Positions 1 to 40,961 of a DNA stretch of 40,961 bases are shown one piece after another. The stretch comes from a virus. A program made the position numbers and the translations under genes. The notes under the pieces were generated by a model, which saw only the letters and a program-made list of their open reading frames with translations, made no database searches and was not told where the DNA came from. Positions within the stretch are counted from its first letter, which is position 1; each line of letters starts with the position of its first letter. The stretch lies in the IMG/VR virus record IMGVR_UViG_3300028612_001738, positions 1 through 40,961 of that record; one strand, given 5' to 3'.

Positions 1-52
1 CATATACTATTAAACTTAGAAGTGATATTAAAATAAATAATATTGTTTTCAT
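1..52 (-). CDS. Partial small protein with N-terminal signal/membrane segment
   Basis: An ATG at 52 opens a frame that runs off the left edge of the window. The 17 residues seen begin MKTILFILISLLSLIVY: one Lys followed by an uninterrupted hydrophobic stretch, as in a signal peptide or a single membrane anchor. It starts 6 nt after the stop of the upstream coiled-coil membrane gene, so it is probably co-transcribed with it. Nothing can be said about the mature protein because the rest lies outside the window. Confidence 0.55.
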   Translation of the reverse strand, partial: MKTILFILISLLSLIVY

Positions 53-58
53 TTGATT

Positions 59-346
59 TTATATTTGTTTTAGTGATATTTCATATAGTCTTTCGTCTAG
101 TTTCTCTAACTTCTCTAAAATGCTTTCTATATCTTTTTGAGTTTCTATTATTGTTTGACGTATTAATTCATCTTTTAAATCATATTCAATTCTTTCTATA
201 GAAGGTTTAGGTAATTCTTTGGCTTCTTGTATGTCAGCTTGTAAAGTAAACCACATACCCACCATTACTATTAAACCACCAATTACTAACCCTATGGTTT
301 TAAGATTAATCGTTATTTTTGTATTTTCCCCAATTTCTTTTGCCAT
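59..346 (-). CDS. Small membrane-anchored coiled-coil protein
   Basis: 95 residues. A short hydrophilic N-terminus is followed by one membrane segment at about residues 17-36 (rich in Ile, Val, Gly, Met), then a charged region whose heptad-like Leu/Ile spacing (about residues 60-92) predicts a coiled coil. Topology is probably a single N-terminal anchor. It is preceded by the short ATATTTATAA motif. I do not recognise a family with a defined function. A spanin-like or membrane-tethered accessory role is possible but not shown. Confidence 0.7.
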   Translation of the reverse strand: MAKEIGENTKITINLKTIGLVIGGLIVMVGMWFTLQADIQEAKELPKPSIERIEYDLKDELIRQTIIETQKDIESILEKLEKLDERLYEISLKQI

Positions 347-355
347 ACCTTTTAT

Positions 356-365
356 TTATAAATAT
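356..365 (-). promoter_or_regulatory. ATATTTATAA motif (candidate late promoter), copy 1
   Basis: On the minus strand the sequence is ATATTTATAA, 9 nt ahead of the start codon at 346. The same motif in the same orientation precedes several other genes in the window. The AAAGGT leader lies between it and the ATG. Promoter function is inferred from recurrence and orientation only. Confidence 0.4.
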
Positions 366-1141
366 TAAGATTTTCTCTGAATTATAATTGGAAAACTTTC
401 AGTAAAGGGCTTATGTTTAGGGTTTTCTAAATCAAATATTTTTCTTACTGCTTTGTATATTTCAAGATTATCTTCTTGACTACGAGAAGATTCATGAATT
501 ATCCATCTTTTACCTTGGATTTTTTTACCTGTATTATCATGGCCTCTTGATTTTGATTTTAACCACATTATTCCTATTCTATCTATTTTTTTACCAAAAC
601 ATTCTTCATAACATTTAGCATAAAGAGCAACTTGTAATTCATGGGTTGTTTGAATTTGATTAGAGGTCTTAAAATCAATTACCCATCTTTCCACATTACC
701 GTTTAATTTAATTTCACATACCAAATCACAAGTGCCTGCTATTTTCAATTCATCTGAAAATAAATGAATTTCTGTTTCAATTAATGTAGGTTTATAAGTT
801 TCCCAAAAATCAACAAATTTTAAAAACATTTGCCAAACATGGGGTCCCATTTTAGGATTACCAAATCCATCTAAATATTCTAATTCAACTCCTTTAAGAT
901 AATATTCAATTAAGCTATGAACTTTAGTACCTTCTTCAGATGCTTTTTTTACAATCCAATCAGCACTATGTCCAACTTTTTTTAACCAATCTTCAAAATG
1001 TTTTCCTTTAGGGTAAGAAGATAAAACATAAGTAACTGAAGGGTAATATTCTCCATGTCTTCTATAATACCTTGAATCAGGTAAAGTTACCATTTTATGG
1101 TCTTCTGAAATTTTTAAAATACGGTTGTATGATTTTTTCAT
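365..1141 (-). CDS. PD-(D/E)XK superfamily nuclease (RecB/Cas4-like exonuclease fold)
   Basis: 258 residues. The RecB-type nuclease signature is present in order: H75 and E78 in VHSLIEYYL, E124 in IETEIHLF, D139 in GTCDLV, D156 and K158 in WVIDFKTS, and Q170 with Y174 in ELQVALYAK. These are the metal- and DNA-binding residues of the PD-(D/E)XK exonuclease group, so an exonuclease or DNA-processing role in replication/recombination is expected. It overlaps the upstream primase gene by 4 nt, implying translational coupling. There is no iron-sulphur cysteine cluster, so it is not a typical Cas4. Confidence 0.8.
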   Translation of the reverse strand: MKKSYNRILKISEDHKMVTLPDSRYYRRHGEYYPSVTYVLSSYPKGKHFEDWLKKVGHSADWIVKKASEEGTKVHSLIEYYLKGVELEYLDGFGNPKMGPHVWQMFLKFVDFWETYKPTLIETEIHLFSDELKIAGTCDLVCEIKLNGNVERWVIDFKTSNQIQTTHELQVALYAKCYEECFGKKIDRIGIMWLKSKSRGHDNTGKKIQGKRWIIHESSRSQEDNLEIYKAVRKIFDLENPKHKPFTESFPIIIQRKS

Positions 1142-2079
1142 ATATTAAGTTTTCTCTCTATTAGATTCCTATAAGTTAATGGGAAAGTTTGTTGTATTAG
1201 GTTAGTAAATTTTTCAAAACCTAAGTCACTGGGATCTTTGTCTTGCATCTCAACAAGATAAACTTCTTTACCTTCGTTCATTAATGTTTCACAGAACTGT
1301 AAAGCTTGTTTTATTGCGTCCTTATCCAATGCAATATAAATTTTAGATACTTTTGAAGTAACTAATTTTTTCATTAAAGATTTTTGTATATTTTTCCCTA
1401 ATAAAGGAATAACATTTCGTTTTATAGCAAGAGCATCAAATAATCCTTCACATAAAATAATTGGTAAATTCCAATTAATTAAATGTTCGTTAGGTATAAT
1501 ATCTCTTGAATATGAAGGATTTTTATATTTAAAATATTCATCTTTTTCATAAGCACGGGAAATGAAATAATTTAATTTTCCTTCTTTATCATAAGTGGGT
1601 ATAATAACTCTTTTAGAATATTTACCATATTCACAATACCCTATATTATATTTAATTATATCTTCTTTTGTTACCTTTCTTCTTTTCAAATAACTTAAAG
1701 CATGTCTACCTATTATATCAGTGGTTTTAATATCTAAGAGGGATTTGAATTCTTTGGGTAACTGTAAGATAGTAGTATTTGTAGGAGGTATGTTAACAGG
1801 TGGAGATGAAGAAGTAGTTAAAGAATATAATTCTTTAATTTTTTGTTGGGATATTTTTGCTTTATAAAATAAATCTATTAATCTTTTACCTTTAAATCCT
1901 TTATCTTCTCCACTACATATCCAACATTGGAATTGATGAGTTGTTAAATTTATTTCTAATTTATGTTTAGTAGGATGACATTTGTTAGGACAAAAAAAAG
2001 CATAATTATTCCTTGCAGTTTTATGACATTCTCCTAAAACTTCTTGCAAAAGATTTAAGACTAATAAATCATTCTCCAT
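1138..2079 (-). CDS. DNA primase (zinc-finger plus TOPRIM, DnaG/T4 gp61-like)
   Basis: 313 residues. The N-terminus carries a CHC2-like zinc ribbon (C30, C34/H35, C52, C55; FFCPNKCH...FQCWIC). The middle holds the TOPRIM fold with the catalytic Glu in ILCEGLFDALAI (about residue 210) and the acidic IALDKDA motif (about residue 250). It should synthesise RNA primers at the replication fork with a phage helicase, which is not in this window. It overlaps the nuclease gene downstream by 4 nt. It is shorter than host DnaG and lacks a helicase-binding domain of usual length, as in T4-like primases. Confidence 0.85.
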   Translation of the reverse strand: MENDLLVLNLLQEVLGECHKTARNNYAFFCPNKCHPTKHKLEINLTTHQFQCWICSGEDKGFKGKRLIDLFYKAKISQQKIKELYSLTTSSSPPVNIPPTNTTILQLPKEFKSLLDIKTTDIIGRHALSYLKRRKVTKEDIIKYNIGYCEYGKYSKRVIIPTYDKEGKLNYFISRAYEKDEYFKYKNPSYSRDIIPNEHLINWNLPIILCEGLFDALAIKRNVIPLLGKNIQKSLMKKLVTSKVSKIYIALDKDAIKQALQFCETLMNEGKEVYLVEMQDKDPSDLGFEKFTNLIQQTFPLTYRNLIERKLNI

Positions 2080-2211
2080 ATTACCATATAAATTTATATA
2101 ATGTTTTTTTGGTCGTTTCTACAACACTCACTTATATTAATACTAAGTGGGGTTTTGAATTTATATAAAAATTAAGTGATTAATCATATACATTAATGTA
2201 CAATCAATATG
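2080..2211 (-). promoter_or_regulatory. Intergenic region upstream of primase with palindromes
   Basis: This 132-nt gap contains the perfect 12-bp palindrome TACATTAATGTA (about 2189-2200) and an inverted repeat CACTTA-N9-TAAGTG (about 2128-2148). It follows the GIY-YIG gene and precedes the primase start, so it probably holds the primase promoter and/or an operator. Neither the long repeat element nor the ATATTTATAA motif is present here. Confidence 0.35.
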
Positions 2212-2700
2212 TTAAGATTCCAAAAAATCTTTAGTAAAAAACTTTCCAAGAATATTTACGTTAAAATATTTTTCTGGTTTTTCTAATATTTCGTATTTGA
2301 ATAAATATTTTGTTTCGAGATAAGTTAAATGTTTTTTATTATGAGCTAATTCTAATATTTCACGTTTAAAATTATTTTTACCCTCTTTTTTTATGAATTC
2401 TTTTAAAGGTTTATTAGAACTCCAATAATTTAACCAATTAGATTCTTTTACTACTAATTTTTTAGAAGGAGCTCTTCCACGCATTTTTAAACGTTTTCGT
2501 TCTTCTTTTAATTTTATTAACTCTTTTTTACCTAATTTAATATTTTGCCGTGTTGCTAAATTTTTCCGACCTATATATTTTTTATTAGTAGATAATTGAG
2601 TAATTAAATATACAAAACCAAAACATTGTAAAGGATACATAATTTTATCTAAATCTTTTAAACTTTCTATAACTTTATTTTTATATAACCATTTTTCCAT
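2212..2700 (-). CDS. GIY-YIG homing endonuclease (Seg-like)
   Basis: 162 residues from the ATG at 2700; an in-frame ATG at 2724 would overlap the upstream gene. The GIY-YIG core reads FVYLI...NKKYIGRKN, with the catalytic Arg in the IGRK helix. A basic central part follows, then ESNWLNYW, LKEFIKKEGKNNFKREIL, and the late Glu and Asn (YLE...KYFN) that complete the nuclease fold. Free-standing Seg-type endonucleases spread by cleaving related phage genomes lacking them. It sits beside tail-fibre-like genes, a common insertion site. Confidence 0.75.
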   Translation of the reverse strand: MEKWLYKNKVIESLKDLDKIMYPLQCFGFVYLITQLSTNKKYIGRKNLATRQNIKLGKKELIKLKEERKRLKMRGRAPSKKLVVKESNWLNYWSSNKPLKEFIKKEGKNNFKREILELAHNKKHLTYLETKYLFKYEILEKPEKYFNVNILGKFFTKDFLES

Positions 2701-2711
2701 TGTTTTTATTT

Positions 2712-3017
2712 TTATGATATACAACCACTAAAAGAACCTAAAAGACCATTAGAATCTATTTGATAAACTACGAGAGCACTTATTTTATACCATTTATTTC
2801 CACCATTAAATTTATTTGAAGGGGTTCCAGGATCTCCTGTGTATAATGTATCACCCCCTTCAGGAAGAATATAATCTCCATCATGATACCTAGTCCAATT
2901 TAATACTCCTGAACTACAGGCATTAGGACCAGTAGTATCTCCATGTCGATCCATTGAAAAAGAGGTTACTGATAATGATTGAGTTTCTATAAATGATGCT
3001 GCTATTATTCCATTCAT
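2712..3017 (-). CDS. Small virion-associated candidate, unknown
   Basis: 101 residues, rich in Gly, Ser, Thr and Asp, with no membrane segment and a scattered pair of Cys. It is 2 nt downstream of the fibre-like gene at 3020 and ends just before the GIY-YIG gene, so it is probably expressed with the fibre genes. Composition suggests a beta-rich structural or fibre-tip accessory protein. I do not recognise a family. Confidence 0.55.
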   Translation of the reverse strand: MNGIIAASFIETQSLSVTSFSMDRHGDTTGPNACSSGVLNWTRYHDGDYILPEGGDTLYTGDPGTPSNKFNGGNKWYKISALVVYQIDSNGLLGSFSGCIS

Positions 3018-3019
3018 AA

Positions 3020-4087
3020 TTATGATGGTGTTAATTCTCCAAATACTCTATATTCTGTGGCTGTCATTTTTTGTATTGCTACTCTACTATATTGTCCATC
3101 CATTACAAGAGTTGCACTACTATTAACTTTTAAAGTAGCATTCCCTTCATAAATAGTTATAGTACCTGAACCATAATTCTCTATTTCTGAGGTATCACCT
3201 ATATTAGATAATGAACTACTATTTACTGTTACGTTAAAAGTTCCACCACTTATTTTTCTAATAGTTGTAGAATCTGTAGGAGTAACTGTAAAAGCAGTAG
3301 AGGCACTAACTATACTTCTTCTTAAGTCATTATTAAATATACCTAATGGAATTGAACTAATCACTTGTCTACTTTCAACATTTGAATTATTTGCAATTAA
3401 CCAATCAGTCCCTACCAATGCATCACCTAATGGTAATCCTGAGAATTCTAAACTAATTGTTTGTACGTGATCTCCACTTGTAGTATTTAAAGTACCATCA
3501 AGTCCTGTACTAGTAGTAATATTAACTTGAGTTATATCACCAGTATTTGATGTCCAACTTAAATTGTTATTGAAGAAACCTAATTGAATTTCACTTGCAG
3601 CTTTCCTACTTTCGGTTGAACCGTTTTGAATAATAAATTCAGTTGTACCAGCAATATCGCCAGTCATATCTGTAAGGGTTGAAAATTCAAGATCTATAGT
3701 TTGAGTATGGTCACCTGAAGTTGTGTCTTGATCACCTGTTAGGCCTATTCCTGCCGTAATGTTGACTCTTGTGATGTTGCCAACCGGTAAACCCGTTAAA
3801 CCTGAGCCGTCTCCTTCAAAACTTCCTGAAAATGAGCCACTTCTAATAATATTATAATTATTGTAAAATATTTGACCTGTTGAAGTATCAAAAGCAAGGA
3901 AATTTTCCTGAGTAACTGTAAGAAGTTTATTAGGATCCAAATATAAAGAACCTGTTAAAGTTAAAGAACCTGATAAGATTATATCATATTCTTCAGTTCC
4001 CGAAAAAGCATCTATTGATTGTGTTACATCCCAAGAATTAATTGTTTGACCTTGGGTTATGTTGGTTTTATCTAAATTTCTAGCCAT
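3020..4087 (-). CDS. Tail fibre-like structural protein with two internal repeats
   Basis: 355 residues, Ser/Thr/Gly/Asn-rich. The N-terminal part (ITQGQTINSWDVTQSIDAF, then GSLTLTGSLYLD) resembles the base of fibre proteins of uncultured marine phages. Two tandem repeats of about 75-80 residues follow, each starting G(N/D)IT-VNIT and containing TTSGDH-QTI-LEF and ending IxLGxFNN-L. The C-terminus (about residues 270-355) is a different beta-rich domain, NVTVNSSSL...YGSGTITIYEG. The likely role is a trimeric fibre or receptor-binding protein at the distal tail. Confidence 0.65.
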   Translation of the reverse strand: MARNLDKTNITQGQTINSWDVTQSIDAFSGTEEYDIILSGSLTLTGSLYLDPNKLLTVTQENFLAFDTSTGQIFYNNYNIIRSGSFSGSFEGDGSGLTGLPVGNITRVNITAGIGLTGDQDTTSGDHTQTIDLEFSTLTDMTGDIAGTTEFIIQNGSTESRKAASEIQLGFFNNNLSWTSNTGDITQVNITTSTGLDGTLNTTSGDHVQTISLEFSGLPLGDALVGTDWLIANNSNVESRQVISSIPLGIFNNDLRRSIVSASTAFTVTPTDSTTIRKISGGTFNVTVNSSSLSNIGDTSEIENYGSGTITIYEGNATLKVNSSATLVMDGQYSRVAIQKMTATEYRVFGELTPS

Positions 4088-4102
4088 TTGTTTTTTTATA
4101 TA

Positions 4103-4112
4103 TTATAAATAT
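4103..4112 (-). promoter_or_regulatory. ATATTTATAA motif (candidate late promoter), copy 2
   Basis: Minus-strand ATATTTATAA, 15 nt ahead of the ATG of the fibre-like gene (4087), in the short gap after the structural gene at 4117. It has the same orientation as the gene it precedes. Confidence 0.4.
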
Positions 4113-4116
4113 AATA

Positions 4117-5085
4117 TTATCTATCGATATTTATTAAAATGTTAGTATCTACAAAATTATTTTTAGGTAAGGGTTTGGCTAATTTACCTAAAGCTAATAA
4201 TTCAAATTTTTCATTATATAAACCTATTGTTGTAATATAAGGTTCAAAATAAGAACTTGTAACATAATCGTATACATCTCCTTCACTTCCCTTTAAAATT
4301 GTTGGGTTTAAACTATAATTAAATTCATCGGAATTTATTTCACATTTATATTGAGTTTCATAAAATTTATAAGAACTTGAAAATGAACAAGTTATATTAC
4401 TTTCATCTATATAAGTAGAAATAAAATTACTATATATAACACCTTCTCCTCCATAACTTCCTGTTCCATACTCTGATTCTCCATAAGATTCAAGAATTTC
4501 TTCAACAATAATCTCATCTTTACATATTATTATTAAACCATGTTGATATATTATATTACCTATAAAATTATCCTTATATTTTAATCTTCCTTCCCCATCA
4601 TCTGTTATACTTCCACTTATAGGACTTATAAGTTCAAATGAATTAGGTTGTATAAAATCCCCAAATAATTTAGAAGGAATAGAAATTACTCCTATTATAT
4701 CACCACTTGAGGTTGGGAAATTTTTTTGAGGGTTTAAATCTGTTTGTTCATAATTATAAAATGAAGTTTGATATGTACTTCCCTCTATAGTTCCATCATT
4801 ATTATAACTTGCCGTACTTGCTTCAGAAATTTCACCCTCACTTCCTGATAAATAATTATTATAATAAAGTTGCTTTATCGAATCATATATTAATACTTCA
4901 GATTGGGGGTTAAAATCTCCTGTTAATGTTTTATTATCCAGGTAAGAATCTACTAATCCAGTATATCTATTTATTTGAACATCAGACGCAGAAAATTCAG
5001 TTTCTCCTTTGAAAGTAAAGCTTTTATTTACTTCAAAAGGAGATATTATTATATCTTGAGAATTGAATTGTTTGTAAGCCCCCAT
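4117..5085 (-). CDS. Structural (fibre/baseplate-associated) protein, paralogue of the 5363 gene
   Basis: 322 residues. The C-terminal 75 residues match those of the gene at 5363: (D/S)EFNYS-NP, then an aromatic strand, TTIGLYN, EL-A-(G)K, a Pro-Leu motif and a terminal IxI strand. The N-terminus starts MGAYKQFNSQDIIISPFEVN, similar in style to the paralogue's MGFKKLDAEDFLVSSN. Ser/Gly/Tyr-rich and beta-predicted. It is probably a tail appendage or baseplate-fibre connector, arisen by duplication; function is not proven. Confidence 0.6.
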   Translation of the reverse strand: MGAYKQFNSQDIIISPFEVNKSFTFKGETEFSASDVQINRYTGLVDSYLDNKTLTGDFNPQSEVLIYDSIKQLYYNNYLSGSEGEISEASTASYNNDGTIEGSTYQTSFYNYEQTDLNPQKNFPTSSGDIIGVISIPSKLFGDFIQPNSFELISPISGSITDDGEGRLKYKDNFIGNIIYQHGLIIICKDEIIVEEILESYGESEYGTGSYGGEGVIYSNFISTYIDESNITCSFSSSYKFYETQYKCEINSDEFNYSLNPTILKGSEGDVYDYVTSSYFEPYITTIGLYNEKFELLALGKLAKPLPKNNFVDTNILINIDR

Positions 5086-5086
5086 T

Positions 5087-5350
5087 TTACATTAAAGGTT
5101 TGATTTTATCTATTATAATTTCAGGTTTATTATAAATATCACTTTCCCAAAATCTTAACAAATTATATCCTTTATTTTTAGCAAACTTATTTTTAAATTT
5201 ATCATTTTTCTTAACTTCTTCTAATTTATAAAAATATTTATCTAAACTAGGACCTCCATGCCAATAATCACCATCAATTTCTAATAATAAATTTGTGTTT
5301 TTAATTCTAAAATCATATGATTTACAAACTTTATTATTAGAAATTCATTA
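5087..5350 (-). pseudogene. Truncated Vsr/EDxHD-like homing endonuclease relic
   Basis: Reading the minus strand from about 5350 to the TAA at 5087-5089 gives an open frame with no usable start codon. It matches the C-terminal half of Vsr-like homing endonucleases: YDFRIKN-NLLLEIDGDYWHGGP, then VKKNDKFKNKFAKNKGYNLLRFWESDI. The EIDGDYWHG and RFWE motifs are characteristic. The N-terminal part that normally precedes them is absent. An in-frame TGA lies at the 5' edge. The relic fills the gap between two paralogous structural genes, which suggests an old homing insertion that has decayed. Confidence 0.7.
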
Positions 5351-5362
5351 GTAAAAATTAAA

Positions 5363-6397
5363 TCAAAAATCTAACTTTATTCTTATAAGTATTTCTTTTG
5401 TAAAATCTTTATTTAAAGGTCTTGACATTTTTGCTACAGCTACTAATTCATTAGCATCATTATACAAACCAATTGTTGTTGGGTAAACTTGAGGATTATC
5501 TATAAAATAAGTGAATATAACTTCTCCGGTAGTACCTGAAATAAAACTAGGATTTTCAGAATAATTAAATTCAGAATTCCGTGCTCTAACGAATATATAA
5601 TCTGAAGTAATAGTTTCTTCAGCATTTAATTTAAATACATCATCTCCAGATGAACCCGATAAATGAATATATAATTTTTCAGGATTTTTAGCAGATCCTG
5701 ATGTTCTATCAGTATTCAGATTAATTCCCCCACCATCTAAAGTATTATCATCAAGTGCAGCCCCATTTAGTAAAATTGTTGAAATATCGGGAAGAAATAA
5801 ACCATACGAACCTGAATTAGGAGTATGACCTGTTCCTTCGTCATATGAAGTTCCATCTGAACCACTTATGATTTGATATGCTCTTTGTGTTCCATAATAT
5901 ATAGGCAATGATACCATTCCTGAATCATCTGTTAAGTGGATTTTTTCATAATTTATATTACTACTACTTAAAATTAAATTAAAAGAACCAGGTAAAAGTT
6001 TTTCTTTATATCTTGCTCTTTCAATATTTATAGCATAAAAATAACTTCCTGTAAAACTTGTACCAAACATAAATTGAGAATTTTCATCTTCTAATATTAA
6101 AGTTCTATACTGACCATAAATTGTTTTGGTAGGAGAAACTCCGGGTACTGAAGAATCAAAATCTGTACCTCCACCTCCTGTATCATCTCCATATGCAATT
6201 GAAAATTGTACTTGTGCAGTACTATCTTCTGATGCGGTTTGGTATGTATTTAAATAATATGGTCCTGAACTTCCTTCTTTCTGTGTTGAAGAAGTATAAT
6301 AAGTATTTAATGATAATGAATTGTTTGACCAAACTGTAGAAGTTACTGTATTTGAACTTACTAAAAAATCTTCGGCATCTAATTTTTTGAAACCCAT
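5363..6397 (-). CDS. Structural (fibre/baseplate-associated) protein, paralogue of the 4117 gene
   Basis: 344 residues, Ser/Thr/Tyr/Gly-rich, no membrane segment. Its C-terminal domain (EFNYSENPSFISG, YPTTIGLYNDANELVAVAKM, RPLNKD) is clearly shared with the neighbouring gene at 4117, indicating tandem duplication. The N-terminal two thirds diverge. It lies between the 222-residue structural gene and the endonuclease relic, within the leftward tail operon. A tail appendage or assembly role is likely from context. Confidence 0.6.
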   Translation of the reverse strand: MGFKKLDAEDFLVSSNTVTSTVWSNNSLSLNTYYTSSTQKEGSSGPYYLNTYQTASEDSTAQVQFSIAYGDDTGGGGTDFDSSVPGVSPTKTIYGQYRTLILEDENSQFMFGTSFTGSYFYAINIERARYKEKLLPGSFNLILSSSNINYEKIHLTDDSGMVSLPIYYGTQRAYQIISGSDGTSYDEGTGHTPNSGSYGLFLPDISTILLNGAALDDNTLDGGGINLNTDRTSGSAKNPEKLYIHLSGSSGDDVFKLNAEETITSDYIFVRARNSEFNYSENPSFISGTTGEVIFTYFIDNPQVYPTTIGLYNDANELVAVAKMSRPLNKDFTKEILIRIKLDF

Positions 6398-6401
6398 AAT
6401 A

Positions 6402-7070
6402 TTATGTTAATTGGTTTTTAGTTATTGTTATAGGAATAGCTACACGTGCCCCACTATCCAAACCTACAACGGTAAGAGTAGTTCTTATCTGAGTATTATC
6501 ACCAAATAAAGTGTTGATAGTTGTTGCTGTTAAATTAAATTGTGTTCCTATTACTGTTTTAGAAACATTTGTTCCTATTGTTGTAGTTGAATTAATATTT
6601 TGATTTATTGATGATTTATTATTAATCCCTACCCCATTAAATTGACTTAATAATCTTATATCTCCAATTGTAACACTATAACCATTTGATTCAAATGTTT
6701 GAGTATTACCTAAATAATTTAGAGTTTGAGGGGTAATTGCTAATTTAGCTCCTTGTTTAAGAGTAATAGCAGCAAAACCTAAATCTAATACAGGTAATTT
6801 AGCTGTTCCTCTTGGTAAAGTTACTAATTTAAATTTCATTATTTGTTGTTCATCTGGGAAGGCTTCTAGTAAAGGCATATTATCTATTGCTTCCCCATAA
6901 TAAGCAGAACCTGATGGATGAATTGGGTTATACAAAGTATAATCTATTTCATCATCTGCTAATGCAAATTGTGTAATTCTAAAAGAACCATCACCTTTGG
7001 CTATTAGTTCTCTTCCTTTTTTTGTTAATATTGCGTCTACAGTAATAACACTATTGTTAAGATAACCCAC
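6402..7070 (-). CDS. Tail structural protein, unknown role
   Basis: 222 residues. The N-terminus MGYLNNSVITVDAILTKKGREL resembles a protein found next to baseplate/fibre genes in uncultured marine T4-like phages (from memory, not searched). The middle is hydrophobic-beta (KLPVLDLGFAAITLKQGAKL), and the C-terminal half is Asn/Thr/Ile-rich and repetitive. It begins after a 141-nt gap following the giant protein gene. No enzymatic motif is seen; probably a tail or fibre-network component. Confidence 0.55.
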   Translation of the reverse strand: MGYLNNSVITVDAILTKKGRELIAKGDGSFRITQFALADDEIDYTLYNPIHPSGSAYYGEAIDNMPLLEAFPDEQQIMKFKLVTLPRGTAKLPVLDLGFAAITLKQGAKLAITPQTLNYLGNTQTFESNGYSVTIGDIRLLSQFNGVGINNKSSINQNINSTTTIGTNVSKTVIGTQFNLTATTINTLFGDNTQIRTTLTVVGLDSGARVAIPITITKNQLT

Positions 7071-7085
7071 TGAATTTTTTGTTTT

Positions 7086-7196
7086 TTAATTAATGTATGA
7101 AAAGGTATGTCCTTTTCTTATTTTTTTATTATTTCCTATTAATATTGATATAATTGTTCTTTTCTTTATATATTTTTTTAAATTAAAATTATTCAT
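7086..7196 (-). CDS. Possible 36-residue ORF sharing the MNNF(D/N)L(R/K)KY start
   Basis: An ATG at 7196 opens a basic 36-residue frame beginning MNNFNLKKYIKK. Its first nine residues match the start of the protein at 31557-32015 (MNNFDLRKYL). An ATATTTATAA motif lies only 4 nt upstream, too close for a normal leader. A 7-bp stem-loop (GAAAAGG-TATGT-CCTTTTC, 7099-7117) lies inside the frame. It may therefore be a relic or a chance frame in the 141-nt leader of the 6402 gene. Confidence 0.3.
   Translation of the reverse strand: MNNFNLKKYIKKRTIISILIGNNKKIRKGHTFSYIN
7099..7117. terminator. Stem-loop between giant structural gene and 222-residue gene
   Basis: Perfect 7-bp inverted repeat GAAAAGG / CCTTTTC with loop TATGT. 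On the plus strand it is followed by a T-rich tract (TTATTTTTTTATT); on the minus strand, the coding direction here, the trailing sequence is not a pure T run. It may act as an RNA-processing or attenuation hairpin rather than a classical terminator. Confidence 0.4.
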
Positions 7197-7200
7197 TTTA

Positions 7201-7210
7201 TTATAAATAT
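7201..7210 (-). promoter_or_regulatory. ATATTTATAA motif (candidate late promoter), copy 3
   Basis: Minus-strand ATATTTATAA immediately after the stop of the 2553-residue gene and about 130 nt ahead of the 6402-7070 gene. It would drive the fibre-side half of the tail module. Confidence 0.4.
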
Positions 7211-7211
7211 G

Positions 7212-10200
7212 TTATTTTATTACTCCTTTACCTATTAAATTGGTAATTATTTCGGAAGCATTTTCTTGTAATGAAATTACAGGGAATTCTGGAAATAAAA
7301 GTCCTGATGTTGATGATTCTTTTGGGGGATTTGAATAAGGATAAGTTAATCCTAATAATATACTATTGGCATTATCAATATATCTTCTTACTAAAAAGAA
7401 ATCTTTATTTATAGATGTTGGTACTTCCTTGTCTAACTCTATTTTTAATCTACCTTTTCCATCACTTTCAATATTTTGTTGTGGTGGAGTTATTTTTTTA
7501 ATTTTATAAGTATAATTTTCATTATTACCAAATCTTATTTCATCTCCTTCTTCAAAATTTATTGGGTAAATAATAGTATCAAATCTTGTACCTTCAGGTT
7601 CTTCTCCTCCAGGATGGTATTCTGAAGGTCCTACTTCATAATTTAATTCTCCTTGATAATGAGAACCTCCGTATGCTTCATTTATATTAGATGAAGACAT
7701 TATTAATATTCTTTGATCTAAAATATCATTTCCACCTCCTGCTGAACCTGTAAATACCCAAAATGGGGCTGAACCTGTATTATCTCCTGATAATAAATGG
7801 GATTTAGAACCAAAGTTTGTAATTTTGGTTGGAAGTTTTTTTCCCTCATATCCTTCAGGGTAAAATACACTTTGAATTTTTCCTTTACTTTTATTTATTT
7901 CCCCATTTATTTCCCATTTAATAATATCATTTCTATTAAATATGTAATTTCCTGAATTAGCTTTTATACCCCATTCTAAAGCTACGATATCTCCTTTATC
8001 TTCTATACCTCCATCTCCAGATTTATATAATCCTTTTTGTTTTAAGAAAGTTTTAATAGCACGATTTAATAATACTATTTCTATTTGAGAACTTGAATTT
8101 AAACCTATTGCATGAGTTGAATTTTTACTTAACCTTTTATTAAAATGGGTAAATTTATTAACAGAATTGATCTTAATAAATCTTACAATATCATTATTTT
8201 TTCCTATAACAGAACCTACATTAAAACTTTTCCCTCCTTTTTTATGAACTATTAAAAATATATCTTCTAATTCAAAAGGAATATTATTGCTTCCACTTAA
8301 TAAACTTAATTTTACATTTAATTCTGCTCCATTACTATTATATAACCAGTTTGTAGTAAAAGAAGTTTCTAAAAATATATGTTGAGTATCTCCTAAATTA
8401 TCACCAATTCCAGGGTCTCCACCAGGGAAAGTAATAATACCTAATGAATAAGGATTAGTAGCATAACTTTTAACTTCTATTTCTTCAGTAGGGTCTAAAA
8501 CTTTATATATTGTCTTTGAAGGGAGACCATCTAATGAAGAAGAACCTAGAGCTGAAAAACTATAATCATCAAAAGCATTCTCATCATCATTATCATATAG
8601 ACTTATACGACCTGACCCAGTTAAAGGGATATCCCTTGAATAACCAATACTTGAAGTTTGAGTATATAATATAGGGGTTATTAATTTTCCTACTAAATGT
8701 GTTGGGTATAAACTATTTAATTCTTTTAATTCTTTACTTCCTGAATTAATAGAAATACTTGCTAACCCTCCTTCTGGGAAAGATTGGATTAAAGTTGTTA
8801 ATCCTGTTCCTTGTAAACTAGGTGGAATTGCATTTCCTTCTTCATCTATTAAATAAGTTAAATTTATATTAACAGTATCATTAAGGTTAGGATAGACATC
8901 TCTAATTGAATCAAAATATCCAAAGAAAGCTGTTCTTAATTCTATAGTAGGTAATTTACCATAAGTTCCTGTATCTTTGGGAGTCCAAACATTTAATCTT
9001 TCACTTGTTGATTTTGAACCAATATATCTAGAAGTAATAATACTTAAAGAAGAATAATTTGAATCAGGTACTTTTGCGGGGGTTGCAGTTCCTTCAAATA
9101 TAGATGCTGAATTAATAGGATTATAGATATCTGTTGTATAATCTACTTCCATTAACCAAGTATTATCTCTTGAATTTACATAATTATTTAATAATGGTTG
9201 GCAATCTAAAGCTAAATTAAAAGGTAAAACTCCTGACCCAAAGAAGGTTGGGAGTATAACTGCTGAACTTGTTGGTTCATTAAAATTTCCATATTCATAA
9301 GGTTCATCAAGTGGGGATAAAACTGAATCATTAGGATGAATACTCATAGTATATTCACTAATAGTTAAACCCCCATTAAGACTTTTATTAACATGGATTG
9401 CCATTCTAAAGGCATCATCATAATCAAAATTTCCTTGGAAAGAACCAGATATTGTAACTCTATCTTTTGAACTACTATCAGGAACAATAAAATCCTCTGA
9501 TAGTATAATATCACCCTCCTCTATATTAGAATCATTTTTATTTCCTTGATATACTCTTAAAGAACCTGTAAGCCTAAAAGTTTCTTCAGTACCTACCTTA
9601 ATAGATTGAGTTATATATAATTTAGGATAATCATTATCTTTTTGGAAACCAACCTTAATACTTGAAGTTATATTAGTAAATTCATATTGTACATAATACA
9701 TACTTTCAGTAAGATTAGAGTGAGGAGTTGTTCCTGATATAGGACTATCAGTAAAATTGTAATAACCTGAACTACTTATGATTTGGGAGGATAAGGTATC
9801 TGATGAAGTAATTTCGTAATCTCCAGCAGATGAAGTATTTTTTAATATTACTCTAATGTCAGCCGTTCCTTCATTATTTCCACTTGTTAAATTAAGATTC
9901 ATCAATGCTGGTTGCAATAGAGTTCCTTGAGATTGGATAAAAGAATCCCCACTATTGTTTCCACTCTCATCATTATACTCATAAGCACATTGCCAATTAT
10001 CTATTATATATTCAAAATCAGTATCAGTTTGAACTTCCATTCTAAAGTAGAAAGGACGAGAATCATTTCCTAATCTTGAAACAAACCATGCTTTGTTAAG
10101 AATATAATAAAAAGCCGCTTGACCTGCAACTATTGGGTTTGATTCTATTGGAGTCCAACCCCCTGAAAGAGATGAAGTTGTTCTAGAATAAGTTAATCCT

Positions 10201-13200
10201 AATCTCTTTCCACCCTCTCCATCTATATCTAAATAAAATTTGAGTTGCAAAGATGTTACCGAATTGGTTTCTAAGAAAGAATCTGCATCAAATTCCCATC
10301 TTCCATCTTCATGTTCTTTATTAAATACTCCGTTACCCCCAGGTTCTCCTCCACCACTTTCATATCCTTCAAAATCAAGATTTAATAAATTCCACCCACT
10401 TCCTGAAAAGGGGTAATAAAAAGATTTATCTGCTCCCATATCTGTAACAGTTCCTATATTTAAATCATCAAAATGAAAATCAAAACTTGCTGAACCTGAA
10501 GATAATATCATAGGATGTCCTGAAGAAGTAGCCCCTGCATTATCATAAGACCAAATATTACCTTCTAAGTTTGAGTCCCATTCTGATACTGAAAAATAAT
10601 TTTCTTCTAAATCTACAATTTTTGTTCCGGGATTAAATGAAGAGGTTTGTCCCTCTGTAAAGTTAATTGTTTTTGCAGTACTACTTCCTGAATGGTATAT
10701 CCCTAAAGTATTAAAGAAAGAACCTGTAGCCCCATTATCTGAAGCACTATAATAAATAGAAGCAGATATTATCCAAGGTATATTAGAAGTTCTTTGGGGA
10801 TTGTATGTTCCTTTATCAAAATTATCATTTGTAAATAAATTGCTTGAAGTAAAATTAACTGAGCCCGTATCCATAAAGTTTTGGTCATCATTAAGAGTAC
10901 CATTCCAATATTGAAAATATTGTAATTGGATAGGTGTCGCTCTTTTTAATTCTCCTTGTGATTGATTATCTGTATCTTGTGATGATGAGAAATTACCATC
11001 TACATATAAACTCCAATTTTCTGAACCTTTATTTTCGGTTAAATCTTCAGTAGAATAATCTCCTTGAGATTGGTCTATTGTTAATAATATATTAGAAGAA
11101 TTCACTTGGAACCCATTTATAAAATACTTCTTACTACCCTCTGGGAATGTAAAGGTAATAAAATTTAAATCATATGTTATAAAATCTGAGATTTGATTAC
11201 CATTAATATCAACATTAGATAATTTAATATGAGTAACTTCATATTCATTTAGATCAGCATTAAACAGAGTTAAAAACCATGCATATCCATTTATTGGAGA
11301 GTTTTTAGGATTTGAAAAATCTGAAGAATTAACTGTTCCCCCAATATGAGAACCTATATCAACATTAAAAAATATTGGATTAAAATTTAAAGGAGTATCT
11401 ATAACTTGTATGTAAGGATTACAATCAGGGTTTAAATCTTGTTGTGTTGCTATTATACAAGAACCACTAAATACCCCATCATAAAATTCAGCTTGGTCCC
11501 AAACTTCTACAGTTTCTTGACCTAATTTTCCTTTTTTAGTTTCAAACCAACTTTGAGTTATTTCAAACCTATTTGTTAAACCATAAGCAGAAGCAGAGGG
11601 TGACGTATATAATCCATTAAATATTTCAAATGTTCCCCCTGTTCCTCCTTTAAATCTATAAATAGAAGAACCACTATTATATTCATATTGCCCTGTATCT
11701 CCTGAACCTGTATTATAATTTCGTGATTGGGGTTTAATAGTTCCTAAATATTGTTGATCTTCAGTTGAGATTTGTGCTGGCCTTTGTCTATTTCTTTCTA
11801 AAATATGTTGTTTAACTACAACCCCTGATGATAAACTCATTCTTGCAGGAATAAAATCTTTAATCATATTAAATAAAGAATTATCAAAAAATTTCATTAA
11901 TCTTATAAAATCTCTCACATCATAACTTTTAATATATTTATTAAAATATGAATCTCTTAATATATCTAAATCTGTATAACTTCTATCTGATGATGAAATT
12001 TGTCTTGGGTCACCTATATATTCTCCTATATTAAAATATCCTAATTGGGCATTAATATCATCATTTATTTCATCTTGTGGGGAGAAAACAACCTCTAAAT
12101 AATTTATATCAGGACCATAACTTCCACTATTTACAGAAGTTTGTTCTAAACTTATAAAAGGAGAAAGTTGATTATCCGAAGGTTGATTACTATTTTTTAT
12201 TTGTATTTTATCTGTAACTCTATTTTTTATACCTGCTGGTACTTGATCTTGAAATATGTTTTCTACATTAGTAACCCATTTTTCACCAGAGATAAAAAAT
12301 TCACTACCAACATCAAATGATGATGTTATTTGTGATGCTGATCCGGTTACTCTAGGATGTATTGATGTTCTACTACCTGTATCTAATTGAGTACCTAAAG
12401 CTGCTCTAAAATATAATTGGTCGGGGGTACCATTAATACCATTTCCTTCTGTAGAGTATGGATTAACAGTATAATCATAAAAATTATTTTGAGATGGAGA
12501 TTGTGTCCAATACCTTAGTTCTTGAAAAGAACCGGAAAAAGGTTGGTAAACCCCCAAACCTGAAGGGGTTACATCTACACCTTTATTTAAATAACCAATT
12601 GAAGCATCACCCCAAAAAGAACCATCAAACCCTGTATTAGATGAAGATTCATTAAAACCAACTTTCCCATCTATTTCATTTGCGACATATAAAGATGCAG
12701 TATTAGAATTTACATTTATTTGTACTGCCCACCAATCTTCGTTAAAGAAGGGTAAATAAACACTAGCTGAAAGAGAAGGGTCATCATCTGCTGCAGGTAT
12801 AAATTTAAGTCTTCCGTAAGTATCATAAGGACTAGCAACTGAGCCTGAATATGAGCCTGATACAAAACCATAACCTGTATATTCTAGTACTACATTACCA
12901 CCATCATCCGTTGAGAATAAAGATTGAGAATATCTAATACTAGTGCTAGCTATGTTATTGGTAGGTGAAGGTATACTTGGAGATTTAAATCTAAATTGAA
13001 CAGATGCAGGGGAAGAATCACCACTTGGAAATTTAGGATTTGAATCCCAAGATGATGAAATAAAATTATTTGCATCTTCACCAGTGTCAAATGCATAGTT
13101 AAATACATCTTGTTCTAAATCCCAAGCTTGGGTATTATTTTTATCTTTTCCTCCAAATTCATTTATTCTTAAAACAGTATTAGGAATTCCATATGACGTA

Positions 13201-14873
13201 ATTAATGCCCTTAAACCTGCTTTTGTTCCTTTTGTTTTAAGTAAATAAGGAATGTTATGGTATATACGTTTATATAAACGCTTATTAGCATCATCTAACG
13301 GTATTATATCATTTGACGCTGATACGCGTGTATCTATGTATTCAAACCCATTATTCACGGGAATTGTGCTACTTATATTATTAACAGGGAATGTATCAAA
13401 AGTTGATGTAAATCCTAGAAAAGCATTATATAAATCATCAACATTAAATTTATTAGAATATAATTTAATTCCAAATTCTTTAATAGCATCAGAAACTAAA
13501 TCTTTTGATATCCCATATTCTAATCTATTGTCATTATTAAATTTATTAGTAATATCTTTTGTATAAACCCAAATATTATCAAAATGTTGCCCCACCATAT
13601 CCATAAACAACTCATATTGTCTATTTTCAGAATCTTCTTTTAAATATTCTGGAATGGTAAAATATAACCAATCATTATTATTTTCATCATATAAAGAGGC
13701 TGTTAAAGTAATATTATCTACCCAATTTATAACTTCACTACTTCCTGTTGGGTATAAAACATAAGGAACTTTTGAACTTGATTTAGGCCACGAATAATTT
13801 GAACCACTATCATAATATAAGAAATATTCATAACCATCAAAATTTTTTATTATATTATCAATTTGTGAAGTTAATATTGTTTTACTAGATATATATGGTA
13901 AAGTATTAGTTGTGTCTCCTGTAATATTATCTAAAGTATTACCTAATTCAATATTTATATCTTCTATTAATTTTACTTTAAAATAAAAATTTTCTAATCT
14001 TGTTTTTGCAGAAGAAAAATTAATAAATTCACTAAAATTTTCATAATTAATATTAATATTTATTTCTTTTTTGTTTAGTAATGATTGGAGTTGGTTAAGA
14101 GAACTAGTTAAAGAAGTATCAACTAAATCTTGGTAACAATATTCTATATCTGAACTCCCTTTTTCTTTTTTAATATTTAAATTAAAATTAGGACCCGAAA
14201 TATATTCAAAATCTTGTATTATAATTTCCTCTTCAATAAAAGATACTGAATATAATTGTGGTTCTGATATAATTTCTATTATCCATAATTCAGATTTAAT
14301 ATCAAACTCTGAAGGTAATGGTTCATATAATTTAATTAATAAAGTATCATTATCATCAACTTTTAAATTATTAGATATTATAGTTTTGTTATTACCAAAA
14401 TTTAAATAAAAATCTACAAAATATAAGGACTTATCTCTATATTCTATAAAATCCAAACTTGAAGAAATAAGTGATTCTTTATCCTCAATATTAATATCTA
14501 ATCTAACTTCAGTTCTATCTGAACTTATTTCTTTTATAAAAAATTTATTATTAAGATTTGAATTAGCAACATTTCTATAAAAATTATAAAATATATTATA
14601 TGTTCCTAAATCAAAATTATAACTTTTTAAGTCTTCTATTGGATTTAATAATATGTCTCCTCCTTTAATATTAAAAGAAGTTAATATTGTTGTTGTGGAG
14701 GGAAAGATTAAATTTTGATTTTCATCATATATATAAAATTCTATATAATCTGTAGATGATATAAAAGAGGTATCTAAATTAAAAGAAGATATTAGTCTTT
14801 CATCTGATTCTATATAATTTTGGAATTCAAATGTAGTTGGATTTAATTGAGTTATTTTTGTCGTAGGGTTCAT
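7212..14873 (-). CDS. Giant tail/baseplate structural protein (2553 residues) with gpI/gp7-like and LamG-like regions
   Basis: Largest gene in the window. The first 450 residues are Asn/Ile/Asp-rich. Around residues 535-580 is a conserved block, NIPYLLKTKGTKAGLRALI then SYGIPNTVLRINEFGG, which resembles the fold-start of P2 gpI/T4 gp7-type wedge proteins (inference). Residues about 615-790 form a concanavalin/LamG-like domain (DYGRLKF-style strands, WWAVQI, GSFQELRYW). Around 985-1030 is a second conserved block (VRDFIRLMKFFDNSLFNMIKDF, IPARMSLSSGVVVKQHILERN). The last 1500 residues are Ser/Gly/Asn-rich, beta-predicted and lectin- or fibre-like. It follows gp6 and gp25, so it is probably a baseplate-anchored wedge/fibre protein with carbohydrate-binding modules. 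Its ATG overlaps the upstream stop by 4 nt. Confidence 0.75.
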   Translation of the reverse strand: MNPTTKITQLNPTTFEFQNYIESDERLISSFNLDTSFISSTDYIEFYIYDENQNLIFPSTTTILTSFNIKGGDILLNPIEDLKSYNFDLGTYNIFYNFYRNVANSNLNNKFFIKEISSDRTEVRLDINIEDKESLISSSLDFIEYRDKSLYFVDFYLNFGNNKTIISNNLKVDDNDTLLIKLYEPLPSEFDIKSELWIIEIISEPQLYSVSFIEEEIIIQDFEYISGPNFNLNIKKEKGSSDIEYCYQDLVDTSLTSSLNQLQSLLNKKEINININYENFSEFINFSSAKTRLENFYFKVKLIEDINIELGNTLDNITGDTTNTLPYISSKTILTSQIDNIIKNFDGYEYFLYYDSGSNYSWPKSSSKVPYVLYPTGSSEVINWVDNITLTASLYDENNNDWLYFTIPEYLKEDSENRQYELFMDMVGQHFDNIWVYTKDITNKFNNDNRLEYGISKDLVSDAIKEFGIKLYSNKFNVDDLYNAFLGFTSTFDTFPVNNISSTIPVNNGFEYIDTRVSASNDIIPLDDANKRLYKRIYHNIPYLLKTKGTKAGLRALITSYGIPNTVLRINEFGGKDKNNTQAWDLEQDVFNYAFDTGEDANNFISSSWDSNPKFPSGDSSPASVQFRFKSPSIPSPTNNIASTSIRYSQSLFSTDDGGNVVLEYTGYGFVSGSYSGSVASPYDTYGRLKFIPAADDDPSLSASVYLPFFNEDWWAVQINVNSNTASLYVANEIDGKVGFNESSSNTGFDGSFWGDASIGYLNKGVDVTPSGLGVYQPFSGSFQELRYWTQSPSQNNFYDYTVNPYSTEGNGINGTPDQLYFRAALGTQLDTGSRTSIHPRVTGSASQITSSFDVGSEFFISGEKWVTNVENIFQDQVPAGIKNRVTDKIQIKNSNQPSDNQLSPFISLEQTSVNSGSYGPDINYLEVVFSPQDEINDDINAQLGYFNIGEYIGDPRQISSSDRSYTDLDILRDSYFNKYIKSYDVRDFIRLMKFFDNSLFNMIKDFIPARMSLSSGVVVKQHILERNRQRPAQISTEDQQYLGTIKPQSRNYNTGSGDTGQYEYNSGSSIYRFKGGTGGTFEIFNGLYTSPSASAYGLTNRFEITQSWFETKKGKLGQETVEVWDQAEFYDGVFSGSCIIATQQDLNPDCNPYIQVIDTPLNFNPIFFNVDIGSHIGGTVNSSDFSNPKNSPINGYAWFLTLFNADLNEYEVTHIKLSNVDINGNQISDFITYDLNFITFTFPEGSKKYFINGFQVNSSNILLTIDQSQGDYSTEDLTENKGSENWSLYVDGNFSSSQDTDNQSQGELKRATPIQLQYFQYWNGTLNDDQNFMDTGSVNFTSSNLFTNDNFDKGTYNPQRTSNIPWIISASIYYSASDNGATGSFFNTLGIYHSGSSTAKTINFTEGQTSSFNPGTKIVDLEENYFSVSEWDSNLEGNIWSYDNAGATSSGHPMILSSGSASFDFHFDDLNIGTVTDMGADKSFYYPFSGSGWNLLNLDFEGYESGGGEPGGNGVFNKEHEDGRWEFDADSFLETNSVTSLQLKFYLDIDGEGGKRLGLTYSRTTSSLSGGWTPIESNPIVAGQAAFYYILNKAWFVSRLGNDSRPFYFRMEVQTDTDFEYIIDNWQCAYEYNDESGNNSGDSFIQSQGTLLQPALMNLNLTSGNNEGTADIRVILKNTSSAGDYEITSSDTLSSQIISSSGYYNFTDSPISGTTPHSNLTESMYYVQYEFTNITSSIKVGFQKDNDYPKLYITQSIKVGTEETFRLTGSLRVYQGNKNDSNIEEGDIILSEDFIVPDSSSKDRVTISGSFQGNFDYDDAFRMAIHVNKSLNGGLTISEYTMSIHPNDSVLSPLDEPYEYGNFNEPTSSAVILPTFFGSGVLPFNLALDCQPLLNNYVNSRDNTWLMEVDYTTDIYNPINSASIFEGTATPAKVPDSNYSSLSIITSRYIGSKSTSERLNVWTPKDTGTYGKLPTIELRTAFFGYFDSIRDVYPNLNDTVNINLTYLIDEEGNAIPPSLQGTGLTTLIQSFPEGGLASISINSGSKELKELNSLYPTHLVGKLITPILYTQTSSIGYSRDIPLTGSGRISLYDNDDENAFDDYSFSALGSSSLDGLPSKTIYKVLDPTEEIEVKSYATNPYSLGIITFPGGDPGIGDNLGDTQHIFLETSFTTNWLYNSNGAELNVKLSLLSGSNNIPFELEDIFLIVHKKGGKSFNVGSVIGKNNDIVRFIKINSVNKFTHFNKRLSKNSTHAIGLNSSSQIEIVLLNRAIKTFLKQKGLYKSGDGGIEDKGDIVALEWGIKANSGNYIFNRNDIIKWEINGEINKSKGKIQSVFYPEGYEGKKLPTKITNFGSKSHLLSGDNTGSAPFWVFTGSAGGGNDILDQRILIMSSSNINEAYGGSHYQGELNYEVGPSEYHPGGEEPEGTRFDTIIYPINFEEGDEIRFGNNENYTYKIKKITPPQQNIESDGKGRLKIELDKEVPTSINKDFFLVRRYIDNANSILLGLTYPYSNPPKESSTSGLLFPEFPVISLQENASEIITNLIGKGVIK

Positions 14874-15289
14874 CCAATAATTTTATCAAGCTCTTCATCA
14901 ACATTAATATTAAGTTGATTTAATTGTCCAGTTTTTATTTTTTTACCTGTAGTTAATTCTAAATTTTTGATTTGTTCATTTAATAAATTTTGGCGTAAAT
15001 TAGATATTTCTAACCTTAAAGCTTCTATTTCTATATTATTATCTTCAAATTTATTATATTCACTACTTGTTTTAATTAAAAATTCATGAGAATTGGTTTC
15101 ACCCAAAGCCGGTATATCATAAAAAAGAGTATTATAATCCCCAAAGAATTTATCAACACTAATTTCTTCTTCTATTTCTTCATTTATAGTTTTTACACCT
15201 AATTCTTGAAATAAAGTATCTATTGTATTAGAATATTGAGATTTATTAAAAACCTCTTTATTTAAATCTACTTGTTTTTCTGTATTCAT
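14870..15289 (-). CDS. Small acidic coiled-coil protein in the baseplate operon
   Basis: 139 residues, acidic. The middle (about residues 80-115) has heptad spacing (EIEALRLEISNLRQNLLNEQ) predicting a coiled coil. It shares a 1-nt overlap with the upstream structural gene and a 4-nt overlap with the giant protein gene, so the three are translationally coupled. It could be a chaperone or connector for the giant protein; this is inference from position only. Confidence 0.6.
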   Translation of the reverse strand: MNTEKQVDLNKEVFNKSQYSNTIDTLFQELGVKTINEEIEEEISVDKFFGDYNTLFYDIPALGETNSHEFLIKTSSEYNKFEDNNIEIEALRLEISNLRQNLLNEQIKNLELTTGKKIKTGQLNQLNINVDEELDKIIG

Positions 15290-16437
15290 TATCCATTTAT
15301 GATTTTAAAATAATAACTATCATCCAAAATTAAAGTATTATCATTTATTAAGGTTTTAATTAAAATTTTATAATATCTTTCCGGTTGTAACCCATTCATA
15401 TAAATATCAAAATAGCTTCCTTCGGAATCAGAACTTATTTTTGTAAAATCATTATCAAAATTTATTAAAAATTCATTAGTATCTAAATCTTTAATGGCAT
15501 AATAAGAATTTTGTGGTAATACATAATTTTGTGTATAAATAGAAGAGGTTTGGAAAACTCTTACAGGATATTTAGGTCTTACATTTAATCTAAATCTATT
15601 AACACTTTCATTAAAAAATATGCCAGGATTTTCATTTAATCCTACAAATAGTTGTGGGGTGTCTATTACAGAAAGACTACCTGTTACATATGAAGAATCA
15701 TCCCATTTTATCTCTAATACTGGAGGGTAAATTGTATGGGTATCTGTAGAATAATATTGCATTACCGGTTGGGTTGAAGGTGAAGAATTAAATTCTAAAA
15801 TATCTTCCCACTTTATTAAAAACCCTTCATTTATTATATTAGTATTTTCCCCGATATCATTTGAACTAGAATACCAAACATTAACAATATCTGTTACATT
15901 AACATTTAAATCCTTTTCACTTCTTAAACTAAAGGATTGGGTTACTTTAATATTAATATTTAAAATATCTGATGAACCTGTAAACCAATTTCCTCCTCCA
16001 ATACTCTCAGAATAATAAGCATTTACATAGGATGGTAAAGAACCTGTAGGTAACCAAGCATTACCATCTTCAAATGTTCTCCAAGTCCAACTTGCACCAT
16101 TTGTAGAAGCAGGAGAATCTAAATATGTTCCTGAACCATTATCCCAAGAACCTGAAATAGGATATATTTCTAATTCAGATTCCATAATAATTCCTTGGGC
16201 TTCTGCTATAAAAACTCTTAAAGTACTCTCAAAATTTGAACCACTTACTTTATTATTAATAACATCTTCTAATTCATCATTATCAAATTTAATTAAAAAT
16301 CTTGATGTTTGAGCAATAGGATTATAATGTACATTTATATTAAGAGTTTCAATTATAGGGTCTATCCCAGTATTCATTGAAGGATAAAATGAATATAAAG
16401 TTGTATCTTGTGATGGAAAAAGTTTGTAATTCGCCAT
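15289..16437 (-). CDS. Baseplate/tail structural protein, DNRLRE-like
   Basis: 382 residues. It opens MANYKLFPSQDTTLYSFYPSMNTG, and the D-T-L-YS-P-NTG pattern plus later 'V-VTDIVNVWY' and 'GFLIKWED' elements resemble DNRLRE-type beta-sandwich modules used in surface and structural proteins. No catalytic motif is visible. Between gp6 and the giant protein in the tail operon, it may occupy the position of a gp8-like wedge or fibre-network protein. Family assignment is tentative. Confidence 0.6.
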   Translation of the reverse strand: MANYKLFPSQDTTLYSFYPSMNTGIDPIIETLNINVHYNPIAQTSRFLIKFDNDELEDVINNKVSGSNFESTLRVFIAEAQGIIMESELEIYPISGSWDNGSGTYLDSPASTNGASWTWRTFEDGNAWLPTGSLPSYVNAYYSESIGGGNWFTGSSDILNINIKVTQSFSLRSEKDLNVNVTDIVNVWYSSSNDIGENTNIINEGFLIKWEDILEFNSSPSTQPVMQYYSTDTHTIYPPVLEIKWDDSSYVTGSLSVIDTPQLFVGLNENPGIFFNESVNRFRLNVRPKYPVRVFQTSSIYTQNYVLPQNSYYAIKDLDTNEFLINFDNDFTKISSDSEGSYFDIYMNGLQPERYYKILIKTLINDNTLILDDSYYFKIING

Positions 16438-16440
16438 TAT

Positions 16441-16692
16441 TTATTTTATTAAGTAATCATATATTTCATCTAAATTAGGGTCTCCAGGACTTAAACTATC
16501 ATCATAATCATATAATTGATTTGCAATATCTATTGAAATATCTATATCAATAATAGCCATTTCATCTCCTCTCCAAAAATCAAAGTTTGTAAAGTTTTTT
16601 AATGTATCTCTAGTTGACCACTCGTTAGGTGTATTTTTTAAGTTAGTAATTTTATCTAATATTTCTTGTTTAACTTCTTCATCAGACATCAT
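16441..16692 (-). CDS. Small acidic protein in baseplate operon, unknown
   Basis: 83 residues, strongly acidic (pairs of Asp/Glu throughout; C-terminal DYDDSLSPGDPNLDEIYDYL). It starts MMSDEEVKQEILDKI and ends 3 nt before the structural gene at 15289-16437. No recognisable domain. Position between gp6 and a structural gene suggests a tail-assembly accessory. Confidence 0.5.
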   Translation of the reverse strand: MMSDEEVKQEILDKITNLKNTPNEWSTRDTLKNFTNFDFWRGDEMAIIDIDISIDIANQLYDYDDSLSPGDPNLDEIYDYLIK

Positions 16693-16751
16693 ATCCTATT
16701 CATTTTCATTTATAAATTTTTTAAATGCTTCTATATAATCTTTCATAATTT

Positions 16752-17567
16752 TTATATTGATACTACTTTACCTTTTATATCTTGGTTTAAAAATTTTATT
16801 TCAAAAATACTTGGGTCCAATGAAGGATAAACTACATCGTTTTGTGTTGCACTTTCAATATCATAAGCATATTTTGAATAATTTAAGGTTGTTCCTGTTT
16901 TATTTTTTATTTTTACTTGTTTTACTGTTTGTACCCCATTAATATTATCTAATAATACTGTTATATCTCTTATTATAATAGGTTGATTAATTTGCCATTT
17001 ATCAATAATAAAATAGTTTTGAAGAACTAAGATACAACTATTTAATACTTCTTTATTATTAAAATTAGGTAAAGTTATAATTTCAAAATTACATGAAATG
17101 TTAATTATAAATCCATCTCTTATATTAATAGAATCCCCAACCATTTTATATTGATTGAGGTAGGTTTTTAAATTTTGTTTTAAGGTAGTAGAAGCTGTAG
17201 TTAAATTTTTATTTATATCATAAGTTAAAACATATAAATCTAAAGTATTTCCTTCATCTTTAATTAAAGGTTTTTGAATATGGGCTTTAGATATAACACC
17301 AAATTTTGAAGGCATACTTAAACTTCTAATTAAATAATCATCCGCTGTAACATTTCTCAATTGGGTAGAGAATGAAGATAAGGAATTTTGTCTTATTTCT
17401 TCAATATTATCCCCCCCTTTTCCCCCACTTGCTGCTAATTCATTATTAACTGCTAATGAATTAAAAACATATTGAGATGTTGAATCATTTAAATTAGAAT
17501 TAATAAAAAAAGTATTTGAAGTATTTAAACTTGTTAAACTATTAGATGGTACATTTGATTCAACTCC
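16752..17567 (-). CDS. Baseplate wedge gp6-like protein, C-terminal part (frame-shifted)
   Basis: The frame is open from the G9 tract at 17566-17574 down to 16752 but has no ATG at its start. It encodes GVESNVPS, then GGKGGDNIEEIRQNSLSSF, TQLRNVTADDYLIRSLSMP, and the gp6 C-terminal fold (LYVLTYDINK, LKTYLNQYKMVGDSINIRDG). GGxGx(D/E)(S/N)xEEIR and VT-(E/D)DY are hallmarks of T4-like gp6, so this is the second half of one gp6 gene. Joined to the upstream part it gives about 614 residues, close to T4 gp6. One base too many in the G run separates the halves. Confidence 0.8.
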   Translation of the reverse strand, partial: GVESNVPSNSLTSLNTSNTFFINSNLNDSTSQYVFNSLAVNNELAASGGKGGDNIEEIRQNSLSSFSTQLRNVTADDYLIRSLSMPSKFGVISKAHIQKPLIKDEGNTLDLYVLTYDINKNLTTASTTLKQNLKTYLNQYKMVGDSINIRDGFIINISCNFEIITLPNFNNKEVLNSCILVLQNYFIIDKWQINQPIIIRDITVLLDNINGVQTVKQVKIKNKTGTTLNYSKYAYDIESATQNDVVYPSLDPSIFEIKFLNQDIKGKVVSI

Positions 17568-18597
17568 CCCCCCCTGTTATATATCTTACTGTTAATGTTA
17601 TATTTGAAGGAGCAATTCCATAAGTGTTTGTAAACAGAAAATTTGTTGGTGAATATGCAGTAGTTAATTTATTTTTTTCAAAGGGTAAACCTAATCCCAC
17701 GTTATTAGGGTTGGGAATAATTTCTTCATCATTATTGATAGAATTTCCGGCTCCAAATTGTATTTGTAAAGTATCTTCACTTAAAAATCTTGTAACAAAT
17801 CTTCTTTGAATTTTTTTAGTTTTTAAAATATAAGGAGAATCATTACTATTTATATAATTATTTGGGTCATTTATGTTAGTATTTTTTAAACTATCATAAA
17901 TTAATTCTTGGGCTAAATAATCTACTTCATACCAAATGTTCCCATCAGAATCTACAATATCTAAAATTTCAGCTATATTAGAAACATTAATTTCAACGGT
18001 TGGGAATTCTTGATAATTACCAAAAGTAAAATTTATAGTATTTATATTACCTGAATTTGATTTTCTAGTTTTTTTTAGTAAATAATATTGTGGTTGTCCA
18101 TCTGCAATTTGAGCAATACTAACTTCTGTAGGGTCTAAAGAATTAGAAATACTAAAATCTATTGAATCTTCAATTATAAAATTAACACCAGAATTACTTA
18201 TTGGAGAAATAATGGTATTTGCTTGTATGAAAAGAGAATAATCAAAATCTGGTATTACTTGGCTCCCCATAACCTTAGAAGGAACTAATTGGAAAAAATC
18301 TAAATCTACATTTGATAAACCTGTTACTTTAGGTTTATAATGCATCATATAAGCTAATTCATATAAATTATTGGTTTGTTTGGCATGTTGTAAAAATACT
18401 TCTTGTATTTGATTATCAAAATAAAAAGATAATACATCTCCAACATAAGAAGCCATTTCCATAAACATCATACCTGGAGATGAAGGGCTGAAATCTGTGT
18501 AAGTGGTTGGGAAATAGGTTTTAGAAAAATTGATTAATTGGCTTCTAAAATCATCAAAGTCCTTGTTTAAATATTTTATTGTTCTATTAATACCCAT
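17560..18597 (-). CDS. Baseplate wedge gp6-like protein, N-terminal part
   Basis: 345 residues ending prematurely at TITGGGS-type residues. The N-terminus (NKDFDDFRSQLINFSKTYFP, then FSPSSPGMMFMEMASYVGDV and LSFYFDNQIQEVFL, about residues 10-70) is the diagnostic start of T4-like gp6 baseplate wedge subunits, which form the ring holding the tail baseplate together. It has a 1-nt overlap with gp25 upstream, the usual partner. The stop at 17560 arises right after a run of nine G. Removing one G restores the frame into the C-terminal part. Confidence 0.85.
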   Translation of the reverse strand: MGINRTIKYLNKDFDDFRSQLINFSKTYFPTTYTDFSPSSPGMMFMEMASYVGDVLSFYFDNQIQEVFLQHAKQTNNLYELAYMMHYKPKVTGLSNVDLDFFQLVPSKVMGSQVIPDFDYSLFIQANTIISPISNSGVNFIIEDSIDFSISNSLDPTEVSIAQIADGQPQYYLLKKTRKSNSGNINTINFTFGNYQEFPTVEINVSNIAEILDIVDSDGNIWYEVDYLAQELIYDSLKNTNINDPNNYINSNDSPYILKTKKIQRRFVTRFLSEDTLQIQFGAGNSINNDEEIIPNPNNVGLGLPFEKNKLTTAYSPTNFLFTNTYGIAPSNITLTVRYITGGGS

Positions 18598-19004
18598 TAT
18601 CTAAAATTTAACTTTATTTGGTCATTTATATTAGTGTTTCGTATACTATAATTTATAACTACATTAATTTCATTAAAATCAGGATTAGTTTTTATTTCTA
18701 TTTTATTTAATAAAATTTGGGGAAAATTATTTACAATTTTCATTTGTAAATCTTCTTTTAAAAAATCTAGATTATTATCACTAATTTGGTTAAATATAAA
18801 TTTTCTTATTCCTGATCCAAATGAAGGATTACCAACTCTTTCTCCAGGATTAGTTAGGAAATAATTAATTAAATTATTTCTAAGAGCATCTTTAGTTTGA
18901 AAATTTTGAGTAAATACTCCTTTACCATTAAAAGGAATACCTACCCCTATGGCAACACTTGCTCTTAAATCATTAGGATGTATTTGTTTTATTCCAAAAG
19001 CCAT
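18597..19004 (-). CDS. Baseplate wedge protein gp25-like
   Basis: 135 residues, the normal size for the gp25/phage lysozyme-like wedge family (also in type VI secretion as TssE). Key features: SVAIGVGIPF near residue 20, LRNNLINYFLTNPGERVGNP at 41-60 with the family hallmark T-N-P-G-E-R, then FGS and F-IFNQ. It ends with an alternating beta strand (INVVINYSIR). It joins the sheath-proximal end of the wedge with gp6 and gp53 analogues. It overlaps gp6 by 1 nt and follows the 126-residue gene by 2 nt. Confidence 0.85.
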   Translation of the reverse strand: MAFGIKQIHPNDLRASVAIGVGIPFNGKGVFTQNFQTKDALRNNLINYFLTNPGERVGNPSFGSGIRKFIFNQISDNNLDFLKEDLQMKIVNNFPQILLNKIEIKTNPDFNEINVVINYSIRNTNINDQIKLNFR

Positions 19005-19006
19005 TA

Positions 19007-19387
19007 TTATACTTTACCTAAATTTAAAATTGTATCTAAAGATACTTCTCCAGGAGGTAAAGTACCATTTTCATTATCTATAGGGGTACCCTTTGGTTGA
19101 AATTCACCATGGAATTGGGAAGTATTAAAATTTGCAGTTTCATTTATAACATTTTTATATGCTTCTCTCATTTCTAATTTATTCATCTCAGGACCATTAG
19201 GAGATGGAATTGGGTTAAAACTAGTAGAGTTTGAGTTTAAACCTTCTTGAAGTGGAACTATTTTAAAATTTTCTCTATTACTTTTAACAGATTCTAATAT
19301 AATTTCTTTAAGGTCTTCTTTAAATGCAGTTTTAACTTCTTCTCTAACTACTTTTCTTAAAAGTTCAGTTAATTCTTTTATTTTCAT
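19007..19387 (-). CDS. Small charged helical protein of baseplate operon
   Basis: 126 residues. The first 40 are a highly charged amphipathic helix (KIKELTELLRKVVREEVKT then FKEDLKEIILESVK); the rest is low-complexity with Asn, Pro and Gly. Similar short proteins with a KIKEL-type start occur near baseplate genes of uncultured marine phages (memory, not searched). It has its own ATATTTATAA motif upstream and precedes gp25 by 2 nt. Assembly factor or scaffold-like role is inference. Confidence 0.6.
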   Translation of the reverse strand: MKIKELTELLRKVVREEVKTAFKEDLKEIILESVKSNRENFKIVPLQEGLNSNSTSFNPIPSPNGPEMNKLEMREAYKNVINETANFNTSQFHGEFQPKGTPIDNENGTLPPGEVSLDTILNLGKV

Positions 19388-19401
19388 TTTAAATAAGTTT
19401 A

Positions 19402-19411
19402 TTATAAATAT
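19402..19411 (-). promoter_or_regulatory. ATATTTATAA motif (candidate late promoter), copy 4
   Basis: Minus-strand ATATTTATAA, 14 nt before the ATG at 19387. It would start transcription of the 126-residue gene, gp25 and gp6. Confidence 0.4.
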
Positions 19412-19415
19412 GTAA

Positions 19416-20723
19416 TTAAAAAGGTTTTAAATTATTAGACTTAATGTAAAATACTAATTCATCAATTAAAATTTGTTCACTTGAACTAAAAGACACTTCG
19501 CCTTCTAATAAAATTACCCCTGATTTATTTTTTGCCACAGCATGTTTTCTTTTTATATTACCAATTAATTTATCATCAAACACAGTACTTATTTCAAAAC
19601 CATTTATAAAAGCAACTTTTGGGGAGTTGGGTTCATTTTGTTTTATTAATAATTCTTGTAATTCGGGATTAATTATTTCTAATTCTGGTAGTTCTATGGA
19701 TTCTTCAATATTTCCATAACAACTAACTAATAATTTATCAATTTGGTTTAATAATATTAATATGAATATAATAGAAGCAATTAAAAATACTAAAGACATT
19801 AAAATTTGTTTATTTAATTTTTTATTATCTTCTTCTAGTTCCTCAAAAATATCTTCTAAATTTATTAATTTAGATACAATAGGATAAGCAACCCCAACAC
19901 CTACAGGAGCACCTAAAGGTAAAATTATATTAGAAATTATAATTTTTCCACTTTTAAATAATTTTGATAAGGCAATAAAACCACCTGCAATAACAATATT
20001 TAATATTAAAGATTTGTAAAATTTATTTAATTGTTTTACAACATTATTTCTTTTATTTATTATTTTTTTAGAAGTACCAATACTGGGGCATACTTTTTGA
20101 GAAATTTGACTTATTTTTGTAATCCCAAATTCTACTAATAACCCTAAGACAATTGGTAATAGTCCAGTTTGTATTTGAGTTATAATTTTAGATATTGATT
20201 TTTTTCTTTCTATTATAACTCTTTCGGGTATGGATAAAATTATAGAATTTAATTTACTTATTTTATCATCTATTTGATTTTGAACTGAAATTAATTCAGC
20301 TTCAGCGGCTTTTTTTATATTTAATAAATTTAAAGTTGGAAGCGATTGTTTTATTTCTCTATTTAAAGTCAATAATTCTTGAATACCTGGAAGAAATCCT
20401 TCTTTACTATAATATAATAAGGGTTTACTTAAAATTATACTAGATAAAATTGGAACTTTGATTTTTATTTCAAAATTACCATTAACATCTGTTTTAGTTT
20501 TTTTTGCTTTAGCTAATATTGCTTTAATATTAACTCCTTCTAAAGGTTGTACTGTTAACTTATCATAAATTTTTCCCCTTATAGTATATTCTTCAATGGT
20601 TGGGATTTTTTCAGCAATTTCCTTAATATCTTCCTTAACATCCTCAAATTTTTCTAATAATGCTTTACCTTCATCTGTTTGTAGGAAAAAATTTGCTATT
20701 TGTAATAATTGTTTTTCTTCCAT
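19416..20723 (-). CDS. Multi-pass membrane protein with CarboxypepD_reg-like domain, in baseplate module
   Basis: 435 residues. Residues about 45-110 (YTIRGKIYDKLTVQPLEGV, then TKTDVNGNFEIKIKV) form a carboxypeptidase-regulatory-like beta-sandwich. After a coiled-coil region (about 135-175) come at least three hydrophobic segments: LLPIVLGLLVEFGI, LNIVIAGGFIALSKL and the strongest, ILMSLVFLIASIIFILILL (about 310-330). The C-terminus (about 370-430) is soluble. It lies between the hub/spike gene and gp25. Membrane segments in a tail-module protein suggest a tail-tip protein inserted in the host membrane during infection, but that is inference. Confidence 0.6.
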   Translation of the reverse strand: MEEKQLLQIANFFLQTDEGKALLEKFEDVKEDIKEIAEKIPTIEEYTIRGKIYDKLTVQPLEGVNIKAILAKAKKTKTDVNGNFEIKIKVPILSSIILSKPLLYYSKEGFLPGIQELLTLNREIKQSLPTLNLLNIKKAAEAELISVQNQIDDKISKLNSIILSIPERVIIERKKSISKIITQIQTGLLPIVLGLLVEFGITKISQISQKVCPSIGTSKKIINKRNNVVKQLNKFYKSLILNIVIAGGFIALSKLFKSGKIIISNIILPLGAPVGVGVAYPIVSKLINLEDIFEELEEDNKKLNKQILMSLVFLIASIIFILILLNQIDKLLVSCYGNIEESIELPELEIINPELQELLIKQNEPNSPKVAFINGFEISTVFDDKLIGNIKRKHAVAKNKSGVILLEGEVSFSSSEQILIDELVFYIKSNNLKPF

Positions 20724-20726
20724 TTT

Positions 20727-21968
20727 TTAAGACAATTTTACTTTATTAGATAAAAAAGTATCCATATTATTATTTATTGAAGATAATAAATTTTTAAAAG
20801 AAGCAGCATATATGGAAGTAGGACCTAAATAAGGTTCATTTTCAAGAGAGGTACATAAATTTTTTAAAGCCTGAATTAATCCTTTGAAATTATTAATAAA
20901 ATTATCCCCCAATACTGCAGATTGGGTAGAATTTACTTGTCCTAAATTAATTATATTTCCTATTAAATTTATATTTTTATTGGAAGATATTCCTATATCA
21001 TCCACTGATGATAAAATTATATTCTTACCTGATGTAAATATTATATTGTCTTTTTTTGAATTTAAAAATATCCTATCAGTATTAAATATTATTTGTGGTT
21101 TACTATATGATGAGGGTGATTGAGGTGTTTGATTTTTTGAAACAATATTACCAAAAGGAGCTTGACCTTTTTTAACCCCTACAATATCTAAAGGTAATTT
21201 TTGGTTAGAAGTTAAATAAATTGAGGATAAATCTTTATTTATATTCTCTATTCTTGGAACCCATCCCCTAGAATCTAGATCAGGATTTTGACCATTACTT
21301 ATTATTGTAATAGGATTACCATTATCTCCAGTAGTTGACCAAGGATTTTTATCTTTGTTAGTTGAACCTAATCTTACAGCATTACCAAATCTTCCCTCAA
21401 TAATAACATCCCCTGCAAAGTTAAATAATGGGTGAATATCAGACTTTTCTTTGAAGGTTCCCCCTATTCTTGGACTATTTAAATTAATACCCTCATTTTG
21501 ATTTGAAACTTTTTCAGAAGAACCATCTTCTATGTCATTATAAGATTTAACCTTAGAATTAGAATTAATTTGGAAAGAATTAGGATAAGCATTATGATGG
21601 GGATGATTCCATAAATTTATAGTACTTAAATAATAATAACTTGTGTTTGAAGTTCCAATTCCTATTTGATTATTAGATAATTCAATTATTAAAACTAACT
21701 CATTTACTAAAGGAAACTGTTTTATATTTGATAATAAGGGTTTAGCAATAGGTTTAGATTTTGTATTCCCAACTTGAAAATTTACTATCTCAAATTCTAT
21801 ATAACCAATACTTTGCCATCCTCCTAAATTACCAAATAAGGGGTGAGAATCATCTAAAACTATATCTTTAACTCTAGCTGAGATAAATGTTGATGATAAG
21901 TTTTGAAGTTGATTTTGATTTGAATTACCTAAAGTTTTAAGATTACTAAATCCATATTTAAGTTTCAT
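20727..21968 (-). CDS. Baseplate hub/spike protein, gp5-like (OB-fold plus beta-helix)
   Basis: 413 residues. The N-terminal third (FISARVKDIVLDDSHPLF, GGWQSIGYIEFEIVN, then IKQFPLVNELVLIIEL) looks like the OB-fold of gp5/gpV-type hub proteins. Residues about 185-225 include DVIIEGRFGNAVRLGS, a typical hub linker. Residues about 290-345 show repeated short strands (IFLNSKKDNIIFTSGKNI, then ILSSVDDIGISSNKNINLIG) as in a spike beta-helix. No lysozyme domain is inserted. It should form the central tail spike. Its end overlaps none of the next gene, and its start overlaps the upstream 116-residue gene by 11 nt. Confidence 0.7.
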   Translation of the reverse strand: MKLKYGFSNLKTLGNSNQNQLQNLSSTFISARVKDIVLDDSHPLFGNLGGWQSIGYIEFEIVNFQVGNTKSKPIAKPLLSNIKQFPLVNELVLIIELSNNQIGIGTSNTSYYYLSTINLWNHPHHNAYPNSFQINSNSKVKSYNDIEDGSSEKVSNQNEGINLNSPRIGGTFKEKSDIHPLFNFAGDVIIEGRFGNAVRLGSTNKDKNPWSTTGDNGNPITIISNGQNPDLDSRGWVPRIENINKDLSSIYLTSNQKLPLDIVGVKKGQAPFGNIVSKNQTPQSPSSYSKPQIIFNTDRIFLNSKKDNIIFTSGKNIILSSVDDIGISSNKNINLIGNIINLGQVNSTQSAVLGDNFINNFKGLIQALKNLCTSLENEPYLGPTSIYAASFKNLLSSINNNMDTFLSNKVKLS

Positions 21969-22308
21969 CGTTTATAGAATTATTTAATTTATTTAATTCT
22001 TCCATTAATTCAGTTTTTTCTTGTTCAGTTAAACCCAAACTATTTCCTTGTGTAGTATTATTATTCATTATTTTTTGGATAAGATTTGCCATTTTTATTA
22101 AATGGTCATCATTTTTTATACCTATTTCTAAATAATCTTTTATAAGAGGAACAACAATTGTAGCATCTCCTACATCATTAATTAAAAGTTTTAACTCATT
22201 TATTAATACATTAACTTGATTTTTTACCCTATGTTGGTTGGTATATATTTCTTTAATAATATCAGAATATTTTTTATTACCAAATATTTTTTTATCTAGT
22301 TCTTTCAT
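21958..22308 (-). CDS. Small helical protein between sigma factor and hub genes
   Basis: 116 residues, predicted mostly helical (KKYSDIIKEIYTNQHRVKNQ; LTEQEKTELMEELNKLNNS). No membrane segment or motif. It overlaps the hub gene by 11 nt, so the two are coupled. An ATATTTATAA motif precedes it. It could be a hub chaperone or tail-assembly factor by position. Confidence 0.55.
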   Translation of the reverse strand: MKELDKKIFGNKKYSDIIKEIYTNQHRVKNQVNVLINELKLLINDVGDATIVVPLIKDYLEIGIKNDDHLIKMANLIQKIMNNNTTQGNSLGLTEQEKTELMEELNKLNNSINDET

Positions 22309-22317
22309 AGTATTTTA

Positions 22318-22327
22318 TTATAAATAT
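22318..22327 (-). promoter_or_regulatory. ATATTTATAA motif (candidate late promoter), copy 5
   Basis: Minus-strand ATATTTATAA, 9 nt before the ATG at 22308, between the sigma-factor gene and the start of the tail operon. Confidence 0.4.
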
Positions 22328-22334
22328 AAAAAAT

Positions 22335-23249
22335 TTAGGGTTTGAAATTCACCCAATTATGTTCTAAATAAAAATCATAATTTTTTTTAAATATATCTCC
22401 TAATCTATCAGCTATTTTAGTAATTTTGGGGGTTTTCACTTTAAGACCACTTAATGACATTGTTTCTCTTATATTTATATATAATGCTTTTTTATTAAAT
22501 ATCTCTAAATATTCTTTTTTTCTAAATAATTCTAGAATAGCATCAGCAACTTGGGCGTCATTTTTTTTAGGAAATAATGATAGAAGATTTTCATCACAAT
22601 ATTTAATATAATATTCTAAAAAAATCTCAAGGTCTTTTTTTTTATTCTCGTTAATAGTATAAAAATGTTTTGTGTTTTCTTTAAATAATTCTGATATATC
22701 TATTTTTTGAATTCTTTTTTTATAAATTTCCTCAGTGTATAACATTAACCAACGTTTAACTATTGTCCCAAAATAAGAATAGGCTTTTGGAGGTGTTAGT
22801 TTTTTTAATTTTTTCATACATTCCTCTGAAACTTTTATATTTTTAATAAAATCGTTTATTTGTTGTTGAGTAACAATATCAGCTTTACCTATGTATTTTA
22901 CAAAGTCTCCATCATAACTTTCTTCAAATTCTTTAGTAATTATTTTTATTAATCTTTTTTGGATATTTTGTTTATGACTATATAAATGAATTTTACTTAA
23001 AAGAAATACAATAATTTCATGTTGGAGATCTTCTAAATTATCTACCTCTGTATAATAAAATTTGTATGTATGAATTATATTTTCGGTTAACTTGAAAAAA
23101 GCATAATGTATATCTTTTTCATATATATTACTTCTTATTTTTGAATCAGAAGTTTTATTATATAAAATTATAGAATTTTCAGTATTCTTTGTGAAATAAT
23201 TTTTAGATTTTTTCTTTCTCTTTGGAGGAGGTGTTTGGGGTGTTATCAT
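22335..23249 (-). CDS. Late-transcription sigma factor, gp55-like
   Basis: 304 residues. Residues about 43-90 (YEKDIHYAFFKLTENIIHTY, FYYTEVDNLEDLQHEIIVFL) and about 152-172 (PPKAYSYFGTIVKRWLMLY) resemble sigma-70 region 2 as it appears in T4-like gp55 proteins. The second block is the conserved core-binding/-10-recognition helix. Between them lie about 60 extra residues. gp55 proteins direct host RNA polymerase to late promoters. It begins with a Pro/Lys-rich leader and overlaps the upstream gene by 47 nt. The assignment is from motif memory and would need a profile search. Confidence 0.6.
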   Translation of the reverse strand: MITPQTPPPKRKKKSKNYFTKNTENSIILYNKTSDSKIRSNIYEKDIHYAFFKLTENIIHTYKFYYTEVDNLEDLQHEIIVFLLSKIHLYSHKQNIQKRLIKIITKEFEESYDGDFVKYIGKADIVTQQQINDFIKNIKVSEECMKKLKKLTPPKAYSYFGTIVKRWLMLYTEEIYKKRIQKIDISELFKENTKHFYTINENKKKDLEIFLEYYIKYCDENLLSLFPKKNDAQVADAILELFRKKEYLEIFNKKALYINIRETMSLSGLKVKTPKITKIADRLGDIFKKNYDFYLEHNWVNFKP

Positions 23250-23517
23250 TTATAGGTTTAAATTGTGAGAGTAACTCATCAATGTATTTTATTTGTTTAA
23301 AAAACCAACCTATTTCGTCATCACTTTCAAATGAACCTTTTGTATCAATTTCCTTTAATTTTATTGATGAGAAGGTAATTGTTTCTTGAATTTTTTCTAT
23401 AAATTCTTCTTGATATAAAATAATATCTTCTTGTTTTTCATTTTTATTTAATAAATTAAAAGTAGTATATACTAAAATTAATACTATTACTATTAAAATT
23501 ATTATAGAAGTTTCCAT
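23203..23517 (-). CDS. Single-pass membrane protein, unknown
   Basis: 104 residues: an N-terminal membrane segment (residues 4-22, almost all Ile/Val/Leu), then a soluble charged domain containing FESDDEIGWFFKQIKYID. It has a 1-nt overlap with the HD-domain gene upstream and a 47-nt overlap with the sigma-factor gene. Similar small anchored proteins occur next to HD-domain genes in marine phage contigs (memory). Function unknown. Confidence 0.6.
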   Translation of the reverse strand: METSIIILIVIVLILVYTTFNLLNKNEKQEDIILYQEEFIEKIQETITFSSIKLKEIDTKGSFESDDEIGWFFKQIKYIDELLSQFKPINDNTPNTSSKEKEKI

Positions 23518-24296
23518 TATATTTTATTTAACATATCTTTTAATCCTTGACTTTTTATTGAACTAAGTGAAAGGTTAGATATAGTTGAGTTGGTTTTATC
23601 CTTTAATATAAAACCTTTTTTTGGAGATTCCACATTATTTTTAAATTCTCCTGAATATTCTGTTTCAAATTCAATTCTTGATGCTAACATATCTGCTTGA
23701 TGCAAAATATATGGTAAAGAAGACCTGAATTTAGTTTCAGGCATAAATGATTTTAAATATACTTCATTTCCTGGATCATATAAACCATCATGAGTTTGTA
23801 TAGCAATATATTCATTTTCACTTACTAAAATCCTATTTTTTTGAAGAATATATAATCCTCTGTCGGGAACTTTCATAAATTGGATTTTGGTATTAAAACT
23901 ATAATTTTCCCCTAAATTTTTCTTTCTCCAAGCATCTTTGGAGGGCAAATGAATATATTCCCCATCATCATTTCCCATTTTTCCTAAATCATGATTTATT
24001 GCTGAAAACATTAATTCTTCTTTTGTAAAAGTAGAAGAATCCATTCCCATTTTCTTCCAAAGAATATAAAGACTTTGAGAAACACTAATTACTCTATTAA
24101 CATGGTCTATATAACCACCTGGAATAGCATTATGGTATGCCCTTTTATGTGAAGCAGGCATTAACATTAATTCCTCTTCATGTTTTTTATAAAAATTTAG
24201 TAATTGTTTTCTTCTTGGTTCTGATATATTAGTTTTAATATTATTTAAAAATTCATTCCAATTTTCTAACATTTTTTCAGCTGATATGTTATTCAT
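23517..24296 (-). CDS. HD-domain metal-dependent phosphohydrolase
   Basis: 259 residues. The HD metal site can be assigned: H65 (GYIDHV), H102-D103 (NHDLGK), H169 (QTHDG) and D202 (HQADMLASR). This order is that of HD hydrolases acting on nucleotides or nucleic-acid ends. The substrate cannot be read from sequence; dNTP/ppGpp hydrolysis or 3'-end processing are the usual options. It sits in the middle-gene cluster with a RadA-like ATPase and DUF932 protein. Its leader, AAATAAATAAAAGTTATG, is nearly the same as that of the DUF932 gene. Confidence 0.8.
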   Translation of the reverse strand: MNNISAEKMLENWNEFLNNIKTNISEPRRKQLLNFYKKHEEELMLMPASHKRAYHNAIPGGYIDHVNRVISVSQSLYILWKKMGMDSSTFTKEELMFSAINHDLGKMGNDDGEYIHLPSKDAWRKKNLGENYSFNTKIQFMKVPDRGLYILQKNRILVSENEYIAIQTHDGLYDPGNEVYLKSFMPETKFRSSLPYILHQADMLASRIEFETEYSGEFKNNVESPKKGFILKDKTNSTISNLSLSSIKSQGLKDMLNKI

Positions 24297-24316
24297 AACT
24301 TTTATTTATTTAATTA

Positions 24317-24520
24317 TTAATTTCTTTTTCTTGAAAATTCATTTGGGGAAAAAGGTTCTGCTTCTATCATACTTTTTAATTCTGCAATTATTTCTGATGT
24401 TGCTTCAATTTCTTTTCTATAAGCTGAAAGTGGTTCATTCATTGCTGGTATTCTTTCTAATCTTACCATTTTAATTTCTAATTGCTCTAATCTTTTACTT
24501 ATTAAGTTTCTATTTCTCAT
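24317..24520 (-). CDS. Small coiled-coil protein, unknown
   Basis: 67 residues, charged and helical (LISKRLEQLEIKMVRLERI; AYRKEIEATSEIIAELKSM), predicting a short coiled coil. It lies between the HD gene and an acidic protein gene. Upstream on its strand is TATAAATA, the classic T4 late octamer, but with a single case this may be chance. No family recognised. Confidence 0.55.
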   Translation of the reverse strand: MRNRNLISKRLEQLEIKMVRLERIPAMNEPLSAYRKEIEATSEIIAELKSMIEAEPFSPNEFSRKRN

Positions 24521-24574
24521 AACATTGTTATTATTTATAATTTGAAGTTATATAATTTATTTGGGGTCTCCAAA

Positions 24575-25003
24575 TTATTTTAAAAATTCTTTACCTTTTT
24601 TTATGATTTTTAATAAAAAATTGCATTTTTCATATTCTTCTTCTGTTTCAAAAAATTCAATAGCTAAATTGAAATTTTGAATTACTTCTTCATCTTCAAA
24701 ACATTGATTTAAGGCATTTAAATGAGTAATATCATACAAATCAAAATTTTTAATATAAAAATATGAACGATTAAAATTTTTAAAACCCACGGATTTTATA
24801 GATTCATCAACGTTAGTATAATATTGGTCTTTATTATGTAATAATTTTTTTAATTTATTACAAAAGGCAAAATGGTTATTTATAATTTTTGAAAATGTAT
24901 ATATGTTGGTTGCCATTTCATCTTCCTTACCAAATAGAACATCAAATTCTTCTTTCTCTACTTCTTCATCAAAAACTATAAATATCTTATTTTTATCCAT
25001 CAT
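24575..25003 (-). CDS. Acidic protein, unknown
   Basis: 142 residues, very acidic and rich in Phe, Tyr and Asn; the N-terminus KIFIVFDEEVEKEEFDVLFG is strongly negative. No metal or nucleotide motif. It is downstream of the DUF932 gene, separated by a perfect hairpin. Unrecognised. Confidence 0.55.
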   Translation of the reverse strand: MMDKNKIFIVFDEEVEKEEFDVLFGKEDEMATNIYTFSKIINNHFAFCNKLKKLLHNKDQYYTNVDESIKSVGFKNFNRSYFYIKNFDLYDITHLNALNQCFEDEEVIQNFNLAIEFFETEEEYEKCNFLLKIIKKGKEFLK

Positions 25004-25020
25004 TAATAAATATGGAGAAT

Positions 25021-25043
25021 AATACCCCTAAAAAAGGGGTATT
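25021..25043 (-). terminator. Perfect 8-bp hairpin after the DUF932 gene
   Basis: AATACCCC (25021-25028) and GGGGTATT (25036-25043) are perfectly complementary with a 7-nt A/T loop. It is placed right after the stop of the DUF932 gene (25060) on the minus strand. The T run is in the loop rather than after the stem, so it may be a terminator without a long U tail or an mRNA 3'-end stabiliser. Confidence 0.5.
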
Positions 25044-25059
25044 AAATTTGTATAAATAA

Positions 25060-25941
25060 TTAGGCAACATATTCCAAAGCTAAAGTAAATAACTCTGAAT
25101 TAACTTTCATATCTTGTTTAAAATTTTTAATTTTACGTGCTTTTCTTAATTTAACACCATTTGAATATTCAAAACCACCACCAATAATTTTTTCTTGTAC
25201 TCTATTAAATACTTTCCAAAGATCATTTCCTTTATCAGCTGTTCTTATTGGGAAAACTAAATCTTCAATATCAACAACAATATTATTTAATTCATCTGGT
25301 GTAAAACGACATTCAAGAGCTTTTGAAGCAAATTCTAAAATTTGGTTTTCTGATAACTCTGTTTCTCTCATTTTATTCATTGAATCAACAGTTAAAGGTA
25401 ATTGTTCTACTAAAGCTTTAATTTGTTCTTGCAATACTTCAAATTCATATCCCATATGAACTATTTTAATATCTGCAAATTCTTCAGTAGAAATAACAAT
25501 CCCATTTTCACAAATCATTCTAAAAAGACCTGCTGTGAAATGGAAAGCATTTTTTCCATCATGTGAATTTGTACATAAAATTTGTGGAAAAATTTGGTCA
25601 TAACCTTCATCTTTTATGAATTGACCTTTTGAATTTCTATAACCTGTTGGAGAAGTAGAATCTTTAACAACTCCTTTAGGTAAATCATTAATTACAACAT
25701 CAGGATTTCTAAATACTACTAAATGTTTTTGGAAACCTCTTGTTCCTTCTGTTCTTGCAACAACTTCTTTTACATCAACAACATTCCAACCTAATAATTC
25801 CATATCTTTTATAACACGATCAGTTGGAATATGTGTATATTTATCTGTAACCTCAGAAGAAGGTTCAGTTGTAAAAATACTTGGGGCTAAATCTCTAATT
25901 TTAGCCATACTTAAAAAATCATTTTTACTTAAATCTAACAT
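25060..25941 (-). CDS. DUF932 phage/plasmid protein
   Basis: 293 residues. Family hallmarks are visible: a His/Asp motif NSHDGKNAFHFTAGLFRMIC followed by ENGIV (about residues 118-145) and, near the end, NDLWKVFNRVQEKIIGGGFE. DUF932 (phage/plasmid-like protein of the TIGR03299 type) is common in large phages; its biochemical role is not established. Element A, with a 9-bp hairpin, lies upstream of its A-rich leader, so it is likely an early or middle gene. Confidence 0.75.
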   Translation of the reverse strand: MLDLSKNDFLSMAKIRDLAPSIFTTEPSSEVTDKYTHIPTDRVIKDMELLGWNVVDVKEVVARTEGTRGFQKHLVVFRNPDVVINDLPKGVVKDSTSPTGYRNSKGQFIKDEGYDQIFPQILCTNSHDGKNAFHFTAGLFRMICENGIVISTEEFADIKIVHMGYEFEVLQEQIKALVEQLPLTVDSMNKMRETELSENQILEFASKALECRFTPDELNNIVVDIEDLVFPIRTADKGNDLWKVFNRVQEKIIGGGFEYSNGVKLRKARKIKNFKQDMKVNSELFTLALEYVA

Positions 25942-25967
25942 AACTTTTATTTATTTAATTATTAATC

Positions 25968-26027
25968 TATCTTACGTCCCGTAAGATACGAAAGCTTCCT
26001 GTGGACTCCAAGTCTTTTTGCATAAGT
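25968..26027 (-). promoter_or_regulatory. Long intergenic repeat element A (with 9-bp hairpin)
   Basis: Copy A of the recurring element, upstream of the DUF932 gene. Coding-strand landmarks are CTTATGC, ACTTGGAGTCC and TTTCGTAT. Unlike other copies it holds a perfect inverted repeat TATCTTACG-TCC-CGTAAGATA (25968-25988) in place of the usual CGTATATTNACG block. It could be an operator or hairpin variant of the common promoter. Confidence 0.5.
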
Positions 26028-26033
26028 TTTCAA

Positions 26034-26198
26034 TTATTTTTGTACTAAACCAAAGGCGCTTGAGATTTCATTTATAAATTCATCCAATTCTTCATCATTT
26101 AAGTGTTTAAAGGTAGTGGCTCTTAATCTATCGATTACTTTACGGGCTTCTTTATAACCTTTCCCGGCATTTATATTGTTAAAAGTTGAATTTCCCAT
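26034..26198 (-). CDS. 54-residue protein, unknown
   Basis: Read directly from the DNA: ATG at 26198, TAA at 26034. The protein starts MGNSTFNNINAGKGYKEARK and ends EFINEISSAFGLVQK. It is helical and charged with no motif. It follows an ATATTTATAA motif by 5 nt and lies between the zinc-ribbon microprotein gene and element A. Confidence 0.6.
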   Translation of the reverse strand: MGNSTFNNINAGKGYKEARKVIDRLRATTFKHLNDEELDEFINEISSAFGLVQK

Positions 26199-26203
26199 TT
26201 TAT

Positions 26204-26213
26204 TTATAAATAT
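26204..26213 (-). promoter_or_regulatory. ATATTTATAA motif, copy 6
   Basis: Minus-strand ATATTTATAA, 5 nt before the ATG at 26198, overlapping the stop region of the zinc-ribbon microprotein gene. Confidence 0.35.
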
Positions 26214-26299
26214 TAAATATCTTTTTTACAAATTGAACATTTACCATTTTTTACTAATGTCATGGTGCAACATTTTTTACAAAATTTAAATTTGCTCAT
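26213..26299 (-). CDS. 28-residue zinc-ribbon microprotein
   Basis: Read directly from the DNA: ATG at 26299. The sequence contains two CxxC knuckles, FCKKC...KCSICKK, spaced 10 residues apart, a complete four-Cys zinc ribbon in 28 residues. It starts 7 nt after the RadA-like ATPase gene. Such minimal zinc ribbons in phages often bind RNA polymerase or nucleic acid, but the role here is not shown. Confidence 0.6.
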   Translation of the reverse strand: MSKFKFCKKCCTMTLVKNGKCSICKKDI

Positions 26300-26305
26300 A
26301 ATTTA

Positions 26306-27094
26306 TTAAATTTGTTCGTAACTATAAAATACACTATCTTGATAAAATGAAAAACACAACTTAAAATCTTTATCACAATCTCTATTTTTACTAAATTGTA
26401 ATGTTCTTTCTGTTTTATCTTTATTTACTTCCACGTGACACATTGCATCGGTCATATGTTTTAATCTATTTGAACCTGAAAATTCCCCACCTTTTGTGAC
26501 TTGTTGAATGTTAATAAAAGTAGTATAATAATCTCCTTTATTTTTTCCACCTTTAACTTTATCTTGAAGGCTTAAAAACCAAGATTCTGCAACTCCCATT
26601 GGTACTTTGTAAGTATCTTTATACATTCCTAAAACTTCGGCAATGCTATCAATTACTATTACATCATAACCATCATTAAAAATATATTCAATTACTTCTT
26701 TTACATTTTCTCTATGATGTTTTAAAAATAAGGTTTCAACACATTTAAATTTGGGCATTCTTTTACAATATTTGTAAAAACCAATTTCATCCATCTCTCC
26801 ACTTACAAATAAACATTTGTAACCTTTTTTAGTTAATGAAGAAACAATATCTAATGCAATTGTAGTTTTCCCACTTCCCGGACCACCTACTAATAACATA
26901 TTTGTGGCAGGCATTAATCCACCTTCTGTAGACAAAATAATATCAATCTCTCTACTTGTTTTAAGAGGGATAAATATACTTTTATCAAATGATAATTCTG
27001 ATGCTCTTATTAGTTTAATTGAAGAAGGGTTAAATTTTTTAGTAATAATTACTTTTTTTGGGCGACCTCTACCTCTTTTTTTAACTATTGACAT
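26306..27094 (-). CDS. RadA/UvsX-class RecA-fold ATPase with N-terminal AT-hook
   Basis: 262 residues. Walker A is GGPGSGKTT (70-78), Walker B DVIVIDS (144-150). The later motif FINIQQVTKGGEFSGSNRLK followed by HMTDAM matches the RadA 'HVTK-G-LEHMVD' region. N-terminal residues 6-14 (KRGRGRPKK) form an AT-hook. The protein is short for UvsX, and lacks the RadA zinc finger and Lon-like domain. Likely roles are recombination or branch processing during replication. Element B lies upstream. The gene is divergent from the plus-strand island. Confidence 0.75.
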   Translation of the reverse strand: MSIVKKRGRGRPKKVIITKKFNPSSIKLIRASELSFDKSIFIPLKTSREIDIILSTEGGLMPATNMLLVGGPGSGKTTIALDIVSSLTKKGYKCLFVSGEMDEIGFYKYCKRMPKFKCVETLFLKHHRENVKEVIEYIFNDGYDVIVIDSIAEVLGMYKDTYKVPMGVAESWFLSLQDKVKGGKNKGDYYTTFINIQQVTKGGEFSGSNRLKHMTDAMCHVEVNKDKTERTLQFSKNRDCDKDFKLCFSFYQDSVFYSYEQI

Positions 27095-27120
27095 AACCTT
27101 TATTGTATTTTAATTATTAA

Positions 27121-27173
27121 TATAACGTGAATATACGCAATATATTTCAGGTATCCTAGTTTTTCCGCATAAG
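27121..27173 (-). promoter_or_regulatory. Long intergenic repeat element B
   Basis: Copy B, upstream of the RadA-like ATPase. Coding strand: CTTATGCGG, ACTAGGATACC, CGTATATTCACG, then an A-rich leader ending CAATAAAGGTTATG. It lies in the divergent region between minus- and plus-strand genes. Confidence 0.55.
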
Positions 27174-27192
27174 TTTTTAAAAATTATTTGGA

Positions 27193-27201
27193 ATATTTAT
27201 A
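27193..27201 (+). promoter_or_regulatory. ATATTTATA motif on plus strand
   Basis: ATATTTATA on the plus strand, 22 nt before the ATG of the CAP-domain gene. Here the motif has the plus orientation, matching the gene, which supports it being a strand-specific promoter element. Confidence 0.4.
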
Positions 27202-27223
27202 TATTAATTGTATATTATGTCAT

Positions 27224-27670
27224 ATGAAATTATTTCAATGTTTCAAACGAAAAAAAATAGAATGGATTAAACCTGTCCCATTAATAATACCTTTTGAAGT
27301 AACTGAAGATACATTGTATTTAATAGATTTAATAAATGAATATAGAAATGAAAATAATTTAAATGTTTTACCTTTAAATAATTATTTAATGTCTTTATCT
27401 AAACATAGAACAAATTATTATTTAGAAAAAAACATAAAAGATGGAAACTTACATGCAGGTTTATTAGCCCATACGGAAAAATATTTGGAATCCCAGTTTA
27501 GTAAAATAGGGGAAATTACTATGTATAAATACAGTGATGCTTTTAATAAATTTATGCAAAGCAAACCTCACAATAAATCAATATTGGGAAATTGGGATGA
27601 AATAGGGGGTTCTATCCAATTTAATAAATATAATCACCCCTATTATAATATAACATTTGGTAAAATATAA
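27224..27670 (+). CDS. CAP/SCP-domain (CRISP/PR-1-like) protein
   Basis: 148 residues from the ATG at 27224 (a TTG 36 nt earlier is in frame but less likely). The CAP fold is recognisable: LYLIDLINEYRNENNLN, LNNYLMSLSKHRTNYY (H61), E97 in IGEITM, SDAFNKFMQSKPHNKSI (H117), and the terminal strand YYNITFG. H61, E97 and H117 would form the CAP cavity. No clear signal peptide. CAP proteins are usually secreted and act on membranes, peptides or lipids, and are unusual in phages. Confidence 0.7.
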   Translation: MKLFQCFKRKKIEWIKPVPLIIPFEVTEDTLYLIDLINEYRNENNLNVLPLNNYLMSLSKHRTNYYLEKNIKDGNLHAGLLAHTEKYLESQFSKIGEITMYKYSDAFNKFMQSKPHNKSILGNWDEIGGSIQFNKYNHPYYNITFGKI

Positions 27671-27673
27671 AAA

Positions 27674-27868
27674 ATGGAAGAATTAACATTAATTGAACAA
27701 GCTTTAGATAAAGCCACATTAAAGGGATCGTATAATTTAAAAGAAGCCACACTTGTGGGAAATAATTTTTATGGAATTATAAATTTATTTGAAACAATGA
27801 AACAGGATGATTTAGATAAAACCGAAAAAATCATCTCATTAGAAAATAAACTTAAAAAAAAATCATAG
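27674..27868 (+). CDS. Small helical protein, unknown
   Basis: 64 residues, charged and helical, with a Lys-rich C-terminus (ISLENKLKKKS). It follows the CAP-domain gene by 3 nt, so they are probably one operon. No family recognised. Confidence 0.5.
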   Translation: MEELTLIEQALDKATLKGSYNLKEATLVGNNFYGIINLFETMKQDDLDKTEKIISLENKLKKKS

Positions 27869-27871
27869 AAA

Positions 27872-28019
27872 ATGTTAAAAAAAATAGGAAGTATTGAGAA
27901 CCTACAACACTCATATAGAGTAATTTGATAAATCAACTGATGGAATCCTCCCTAATGGAGATTTTCAAGACGAGGTGTTTAAAATAAAAGAGAATATTTG
28001 TATAAAAGAGGTTATATGA
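27872..28019 (+). pseudogene. Possible frame-shifted small gene upstream of the glycosyltransferase
   Basis: From ATG 27872 the frame gives MLKKIGSIENLQHSYRVI and stops. A +1 shift at the stop continues as DKSTDGILPNGDFQDEVFKI and IKENICIKEVI to a TGA that overlaps the glycosyltransferase ATG (ATGA). The two parts read as one about 48-residue protein coupled to the next gene. It may be a real frameshift, sequence error, or chance. Confidence 0.35.
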
Positions 28020-28651
28020 AATATGCATTTTTAGTTCCAATATACAACCATATTAGTGGTAGGTTATTCAAACGTTTTTTGAATTTACAAGAATGGTGCC
28101 CACAATTAGATGGTAAAATTTATACCGTAGTAGGTAGAACACATGTAGATGCACGAAATTGGTTATGTACTAATGGGGGAGGTTTTTATAATCCTCTAAG
28201 TTTAATCAATAAAGTAGATTATTTAATATGGATTGATGCAGATCAAGACTTTAATTATACTGAGTTAAATACATTATTAAAATATGATTCACAATTTTGT
28301 GCAGGATGGTATGTAAAAGATTTAAGTGGTATTGGGATGATAGCAGATTGGGATGAACATAATTTTAAGAAAACGGGCACAATGAAATTTTGGCATAGTG
28401 ATGATATAGTTAAACAAAAAAAACCATTTAAAGTAGATTATTGTGGGTTTGGTTTTACTAAAGTATCTACTAATATATTAAAAGAAATGGAATATCCATA
28501 TTTTAGACAGAGAGTAGTTGAAATAGGAAAATATAAAGAAAATGTATCAGAAGATGCTACATTTTGTTTAGACGTAAAAGATAAATTAGGTATAAAACCA
28601 ACAATATTACCAGAATTAAGAATTAGACATTTAAAGGAATTATATGTTTAA
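28016..28651 (+). CDS. GT-A-fold glycosyltransferase
   Basis: 211 residues from the ATG at 28016. The start MKYAFLVPIYN is the nucleotide-sugar-binding first strand. The metal-binding DxD lies in DYLIWIDADQDF (D74, D76), RNWL precedes it, and the acceptor-side block is FKVDYCGFGFTKVS with a later SEDATFCLDVKD. It should transfer a sugar from a nucleotide donor; the acceptor is not readable. Neighbours are a CAP protein, a PspC protein and a decayed glycosyltransferase fragment, so cell-surface or virion glycan modification is plausible. Confidence 0.75.
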   Translation: MKYAFLVPIYNHISGRLFKRFLNLQEWCPQLDGKIYTVVGRTHVDARNWLCTNGGGFYNPLSLINKVDYLIWIDADQDFNYTELNTLLKYDSQFCAGWYVKDLSGIGMIADWDEHNFKKTGTMKFWHSDDIVKQKKPFKVDYCGFGFTKVSTNILKEMEYPYFRQRVVEIGKYKENVSEDATFCLDVKDKLGIKPTILPELRIRHLKELYV

Positions 28652-28684
28652 TATATAGAAACTATGGAAGTGTGGTAAGAATAA

Positions 28685-28765
28685 ATAAAATATGGTAGTA
28701 AAAGAGATCAATTAAGTTTTGATTATATGGTTTGGAAGAGTAATTTTAAATTTAAATATATATAA
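28685..28765 (+). pseudogene. C-terminal relic of a glycosyltransferase-like gene
   Basis: A 26-codon open stretch with no start encodes KYGSKRDQLSFDYMVWK. The (G)S-RDQLSF-Y--WK signature ends many capsule glycosyltransferase-like (DUF616-type) proteins (memory). The upstream part of such a gene is absent. It sits right after the intact glycosyltransferase, so this locus has probably exchanged glycosyltransferase genes. Confidence 0.45.
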
Positions 28766-28783
28766 TTATTAAAAATTAATAAC

Positions 28784-29125
28784 ATGAAAAAATTTTATAG
28801 AAGTAGTAAAAATTCAAAAATAGGTGGGGTTTGTGAAGGATTAGCTAAACTCACAAACACAGATCCTATTTTTTGGAGGGTAGTTTTTATTGCCTTCTTA
28901 TTTACAATTATTCCTGCATTTTTAATTTATATATTATTATGGATTGCTATTCCTTTAAAAATAGATGAAAATGAAGAAATACCCATAATCTTAAAAGATA
29001 TAAAAGAAGAAAATATAAAATTTGAAATAGAAGAACTTCAATATAAGTTAGATAATGATTATAATGCAATTGAAGTAATTAATGAATTAAAATCTCAAAT
29101 AAGGGCATTAAATAAAAAATTATGA
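28784..29125 (+). CDS. PspC-domain membrane protein
   Basis: 113 residues. The PspC domain covers residues 1-60: KKFYRSSKNSKIGGVCEGLA, then DPIFWRVVFI and a membrane segment (about 31-57) ending LLWIAIPL. The C-terminal half is a charged helix with coiled-coil pattern. PspC proteins sense or respond to envelope stress in bacteria. A phage copy could act on host membrane integrity. Its TGA overlaps the ATG of a zinc microprotein (ATGA). Confidence 0.8.
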   Translation: MKKFYRSSKNSKIGGVCEGLAKLTNTDPIFWRVVFIAFLFTIIPAFLIYILLWIAIPLKIDENEEIPIILKDIKEENIKFEIEELQYKLDNDYNAIEVINELKSQIRALNKKL

Positions 29126-29268
29126 AATGCCCTCATTCAATCTTAACAAAGATAAATCATTGGTGGTTTAACCTTAAATGTGGGGGCTGCAATAAAAGAT
29201 TTAGAAAACTCCCCAAAGGAAATTGGGGAACAATGGAATTAATTAAAAAAGAAACTAAACGAAAATAA
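29122..29268 (+). CDS. 48-residue zinc-binding microprotein coupled to PspC
   Basis: Read directly from the DNA: ATG overlapping the PspC stop. The sequence starts MKCPHSILTK and contains LKCGGCNKRFRKL, giving a CxxH/CxxC-type zinc site, and a basic C-terminus (ETKRK). The 4-nt overlap implies translational coupling with PspC, so the two may work together. Function unknown. Confidence 0.55.
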   Translation: MKCPHSILTKINHWWFNLKCGGCNKRFRKLPKGNWGTMELIKKETKRK

Positions 29269-29386
29269 GTTAGAAACATTAATATGTATATAATTTGTAT
29301 TTCCATCACACACCCCACCAAAAATAATCCGTATATATAGGTTAGGTATGATAATATATATTTAAATAATAAGTTAAAATCCACAT

Positions 29387-29599
29387 ATGAAAACTAAAAT
29401 ACTAACCGCTGAATATAAATTAATTAGAGAAGGGGAACATACAAAAATGGAGATAATAAAACCCTTATTAAATGTAGTTGAAGATTTTATAAAAGATTTA
29501 CCATCTTCAGACAATGTTACCCAAATAACAGTACATAATGATCAATGTTTAATATTATATAAAAAACGATTAATACAGACCGGATTTTTGAGAAAATGA
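29387..29599 (+). CDS. Small protein, unknown
   Basis: 70 residues, mixed alpha/beta, ending LILYKKRLIQTGFLRK. It is preceded by an AT-rich gap with ATATATATTTAAATAATAAG. No family recognised. It is followed by a duplicated gene cassette. Confidence 0.5.
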   Translation: MKTKILTAEYKLIREGEHTKMEIIKPLLNVVEDFIKDLPSSDNVTQITVHNDQCLILYKKRLIQTGFLRK

Positions 29600-29615
29600 G
29601 ATATATCTTTCTTTA

Positions 29616-29659
29616 ATGAATTTAAATTTTAATGTTATGAAAAATTCAACAACAAAATT
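29616..29659 (+). repeat. 44-bp leader repeat, copy 1
   Basis: The 44 nt starting ATGAATTTAAATTTTAATG recur at 29899-29942 with one mismatch. The repeat spans the putative translation leader and the first codons of two small genes. A shorter relative (TTAATGTTATGGAAAATTT) lies at 30132, so it marks a small gene family. Confidence 0.8.
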
Positions 29660-29858
29660 ATGTGTATATGAATCACCCCAAGGTTGGTACTTTGCAGAAT
29701 CATTCTGGGACTACTGGGCAGAAGAATTTGCACCTGAAGTAGAGCATGAATTAACAGACTGTATTTACTATTCTACAAAAAAGTTAGCTTTACTTGCTTT
29801 AAAATTATTTAAGCAACAAAATATAAGTCTTATCGACGAATCAGACTTACCTTTTTAA
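29637..29858 (+). CDS. Small duplicated-family protein 1
   Basis: 73 residues from the second Met (MKNSTTKLC). The first ATG (29616) is in frame, but the third family copy lacks it, so the second Met is preferred. Trp/Tyr-rich centre (QGWYFAESFWDYWAEEF), and the C-terminus has STKKLALLALKLFKQQN, which recurs in the decayed copy at 30344. Followed by a strong terminator. Function unknown. Confidence 0.55.
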   Translation: MKNSTTKLCVYESPQGWYFAESFWDYWAEEFAPEVEHELTDCIYYSTKKLALLALKLFKQQNISLIDESDLPF

Positions 29859-29862
29859 TCTT

Positions 29863-29885
29863 AAAGGGGACTTTGTCCCCTTTTT
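29863..29885 (+). terminator. Rho-independent terminator
   Basis: AAAGGGGAC-TTT-GTCCCCTTT forms a perfect 9-bp stem with a 3-nt loop, followed by TT on the plus strand: the best terminator in the window. It closes the transcript of the 29637 gene. Confidence 0.85.
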
Positions 29886-29898
29886 AATTAAATAATAA

Positions 29899-29942
29899 AT
29901 GAATTTAAATTTTAATGTTATGAAAAATTTAACAACAAAATT
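29899..29942 (+). repeat. 44-bp leader repeat, copy 2
   Basis: Second copy of the leader repeat, 43 of 44 positions identical to 29616-29659. It lies immediately after the terminator and upstream of the second small gene. Confidence 0.8.
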
Positions 29943-30135
29943 TAGTGTATTGAAAACAATCGATGAACCCATTAAAGAAGGTGATTGGTATTTATACAAC
30001 TCTAATAATGATTCTAAAAAAACTAAATGGGTATTACTTAAAGCTAAAAAAGTACTTAATGATGGGTTATATGAATATATTGATACCCATGTACATATTT
30101 GGTGTAAAAAAATACTAACAACTAATAAATCTTAA
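29920..30135 (+). CDS. Small duplicated-family protein 2
   Basis: 71 residues from the second Met (MKNLTTKFS). It shares only its first residues with protein 1. Then KEGDWYLYNSNNDSKKTKW and a His-rich IDTHVHIWCKK near the end. The stop lies just before the related leader of the next gene. No family recognised. Confidence 0.5.
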   Translation: MKNLTTKFSVLKTIDEPIKEGDWYLYNSNNDSKKTKWVLLKAKKVLNDGLYEYIDTHVHIWCKKILTTNKS

Positions 30136-30139
30136 TGTT

Positions 30140-30343
30140 ATGGAAAATTTAAAAAATTTAAAAGCTCATAAATTATTACAAATGATTAAAGATTCTCTTA
30201 ATTCTCTAAAATATGGTGATAATTTAATTATAATAGTTACACAATCCGGTGGTACGATAGATGTAAATGGGGATTGGGTTGTGACTCCTTCGATTGAATA
30301 TAATGCCGAATTTGAAATTCAATGTATTAGACCTGAGGGTTAA
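30140..30343 (+). CDS. Small duplicated-family protein 3, ending at an in-frame TAA
   Basis: 67 residues, starting MENLKNLKAHKLLQ after a shortened copy of the family leader. It ends IQCIRPEG at a TAA (30341-30343). The same frame continues after the stop with family-type sequence (see the next entry), so the gene may be interrupted by a nonsense change. Confidence 0.5.
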   Translation: MENLKNLKAHKLLQMIKDSLNSLKYGDNLIIIVTQSGGTIDVNGDWVVTPSIEYNAEFEIQCIRPEG

Positions 30344-30505
30344 AAACAGTTTACTATTAATACTAAAAAACAAGCTTTACTTGCTTTAAAAATATTTACT
30401 AATCAATCTTCTCCTTATTGGTTGGGAGAACAGGAAATAATATATAAATATATAGATGTATATTACAAAAGAATCTTCCGAATTTCTTCTTTCAATATTA
30501 CCTGA
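30344..30505 (+). pseudogene. In-frame continuation of the 30140 gene after a stop
   Basis: Directly after the TAA the same frame encodes KQFTINTKKQALLALKIFTN, matching STKKLALLALKLFKQ of protein 1. The frame then runs to TGA at 30503-30505. This is either the lost C-terminus of the 30140 gene or a fused relic. Stop read-through cannot be excluded. Confidence 0.55.
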
Positions 30506-30578
30506 ATGGACCACAAAAGATGTTAAAGGGGTAAGTAATACTTTTTATGGGACTGGTAGTCAAGAAGGGGATAATTAA
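30456..30578 (+). CDS. 40-residue protein, unknown
   Basis: Read directly from the DNA, ATG at 30456, overlapping the relic frame above. Starts MYITKESSEFLLSILPEW; ends GTGSQEGDN. No motif. An AT-rich leader (ATATATAAATATATAG) precedes it. Moderate support only. Confidence 0.4.
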   Translation: MYITKESSEFLLSILPEWTTKDVKGVSNTFYGTGSQEGDN

Positions 30579-30587
30579 TAGAAATTA

Positions 30588-30704
30588 ATGAAATATTTTA
30601 TGGAAAATCAAGATGAAAAGAATTTTTTAAAAGGAATGATTTTAATTTTATTAATAATATTTGGGTGGTGGATAATACATGAATTATTTTCATTGTTTGT
30701 TTAA
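30588..30704 (+). CDS. 38-residue single-pass membrane microprotein
   Basis: ATG at 30588 (an internal ATG at 30600 is also possible). After a charged start (ENQDEKNFLKG) there is a clear membrane segment (MILILLIIFGWWIIHELFSL). This is the last gene of the plus-strand island. A small membrane toxin, antiholin or regulator is possible; function not shown. Confidence 0.5.
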   Translation: MKYFMENQDEKNFLKGMILILLIIFGWWIIHELFSLFV

Positions 30705-30888
30705 GATTATGATATAAGTATATAGGGGGGGGAGGGTCGTAAAGATCGTTTTTGATTCACTAATTGGTACACATCTTTTTTTTCATATATCCACTGTATA
30801 TGGATACCAACGCACATGGGATATAGTACATAATGACATAGTTATATATACGGGCGTATATCGCATGAAGTATACGGGTTGGACATAA
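30705..30888. other. Convergent intergenic region with palindromes and a G8-A-G3 run
   Basis: About 180 nt between the last plus-strand gene and the first minus-strand genes. It holds a G run (GGGGGGGGAGGG, 30725-30736), TATCCA-N7-TGGATA (30788-30806) and the near-perfect palindrome ATATACG-GG-CGTATAT (30846-30861). No long open frame is seen. It may contain bidirectional termination, an island junction or protein-binding sites. Confidence 0.4.
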
Positions 30889-30951
30889 TTACTTGGGTTT
30901 ACCATCCAACCAAAATCTATATTCTTTATAACACTCTTTTATTCCACACAT
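30889..30951 (-). CDS. Possible 20-residue micro-ORF
   Basis: ATG at 30951 preceded by AAATAAAGGT, the same leader used by larger genes, encodes MCGIKECYKEYRFWLDGKPK. The leader is the only support. A stem-loop (GGTTGGA/TCCAACC) lies within it. Confidence 0.3.
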   Translation of the reverse strand: MCGIKECYKEYRFWLDGKPK

Positions 30952-30959
30952 ACCTTTAT

Positions 30960-31148
30960 TTATTTGATTTTAATTAACCAACCCCATTTTATACCATTTG
31001 TTACTCTGTTTTTAATAGTAGAATAATCCTGGATCTCTTCACAGTATTTAAAATCACTTAATATTTGTTCTTGCCTTTGAATATTAAGATTCCACTCATC
31101 TTTTATTACAATTTGATAGGTTACACCTCCATATTCGTAAGTAGTCAT
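30960..31148 (-). CDS. Small protein, unknown
   Basis: 62 residues, starting MTTYEYGGVTYQIVIKDEWN, beta-rich then helical and Lys/Ile-rich; possible nucleic-acid or structural binding. No motif. It lies downstream of the beta-rich gene at 31188. Confidence 0.5.
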   Translation of the reverse strand: MTTYEYGGVTYQIVIKDEWNLNIQRQEQILSDFKYCEEIQDYSTIKNRVTNGIKWGWLIKIK

Positions 31149-31187
31149 ATATTTATTTGTTAATTAATGTATAAATTAAATAAATCT

Positions 31188-31526
31188 CTATGTAATTTCT
31201 AAAGTAAACATTCCAGTGCCTCTTAAATATAATGTTGTGCCGGCTATAGATGTGGATGGTGTGTAGGTAAAGGAACTATCACCTTTAGGTACAACTACAC
31301 TAGAGATATAAGATGAGGTAATTAAACTCATTGAAGATGGAACTATATAAGTACCTGCACAGTTAGTAGGAGAGTTACTATCATAAAAACCACTTGATGT
31401 TCTGACTGTTTCCATTGTGAAATAAGAAGAACCTGAGGGATTAGTGAAAGTAAAGGTTTTGGAGCCATTTAAATTTTCACTTATAGAACCTGATCCGTAT
31501 AGTTGGGTTGATGTATATGTTGCCAT
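31188..31526 (-). CDS. Small Ser/Thr-rich virion-associated candidate
   Basis: 112 residues, about a third Ser/Thr, beta-predicted throughout (SGSSYFTMETVRTSSGF; VVVPKGDSSFTYTPS). No charge clusters, no membrane segment. Composition is typical of phage head decoration or fibre proteins. Not recognised by family; different from the 101-residue protein at 2712. Confidence 0.5.
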   Translation of the reverse strand: MATYTSTQLYGSGSISENLNGSKTFTFTNPSGSSYFTMETVRTSSGFYDSNSPTNCAGTYIVPSSMSLITSSYISSVVVPKGDSSFTYTPSTSIAGTTLYLRGTGMFTLEIT

Positions 31527-31556
31527 TTATTTTTTATTGTTCCGCTTCTCCATTCA

Positions 31557-32015
31557 TTAAAAATAATAATCATCTGATACTATATCAATATGGTCTCTTA
31601 TCATAGCATCTAAATATAAATTAACATCACTAGCAGACATTGCTTTTATCATAGATGTAATAATATAATCATCATCATCAATAGCATCTCTAAGTCTATC
31701 TAATTTATCCCATGCTTTTTCATCTAATGTTTCACCCATTATTTTCTTTTGCTTAACTGCAGGTCCTGATCCACAACTTTCTTCAACATCTAACGGAAAA
31801 GTGTCTGGGTCGAGTAAAATATTGGGTTGATTGCGAATAACACCACCTCCCACTATTTCTTCAATAACATTAGCTAATTCATCACCACCTATATTGCCGT
31901 TTCTGTATTGGTCTAAGTGCATTTTTATTTCATCTGCATTAACTTCTACAAATTCATCTTCTTCATTTAATAAACTGCCTTCTGTTAAATACTTTCTTAA
32001 ATCGAAATTGTTCAT
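31557..32015 (-). CDS. Protein with MNNFDLRKYL N-terminal motif
   Basis: 152 residues from the ATG at 32015, preferred over upstream in-frame starts because an ATATTTATA motif lies 23 nt before it and the start MNNFDLRKYLTEG matches a recurrent N-terminus in uncultured marine phage proteins (memory). Acidic, with EDEFVEVNADEIKMHLDQY and a C-terminal acidic helix (AIDDDDYIITSMIKAM). It precedes the gene at 31188. Possibly an internal or packaged protein; inference only. Confidence 0.6.
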   Translation of the reverse strand: MNNFDLRKYLTEGSLLNEEDEFVEVNADEIKMHLDQYRNGNIGGDELANVIEEIVGGGVIRNQPNILLDPDTFPLDVEESCGSGPAVKQKKIMGETLDEKAWDKLDRLRDAIDDDDYIITSMIKAMSASDVNLYLDAMIRDHIDIVSDDYYF

Positions 32016-32038
32016 TTTATTATGTTTCAGTTGTTGCA

Positions 32039-32047
32039 TATAAATAT
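32039..32047 (-). promoter_or_regulatory. ATATTTATA motif, copy upstream of 32015
   Basis: Minus-strand ATATTTATA (9 of 10 positions), 23 nt before the ATG at 32015. It separates this gene from the tRNA gene. Confidence 0.35.
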
Positions 32048-32094
32048 ACGATCTCCTTCTAAGATTTAACAATAACAAATATAACTATAAACTC

Positions 32095-32167
32095 GTGCGG
32101 GAGGGGGACTCGAACCCCCGACCTAGAGCTTATGAGGCTCTCGAGATACCATCTTCTCCACCCCGCA
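32095..32167 (-). tRNA. tRNA-Met (anticodon CAT), initiator-like features
   Basis: A full cloverleaf: acceptor TGCGGGG/TCCCGCA, D arm GAGA/TCTC with AGATGGTA loop, anticodon arm AGAGC-CTCATAA-GCTCT, T arm GGGGG-TTCGAGT-CCCCC. Anticodon CAT. The D stem has A11:U24 and the 5' end TGCGGGGTGGAG resembles bacterial initiator tRNA, but the anticodon stem lacks the three G:C pairs of initiators. Discriminator is C, and no CCA is encoded. It may also be read as elongator Met or Ile2. Confidence 0.9.
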
Positions 32168-32170
32168 TAT

Positions 32171-32365
32171 TCAATTACATATTTTTTCTTGAAATTCTTT
32201 ATTATCAAGTAATAGTTTCCATACATCACTATAAGCTCGGGCTTGGGCTAACTTACAAATTCTATCATATAAATTTTCCTCAATTTTAGGCATTTCATCA
32301 TGCTCCTTGAGAAATTTTACAGCCCTATTCATTATTATTTCATGAATTGTTTCTAATTCAGACAT
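32171..32365 (-). CDS. Small helical protein beside the tRNA
   Basis: 64 residues, helical and charged (ETIHEIIMNRAVKFLKEHDE), ending LLLDNKEFQEKICN. Its stop is 3 nt from the tRNA 5' end, so tRNA and mRNA are probably one transcript. No family recognised. Confidence 0.5.
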   Translation of the reverse strand: MSELETIHEIIMNRAVKFLKEHDEMPKIEENLYDRICKLAQARAYSDVWKLLLDNKEFQEKICN

Positions 32366-32377
32366 ATTTTTATTTTA

Positions 32378-32536
32378 TTAATTAATTTTATAATAATCCT
32401 TTACTTCTCGTAATTCTTTTTCTAAATCTTTAGTATTTTTATCCCTGTTTTTTTTATAAATTATAATCTCTCTTAATGTATTAATATATAAATTAATGTG
32501 GTATTTACTTGCTTTAGGTTTAAATTTTGGTTTCAC
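32378..32536 (-). CDS. 52-residue basic protein with GTG start
   Basis: Read from the DNA: GTG at 32536, no ATG in frame; encodes (M)KPKFKPKASKYHINLYINT and a charged helix (DKNTKDLEKELREVKDYYK). It lies between two genes with tight spacing (12 nt on each side), which supports it. Basic, possibly DNA binding. Confidence 0.45.
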   Translation of the reverse strand: MKPKFKPKASKYHINLYINTLREIIIYKKNRDKNTKDLEKELREVKDYYKIN

Positions 32537-32548
32537 AATATTTTAATT

Positions 32549-32896
32549 CTACTTGAAGGCAATCCTTAACATTGAAGGTGGAGCACTAATTATTGTTTTT
32601 CCGTTTTGGACCTTAATTTTTTTATTATTTATTTTAATGACATTAAATACTTGACCATTATTATACTTTTTATGATCAATAGTAACCATATCCCCTACAG
32701 TAAAATCACTTATAGTTGGTAAGTTTTTTTCAAATTCTGCAGCTCCTTCACGGGCTGTGATTTTTACTCGAAATCCTTCATCATCATACGTAATTGCTCC
32801 CAAAGACATATTAATTCCATGTTTGTTCTCTAGTGCCTGTACAGCTTCAGTGAAATCTTTTCTAAATTCTGTAAAACCTTGTTGGTTGTAATTCAT
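32549..32896 (-). CDS. Small phage protein with a KOW-like C-terminal region
   Basis: 115 residues. N-terminal helix (FTEFRKDFTEAVQALENKHG) followed by INMSLGAITYDDEGFRVKI, a pattern seen in hypothetical phage proteins. The C-terminus (FTVGDMVTIDHKKYNNGQVF, NVIKINNKKIKVQN) looks like a KOW-type beta barrel. Element C lies upstream. Function unknown; nucleic-acid or ribosome contact is possible. Confidence 0.55.
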   Translation of the reverse strand: MNYNQQGFTEFRKDFTEAVQALENKHGINMSLGAITYDDEGFRVKITAREGAAEFEKNLPTISDFTVGDMVTIDHKKYNNGQVFNVIKINNKKIKVQNGKTIISAPPSMLRIAFK

Positions 32897-32915
32897 AAGA
32901 CCTTTATTTATTTTA

Positions 32916-32969
32916 ATTATACCGTCAATATACGAAGGCTCCCTTAGGGAGCCTAGCCTCTTCGCATAA
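32916..32969 (-). promoter_or_regulatory. Long intergenic repeat element C (8-bp hairpin)
   Basis: Copy C: coding strand TTTATGCGAAG, GCTAGG, a perfect hairpin AGGCTCCC-TAA-GGGAGCCT (32936-32954), CGTATATTGACGGTATAAT and leader ending AAATAAAGGTCTTATG for the 32896 gene. The hairpin sits ahead of the CGTATATTGACG block and could terminate upstream transcripts. Confidence 0.65.
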
Positions 32970-32983
32970 ATCTTTAATTTATT

Positions 32984-33148
32984 TTATAAATCCAAATTAA
33001 CTTCCAGTTGACTAATCATATCTACACATTTTATGCAAATGAGTTTTGAATCATGATTACAATACTCGGAAAAAGATTTTTTATCTTCCGTATACTTCTC
33101 ATTAACTGTTTTCATACAACATCCGCATACTATATATTTTGTTTTCAT
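32984..33148 (-). CDS. 54-residue Cys-rich (zinc-finger-like) protein
   Basis: Read directly from the DNA. Cysteines are clustered: VCGCC near residue 8-11, EYCNH at 29-32, LICIKC at 37-41. They suggest a zinc-binding fold. It starts straight after element D and its leader TATAATTAAAATAAA. An early-expressed small zinc protein; binding partner unknown. Confidence 0.6.
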   Translation of the reverse strand: MKTKYIVCGCCMKTVNEKYTEDKKSFSEYCNHDSKLICIKCVDMISQLEVNLDL

Positions 33149-33156
33149 TTTATTTT

Positions 33157-33211
33157 AATTATACCGTCAATATACGAAGGGTATCTTGGGTAGCCTAGCC
33201 TCTTCGCATAA
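33157..33211 (-). promoter_or_regulatory. Long intergenic repeat element D
   Basis: Copy D, upstream of the 33148 gene. Same landmarks as C (TTTATGCGAAG, GCTAGGC, CGTATATTGACGGTATAAT), but the hairpin arms have changed to GGCTACC / GGGTATC-type sequence that still partly pairs, a sign of conservation of structure rather than sequence. Confidence 0.6.
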
Positions 33212-33215
33212 ATCT

Positions 33216-33692
33216 TTAATTTATTTTATAAGCACTATAAACACTTCGGGTTAATCTTATTGAATCCCTTGGATCTCCCATTATCTCTCCATCCACTATT
33301 GCAAAGGCATGCCCTTTAACTGTAATAAGATAATTACCCTCAGAAAATATTTTAATAAAATCTTTAACTTTATAAGAAACTTGTATTTTACGTTTACATT
33401 TACAAAACTTTTTCTTTTTCTCACTCCAAATCGTAATTTTACTATTTTGTGTGCGTGTTAATACTTTAGTACCATAATTTCCCTTTTTACCTAATTGTTT
33501 AATTTTTTTACCAAATGCTTGTTGAATGTGAGGTAAACGAAGTTGAATCCATGTCCCACAATATTTTTCCCTATTTAATTTAATTCTACAAAAATTATGT
33601 GCCTTATTATAATTTACACCAAAAGCTGCCGATACAGCTCTAACTACACAATCATTTGTTTCTCCCTCTTTTAAATAATCATTTTCTGACAT
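33216..33692 (-). CDS. C39-like cysteine-peptidase candidate
   Basis: 158 residues. A possible catalytic triad is seen: C15 in ETNDCVVRAVSAAFG, H128 in VKGHAFAIVDG and D140 in MGDPRD. The order Cys, His, Asp and spacing match papain-like/C39-fold peptidases and related phage proteins. A Cys-Lys-rich insertion (KKKFCKCKRK) lies at residues 93-101. Element E is its promoter region, so it is early. It may cleave a host or phage protein; substrate unknown. Confidence 0.55.
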   Translation of the reverse strand: MSENDYLKEGETNDCVVRAVSAAFGVNYNKAHNFCRIKLNREKYCGTWIQLRLPHIQQAFGKKIKQLGKKGNYGTKVLTRTQNSKITIWSEKKKKFCKCKRKIQVSYKVKDFIKIFSEGNYLITVKGHAFAIVDGEIMGDPRDSIRLTRSVYSAYKIN

Positions 33693-33705
33693 ATAACCTT
33701 TATTT

Positions 33706-33761
33706 AATTATGCCGTCAATATACGCATTTTTCCGGTGGACTCCTAGTTTTTTGTGCGGTA
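33706..33761 (-). promoter_or_regulatory. Long intergenic repeat element E
   Basis: Copy E, ahead of the peptidase-like gene. Coding strand ACTAGGAGTCCACCGG, GCGTATATTGACGGCATAAT, then AATAAAGGTTATATG. No strong hairpin. A more divergent CTTATGCG-type block (ACCGCAC). Confidence 0.5.
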
Positions 33762-34093
33762 TTATTTAATATTTATTGAATTCTCAGTAAAATGTGGTAA
33801 ATTTGTGAATAATACATAAGTCAGGAGAGGTAGTTTATATAAAATTGTGAATTCCGCAATTCTTCATATATATTTTGGAGTATTAAAAAATAGGTTGGGT
33901 GGGTGGGGGAAGGGGTTATCACCAACTCTACCCTAACCTTATCTTAATTTACCATACGCCCTAACACTTTGCGCTATATTTTAAAGTTTTTGTGGGTTGG
34001 CTACACTTTATCAAGGTTGCCTCACCATATATAAATTAATACAAACATACATATACACATTGAGTTCTGATAATTCTATCATCTTAATATTTT
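33762..34093. other. Non-coding region with G-quadruplex-like run
   Basis: About 330 nt between the peptidase-like gene and the PIG-L gene without a convincing gene. It contains an inverted repeat GAATT-CCGC-AATTC (about 33849-33862) and a G-rich run GGGTGGGTGGGGGAAGGGG (33897-33915), exceptional in such an AT-rich sequence. A short 24-codon frame at 34010-34081 is weak. It could be an origin, a regulatory region or a junction. Confidence 0.4.
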
Positions 34094-34597
34094 TTATTTA
34101 TTTACCTTTGTTATTATTTCATACCAAGGACTAAACCAATCAAGTATTTCTCTTTGACTTCCATATACCTTTAATAAATTTCTTTTCTTAATTAATATAT
34201 TAATATCTAATCTTTTTTTATGTTTATCAAATTGCCATAATATGTCTGGTCTTAAATGGTTTAATATTTCGTGAAGTGCTCGATGTCGTGGATGTCCATA
34301 TTCACCTACCTTATTATGTGTAACTATTTTTACCCAATCTCGTTCTCGTAATACTCTCAATAATTCATAGATAAGTTTCTCTCTATTATAATCTTCTCTA
34401 TCTTTATAACCTGTCCAATGTTCATATTCTTTTATTCCTATAAACTTCATAGATGCTTTAAATTCTTTTCTTCTAATCTTATTATGGTACTCATCTACTA
34501 CTATAACTTTATATTCATCTGAATGTGTCAACAGTTCAGCACCACCAAATAGTGCTTCATCATCCGGGTGTGATGTAATCATTAATTTGTCAATCAC
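34094..34597 (-). CDS. PIG-L/LmbE-family amidohydrolase (N-acetylglucosaminyl deacetylase-like)
   Basis: 167 residues. The PIG-L zinc motif is clear: HPDDEALFGGAELL (H10, D12, D13) and, later, EYGHPRHRALHEIL (H101, H104), the third ligand. The family removes the acetyl group from GlcNAc-containing conjugates. Short relative to many members but core complete. It overlaps nagB-like by 8 nt and is downstream of it, so both are made together. Confidence 0.85.
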   Translation of the reverse strand: MIDKLMITSHPDDEALFGGAELLTHSDEYKVIVVDEYHNKIRRKEFKASMKFIGIKEYEHWTGYKDREDYNREKLIYELLRVLRERDWVKIVTHNKVGEYGHPRHRALHEILNHLRPDILWQFDKHKKRLDINILIKKRNLLKVYGSQREILDWFSPWYEIITKVNK

Positions 34598-35273
34598 AAT
34601 AGAATATCTTTATATTATCATGTCTTTGTAATATTGATGCAGGAACATCTTCAGTTACTTCACCATGCATAGCCACATTTAATATATTCCATTTATGGGC
34701 TCCATTAGCAATTAATACTATCTTCTTTGATTCCATTATAGTTTCTAATCCCATAGTAATTGCTTGTTTAGGTACATCATCGATTACATCAAAAAACCTT
34801 GAGTTATCTTTAATAGTTTGTTCAGATAAATCCACTACTCTTGTTCTTGATTTAAATGAAGAACCTGGCTCGTTAAATGCTATATGACCATTAGTACCTA
34901 TTCCTAATATACATAAATCAATTCCCTTATTTCCAGGGTATTCTTTTATCTTATCTTCAAACGCTTCAGTAGGGCGGAATGGAAAATGGCAATGGTCAGG
35001 ATAGATATTAATTTTATCAAATAAATTCTCTCTCATATAACTTTGATAACTTTGTGGGTGATCTATATTCATAAGATAAACATCAAGATTAAATGTTATA
35101 ACAGATTTCCAATCTAATTCTCTATTGACAAGTTCTTCATATATGCCAAGTGGTGTATCACCAGTTGGGAGAGCTAGTTTAGATTGGGGATATTCTTTGA
35201 TTTGAGACTCAATTATATCAGCTACAGTTAAGCTTAGTTCTTTATAACCTTTATCTAATACATTGACCTTCAT
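34590..35273 (-). CDS. nagB: Glucosamine-6-phosphate deaminase-like protein
   Basis: 227 residues, close to the 242-residue B. subtilis type. Phosphate loop PTGDTP (36-41), N-L-D with D64 (general base) in TFNLDVYL, HPQSYQSYM, and the signature ILGIGTNGHIAFNEPGSSF with H130 and E135. The usual Asp-Glu pair after NLD is D-V here. It should interconvert GlcN6P with Fru6P plus ammonia, in either direction depending on conditions. Paired with PIG-L, it points to an aminosugar pathway encoded by the phage. Leader AAATAAAGGTTATAGTAATG. Confidence 0.85.
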   Translation of the reverse strand: MKVNVLDKGYKELSLTVADIIESQIKEYPQSKLALPTGDTPLGIYEELVNRELDWKSVITFNLDVYLMNIDHPQSYQSYMRENLFDKINIYPDHCHFPFRPTEAFEDKIKEYPGNKGIDLCILGIGTNGHIAFNEPGSSFKSRTRVVDLSEQTIKDNSRFFDVIDDVPKQAITMGLETIMESKKIVLIANGAHKWNILNVAMHGEVTEDVPASILQRHDNIKIFYCD

Positions 35274-35336
35274 TACTATAACCTTTATTTATATATACAT
35301 CAAATTAAATCATTAAAATAGAAATTCTTCTTTGTT

Positions 35337-35564
35337 TTATATATGTTCTAAGCAGGTAGGACAAAGACCTACATCTTCAACTTCTCCTGTTATTTCATCA
35401 CCACAGCAAGTGTATTCTAATTCTTCTACTTCTTTAAATAAGCGACGCTTAGCCGTAGGTCCAAATTCATTTTCTTCATACTTAATAGCTTCTTCTCCTA
35501 CTAAATATTCTCCATTGTCTGCAATAGTGTATTTTTCTTTTTCTTTCATAACAAAGTGCATCAT
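35337..35564 (-). CDS. Small protein with GPTAKRRLFKE motif and Cys pair
   Basis: 75 residues. The middle contains ENEFGPTAKRRLFKEVEE, identical at the core to the neighbouring protein. C-terminal CCGDE...LCPTCLEH gives two Cys pairs as in a zinc ribbon. Overlaps the upstream gene by 4 nt. Confidence 0.6.
   Translation of the reverse strand: MMHFVMKEKEKYTIADNGEYLVGEEAIKYEENEFGPTAKRRLFKEVEELEYTCCGDEITGEVEDVGLCPTCLEHI
35429..35462 (-). repeat. 34-bp exact direct repeat, copy 1
   Basis: 34 nt identical to 35863-35896, both inside coding sequence and in frame, encoding GPTAKRRLFKE. Exact identity at DNA level suggests a recent duplication or ongoing exchange between the two genes. Confidence 0.85.
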
Positions 35565-35947
35565 TCATCAGAATATTTCATAACTAATTCGTCATTTAAT
35601 CTTATAATTGGTTCTTGAAAACTATCTAAATATCCATCTAAATAAGCACCGAATAATACCCTTATTGTTTGAATTGATGTTTCTTTTCCAAATCTATCTT
35701 CTAATTCTTGATAACTTATATCTAAATTTTTAGGGAAAAAATCAGTTACGATAGGCATAAGTTTAGCTTTTATTGATGGATCTCCTGCTTTATCATCAAA
35801 TAGACTTTTCATATTTACATATTTACCTACAATTGATTTAGGAATACCCCTACCTGACTCTTCTTCTTTAAATAAGCGACGCTTAGCCGTAGGTCCTACT
35901 TTGTTTTCATTTATATATTTATTGAATTCTTTTTCGTAATCTTCCAT
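35561..35947 (-). CDS. Small protein sharing the GPTAKRRLFKE motif
   Basis: 128 residues. Starts MEDYEKEFNKYINENKVGPT, followed by the motif at residues 18-28 and an acidic helix. The rest is an unrecognised alpha-helical domain. It shares the motif with the downstream protein, with which it overlaps by 4 nt. The common motif could be a targeting or processing signal. Confidence 0.6.
   Translation of the reverse strand: MEDYEKEFNKYINENKVGPTAKRRLFKEEESGRGIPKSIVGKYVNMKSLFDDKAGDPSIKAKLMPIVTDFFPKNLDISYQELEDRFGKETSIQTIRVLFGAYLDGYLDSFQEPIIRLNDELVMKYSDE
35863..35896 (-). repeat. 34-bp exact direct repeat, copy 2
   Basis: Second copy of the coding repeat, within the 128-residue protein gene. See copy 1. 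Confidence 0.85.
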
Positions 35948-35998
35948 GGTGTAAATTGTTTTAGTTTATTTTTGTTATAGTTAAGTGGTTATTTGTTA

Positions 35999-36169
35999 TT
36001 ATGATTTTTTGTCTTTCTCCTCCAAAATTTGTGGTGTTGCCCAATCATCATCTCCATAGGCATTTATTTCTATTTTTGGGTGGGGAGAATGTTTTTTGAT
36101 ACAAATAAAACCTTGTTTCTTCCAACAAATGTTCCTTAAATATTTTTTTATGTAATAAAATGTTATCAT
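35999..36169 (-). CDS. 56-residue protein, unknown
   Basis: Read directly from the DNA: ATG at 36169. Basic N-terminal half with two Cys (ICWKKQGFICIKKHSPH) and an acidic tail (GDDDWATPQILEEKDKKS). No motif. Stop at 35999, 52 nt before the next gene. Confidence 0.45.
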   Translation of the reverse strand: MITFYYIKKYLRNICWKKQGFICIKKHSPHPKIEINAYGDDDWATPQILEEKDKKS

Positions 36170-36199
36170 TATAATTCTTTTACAGACTCCCTACATACC

Positions 36200-36322
36200 T
36201 TAAAAGGATTTATTACGACGTTGTCCCCTCCATTTAACCCCTTTGGTATTTCCTAAACCTTTTAATTTTTTAACCCTCCGGTTATAATCATTTCGTTCGG
36301 TATCTATTTGATTATTTTTCAT
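36200..36322 (-). CDS. 40-residue basic protein, possibly a frame-shifted 61-residue gene
   Basis: ATG at 36322 encodes MKNNQIDTERNDYNRRVKKL plus a basic end (KWRGQRRNKSF). The same frame is open upstream as DDIIRLLIRLKTENNKIEI to just after an ATG at 36386, but that ATG is out of frame by one base. Element H lies just upstream of that ATG, so the intended start may be there. The gene would then be broken by one inserted base, or sequence error. Confidence 0.45.
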   Translation of the reverse strand: MKNNQIDTERNDYNRRVKKLKGLGNTKGVKWRGQRRNKSF

Positions 36323-36408
36323 CTTAATTTCTATTTTATTATTTTCTGTTTTTAAACGTATTAGTAATCTAATTATATCATCTCATGATTAGGATTTTAC
36401 CTAATAAA

Positions 36409-36450
36409 TTATACGTTAATATACGTAAAATTTTGGGGGTATTCTAATAT
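36409..36450 (-). promoter_or_regulatory. Long intergenic repeat element H (degenerate)
   Basis: Most diverged copy: coding strand AATATTAGAATACCCCC, then TACGTATATTAACGTATAAT. It overlaps the end of the upstream 34-residue ORF and precedes the 36386 ATG. Confidence 0.4.
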
Positions 36451-36548
36451 TTTTTAATATATCTTGTACGAGGAAGGGGTTGTTTTTTAAACGTTTTTAA
36501 CCATTCCTTTAATTGTAAATACATTTGTTTACTTGAATTTTTACTCAT
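36444..36548 (-). CDS. 34-residue basic protein, unknown
   Basis: Read directly from the DNA: ATG at 36548, TAG at 36444 inside element H. Encodes MSKNSSKQMYLQLKEWLKTF plus a basic end (RTRYIKKY). No motif. Leader is A-rich. Confidence 0.4.
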   Translation of the reverse strand: MSKNSSKQMYLQLKEWLKTFKKQPLPRTRYIKKY

Positions 36549-36614
36549 TTTTTAATCAATAATTAATTTTAGTTTTAGTTATTTTAATTTCAGACCATCC
36601 ACTAACTATCATTT

Positions 36615-36938
36615 TTAGCTTCTATTAATATTTTTTATTTTAAATCCAAAATTTTCTATTTTAAATCCTAAATATTGTCCTAAACTGCCTCCAATAAAAT
36701 AGGCTACAATAGGCTGCCACAACAAATTCATTATTGCATCTATTCCTAAAAATATAGATGCTAACCAACATACTCCAATTATATTACCTGTTAAGATTGA
36801 AGCTAATACCTTTTTTTCAGCAGTATAAATTACATTTATAGTTCTAAATAATATAAATACCATTTGTAATATAAAAATAATTATAGCTGATGTCCAAGGG
36901 TTAATTATTAAATCATTCATTATAATACTAATTATCAT
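36615..36938 (-). CDS. Membrane protein, DUF5698/UPF0316-like
   Basis: 107 residues (start at 36938 or at the internal ATG 36920). Two to three membrane segments: AIIIFILQMVFILFRTINVI, VLASILTGNIIGVCWLASIF, and a shorter hydrophobic YFIGGSLGQYLGF. The R-T-I-x-V-x-Y-T-A sequence followed by GxxxGxxxG-type turns recalls DUF5698 proteins. Function unknown. Confidence 0.5.
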   Translation of the reverse strand: MIISIIMNDLIINPWTSAIIIFILQMVFILFRTINVIYTAEKKVLASILTGNIIGVCWLASIFLGIDAIMNLLWQPIVAYFIGGSLGQYLGFKIENFGFKIKNINRS

Positions 36939-36997
36939 TATTTAAACCTAGTCTTAGAGCCGTTGTGCTATACACACCTTCTTTTAGACTAATATGT

Positions 36998-37240
36998 TCA
37001 CTTATTTTTTTTACTATATTTTCTACCTTTACGACTTTTACCTTTTAAAGCCCCTGGTATATCACCAATCTGGTTACCAACTTCTTTTATAGCTTTTGCT
37101 ACATCATTTAATTCAGTGACTGTTAATTTATATCTTTTTTGTATTTCTTTTACTGTAGCAATTGCTTTTTCGTCTACAGAGGTTTTACCCCAAACGTATT
37201 TCCATGCATCTTTGCAATATTGTTTTGTTCTTTTCCACAT
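36998..37240 (-). CDS. Small basic helical protein, unknown
   Basis: 80 residues; helical, with ELNDVAKAIKEVGNQIGDIP and a very basic tail (KGKSRKGRKYSKKNK). Similar proteins occur in marine phage contigs (memory). The tail suggests nucleic-acid or capsid contact. The ATATTTATAA motif lies upstream at 37282. Confidence 0.5.
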   Translation of the reverse strand: MWKRTKQYCKDAWKYVWGKTSVDEKAIATVKEIQKRYKLTVTELNDVAKAIKEVGNQIGDIPGALKGKSRKGRKYSKKNK

Positions 37241-37281
37241 AATGTTATTATTTATTGTTAAACTTATTTTTATTTATTTTT

Positions 37282-37291
37282 TTATAAATAT
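37282..37291 (-). promoter_or_regulatory. ATATTTATAA motif, copy 7
   Basis: Minus-strand ATATTTATAA, 41 nt upstream of the ATG at 37240. The longest spacing among the copies. Confidence 0.35.
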
Positions 37292-37333
37292 GATATTTCT
37301 TTATCTAAATATTTATCTAGTGACTTCATAATT

Positions 37334-37564
37334 TTATAATAATAAATCATTTTTTTCAAGAAAAAGCCATCCTCTTTCCAACCAAAGACGTATTGTAACA
37401 TCCTCAATCTTATCCATAACATCAGCCCCATCATGTCTTTTTGAAGCAATAAAAGCAATTATCATGTCCGCGTAGTCTCTTGCTTTATCTTTTTCTCCTA
37501 GTTTTATATGTTCCTTTGCTTTATCAAAGCAATGATGTAATACTTGTCTTTTATATTTTACCAT
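37334..37564 (-). CDS. Small helical protein, unknown
   Basis: 76 residues, helical and charged, with HHCFDKAKEHIKLGEKDKARD and an acidic centre (DVMDKIEDVTIRLWLE). Tightly packed with the 58-residue gene (stop adjoins start). No motif. Confidence 0.5.
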   Translation of the reverse strand: MVKYKRQVLHHCFDKAKEHIKLGEKDKARDYADMIIAFIASKRHDGADVMDKIEDVTIRLWLERGWLFLEKNDLLL

Positions 37565-37741
37565 TTATTTTTTAAAAGATTTAGGTATTTTTTCTTCTTT
37601 AAGATTGTAATATTCATCCAAAATAGAACTCAACACCCTTATTTCAATTTGAGCTTGTTCCAATTCCACATAATTTAAAGGCATACTATTTTTATATTTT
37701 TCTTCTAAACTTATTATTTTATTAATTATTATATCTTCCAT
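37565..37741 (-). CDS. 58-residue helical protein, unknown
   Basis: Read directly from the DNA: ATG at 37741. Helical and acidic then basic (ISLEEKYKNSM; KIPKSFKK). It abuts both neighbours (3 nt to the upstream stop), so it is a real operon member. Confidence 0.5.
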   Translation of the reverse strand: MEDIIINKIISLEEKYKNSMPLNYVELEQAQIEIRVLSSILDEYYNLKEEKIPKSFKK

Positions 37742-37744
37742 AGC

Positions 37745-38029
37745 TTAATCTATTAATTCCTCTATATTAATATTATATTCTTCCATAAGTTTATTAAATT
37801 CATTAAATACTAAATCAACTACTTTAGGGTTTGATAAATATATTATTTCTTTATAATTTCCATTATCATCTGTAAAGTTGTTCATCTCCTGTATTAACAT
37901 CAATATCTTCTTTTTTGAATTTAATTGGAATTCAAATAATACACAAGCCATATCTAAAGCTTTAATACATCTTCTATGATCTTTTATATCTTCAAGTTCA
38001 TTTAAATCAAATTTTAATGTTGTTTTCAT
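37745..38029 (-). CDS. Small phage protein, unknown
   Basis: 94 residues. Starts KTTLKFDLNELEDIKDHRRC; the layout (MKTTL-F-L with a following helix containing AxDMACVLFEF) resembles a family of short phage proteins with unknown role (memory). Overlaps the SWIM-domain gene by 4 nt. Confidence 0.55.
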   Translation of the reverse strand: MKTTLKFDLNELEDIKDHRRCIKALDMACVLFEFQLNSKKKILMLIQEMNNFTDDNGNYKEIIYLSNPKVVDLVFNEFNKLMEEYNINIEELID

Positions 38030-38445
38030 TTTAATTGTTTAATATGTTTACAATTTCCTCTACTTATCCAAGCTCCAGGACAAGTACAAGTATAAGTTAT
38101 TTTGTTACCTCTTGTAAATCTTTTAGTAATATAAATTTTATTACTTGAACTTGATTTATTTTCAAATTTTTCGATACTTTTCTTAATAATTGGTTTAATC
38201 CATTCAATATCAGATAATTCAGTTTTAGGATGAACTTTTACCCAACCGGGCATTAAATATTTTTGATTGCTTAAAATTACTAAAGTTGGGGAGATGATAT
38301 TTGTAAACTTATATTTAAAACATCTAACTCCAATGTATCCTCCCAACCCTTTAGGGTTTATTCCAAAACTTGTAGTAGGATTGTATATAATCCTGGAACG
38401 GATATTACCATGTTTATTTAGATTTGAAAATTCGTGTAAAGGCAT
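38026..38445 (-). CDS. SWIM zinc-finger protein
   Basis: 139 residues. The C-terminus has the SWIM CxC-Xn-CxH pattern: TYTCTCPGAWISRGNCKHIK. SWIM fingers bind DNA, RNA or protein. Upstream, GFGINPKGLGGYIG and KYKFTNIISP form the rest of a small fold with no known enzyme motif. Likely a nucleic-acid-binding accessory protein. Overlaps the next gene by 4 nt. Confidence 0.7.
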   Translation of the reverse strand: MPLHEFSNLNKHGNIRSRIIYNPTTSFGINPKGLGGYIGVRCFKYKFTNIISPTLVILSNQKYLMPGWVKVHPKTELSDIEWIKPIIKKSIEKFENKSSSSNKIYITKRFTRGNKITYTCTCPGAWISRGNCKHIKQLK

Positions 38446-38514
38446 TTTAATATATTATTATTTTAAATTATCCTACTTTATAATTACTCACAAAGTTAAA
38501 ATGAGTATTTTATC

Positions 38515-38787
38515 TTAGTTTTTCACCTTATTGAATTTTTTATTTAGGAAATTATACATTATTGAAAATATTAATCCCCCAATAAAAGCATCACAAAAGC
38601 CAAAAAACAACCCAATTATACTGCCCATGGGAGTGGCGGCAAACCCATAATATACGCTCCCGAAAAGCTCAATAAAGGGTAGGCCAAAATCAAACATCCA
38701 TCCAAGCATTCCAGTTATAAACATGCCTATACCCCAGGTCATGCCTAAGGATAGAGCTACTGATAAAGTATGTATTTGCTTATTCAT
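38515..38787 (-). CDS. Holin-like membrane protein
   Basis: 90 residues with two hydrophobic segments separated by a turn: SLGMTWGIGMFITGMLGWMF (10-29) and IIGLFFGFCDAFIGGLIFSI (57-76), a basic C-terminus. It resembles small 'bacteriophage holin' proteins with TWG and GFxDxFIGGL motifs (memory). A holin would form pores for the endolysin. It overlaps the 59-residue gene by 8 nt. Confidence 0.5.
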   Translation of the reverse strand: MNKQIHTLSVALSLGMTWGIGMFITGMLGWMFDFGLPFIELFGSVYYGFAATPMGSIIGLFFGFCDAFIGGLIFSIMYNFLNKKFNKVKN

Positions 38788-38959
38788 AATAGTTACTCAT
38801 CCAAAGTGTTAATAATTCATTTGCTTCTTTATTACTTACTTCAGAAAAATTTTTAATAATAAAAGAAGCAGCTCCAAACATATTAATTTCACCTGATTCT
38901 CTTAAAGCATTTAAATACTTAAATACTTTTTTTTCTAATTTAGTTATTTTTCTTACCAT
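38780..38959 (-). CDS. 59-residue protein, unknown
   Basis: Read directly from the DNA: ATG at 38959. Helical with YLNALRESGEINMFGAASFI, a motif I have seen in short phage proteins (RESG-xNMFGA). The gene overlaps the holin-like gene by 8 nt. Confidence 0.55.
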   Translation of the reverse strand: MVRKITKLEKKVFKYLNALRESGEINMFGAASFIIKNFSEVSNKEANELLTLWMSNYYE

Positions 38960-38968
38960 GGATTGAAA

Positions 38969-39112
38969 TTACGGGTTTTTTATATCATCAAACTCAACCT
39001 GATTGATTAATTTTTCTAAATTTTTATGAGCTATTGAAAATTTTTTATCTTCCATATCTAAAAGTATATCCATTAACTTCAAATAAAGCACCTCTTTAGT
39101 TTCATTATCCAT
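38969..39112 (-). CDS. 47-residue acidic protein, unknown
   Basis: ATG at 39112 shares one base with the stop of the 95-residue gene (TAATG). Acidic, helical (KLMDILLDMEDKKFSIAHKN). Stop 10 nt from the next gene start. Confidence 0.5.
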   Translation of the reverse strand: MDNETKEVLYLKLMDILLDMEDKKFSIAHKNLEKLINQVEFDDIKNP

Positions 39113-39399
39113 TATGACCATGTTTTTACCAGTTCATCTATATCTTCTCTACTTTGCCATCCAATTGGGTCCATTTCAAACTCACCCTCTTTATTAAATA
39201 TAGCTACTTCGAATGATGATACACTATCTGGTTTTTTTAATTCACCAGTGAAATCTAATCCACCAGGTATACTGTATAAACCCTCACCTGCTGTTATTGA
39301 TAATTCTCTTCCATTATTCAGCATTAATAATCCTTGAATTACACTTTTGATTCTCTGTTTCTTCCAAGTGATGTCTTTAAATGTTTTTAATTTACTCAT
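39112..39399 (-). CDS. Small phage protein, unknown
   Basis: 95 residues. Contains ELSITAGEGLYSIPGG and a FEVAIFNKEGEF hairpin with C-terminal EDIDELVKTW. A pattern common in phage hypothetical proteins of unknown role (memory). Element F and the AATAAAGGTC leader lie upstream, so probably early. Confidence 0.5.
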   Translation of the reverse strand: MSKLKTFKDITWKKQRIKSVIQGLLMLNNGRELSITAGEGLYSIPGGLDFTGELKKPDSVSSFEVAIFNKEGEFEMDPIGWQSREDIDELVKTWS

Positions 39400-39424
39400 G
39401 ACCTTTATTTATTTAATCATTAAT

Positions 39425-39476
39425 ACAACATAAATGTACGAATCTTTATTCAGGTATCCTAGTCTTTCATGCATTA
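39425..39476 (-). promoter_or_regulatory. Long intergenic repeat element F
   Basis: Copy F, ahead of the 39399 gene. Coding strand AATGCATGAAAG, ACTAGGATACC, TTCGTACATTTATG, then AATAAATAAAGGTCATG. The CGTATATTNACG block is degenerate. Confidence 0.5.
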
Positions 39477-39546
39477 TTTTAATTAATTGCATTTAATTTT
39501 TTCAATTATAGCCTTACAATTACTACATTGTTTTAATTTATATAAC

Positions 39547-39924
39547 TTATAACTTATATTTTTCTTTATATTCTTTAATAAATTTTGTTCCTAATCCTAT
39601 CTCCAAATAATCTGCATTTTCAGGTACTCCTGCTTGTTTATTAGTTATAATATCATCAATGTTCTTATTTTTGAATACTTTCATTTTAACTTTTGTATTC
39701 TTTCTTGGAGTTGAATAAACCAATACAATAGGATGATTACTATATTTTGATTTAGGGTCAAGTATAGGTTTATTAGGTTTACCTATTGCTTTAATAAGTA
39801 CTTTGTAAGGAGCAGTATTATGTTTTTTCCTATCAAAATGCCATGTAGTCTCTTCTCCTTCAACTTTAAATCTAATTGGTACTTCTACATTATCTTTTGG
39901 CCTACCTCTATGTTCTGTTTTCAT
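39547..39924 (-). CDS. Small protein with N-terminal AT-hook-like motif
   Basis: 125 residues. Starts MKTEHRGRPKDN, an RGRP core as in AT-hooks. The rest is a mixed fold (VPIRFKVEGEETTWHFDRKK; PIVLVYSTPRKNTKVKM). A DNA-binding role is plausible because of the AT-rich genome. Unrecognised family. Confidence 0.5.
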   Translation of the reverse strand: MKTEHRGRPKDNVEVPIRFKVEGEETTWHFDRKKHNTAPYKVLIKAIGKPNKPILDPKSKYSNHPIVLVYSTPRKNTKVKMKVFKNKNIDDIITNKQAGVPENADYLEIGLGTKFIKEYKEKYKL

Positions 39925-39948
39925 AAGGGTTGTTTTAAGTTAATAATT

Positions 39949-40167
39949 TTATTTGTTAGTTTTAATTGAATATGTAGCATAATCACATAACGGATTTCTT
40001 ACCTTTCTGTTCAATTCTAATTCATCAAACTGACCCATTGAACAGTCAAAAGCTATATTCTCAATCTCACTACCTATTTTTAATGAAATCTTTCCATATT
40101 CGGAGTTTTCAATTCCATTTTGAATTTGATTCATTATAGTTATGGTTCTTATGATATTTGTTTTCAT
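39949..40167 (-). CDS. Small protein, unknown
   Basis: 72 residues. Helix then strand (IMNQIQNGIENSEYGKISLK), two Cys (DCSMGQF, PLCDYA). Element G lies upstream. Confidence 0.5.
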   Translation of the reverse strand: MKTNIIRTITIMNQIQNGIENSEYGKISLKIGSEIENIAFDCSMGQFDELELNRKVRNPLCDYATYSIKTNK

Positions 40168-40190
40168 AATATTTGTTTTAACTAATTACT

Positions 40191-40242
40191 TATACGTGAA
40201 TATACGAAGGCTCCCTCAGGGAGCCTAGTTTCTTCGCATAAG
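40191..40242 (-). promoter_or_regulatory. Long intergenic repeat element G (8-bp hairpin)
   Basis: Copy G, ahead of the 40167 gene. Coding strand CTTATGCGAAG, ACTAGG, perfect hairpin AGGCTCCC-TGA-GGGAGCCT (40208-40226), TTCGTATATTCACG. Nearly identical to copy C, with only the loop and flanks changed. Confidence 0.65.
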
Positions 40243-40255
40243 TCTTTAAAATATT

Positions 40256-40432
40256 TTAACACCATATTGTTTCTGAATCAAATAACATTCCGGATTTGTG
40301 TTCTCTTAATTTTTGAGAATCCAATGATATCATAAAACAAAATTCTTCCATTTCCCCATCATTAGTTAAATCTATTAATACAGAATCATCCATCATCTTC
40401 AATTGTTCTATTGGTTGCCTAGGTCCTAACAT
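40256..40432 (-). CDS. 58-residue acidic protein, unknown
   Basis: ATG at 40432, stop at 40256, starting MLGPRQPIEQLKMMDDSVLI. Acidic, with TIWC end. It sits between the lysin gene (2 nt) and element G. No family recognised. Confidence 0.5.
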   Translation of the reverse strand: MLGPRQPIEQLKMMDDSVLIDLTNDGEMEEFCFMISLDSQKLREHKSGMLFDSETIWC

Positions 40433-40433
40433 A

Positions 40434-40931
40434 TTATAAATTTAATTCATATCCCGAAAATTGTTCCATATAAGTGGTAATTTTAGTACCATTCCCGTCC
40501 TTGAATATTTCTCGGTGTTTAAAGAATTTTCTAACATTTCCTGCTCCTCCTAAATGGGCAGCTGCTAAAATTCCTGATTCTGTTATAAATATGTTACGAA
40601 ATACTTTACCTTGATATTTTTTAATGTAATAATCAAGAGATTTTTTATTATGTTGTAATAATTGTAACATTGCACTTTCTTGAAGTTCAGGAGAATATAA
40701 AAAATTATAAGTTGTTGTTTTAATTCCTAAACTTTTTAATGTTGCTTTACCAAATTGATATTTACCTAAATAACCATACTTGTTAACTCTTAAATAGTTA
40801 TTTCCTGATTCTCGAAACCCTATACTCATTAAAAAATCTAATAATGAGGGTTTGATTTCAATTTCAAAAACTTCTATCTCAGGGCAAATTTCTACAATGC
40901 CATAAGGAGTTATACTAGGAAGGGGTTTCAT
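40434..40931 (-). CDS. Endolysin/lytic transglycosylase-like peptidoglycan hydrolase
   Basis: 165 residues. The lysozyme-like fold is shown by IGFRESGNNYLRVN with the likely catalytic Glu (E41), GYLGKYQFGKATLKSLG (56-71), the QE motif (LQESAMLQLLQHNKK), TESGILAAAHLGGAGNVRKF and YMEQFSGYEL. These are found in the SLT/lysozyme superfamily of phage endolysins. No signal peptide. A holin-like gene lies about 2 kb away. ATATTTATAG sits at the window edge as its promoter candidate. Confidence 0.75.
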   Translation of the reverse strand: MKPLPSITPYGIVEICPEIEVFEIEIKPSLLDFLMSIGFRESGNNYLRVNKYGYLGKYQFGKATLKSLGIKTTTYNFLYSPELQESAMLQLLQHNKKSLDYYIKKYQGKVFRNIFITESGILAAAHLGGAGNVRKFFKHREIFKDGNGTKITTYMEQFSGYELNL

Positions 40932-40951
40932 TGGTAGTGTATTAAAAGAAA

Positions 40952-40961
40952 CTATAAATAT
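40952..40961 (-). promoter_or_regulatory. ATATTTATAG motif at window edge
   Basis: Minus-strand ATATTTATAG (9 of 10 positions), 20 nt before the lysin ATG. Cut by the window end, but consistent with the candidate late-promoter motif. Confidence 0.35.

Follow-up and report, generated by a model that had tools for sequence, protein, structure and literature searches.

The window analysed here (the whole 40,961-nucleotide stretch of IMG/VR record IMGVR_UViG_3300028612_001738) carries a short element that recurs between its genes. This raises the question of whether the element starts transcription, ends it, binds a regulator, or combines such roles.

Eight intergenic copies in the window

All eight copies (A-H) described in the sequence-only reading are present in the window. 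They are intergenic, lie on the minus strand and keep a constant block spacing. The order is TTATGCG-N5-ACTAGGnTnCC-N12-CGTATATTnACG, followed by an A-rich leader and ATG. The copies and the two clear hairpins are as follows.

25942..26030, minus strand: copy A and leader, 5' of the DUF932 gene at 25060-25941
27095..27177, minus strand: copy B and leader, 5' of the RadA/KaiC-like ATPase gene at 26306-27094; no hairpin
32897..32974, minus strand: copy C and leader, 5' of the gene at 32549-32896; perfect hairpin
32936..32954, minus strand: 8-pair hairpin of copy C with a 3-base loop, between -33 and -7
33149..33216, minus strand: copy D and short leader, 5' of the 54-aa gene at 32984-33148; weak fold
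33693..33765, minus strand: copy E and leader, 5' of the gene at 33216-33692; no hairpin
36400..36465, minus strand: copy F, the most degenerate of the eight, lacking a clear gene start within 100 bases
39400..39480, minus strand: copy G and leader, 5' of the gene at 39112-39399; no hairpin
40168..40246, minus strand: copy H and leader, 5' of the gene at 39949-40167; perfect hairpin
40208..40226, minus strand: 8-pair hairpin of copy H with a 3-base loop; in the terminator scan it appears as a terminator-like site for the plus strand only

The blocks share order and strand as had been claimed, but copies E, F and G have a degenerate TTATGCG, and the statement that the copies precede genes holds with the exception of F. 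The upstream neighbour gene of copy B is on the opposite strand. A profile built from the eight copies returned exactly those eight in the window, which is a circular test. A second profile, trained independently from other viral contigs, recovered the same eight with scores of 26-61, together with one weak match at 24571 (score 12.7), and gave zero matches in the reversed window. With up to two mismatches, CGTATATTnACG matched 15 times against 6.4 expected, a count reached in 0 of 100 shuffles, and each of its six exact matches fell within an element copy. TTATGCGAA alone was not enriched (148 versus 162 expected, two mismatches).

Promoter-like layout and recurrence in related contigs

Good support for the promoter claim comes from position and strand, the constant spacing, a likeness to the Bacteroidetes -33/-7 promoter, and recurrence 5' of start codons in many viral contigs. 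In the best reading of these sequences, every copy would be a promoter with a predicted start site, and its -7 box, TATATTnA, lies within CGTATATTnACG. The TATAAT block singled out in the sequence-only reading does fall at the predicted transcript start, but it is not at -10; standard sigma-70 promoters are not enriched in the window (105 versus 115.6 in shuffles). Judged from gene content alone, the downstream genes may be expressed early.

In a 106.6-kb record that is almost identical to the window, 13 copies were counted, every one of them on the minus strand, against zero in the reversed control. The sequence-only reading had named equal frequency inside coding sequence as a result that would count against it; this is not what is seen, as 0 of these 13 was scored inside a called ORF. 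In relatives, at least 120 viral-contig stretches carry the consensus TTTGGnTACC-N12-CGTATaTTTAC directly 5' of ATG. When gaps of 12-14 were permitted between GGnnnCC and GTAnnTTnAC, the gap was 13 in 34/34 matches, and the reversed pattern gave none. An ATG ORF followed 181 of 196 matches, 4-79 bases past the expected start. The pattern CCTAGNNTCTTCGCATAA was discarded as a marker: it occurs in 18 viral-contig stretches, 17 of which (all but the near-identical contig) have an unrelated context without the -7 block. A search of cellular genomes gave at least 119 matching stretches, about the number estimated by chance for a 16-base pattern in 257 Gb. Among the cellular matches listed, the sequences appear by eye to be coding, many in one conserved gene. 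Cellulophaga phage phi17:2 gave one match in the 48 of 145 kb scanned versus one in the control, and the phage collection contained no DNA matches for window positions 20000-40961. No such elements were found in the open-licence literature, as far as titles and the opening lines of abstracts indicate.

As described in PMC6847099, the Bacteroidetes primary-sigma promoter consists of -33 TTTG and -7 TAnnTTTG, the latter revised to TAHHTTTG in Flavobacterium johnsoniae. Compared with that description, the phage elements share the layout, the TAnnTT core, the -33 TTTG in relatives, and a short leader before ATG with no need for a Shine-Dalgarno sequence. They differ in having A for G at -5 and a variable -6, and in adding a conserved GnTACC, an upstream block and a CG that precedes the -7 box. 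The TAHHTT core is found in 8/8 window copies (TATATT, TACATT or TATCTT), whereas the nearly invariant T at -6 and G at -5 of the host are not kept. Among the 49 copies in which these positions were not fixed by the scan pattern, the -5 base is A in 41, G in 7 and C in 1, and the -6 base is T in 22, C in 17, G in 6 and A in 4. At -33, most related-contig copies have TTTGG (T at -2, 94%; T at -1, 91%), whereas 7/8 window copies have CTAGG or similar and A has CTTGG.

Flavobacterium phage immuto, the closest isolate found, has putative early-region promoters, not annotated as such, with the same layout and distance. They have a CGTATATTTAG-type -7 region, and several contain nested hairpins and T-runs, but in most of them GTTG replaces TTTGG and the GnTACC block is absent. 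The 13 matches (0 in the reversed control) have low scores of 12-24, and 4/13 were scored inside called ORFs, or 3 if only clearly coding positions are counted.

Most likely the host polymerase, carrying its main sigma factor, would read the element. Because positions -6 and -5 of the -7 box deviate from the host consensus, a phage protein may assist. A phage sigma factor was considered and rejected as the reader. A weak sigma-region-2-like family occurs in 11/13 sets, including the gene at 22335-23249 of the window virus, but it is also present in G014, which has no element copy in the 20 kb scanned. We take this family to be a putative late sigma factor on sequence grounds: 2/9 members match the PHROG late sigma factor (E 0.015) and 3/9 match Sigma70_r2, the first member being below the cut-off. 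The family has no PDB match, and the window's own protein has no Pfam sigma match. A DksA/TraR zinc finger was also rejected, as it is present in just 1/12 records.

Hairpins within the proposed promoter core

Perfect hairpins had been assigned to C and G; they are in fact in C and H (-16.4 kcal/mol each), whereas G reaches only -1.5. Copy D, noted for its partial pairing, folds more weakly (-9.4 with z -1.4 over 36 bases; only -0.6 over 26 bases), and A, B, E and F have no hairpin to speak of (-3.2 or weaker). GC-rich hairpins are thus found in 2/8 window copies, C and H only, and lie inside the promoter core between -33 and -7. No U-run directly follows the window stems, where the sequence is UUCGUAUAUU. 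The terminator scan gave no minus-strand terminator-like site at C or H, and such sites are not enriched in the window (4 versus 5.2). At the gathering threshold, Rfam returned a single tRNA and nothing else. Copies A and D lie close after a stop and have no strong hairpin.

The relatives extend this picture. Some contain textbook intrinsic terminators within the promoter core, their U-run reaching right up to the -7 box. Stems of at least 10 pairs are in excess at tail-to-head junctions, occurring in 20/192 copies that closely follow a same-strand stop (column-shuffled mean 1.4) and in 3/80 remaining copies (0.6). Likewise, MFE is -10 or lower in 42/192 close followers versus 6/80 others, and flanking windows have no such excess. 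Runs of at least five T are associated with hairpins (10/17 versus 17/255), and 10/272 related copies, an intrinsic-terminator-like subset, combine a spacer run of at least five T with MFE of -9 or lower. The pattern has counter-cases: a copy with a strong hairpin at 14349 of the 106.6-kb record is 169 bases away from the closest called stop, and 3/26 copies with an opposite-strand neighbour reach MFE of -8 or lower. A smaller hairpin test was weak, with p of 0.07 for all 67 copies with a neighbour and 0.01 after removal of 14 inside called ORFs; these p-values are guides only, because the ORF calls are mechanical and the copies related.

The terminator claim is supported at the level of the family, since in some relatives the promoter encloses a GC hairpin with 5-9 T behind it. 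For the window the support is only partial: C and H, with their poor U-run, would be putative terminators. The elements resemble known intrinsic terminators in the GC hairpin and T-run of some relatives, but the phage ones are nested in the -33/-7 core of the next promoter, and the window hairpins lack the T-run.

A proposed gene-boundary module and its alternatives

We propose that the element marks gene boundaries as one compact module, in which every copy would act as a promoter and a minority would additionally terminate the upstream gene (probability about 0.7). The phage, uncultured and tailed, probably has a Bacteroidetes host, and each copy would drive transcription of the adjoining downstream gene or small operon. 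RNA polymerase would read the -33 element (TTTGGnTACC in relatives, mostly CTAGGnTnCC in the window) and the -7 element (CGTATATTnAC), and would start about 5 bases past the -7 box, so that the transcript opens with a short A-rich leader. Where the core encodes a hairpin, as it does in a minority of copies that mostly lie directly after a same-strand gene, this hairpin, with a U-run in some relatives, would end the upstream transcript. In such nested copies the same 40-50 bases would hold both the end signal of a unit and the start signal of its successor.

T4 middle promoters have a MotA activator box near -30, and the dyad could similarly be a DNA operator at which a phage activator or repressor binds GGnnnCC and its palindromic extension near -30, the RNA hairpins being incidental. 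Like them, the element may pair a phage block at about -30 with a sigma -10/-7 box; the sequences differ. GGnnnCC is kept in most copies of the window virus whether or not a hairpin is present, and a -7 box without the host's G at -5 would suit a promoter in need of help. We nevertheless regard an operator as unlikely, for it leaves unexplained the enrichment after same-strand stops, the association with T-runs, the wide variation of the stems in sequence and register, and the UUCG or GAAA loops of some relatives. The differing registers, and the fact that most copies have no strong hairpin, would suit plain host-type promoters in which two separate signals were squeezed together in some copies with no designed module. 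This explanation is quite improbable, as hairpins inside the fixed promoter frame far exceed column shuffles and the flanking windows show no excess. Phage N4 has hairpin promoters that are read by its virion RNA polymerase, and the 3-base loops, the hairpin just 5' of the expected start and a 2553-aa gene in the window recall that system. A hairpin in every promoter would then be expected, whereas most copies have none, and the 2553-aa protein has no PHROG family match in the family scan and no DxDxD motif; inspection of its sequence by eye suggests a tail or baseplate protein. An N4-like system is extremely improbable.

Within the proposed promoter-terminator module, a polymerase might let go of the upstream transcript at the hairpin, stay at the next -7 box and restart, a relay that we consider a long shot. 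Escherichia coli polymerase can stay bound to DNA once intrinsic termination has occurred and reinitiate at promoters close by (PMC6978380). If the relay were true, rows of single-gene units would be transcribed by a handed-on polymerase.

The motif can be used to locate gene starts and transcription units in many uncultured phage contigs. The nested copies would be natural cases of one short sequence serving as terminator and promoter core together. With them one can test whether a polymerase remaining at a terminator restarts on the gene that follows, and how, lacking the host's G at -5, a phage promoter functions in Bacteroidetes.

Recurrence of the element in the window and in related viral contigs

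The eight intergenic copies (A–H, 25968–40242) described by the sequence-only reading are all present in the window, on the minus strand and with fixed distances between their blocks. All six exact CGTATATTnACG matches in the window belong to a copy, and a motif profile trained on other viral contigs recovered 8/8 copies together with one weak extra match at 24571, while the reversed window gave none. The copy-free part of the window (1–24.5 kb) is the location of the structural, primase, and exonuclease genes. The 106.6-kb contig IMGVR_UViG_3300023192_003818 (G001) matches the window end to end at ≥99.9%, with ~200 additional bases around window position 29,650. The profile search of G001 gave 13 matches, all on the minus strand (reversed control, 0); those additional to the window copies lie at 14349, 58247, 85323, 90374, and 90963. 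Across 12 records, three of them represented by one 20-kb stretch only, there were 90 profile matches, part of which lie on the other strand or within called ORFs, and none in the reversed controls.

Among 17 records with a relative of the window ATPase gene, GGnnnCC-N12..14-GTAnnTTnAC occurs in nine (34 matches) and is absent from eight; read backwards, the pattern has no match in these records. The gap is 13 in all 34 matches, though 12 to 14 was permitted, and one match (G002, a related virus record, at 12747) is dissimilar to the others. At least 120 stretches of viral contigs match GGnTACC-N12-CGTATnTTTAC. A column consensus was built from 130 instances, or 118 once near-duplicates were removed; in the columns left free by the search pattern, it reads AAAGAnTTnCGCGnAAAAATTT before GG, CGAGATAGGGTT in the spacer, and GGnGTAAATAA 3′ of the -7 region. 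A scan of 24 records, picked because they contain the pattern, gave 55 matches and none reversed.

The looser-pattern set drew on the window and on stretches taken from G001, G002, and G012 as well as on the 120 above; window matches count twice. An ATG ORF of ≥30 codons begins 4 to 79 bases past the expected start in 181 of its 196 matches and is lacking there in 15. The largest clusters of downstream genes have 24, 18, 12, 10, 9, and 7 members; the representative of the first is a DUF932 protein and that of the second has a weak KaiC/RecA-like match. The window genes after copies B, C, and E fall into the clusters of 18, 12, and 7 members. Copy A, which precedes the window DUF932 gene, does not match the looser pattern and lies outside this set. 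Small inverted repeats such as GTTGATAATTAAGTCAAC are found in the downstream leaders of some copies at related loci (e.g., L150, L166, L114, and L148), where they may form 5′-leader hairpins.

Virus, host, and promoter type

The window, a virus record of 40,961 bases, has a G+C content of 27%. Its primase shares 46% identity with the primase of Flavobacterium phage immuto, the closest isolate found, and its DUF932 protein shares 40% with the immuto counterpart. An exonuclease, baseplate-like and tail-like proteins, and a KaiC/RecA-like ATPase are also encoded, and the longer contig adds GroEL, a DNA polymerase, a UvsX-like recombinase, and a ribonucleotide reductase. Three small ORFs at 29616–30343 (+), oriented against most genes, each follow a repeated leader (TAAATTTTAATGTTATGAAAAATT); this is the region where G001 differs by ~200 bases.

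Further features of the window
7212–14873, minus strand: 2553-aa product that matches no PHROG family and by eye resembles tail or baseplate proteins
28784–29125, plus strand: phage-encoded PspC-domain membrane-stress protein
34094–35273, minus strand: a PIG-L deacetylase gene and, adjoining it, a glucosamine-6-phosphate isomerase-like gene
Upstream of gene starts 4087, 19387, and 22308, minus strand: ATATTTATAATA boxes at structural-block genes

For Flavobacterium johnsoniae, PMC6847099 gives a -7 motif of TAHHTTTG with nearly invariant T-12, A-11, T-8, T-7, T-6, and G-5, a weak -33 motif, transcript starts 4–5 bases downstream, and a mean leader of 33 bases. The element shares with this promoter the -33 TTTG (in relatives), TAnnTT, and the distance between them, but differs in that G-5 is not kept: in the 49 copies where the scan pattern left the -5 base free, A stands there 41 times, G 7 times, and C once. 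The TATAAT block named in the sequence-only reading coincides with the predicted transcript start, and ordinary sigma-70 sites showed no enrichment. Judged by sequence, the element is like a F. johnsoniae-type promoter and not a plain member of that type; we infer a Bacteroidetes host for the window virus from its likeness to immuto and from the promoter type.

In place of the element, ATATTTATAATA stands upstream of 3 of the 25 gene starts viewed in window positions 1–26 kb, possibly as a late promoter. The protein encoded at 22335–23249 (−) belongs to a phage family with weak likeness to sigma-70 region 2, with members in 11 of the 13 searched sets; those in the window and in G014, a related virus record, carry a ~60-residue insertion within the region 2-like part.

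Hairpins at upstream gene ends

Perfect hairpin arms had been claimed for C and G. The claim holds for C, which folds at -16.4 kcal/mol (z -2.6), and fails for G; H instead reaches the same energy (z -3.8). Copy D folds at -9.4 kcal/mol (z -1.4), and A, B, E, F, and G at -3.2 kcal/mol or weaker. Under the first set of gene calls, a gene on the same strand ends upstream of A, C, D, and H, no more than 30 bases from their GG; the neighbor of B is on the opposite strand, and E, F, and G are 87–349 bases from a stop. In a second calling, a 34-aa ORF terminates at F. Perfect hairpins therefore occur in 2/4 window copies close to a same-strand stop vs 0/4 others. Any termination in the window's virus would probably be weak or helped, because the U-run is poor although the stem is perfect.

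For related copies, those within ORFs of ≥80 codons or near stretch ends were dropped, and the 336 remaining were deduplicated to 272. In 192 of these an ORF on the same strand ends no more than 60 bases away, and in 80 none does. Bases -14 to +20 relative to GG were folded. An MFE ≤ -10 was found in 42/192 close copies vs 6/80 others (p 0.005) and an MFE ≤ -8 in 55/192 vs 12/80 (p 0.02), restriction to upstream ORFs of ≥60 codons gave 37/153 vs 6/80 (p 0.0014), a smaller earlier test had given p 0.07, or p 0.01 without copies in called ORFs, and spacer runs of ≥5 T associate with hairpins (10/17 vs 17/255, p 2e-7); all these p-values are guides only, because the ORF calls are mechanical and the copies related. 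The excess was absent from the downstream (7 vs 2 at MFE ≤ -8) and upstream (5 vs 14) flanking windows. Stems of ≥10 pairs occur in 20/192 close copies, against a column-shuffled mean of 1.4 and maximum of 5 in 60 shuffles, and in 3/80 others (shuffled mean 0.6). Exchanging 3′ arms between copies left fewer stems in most tested registers (e.g., 9 vs 1.1 and 15 vs 5.2), but the drop was not clear in every register (8 vs 5.0).

Hairpins in related copies
Locus L175: CGCGGTAACATTTGGTTACCGCG, then nine T
Locus L169: CACCGGAGGCTTGGCTTCCGGTG, then TTTTT
Locus L124: AGGGAGCTTGGCTACCCAGGCTCCCT, then TT
Copies of immuto and of the related record G010: loops UUCG or GAAA

A proposed gene-boundary module

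Promoters and terminators are already known kinds of element, and overlaps of the two are known from other phages, as in the gene VIII/III region of filamentous phages. In the open-licence literature, judged by title and abstract start, we found no recurring phage promoter in which the -33/-7 core is at the same time an intrinsic terminator. The preceding ORF often has its end within the element, with 4, 6, 14, 19, and 20 bases from GG among the commonest distances. The element is most simply read as a gene-boundary module in which every copy would act as a promoter and, in a minority of copies, the same bases would also serve as the terminator of the preceding unit.
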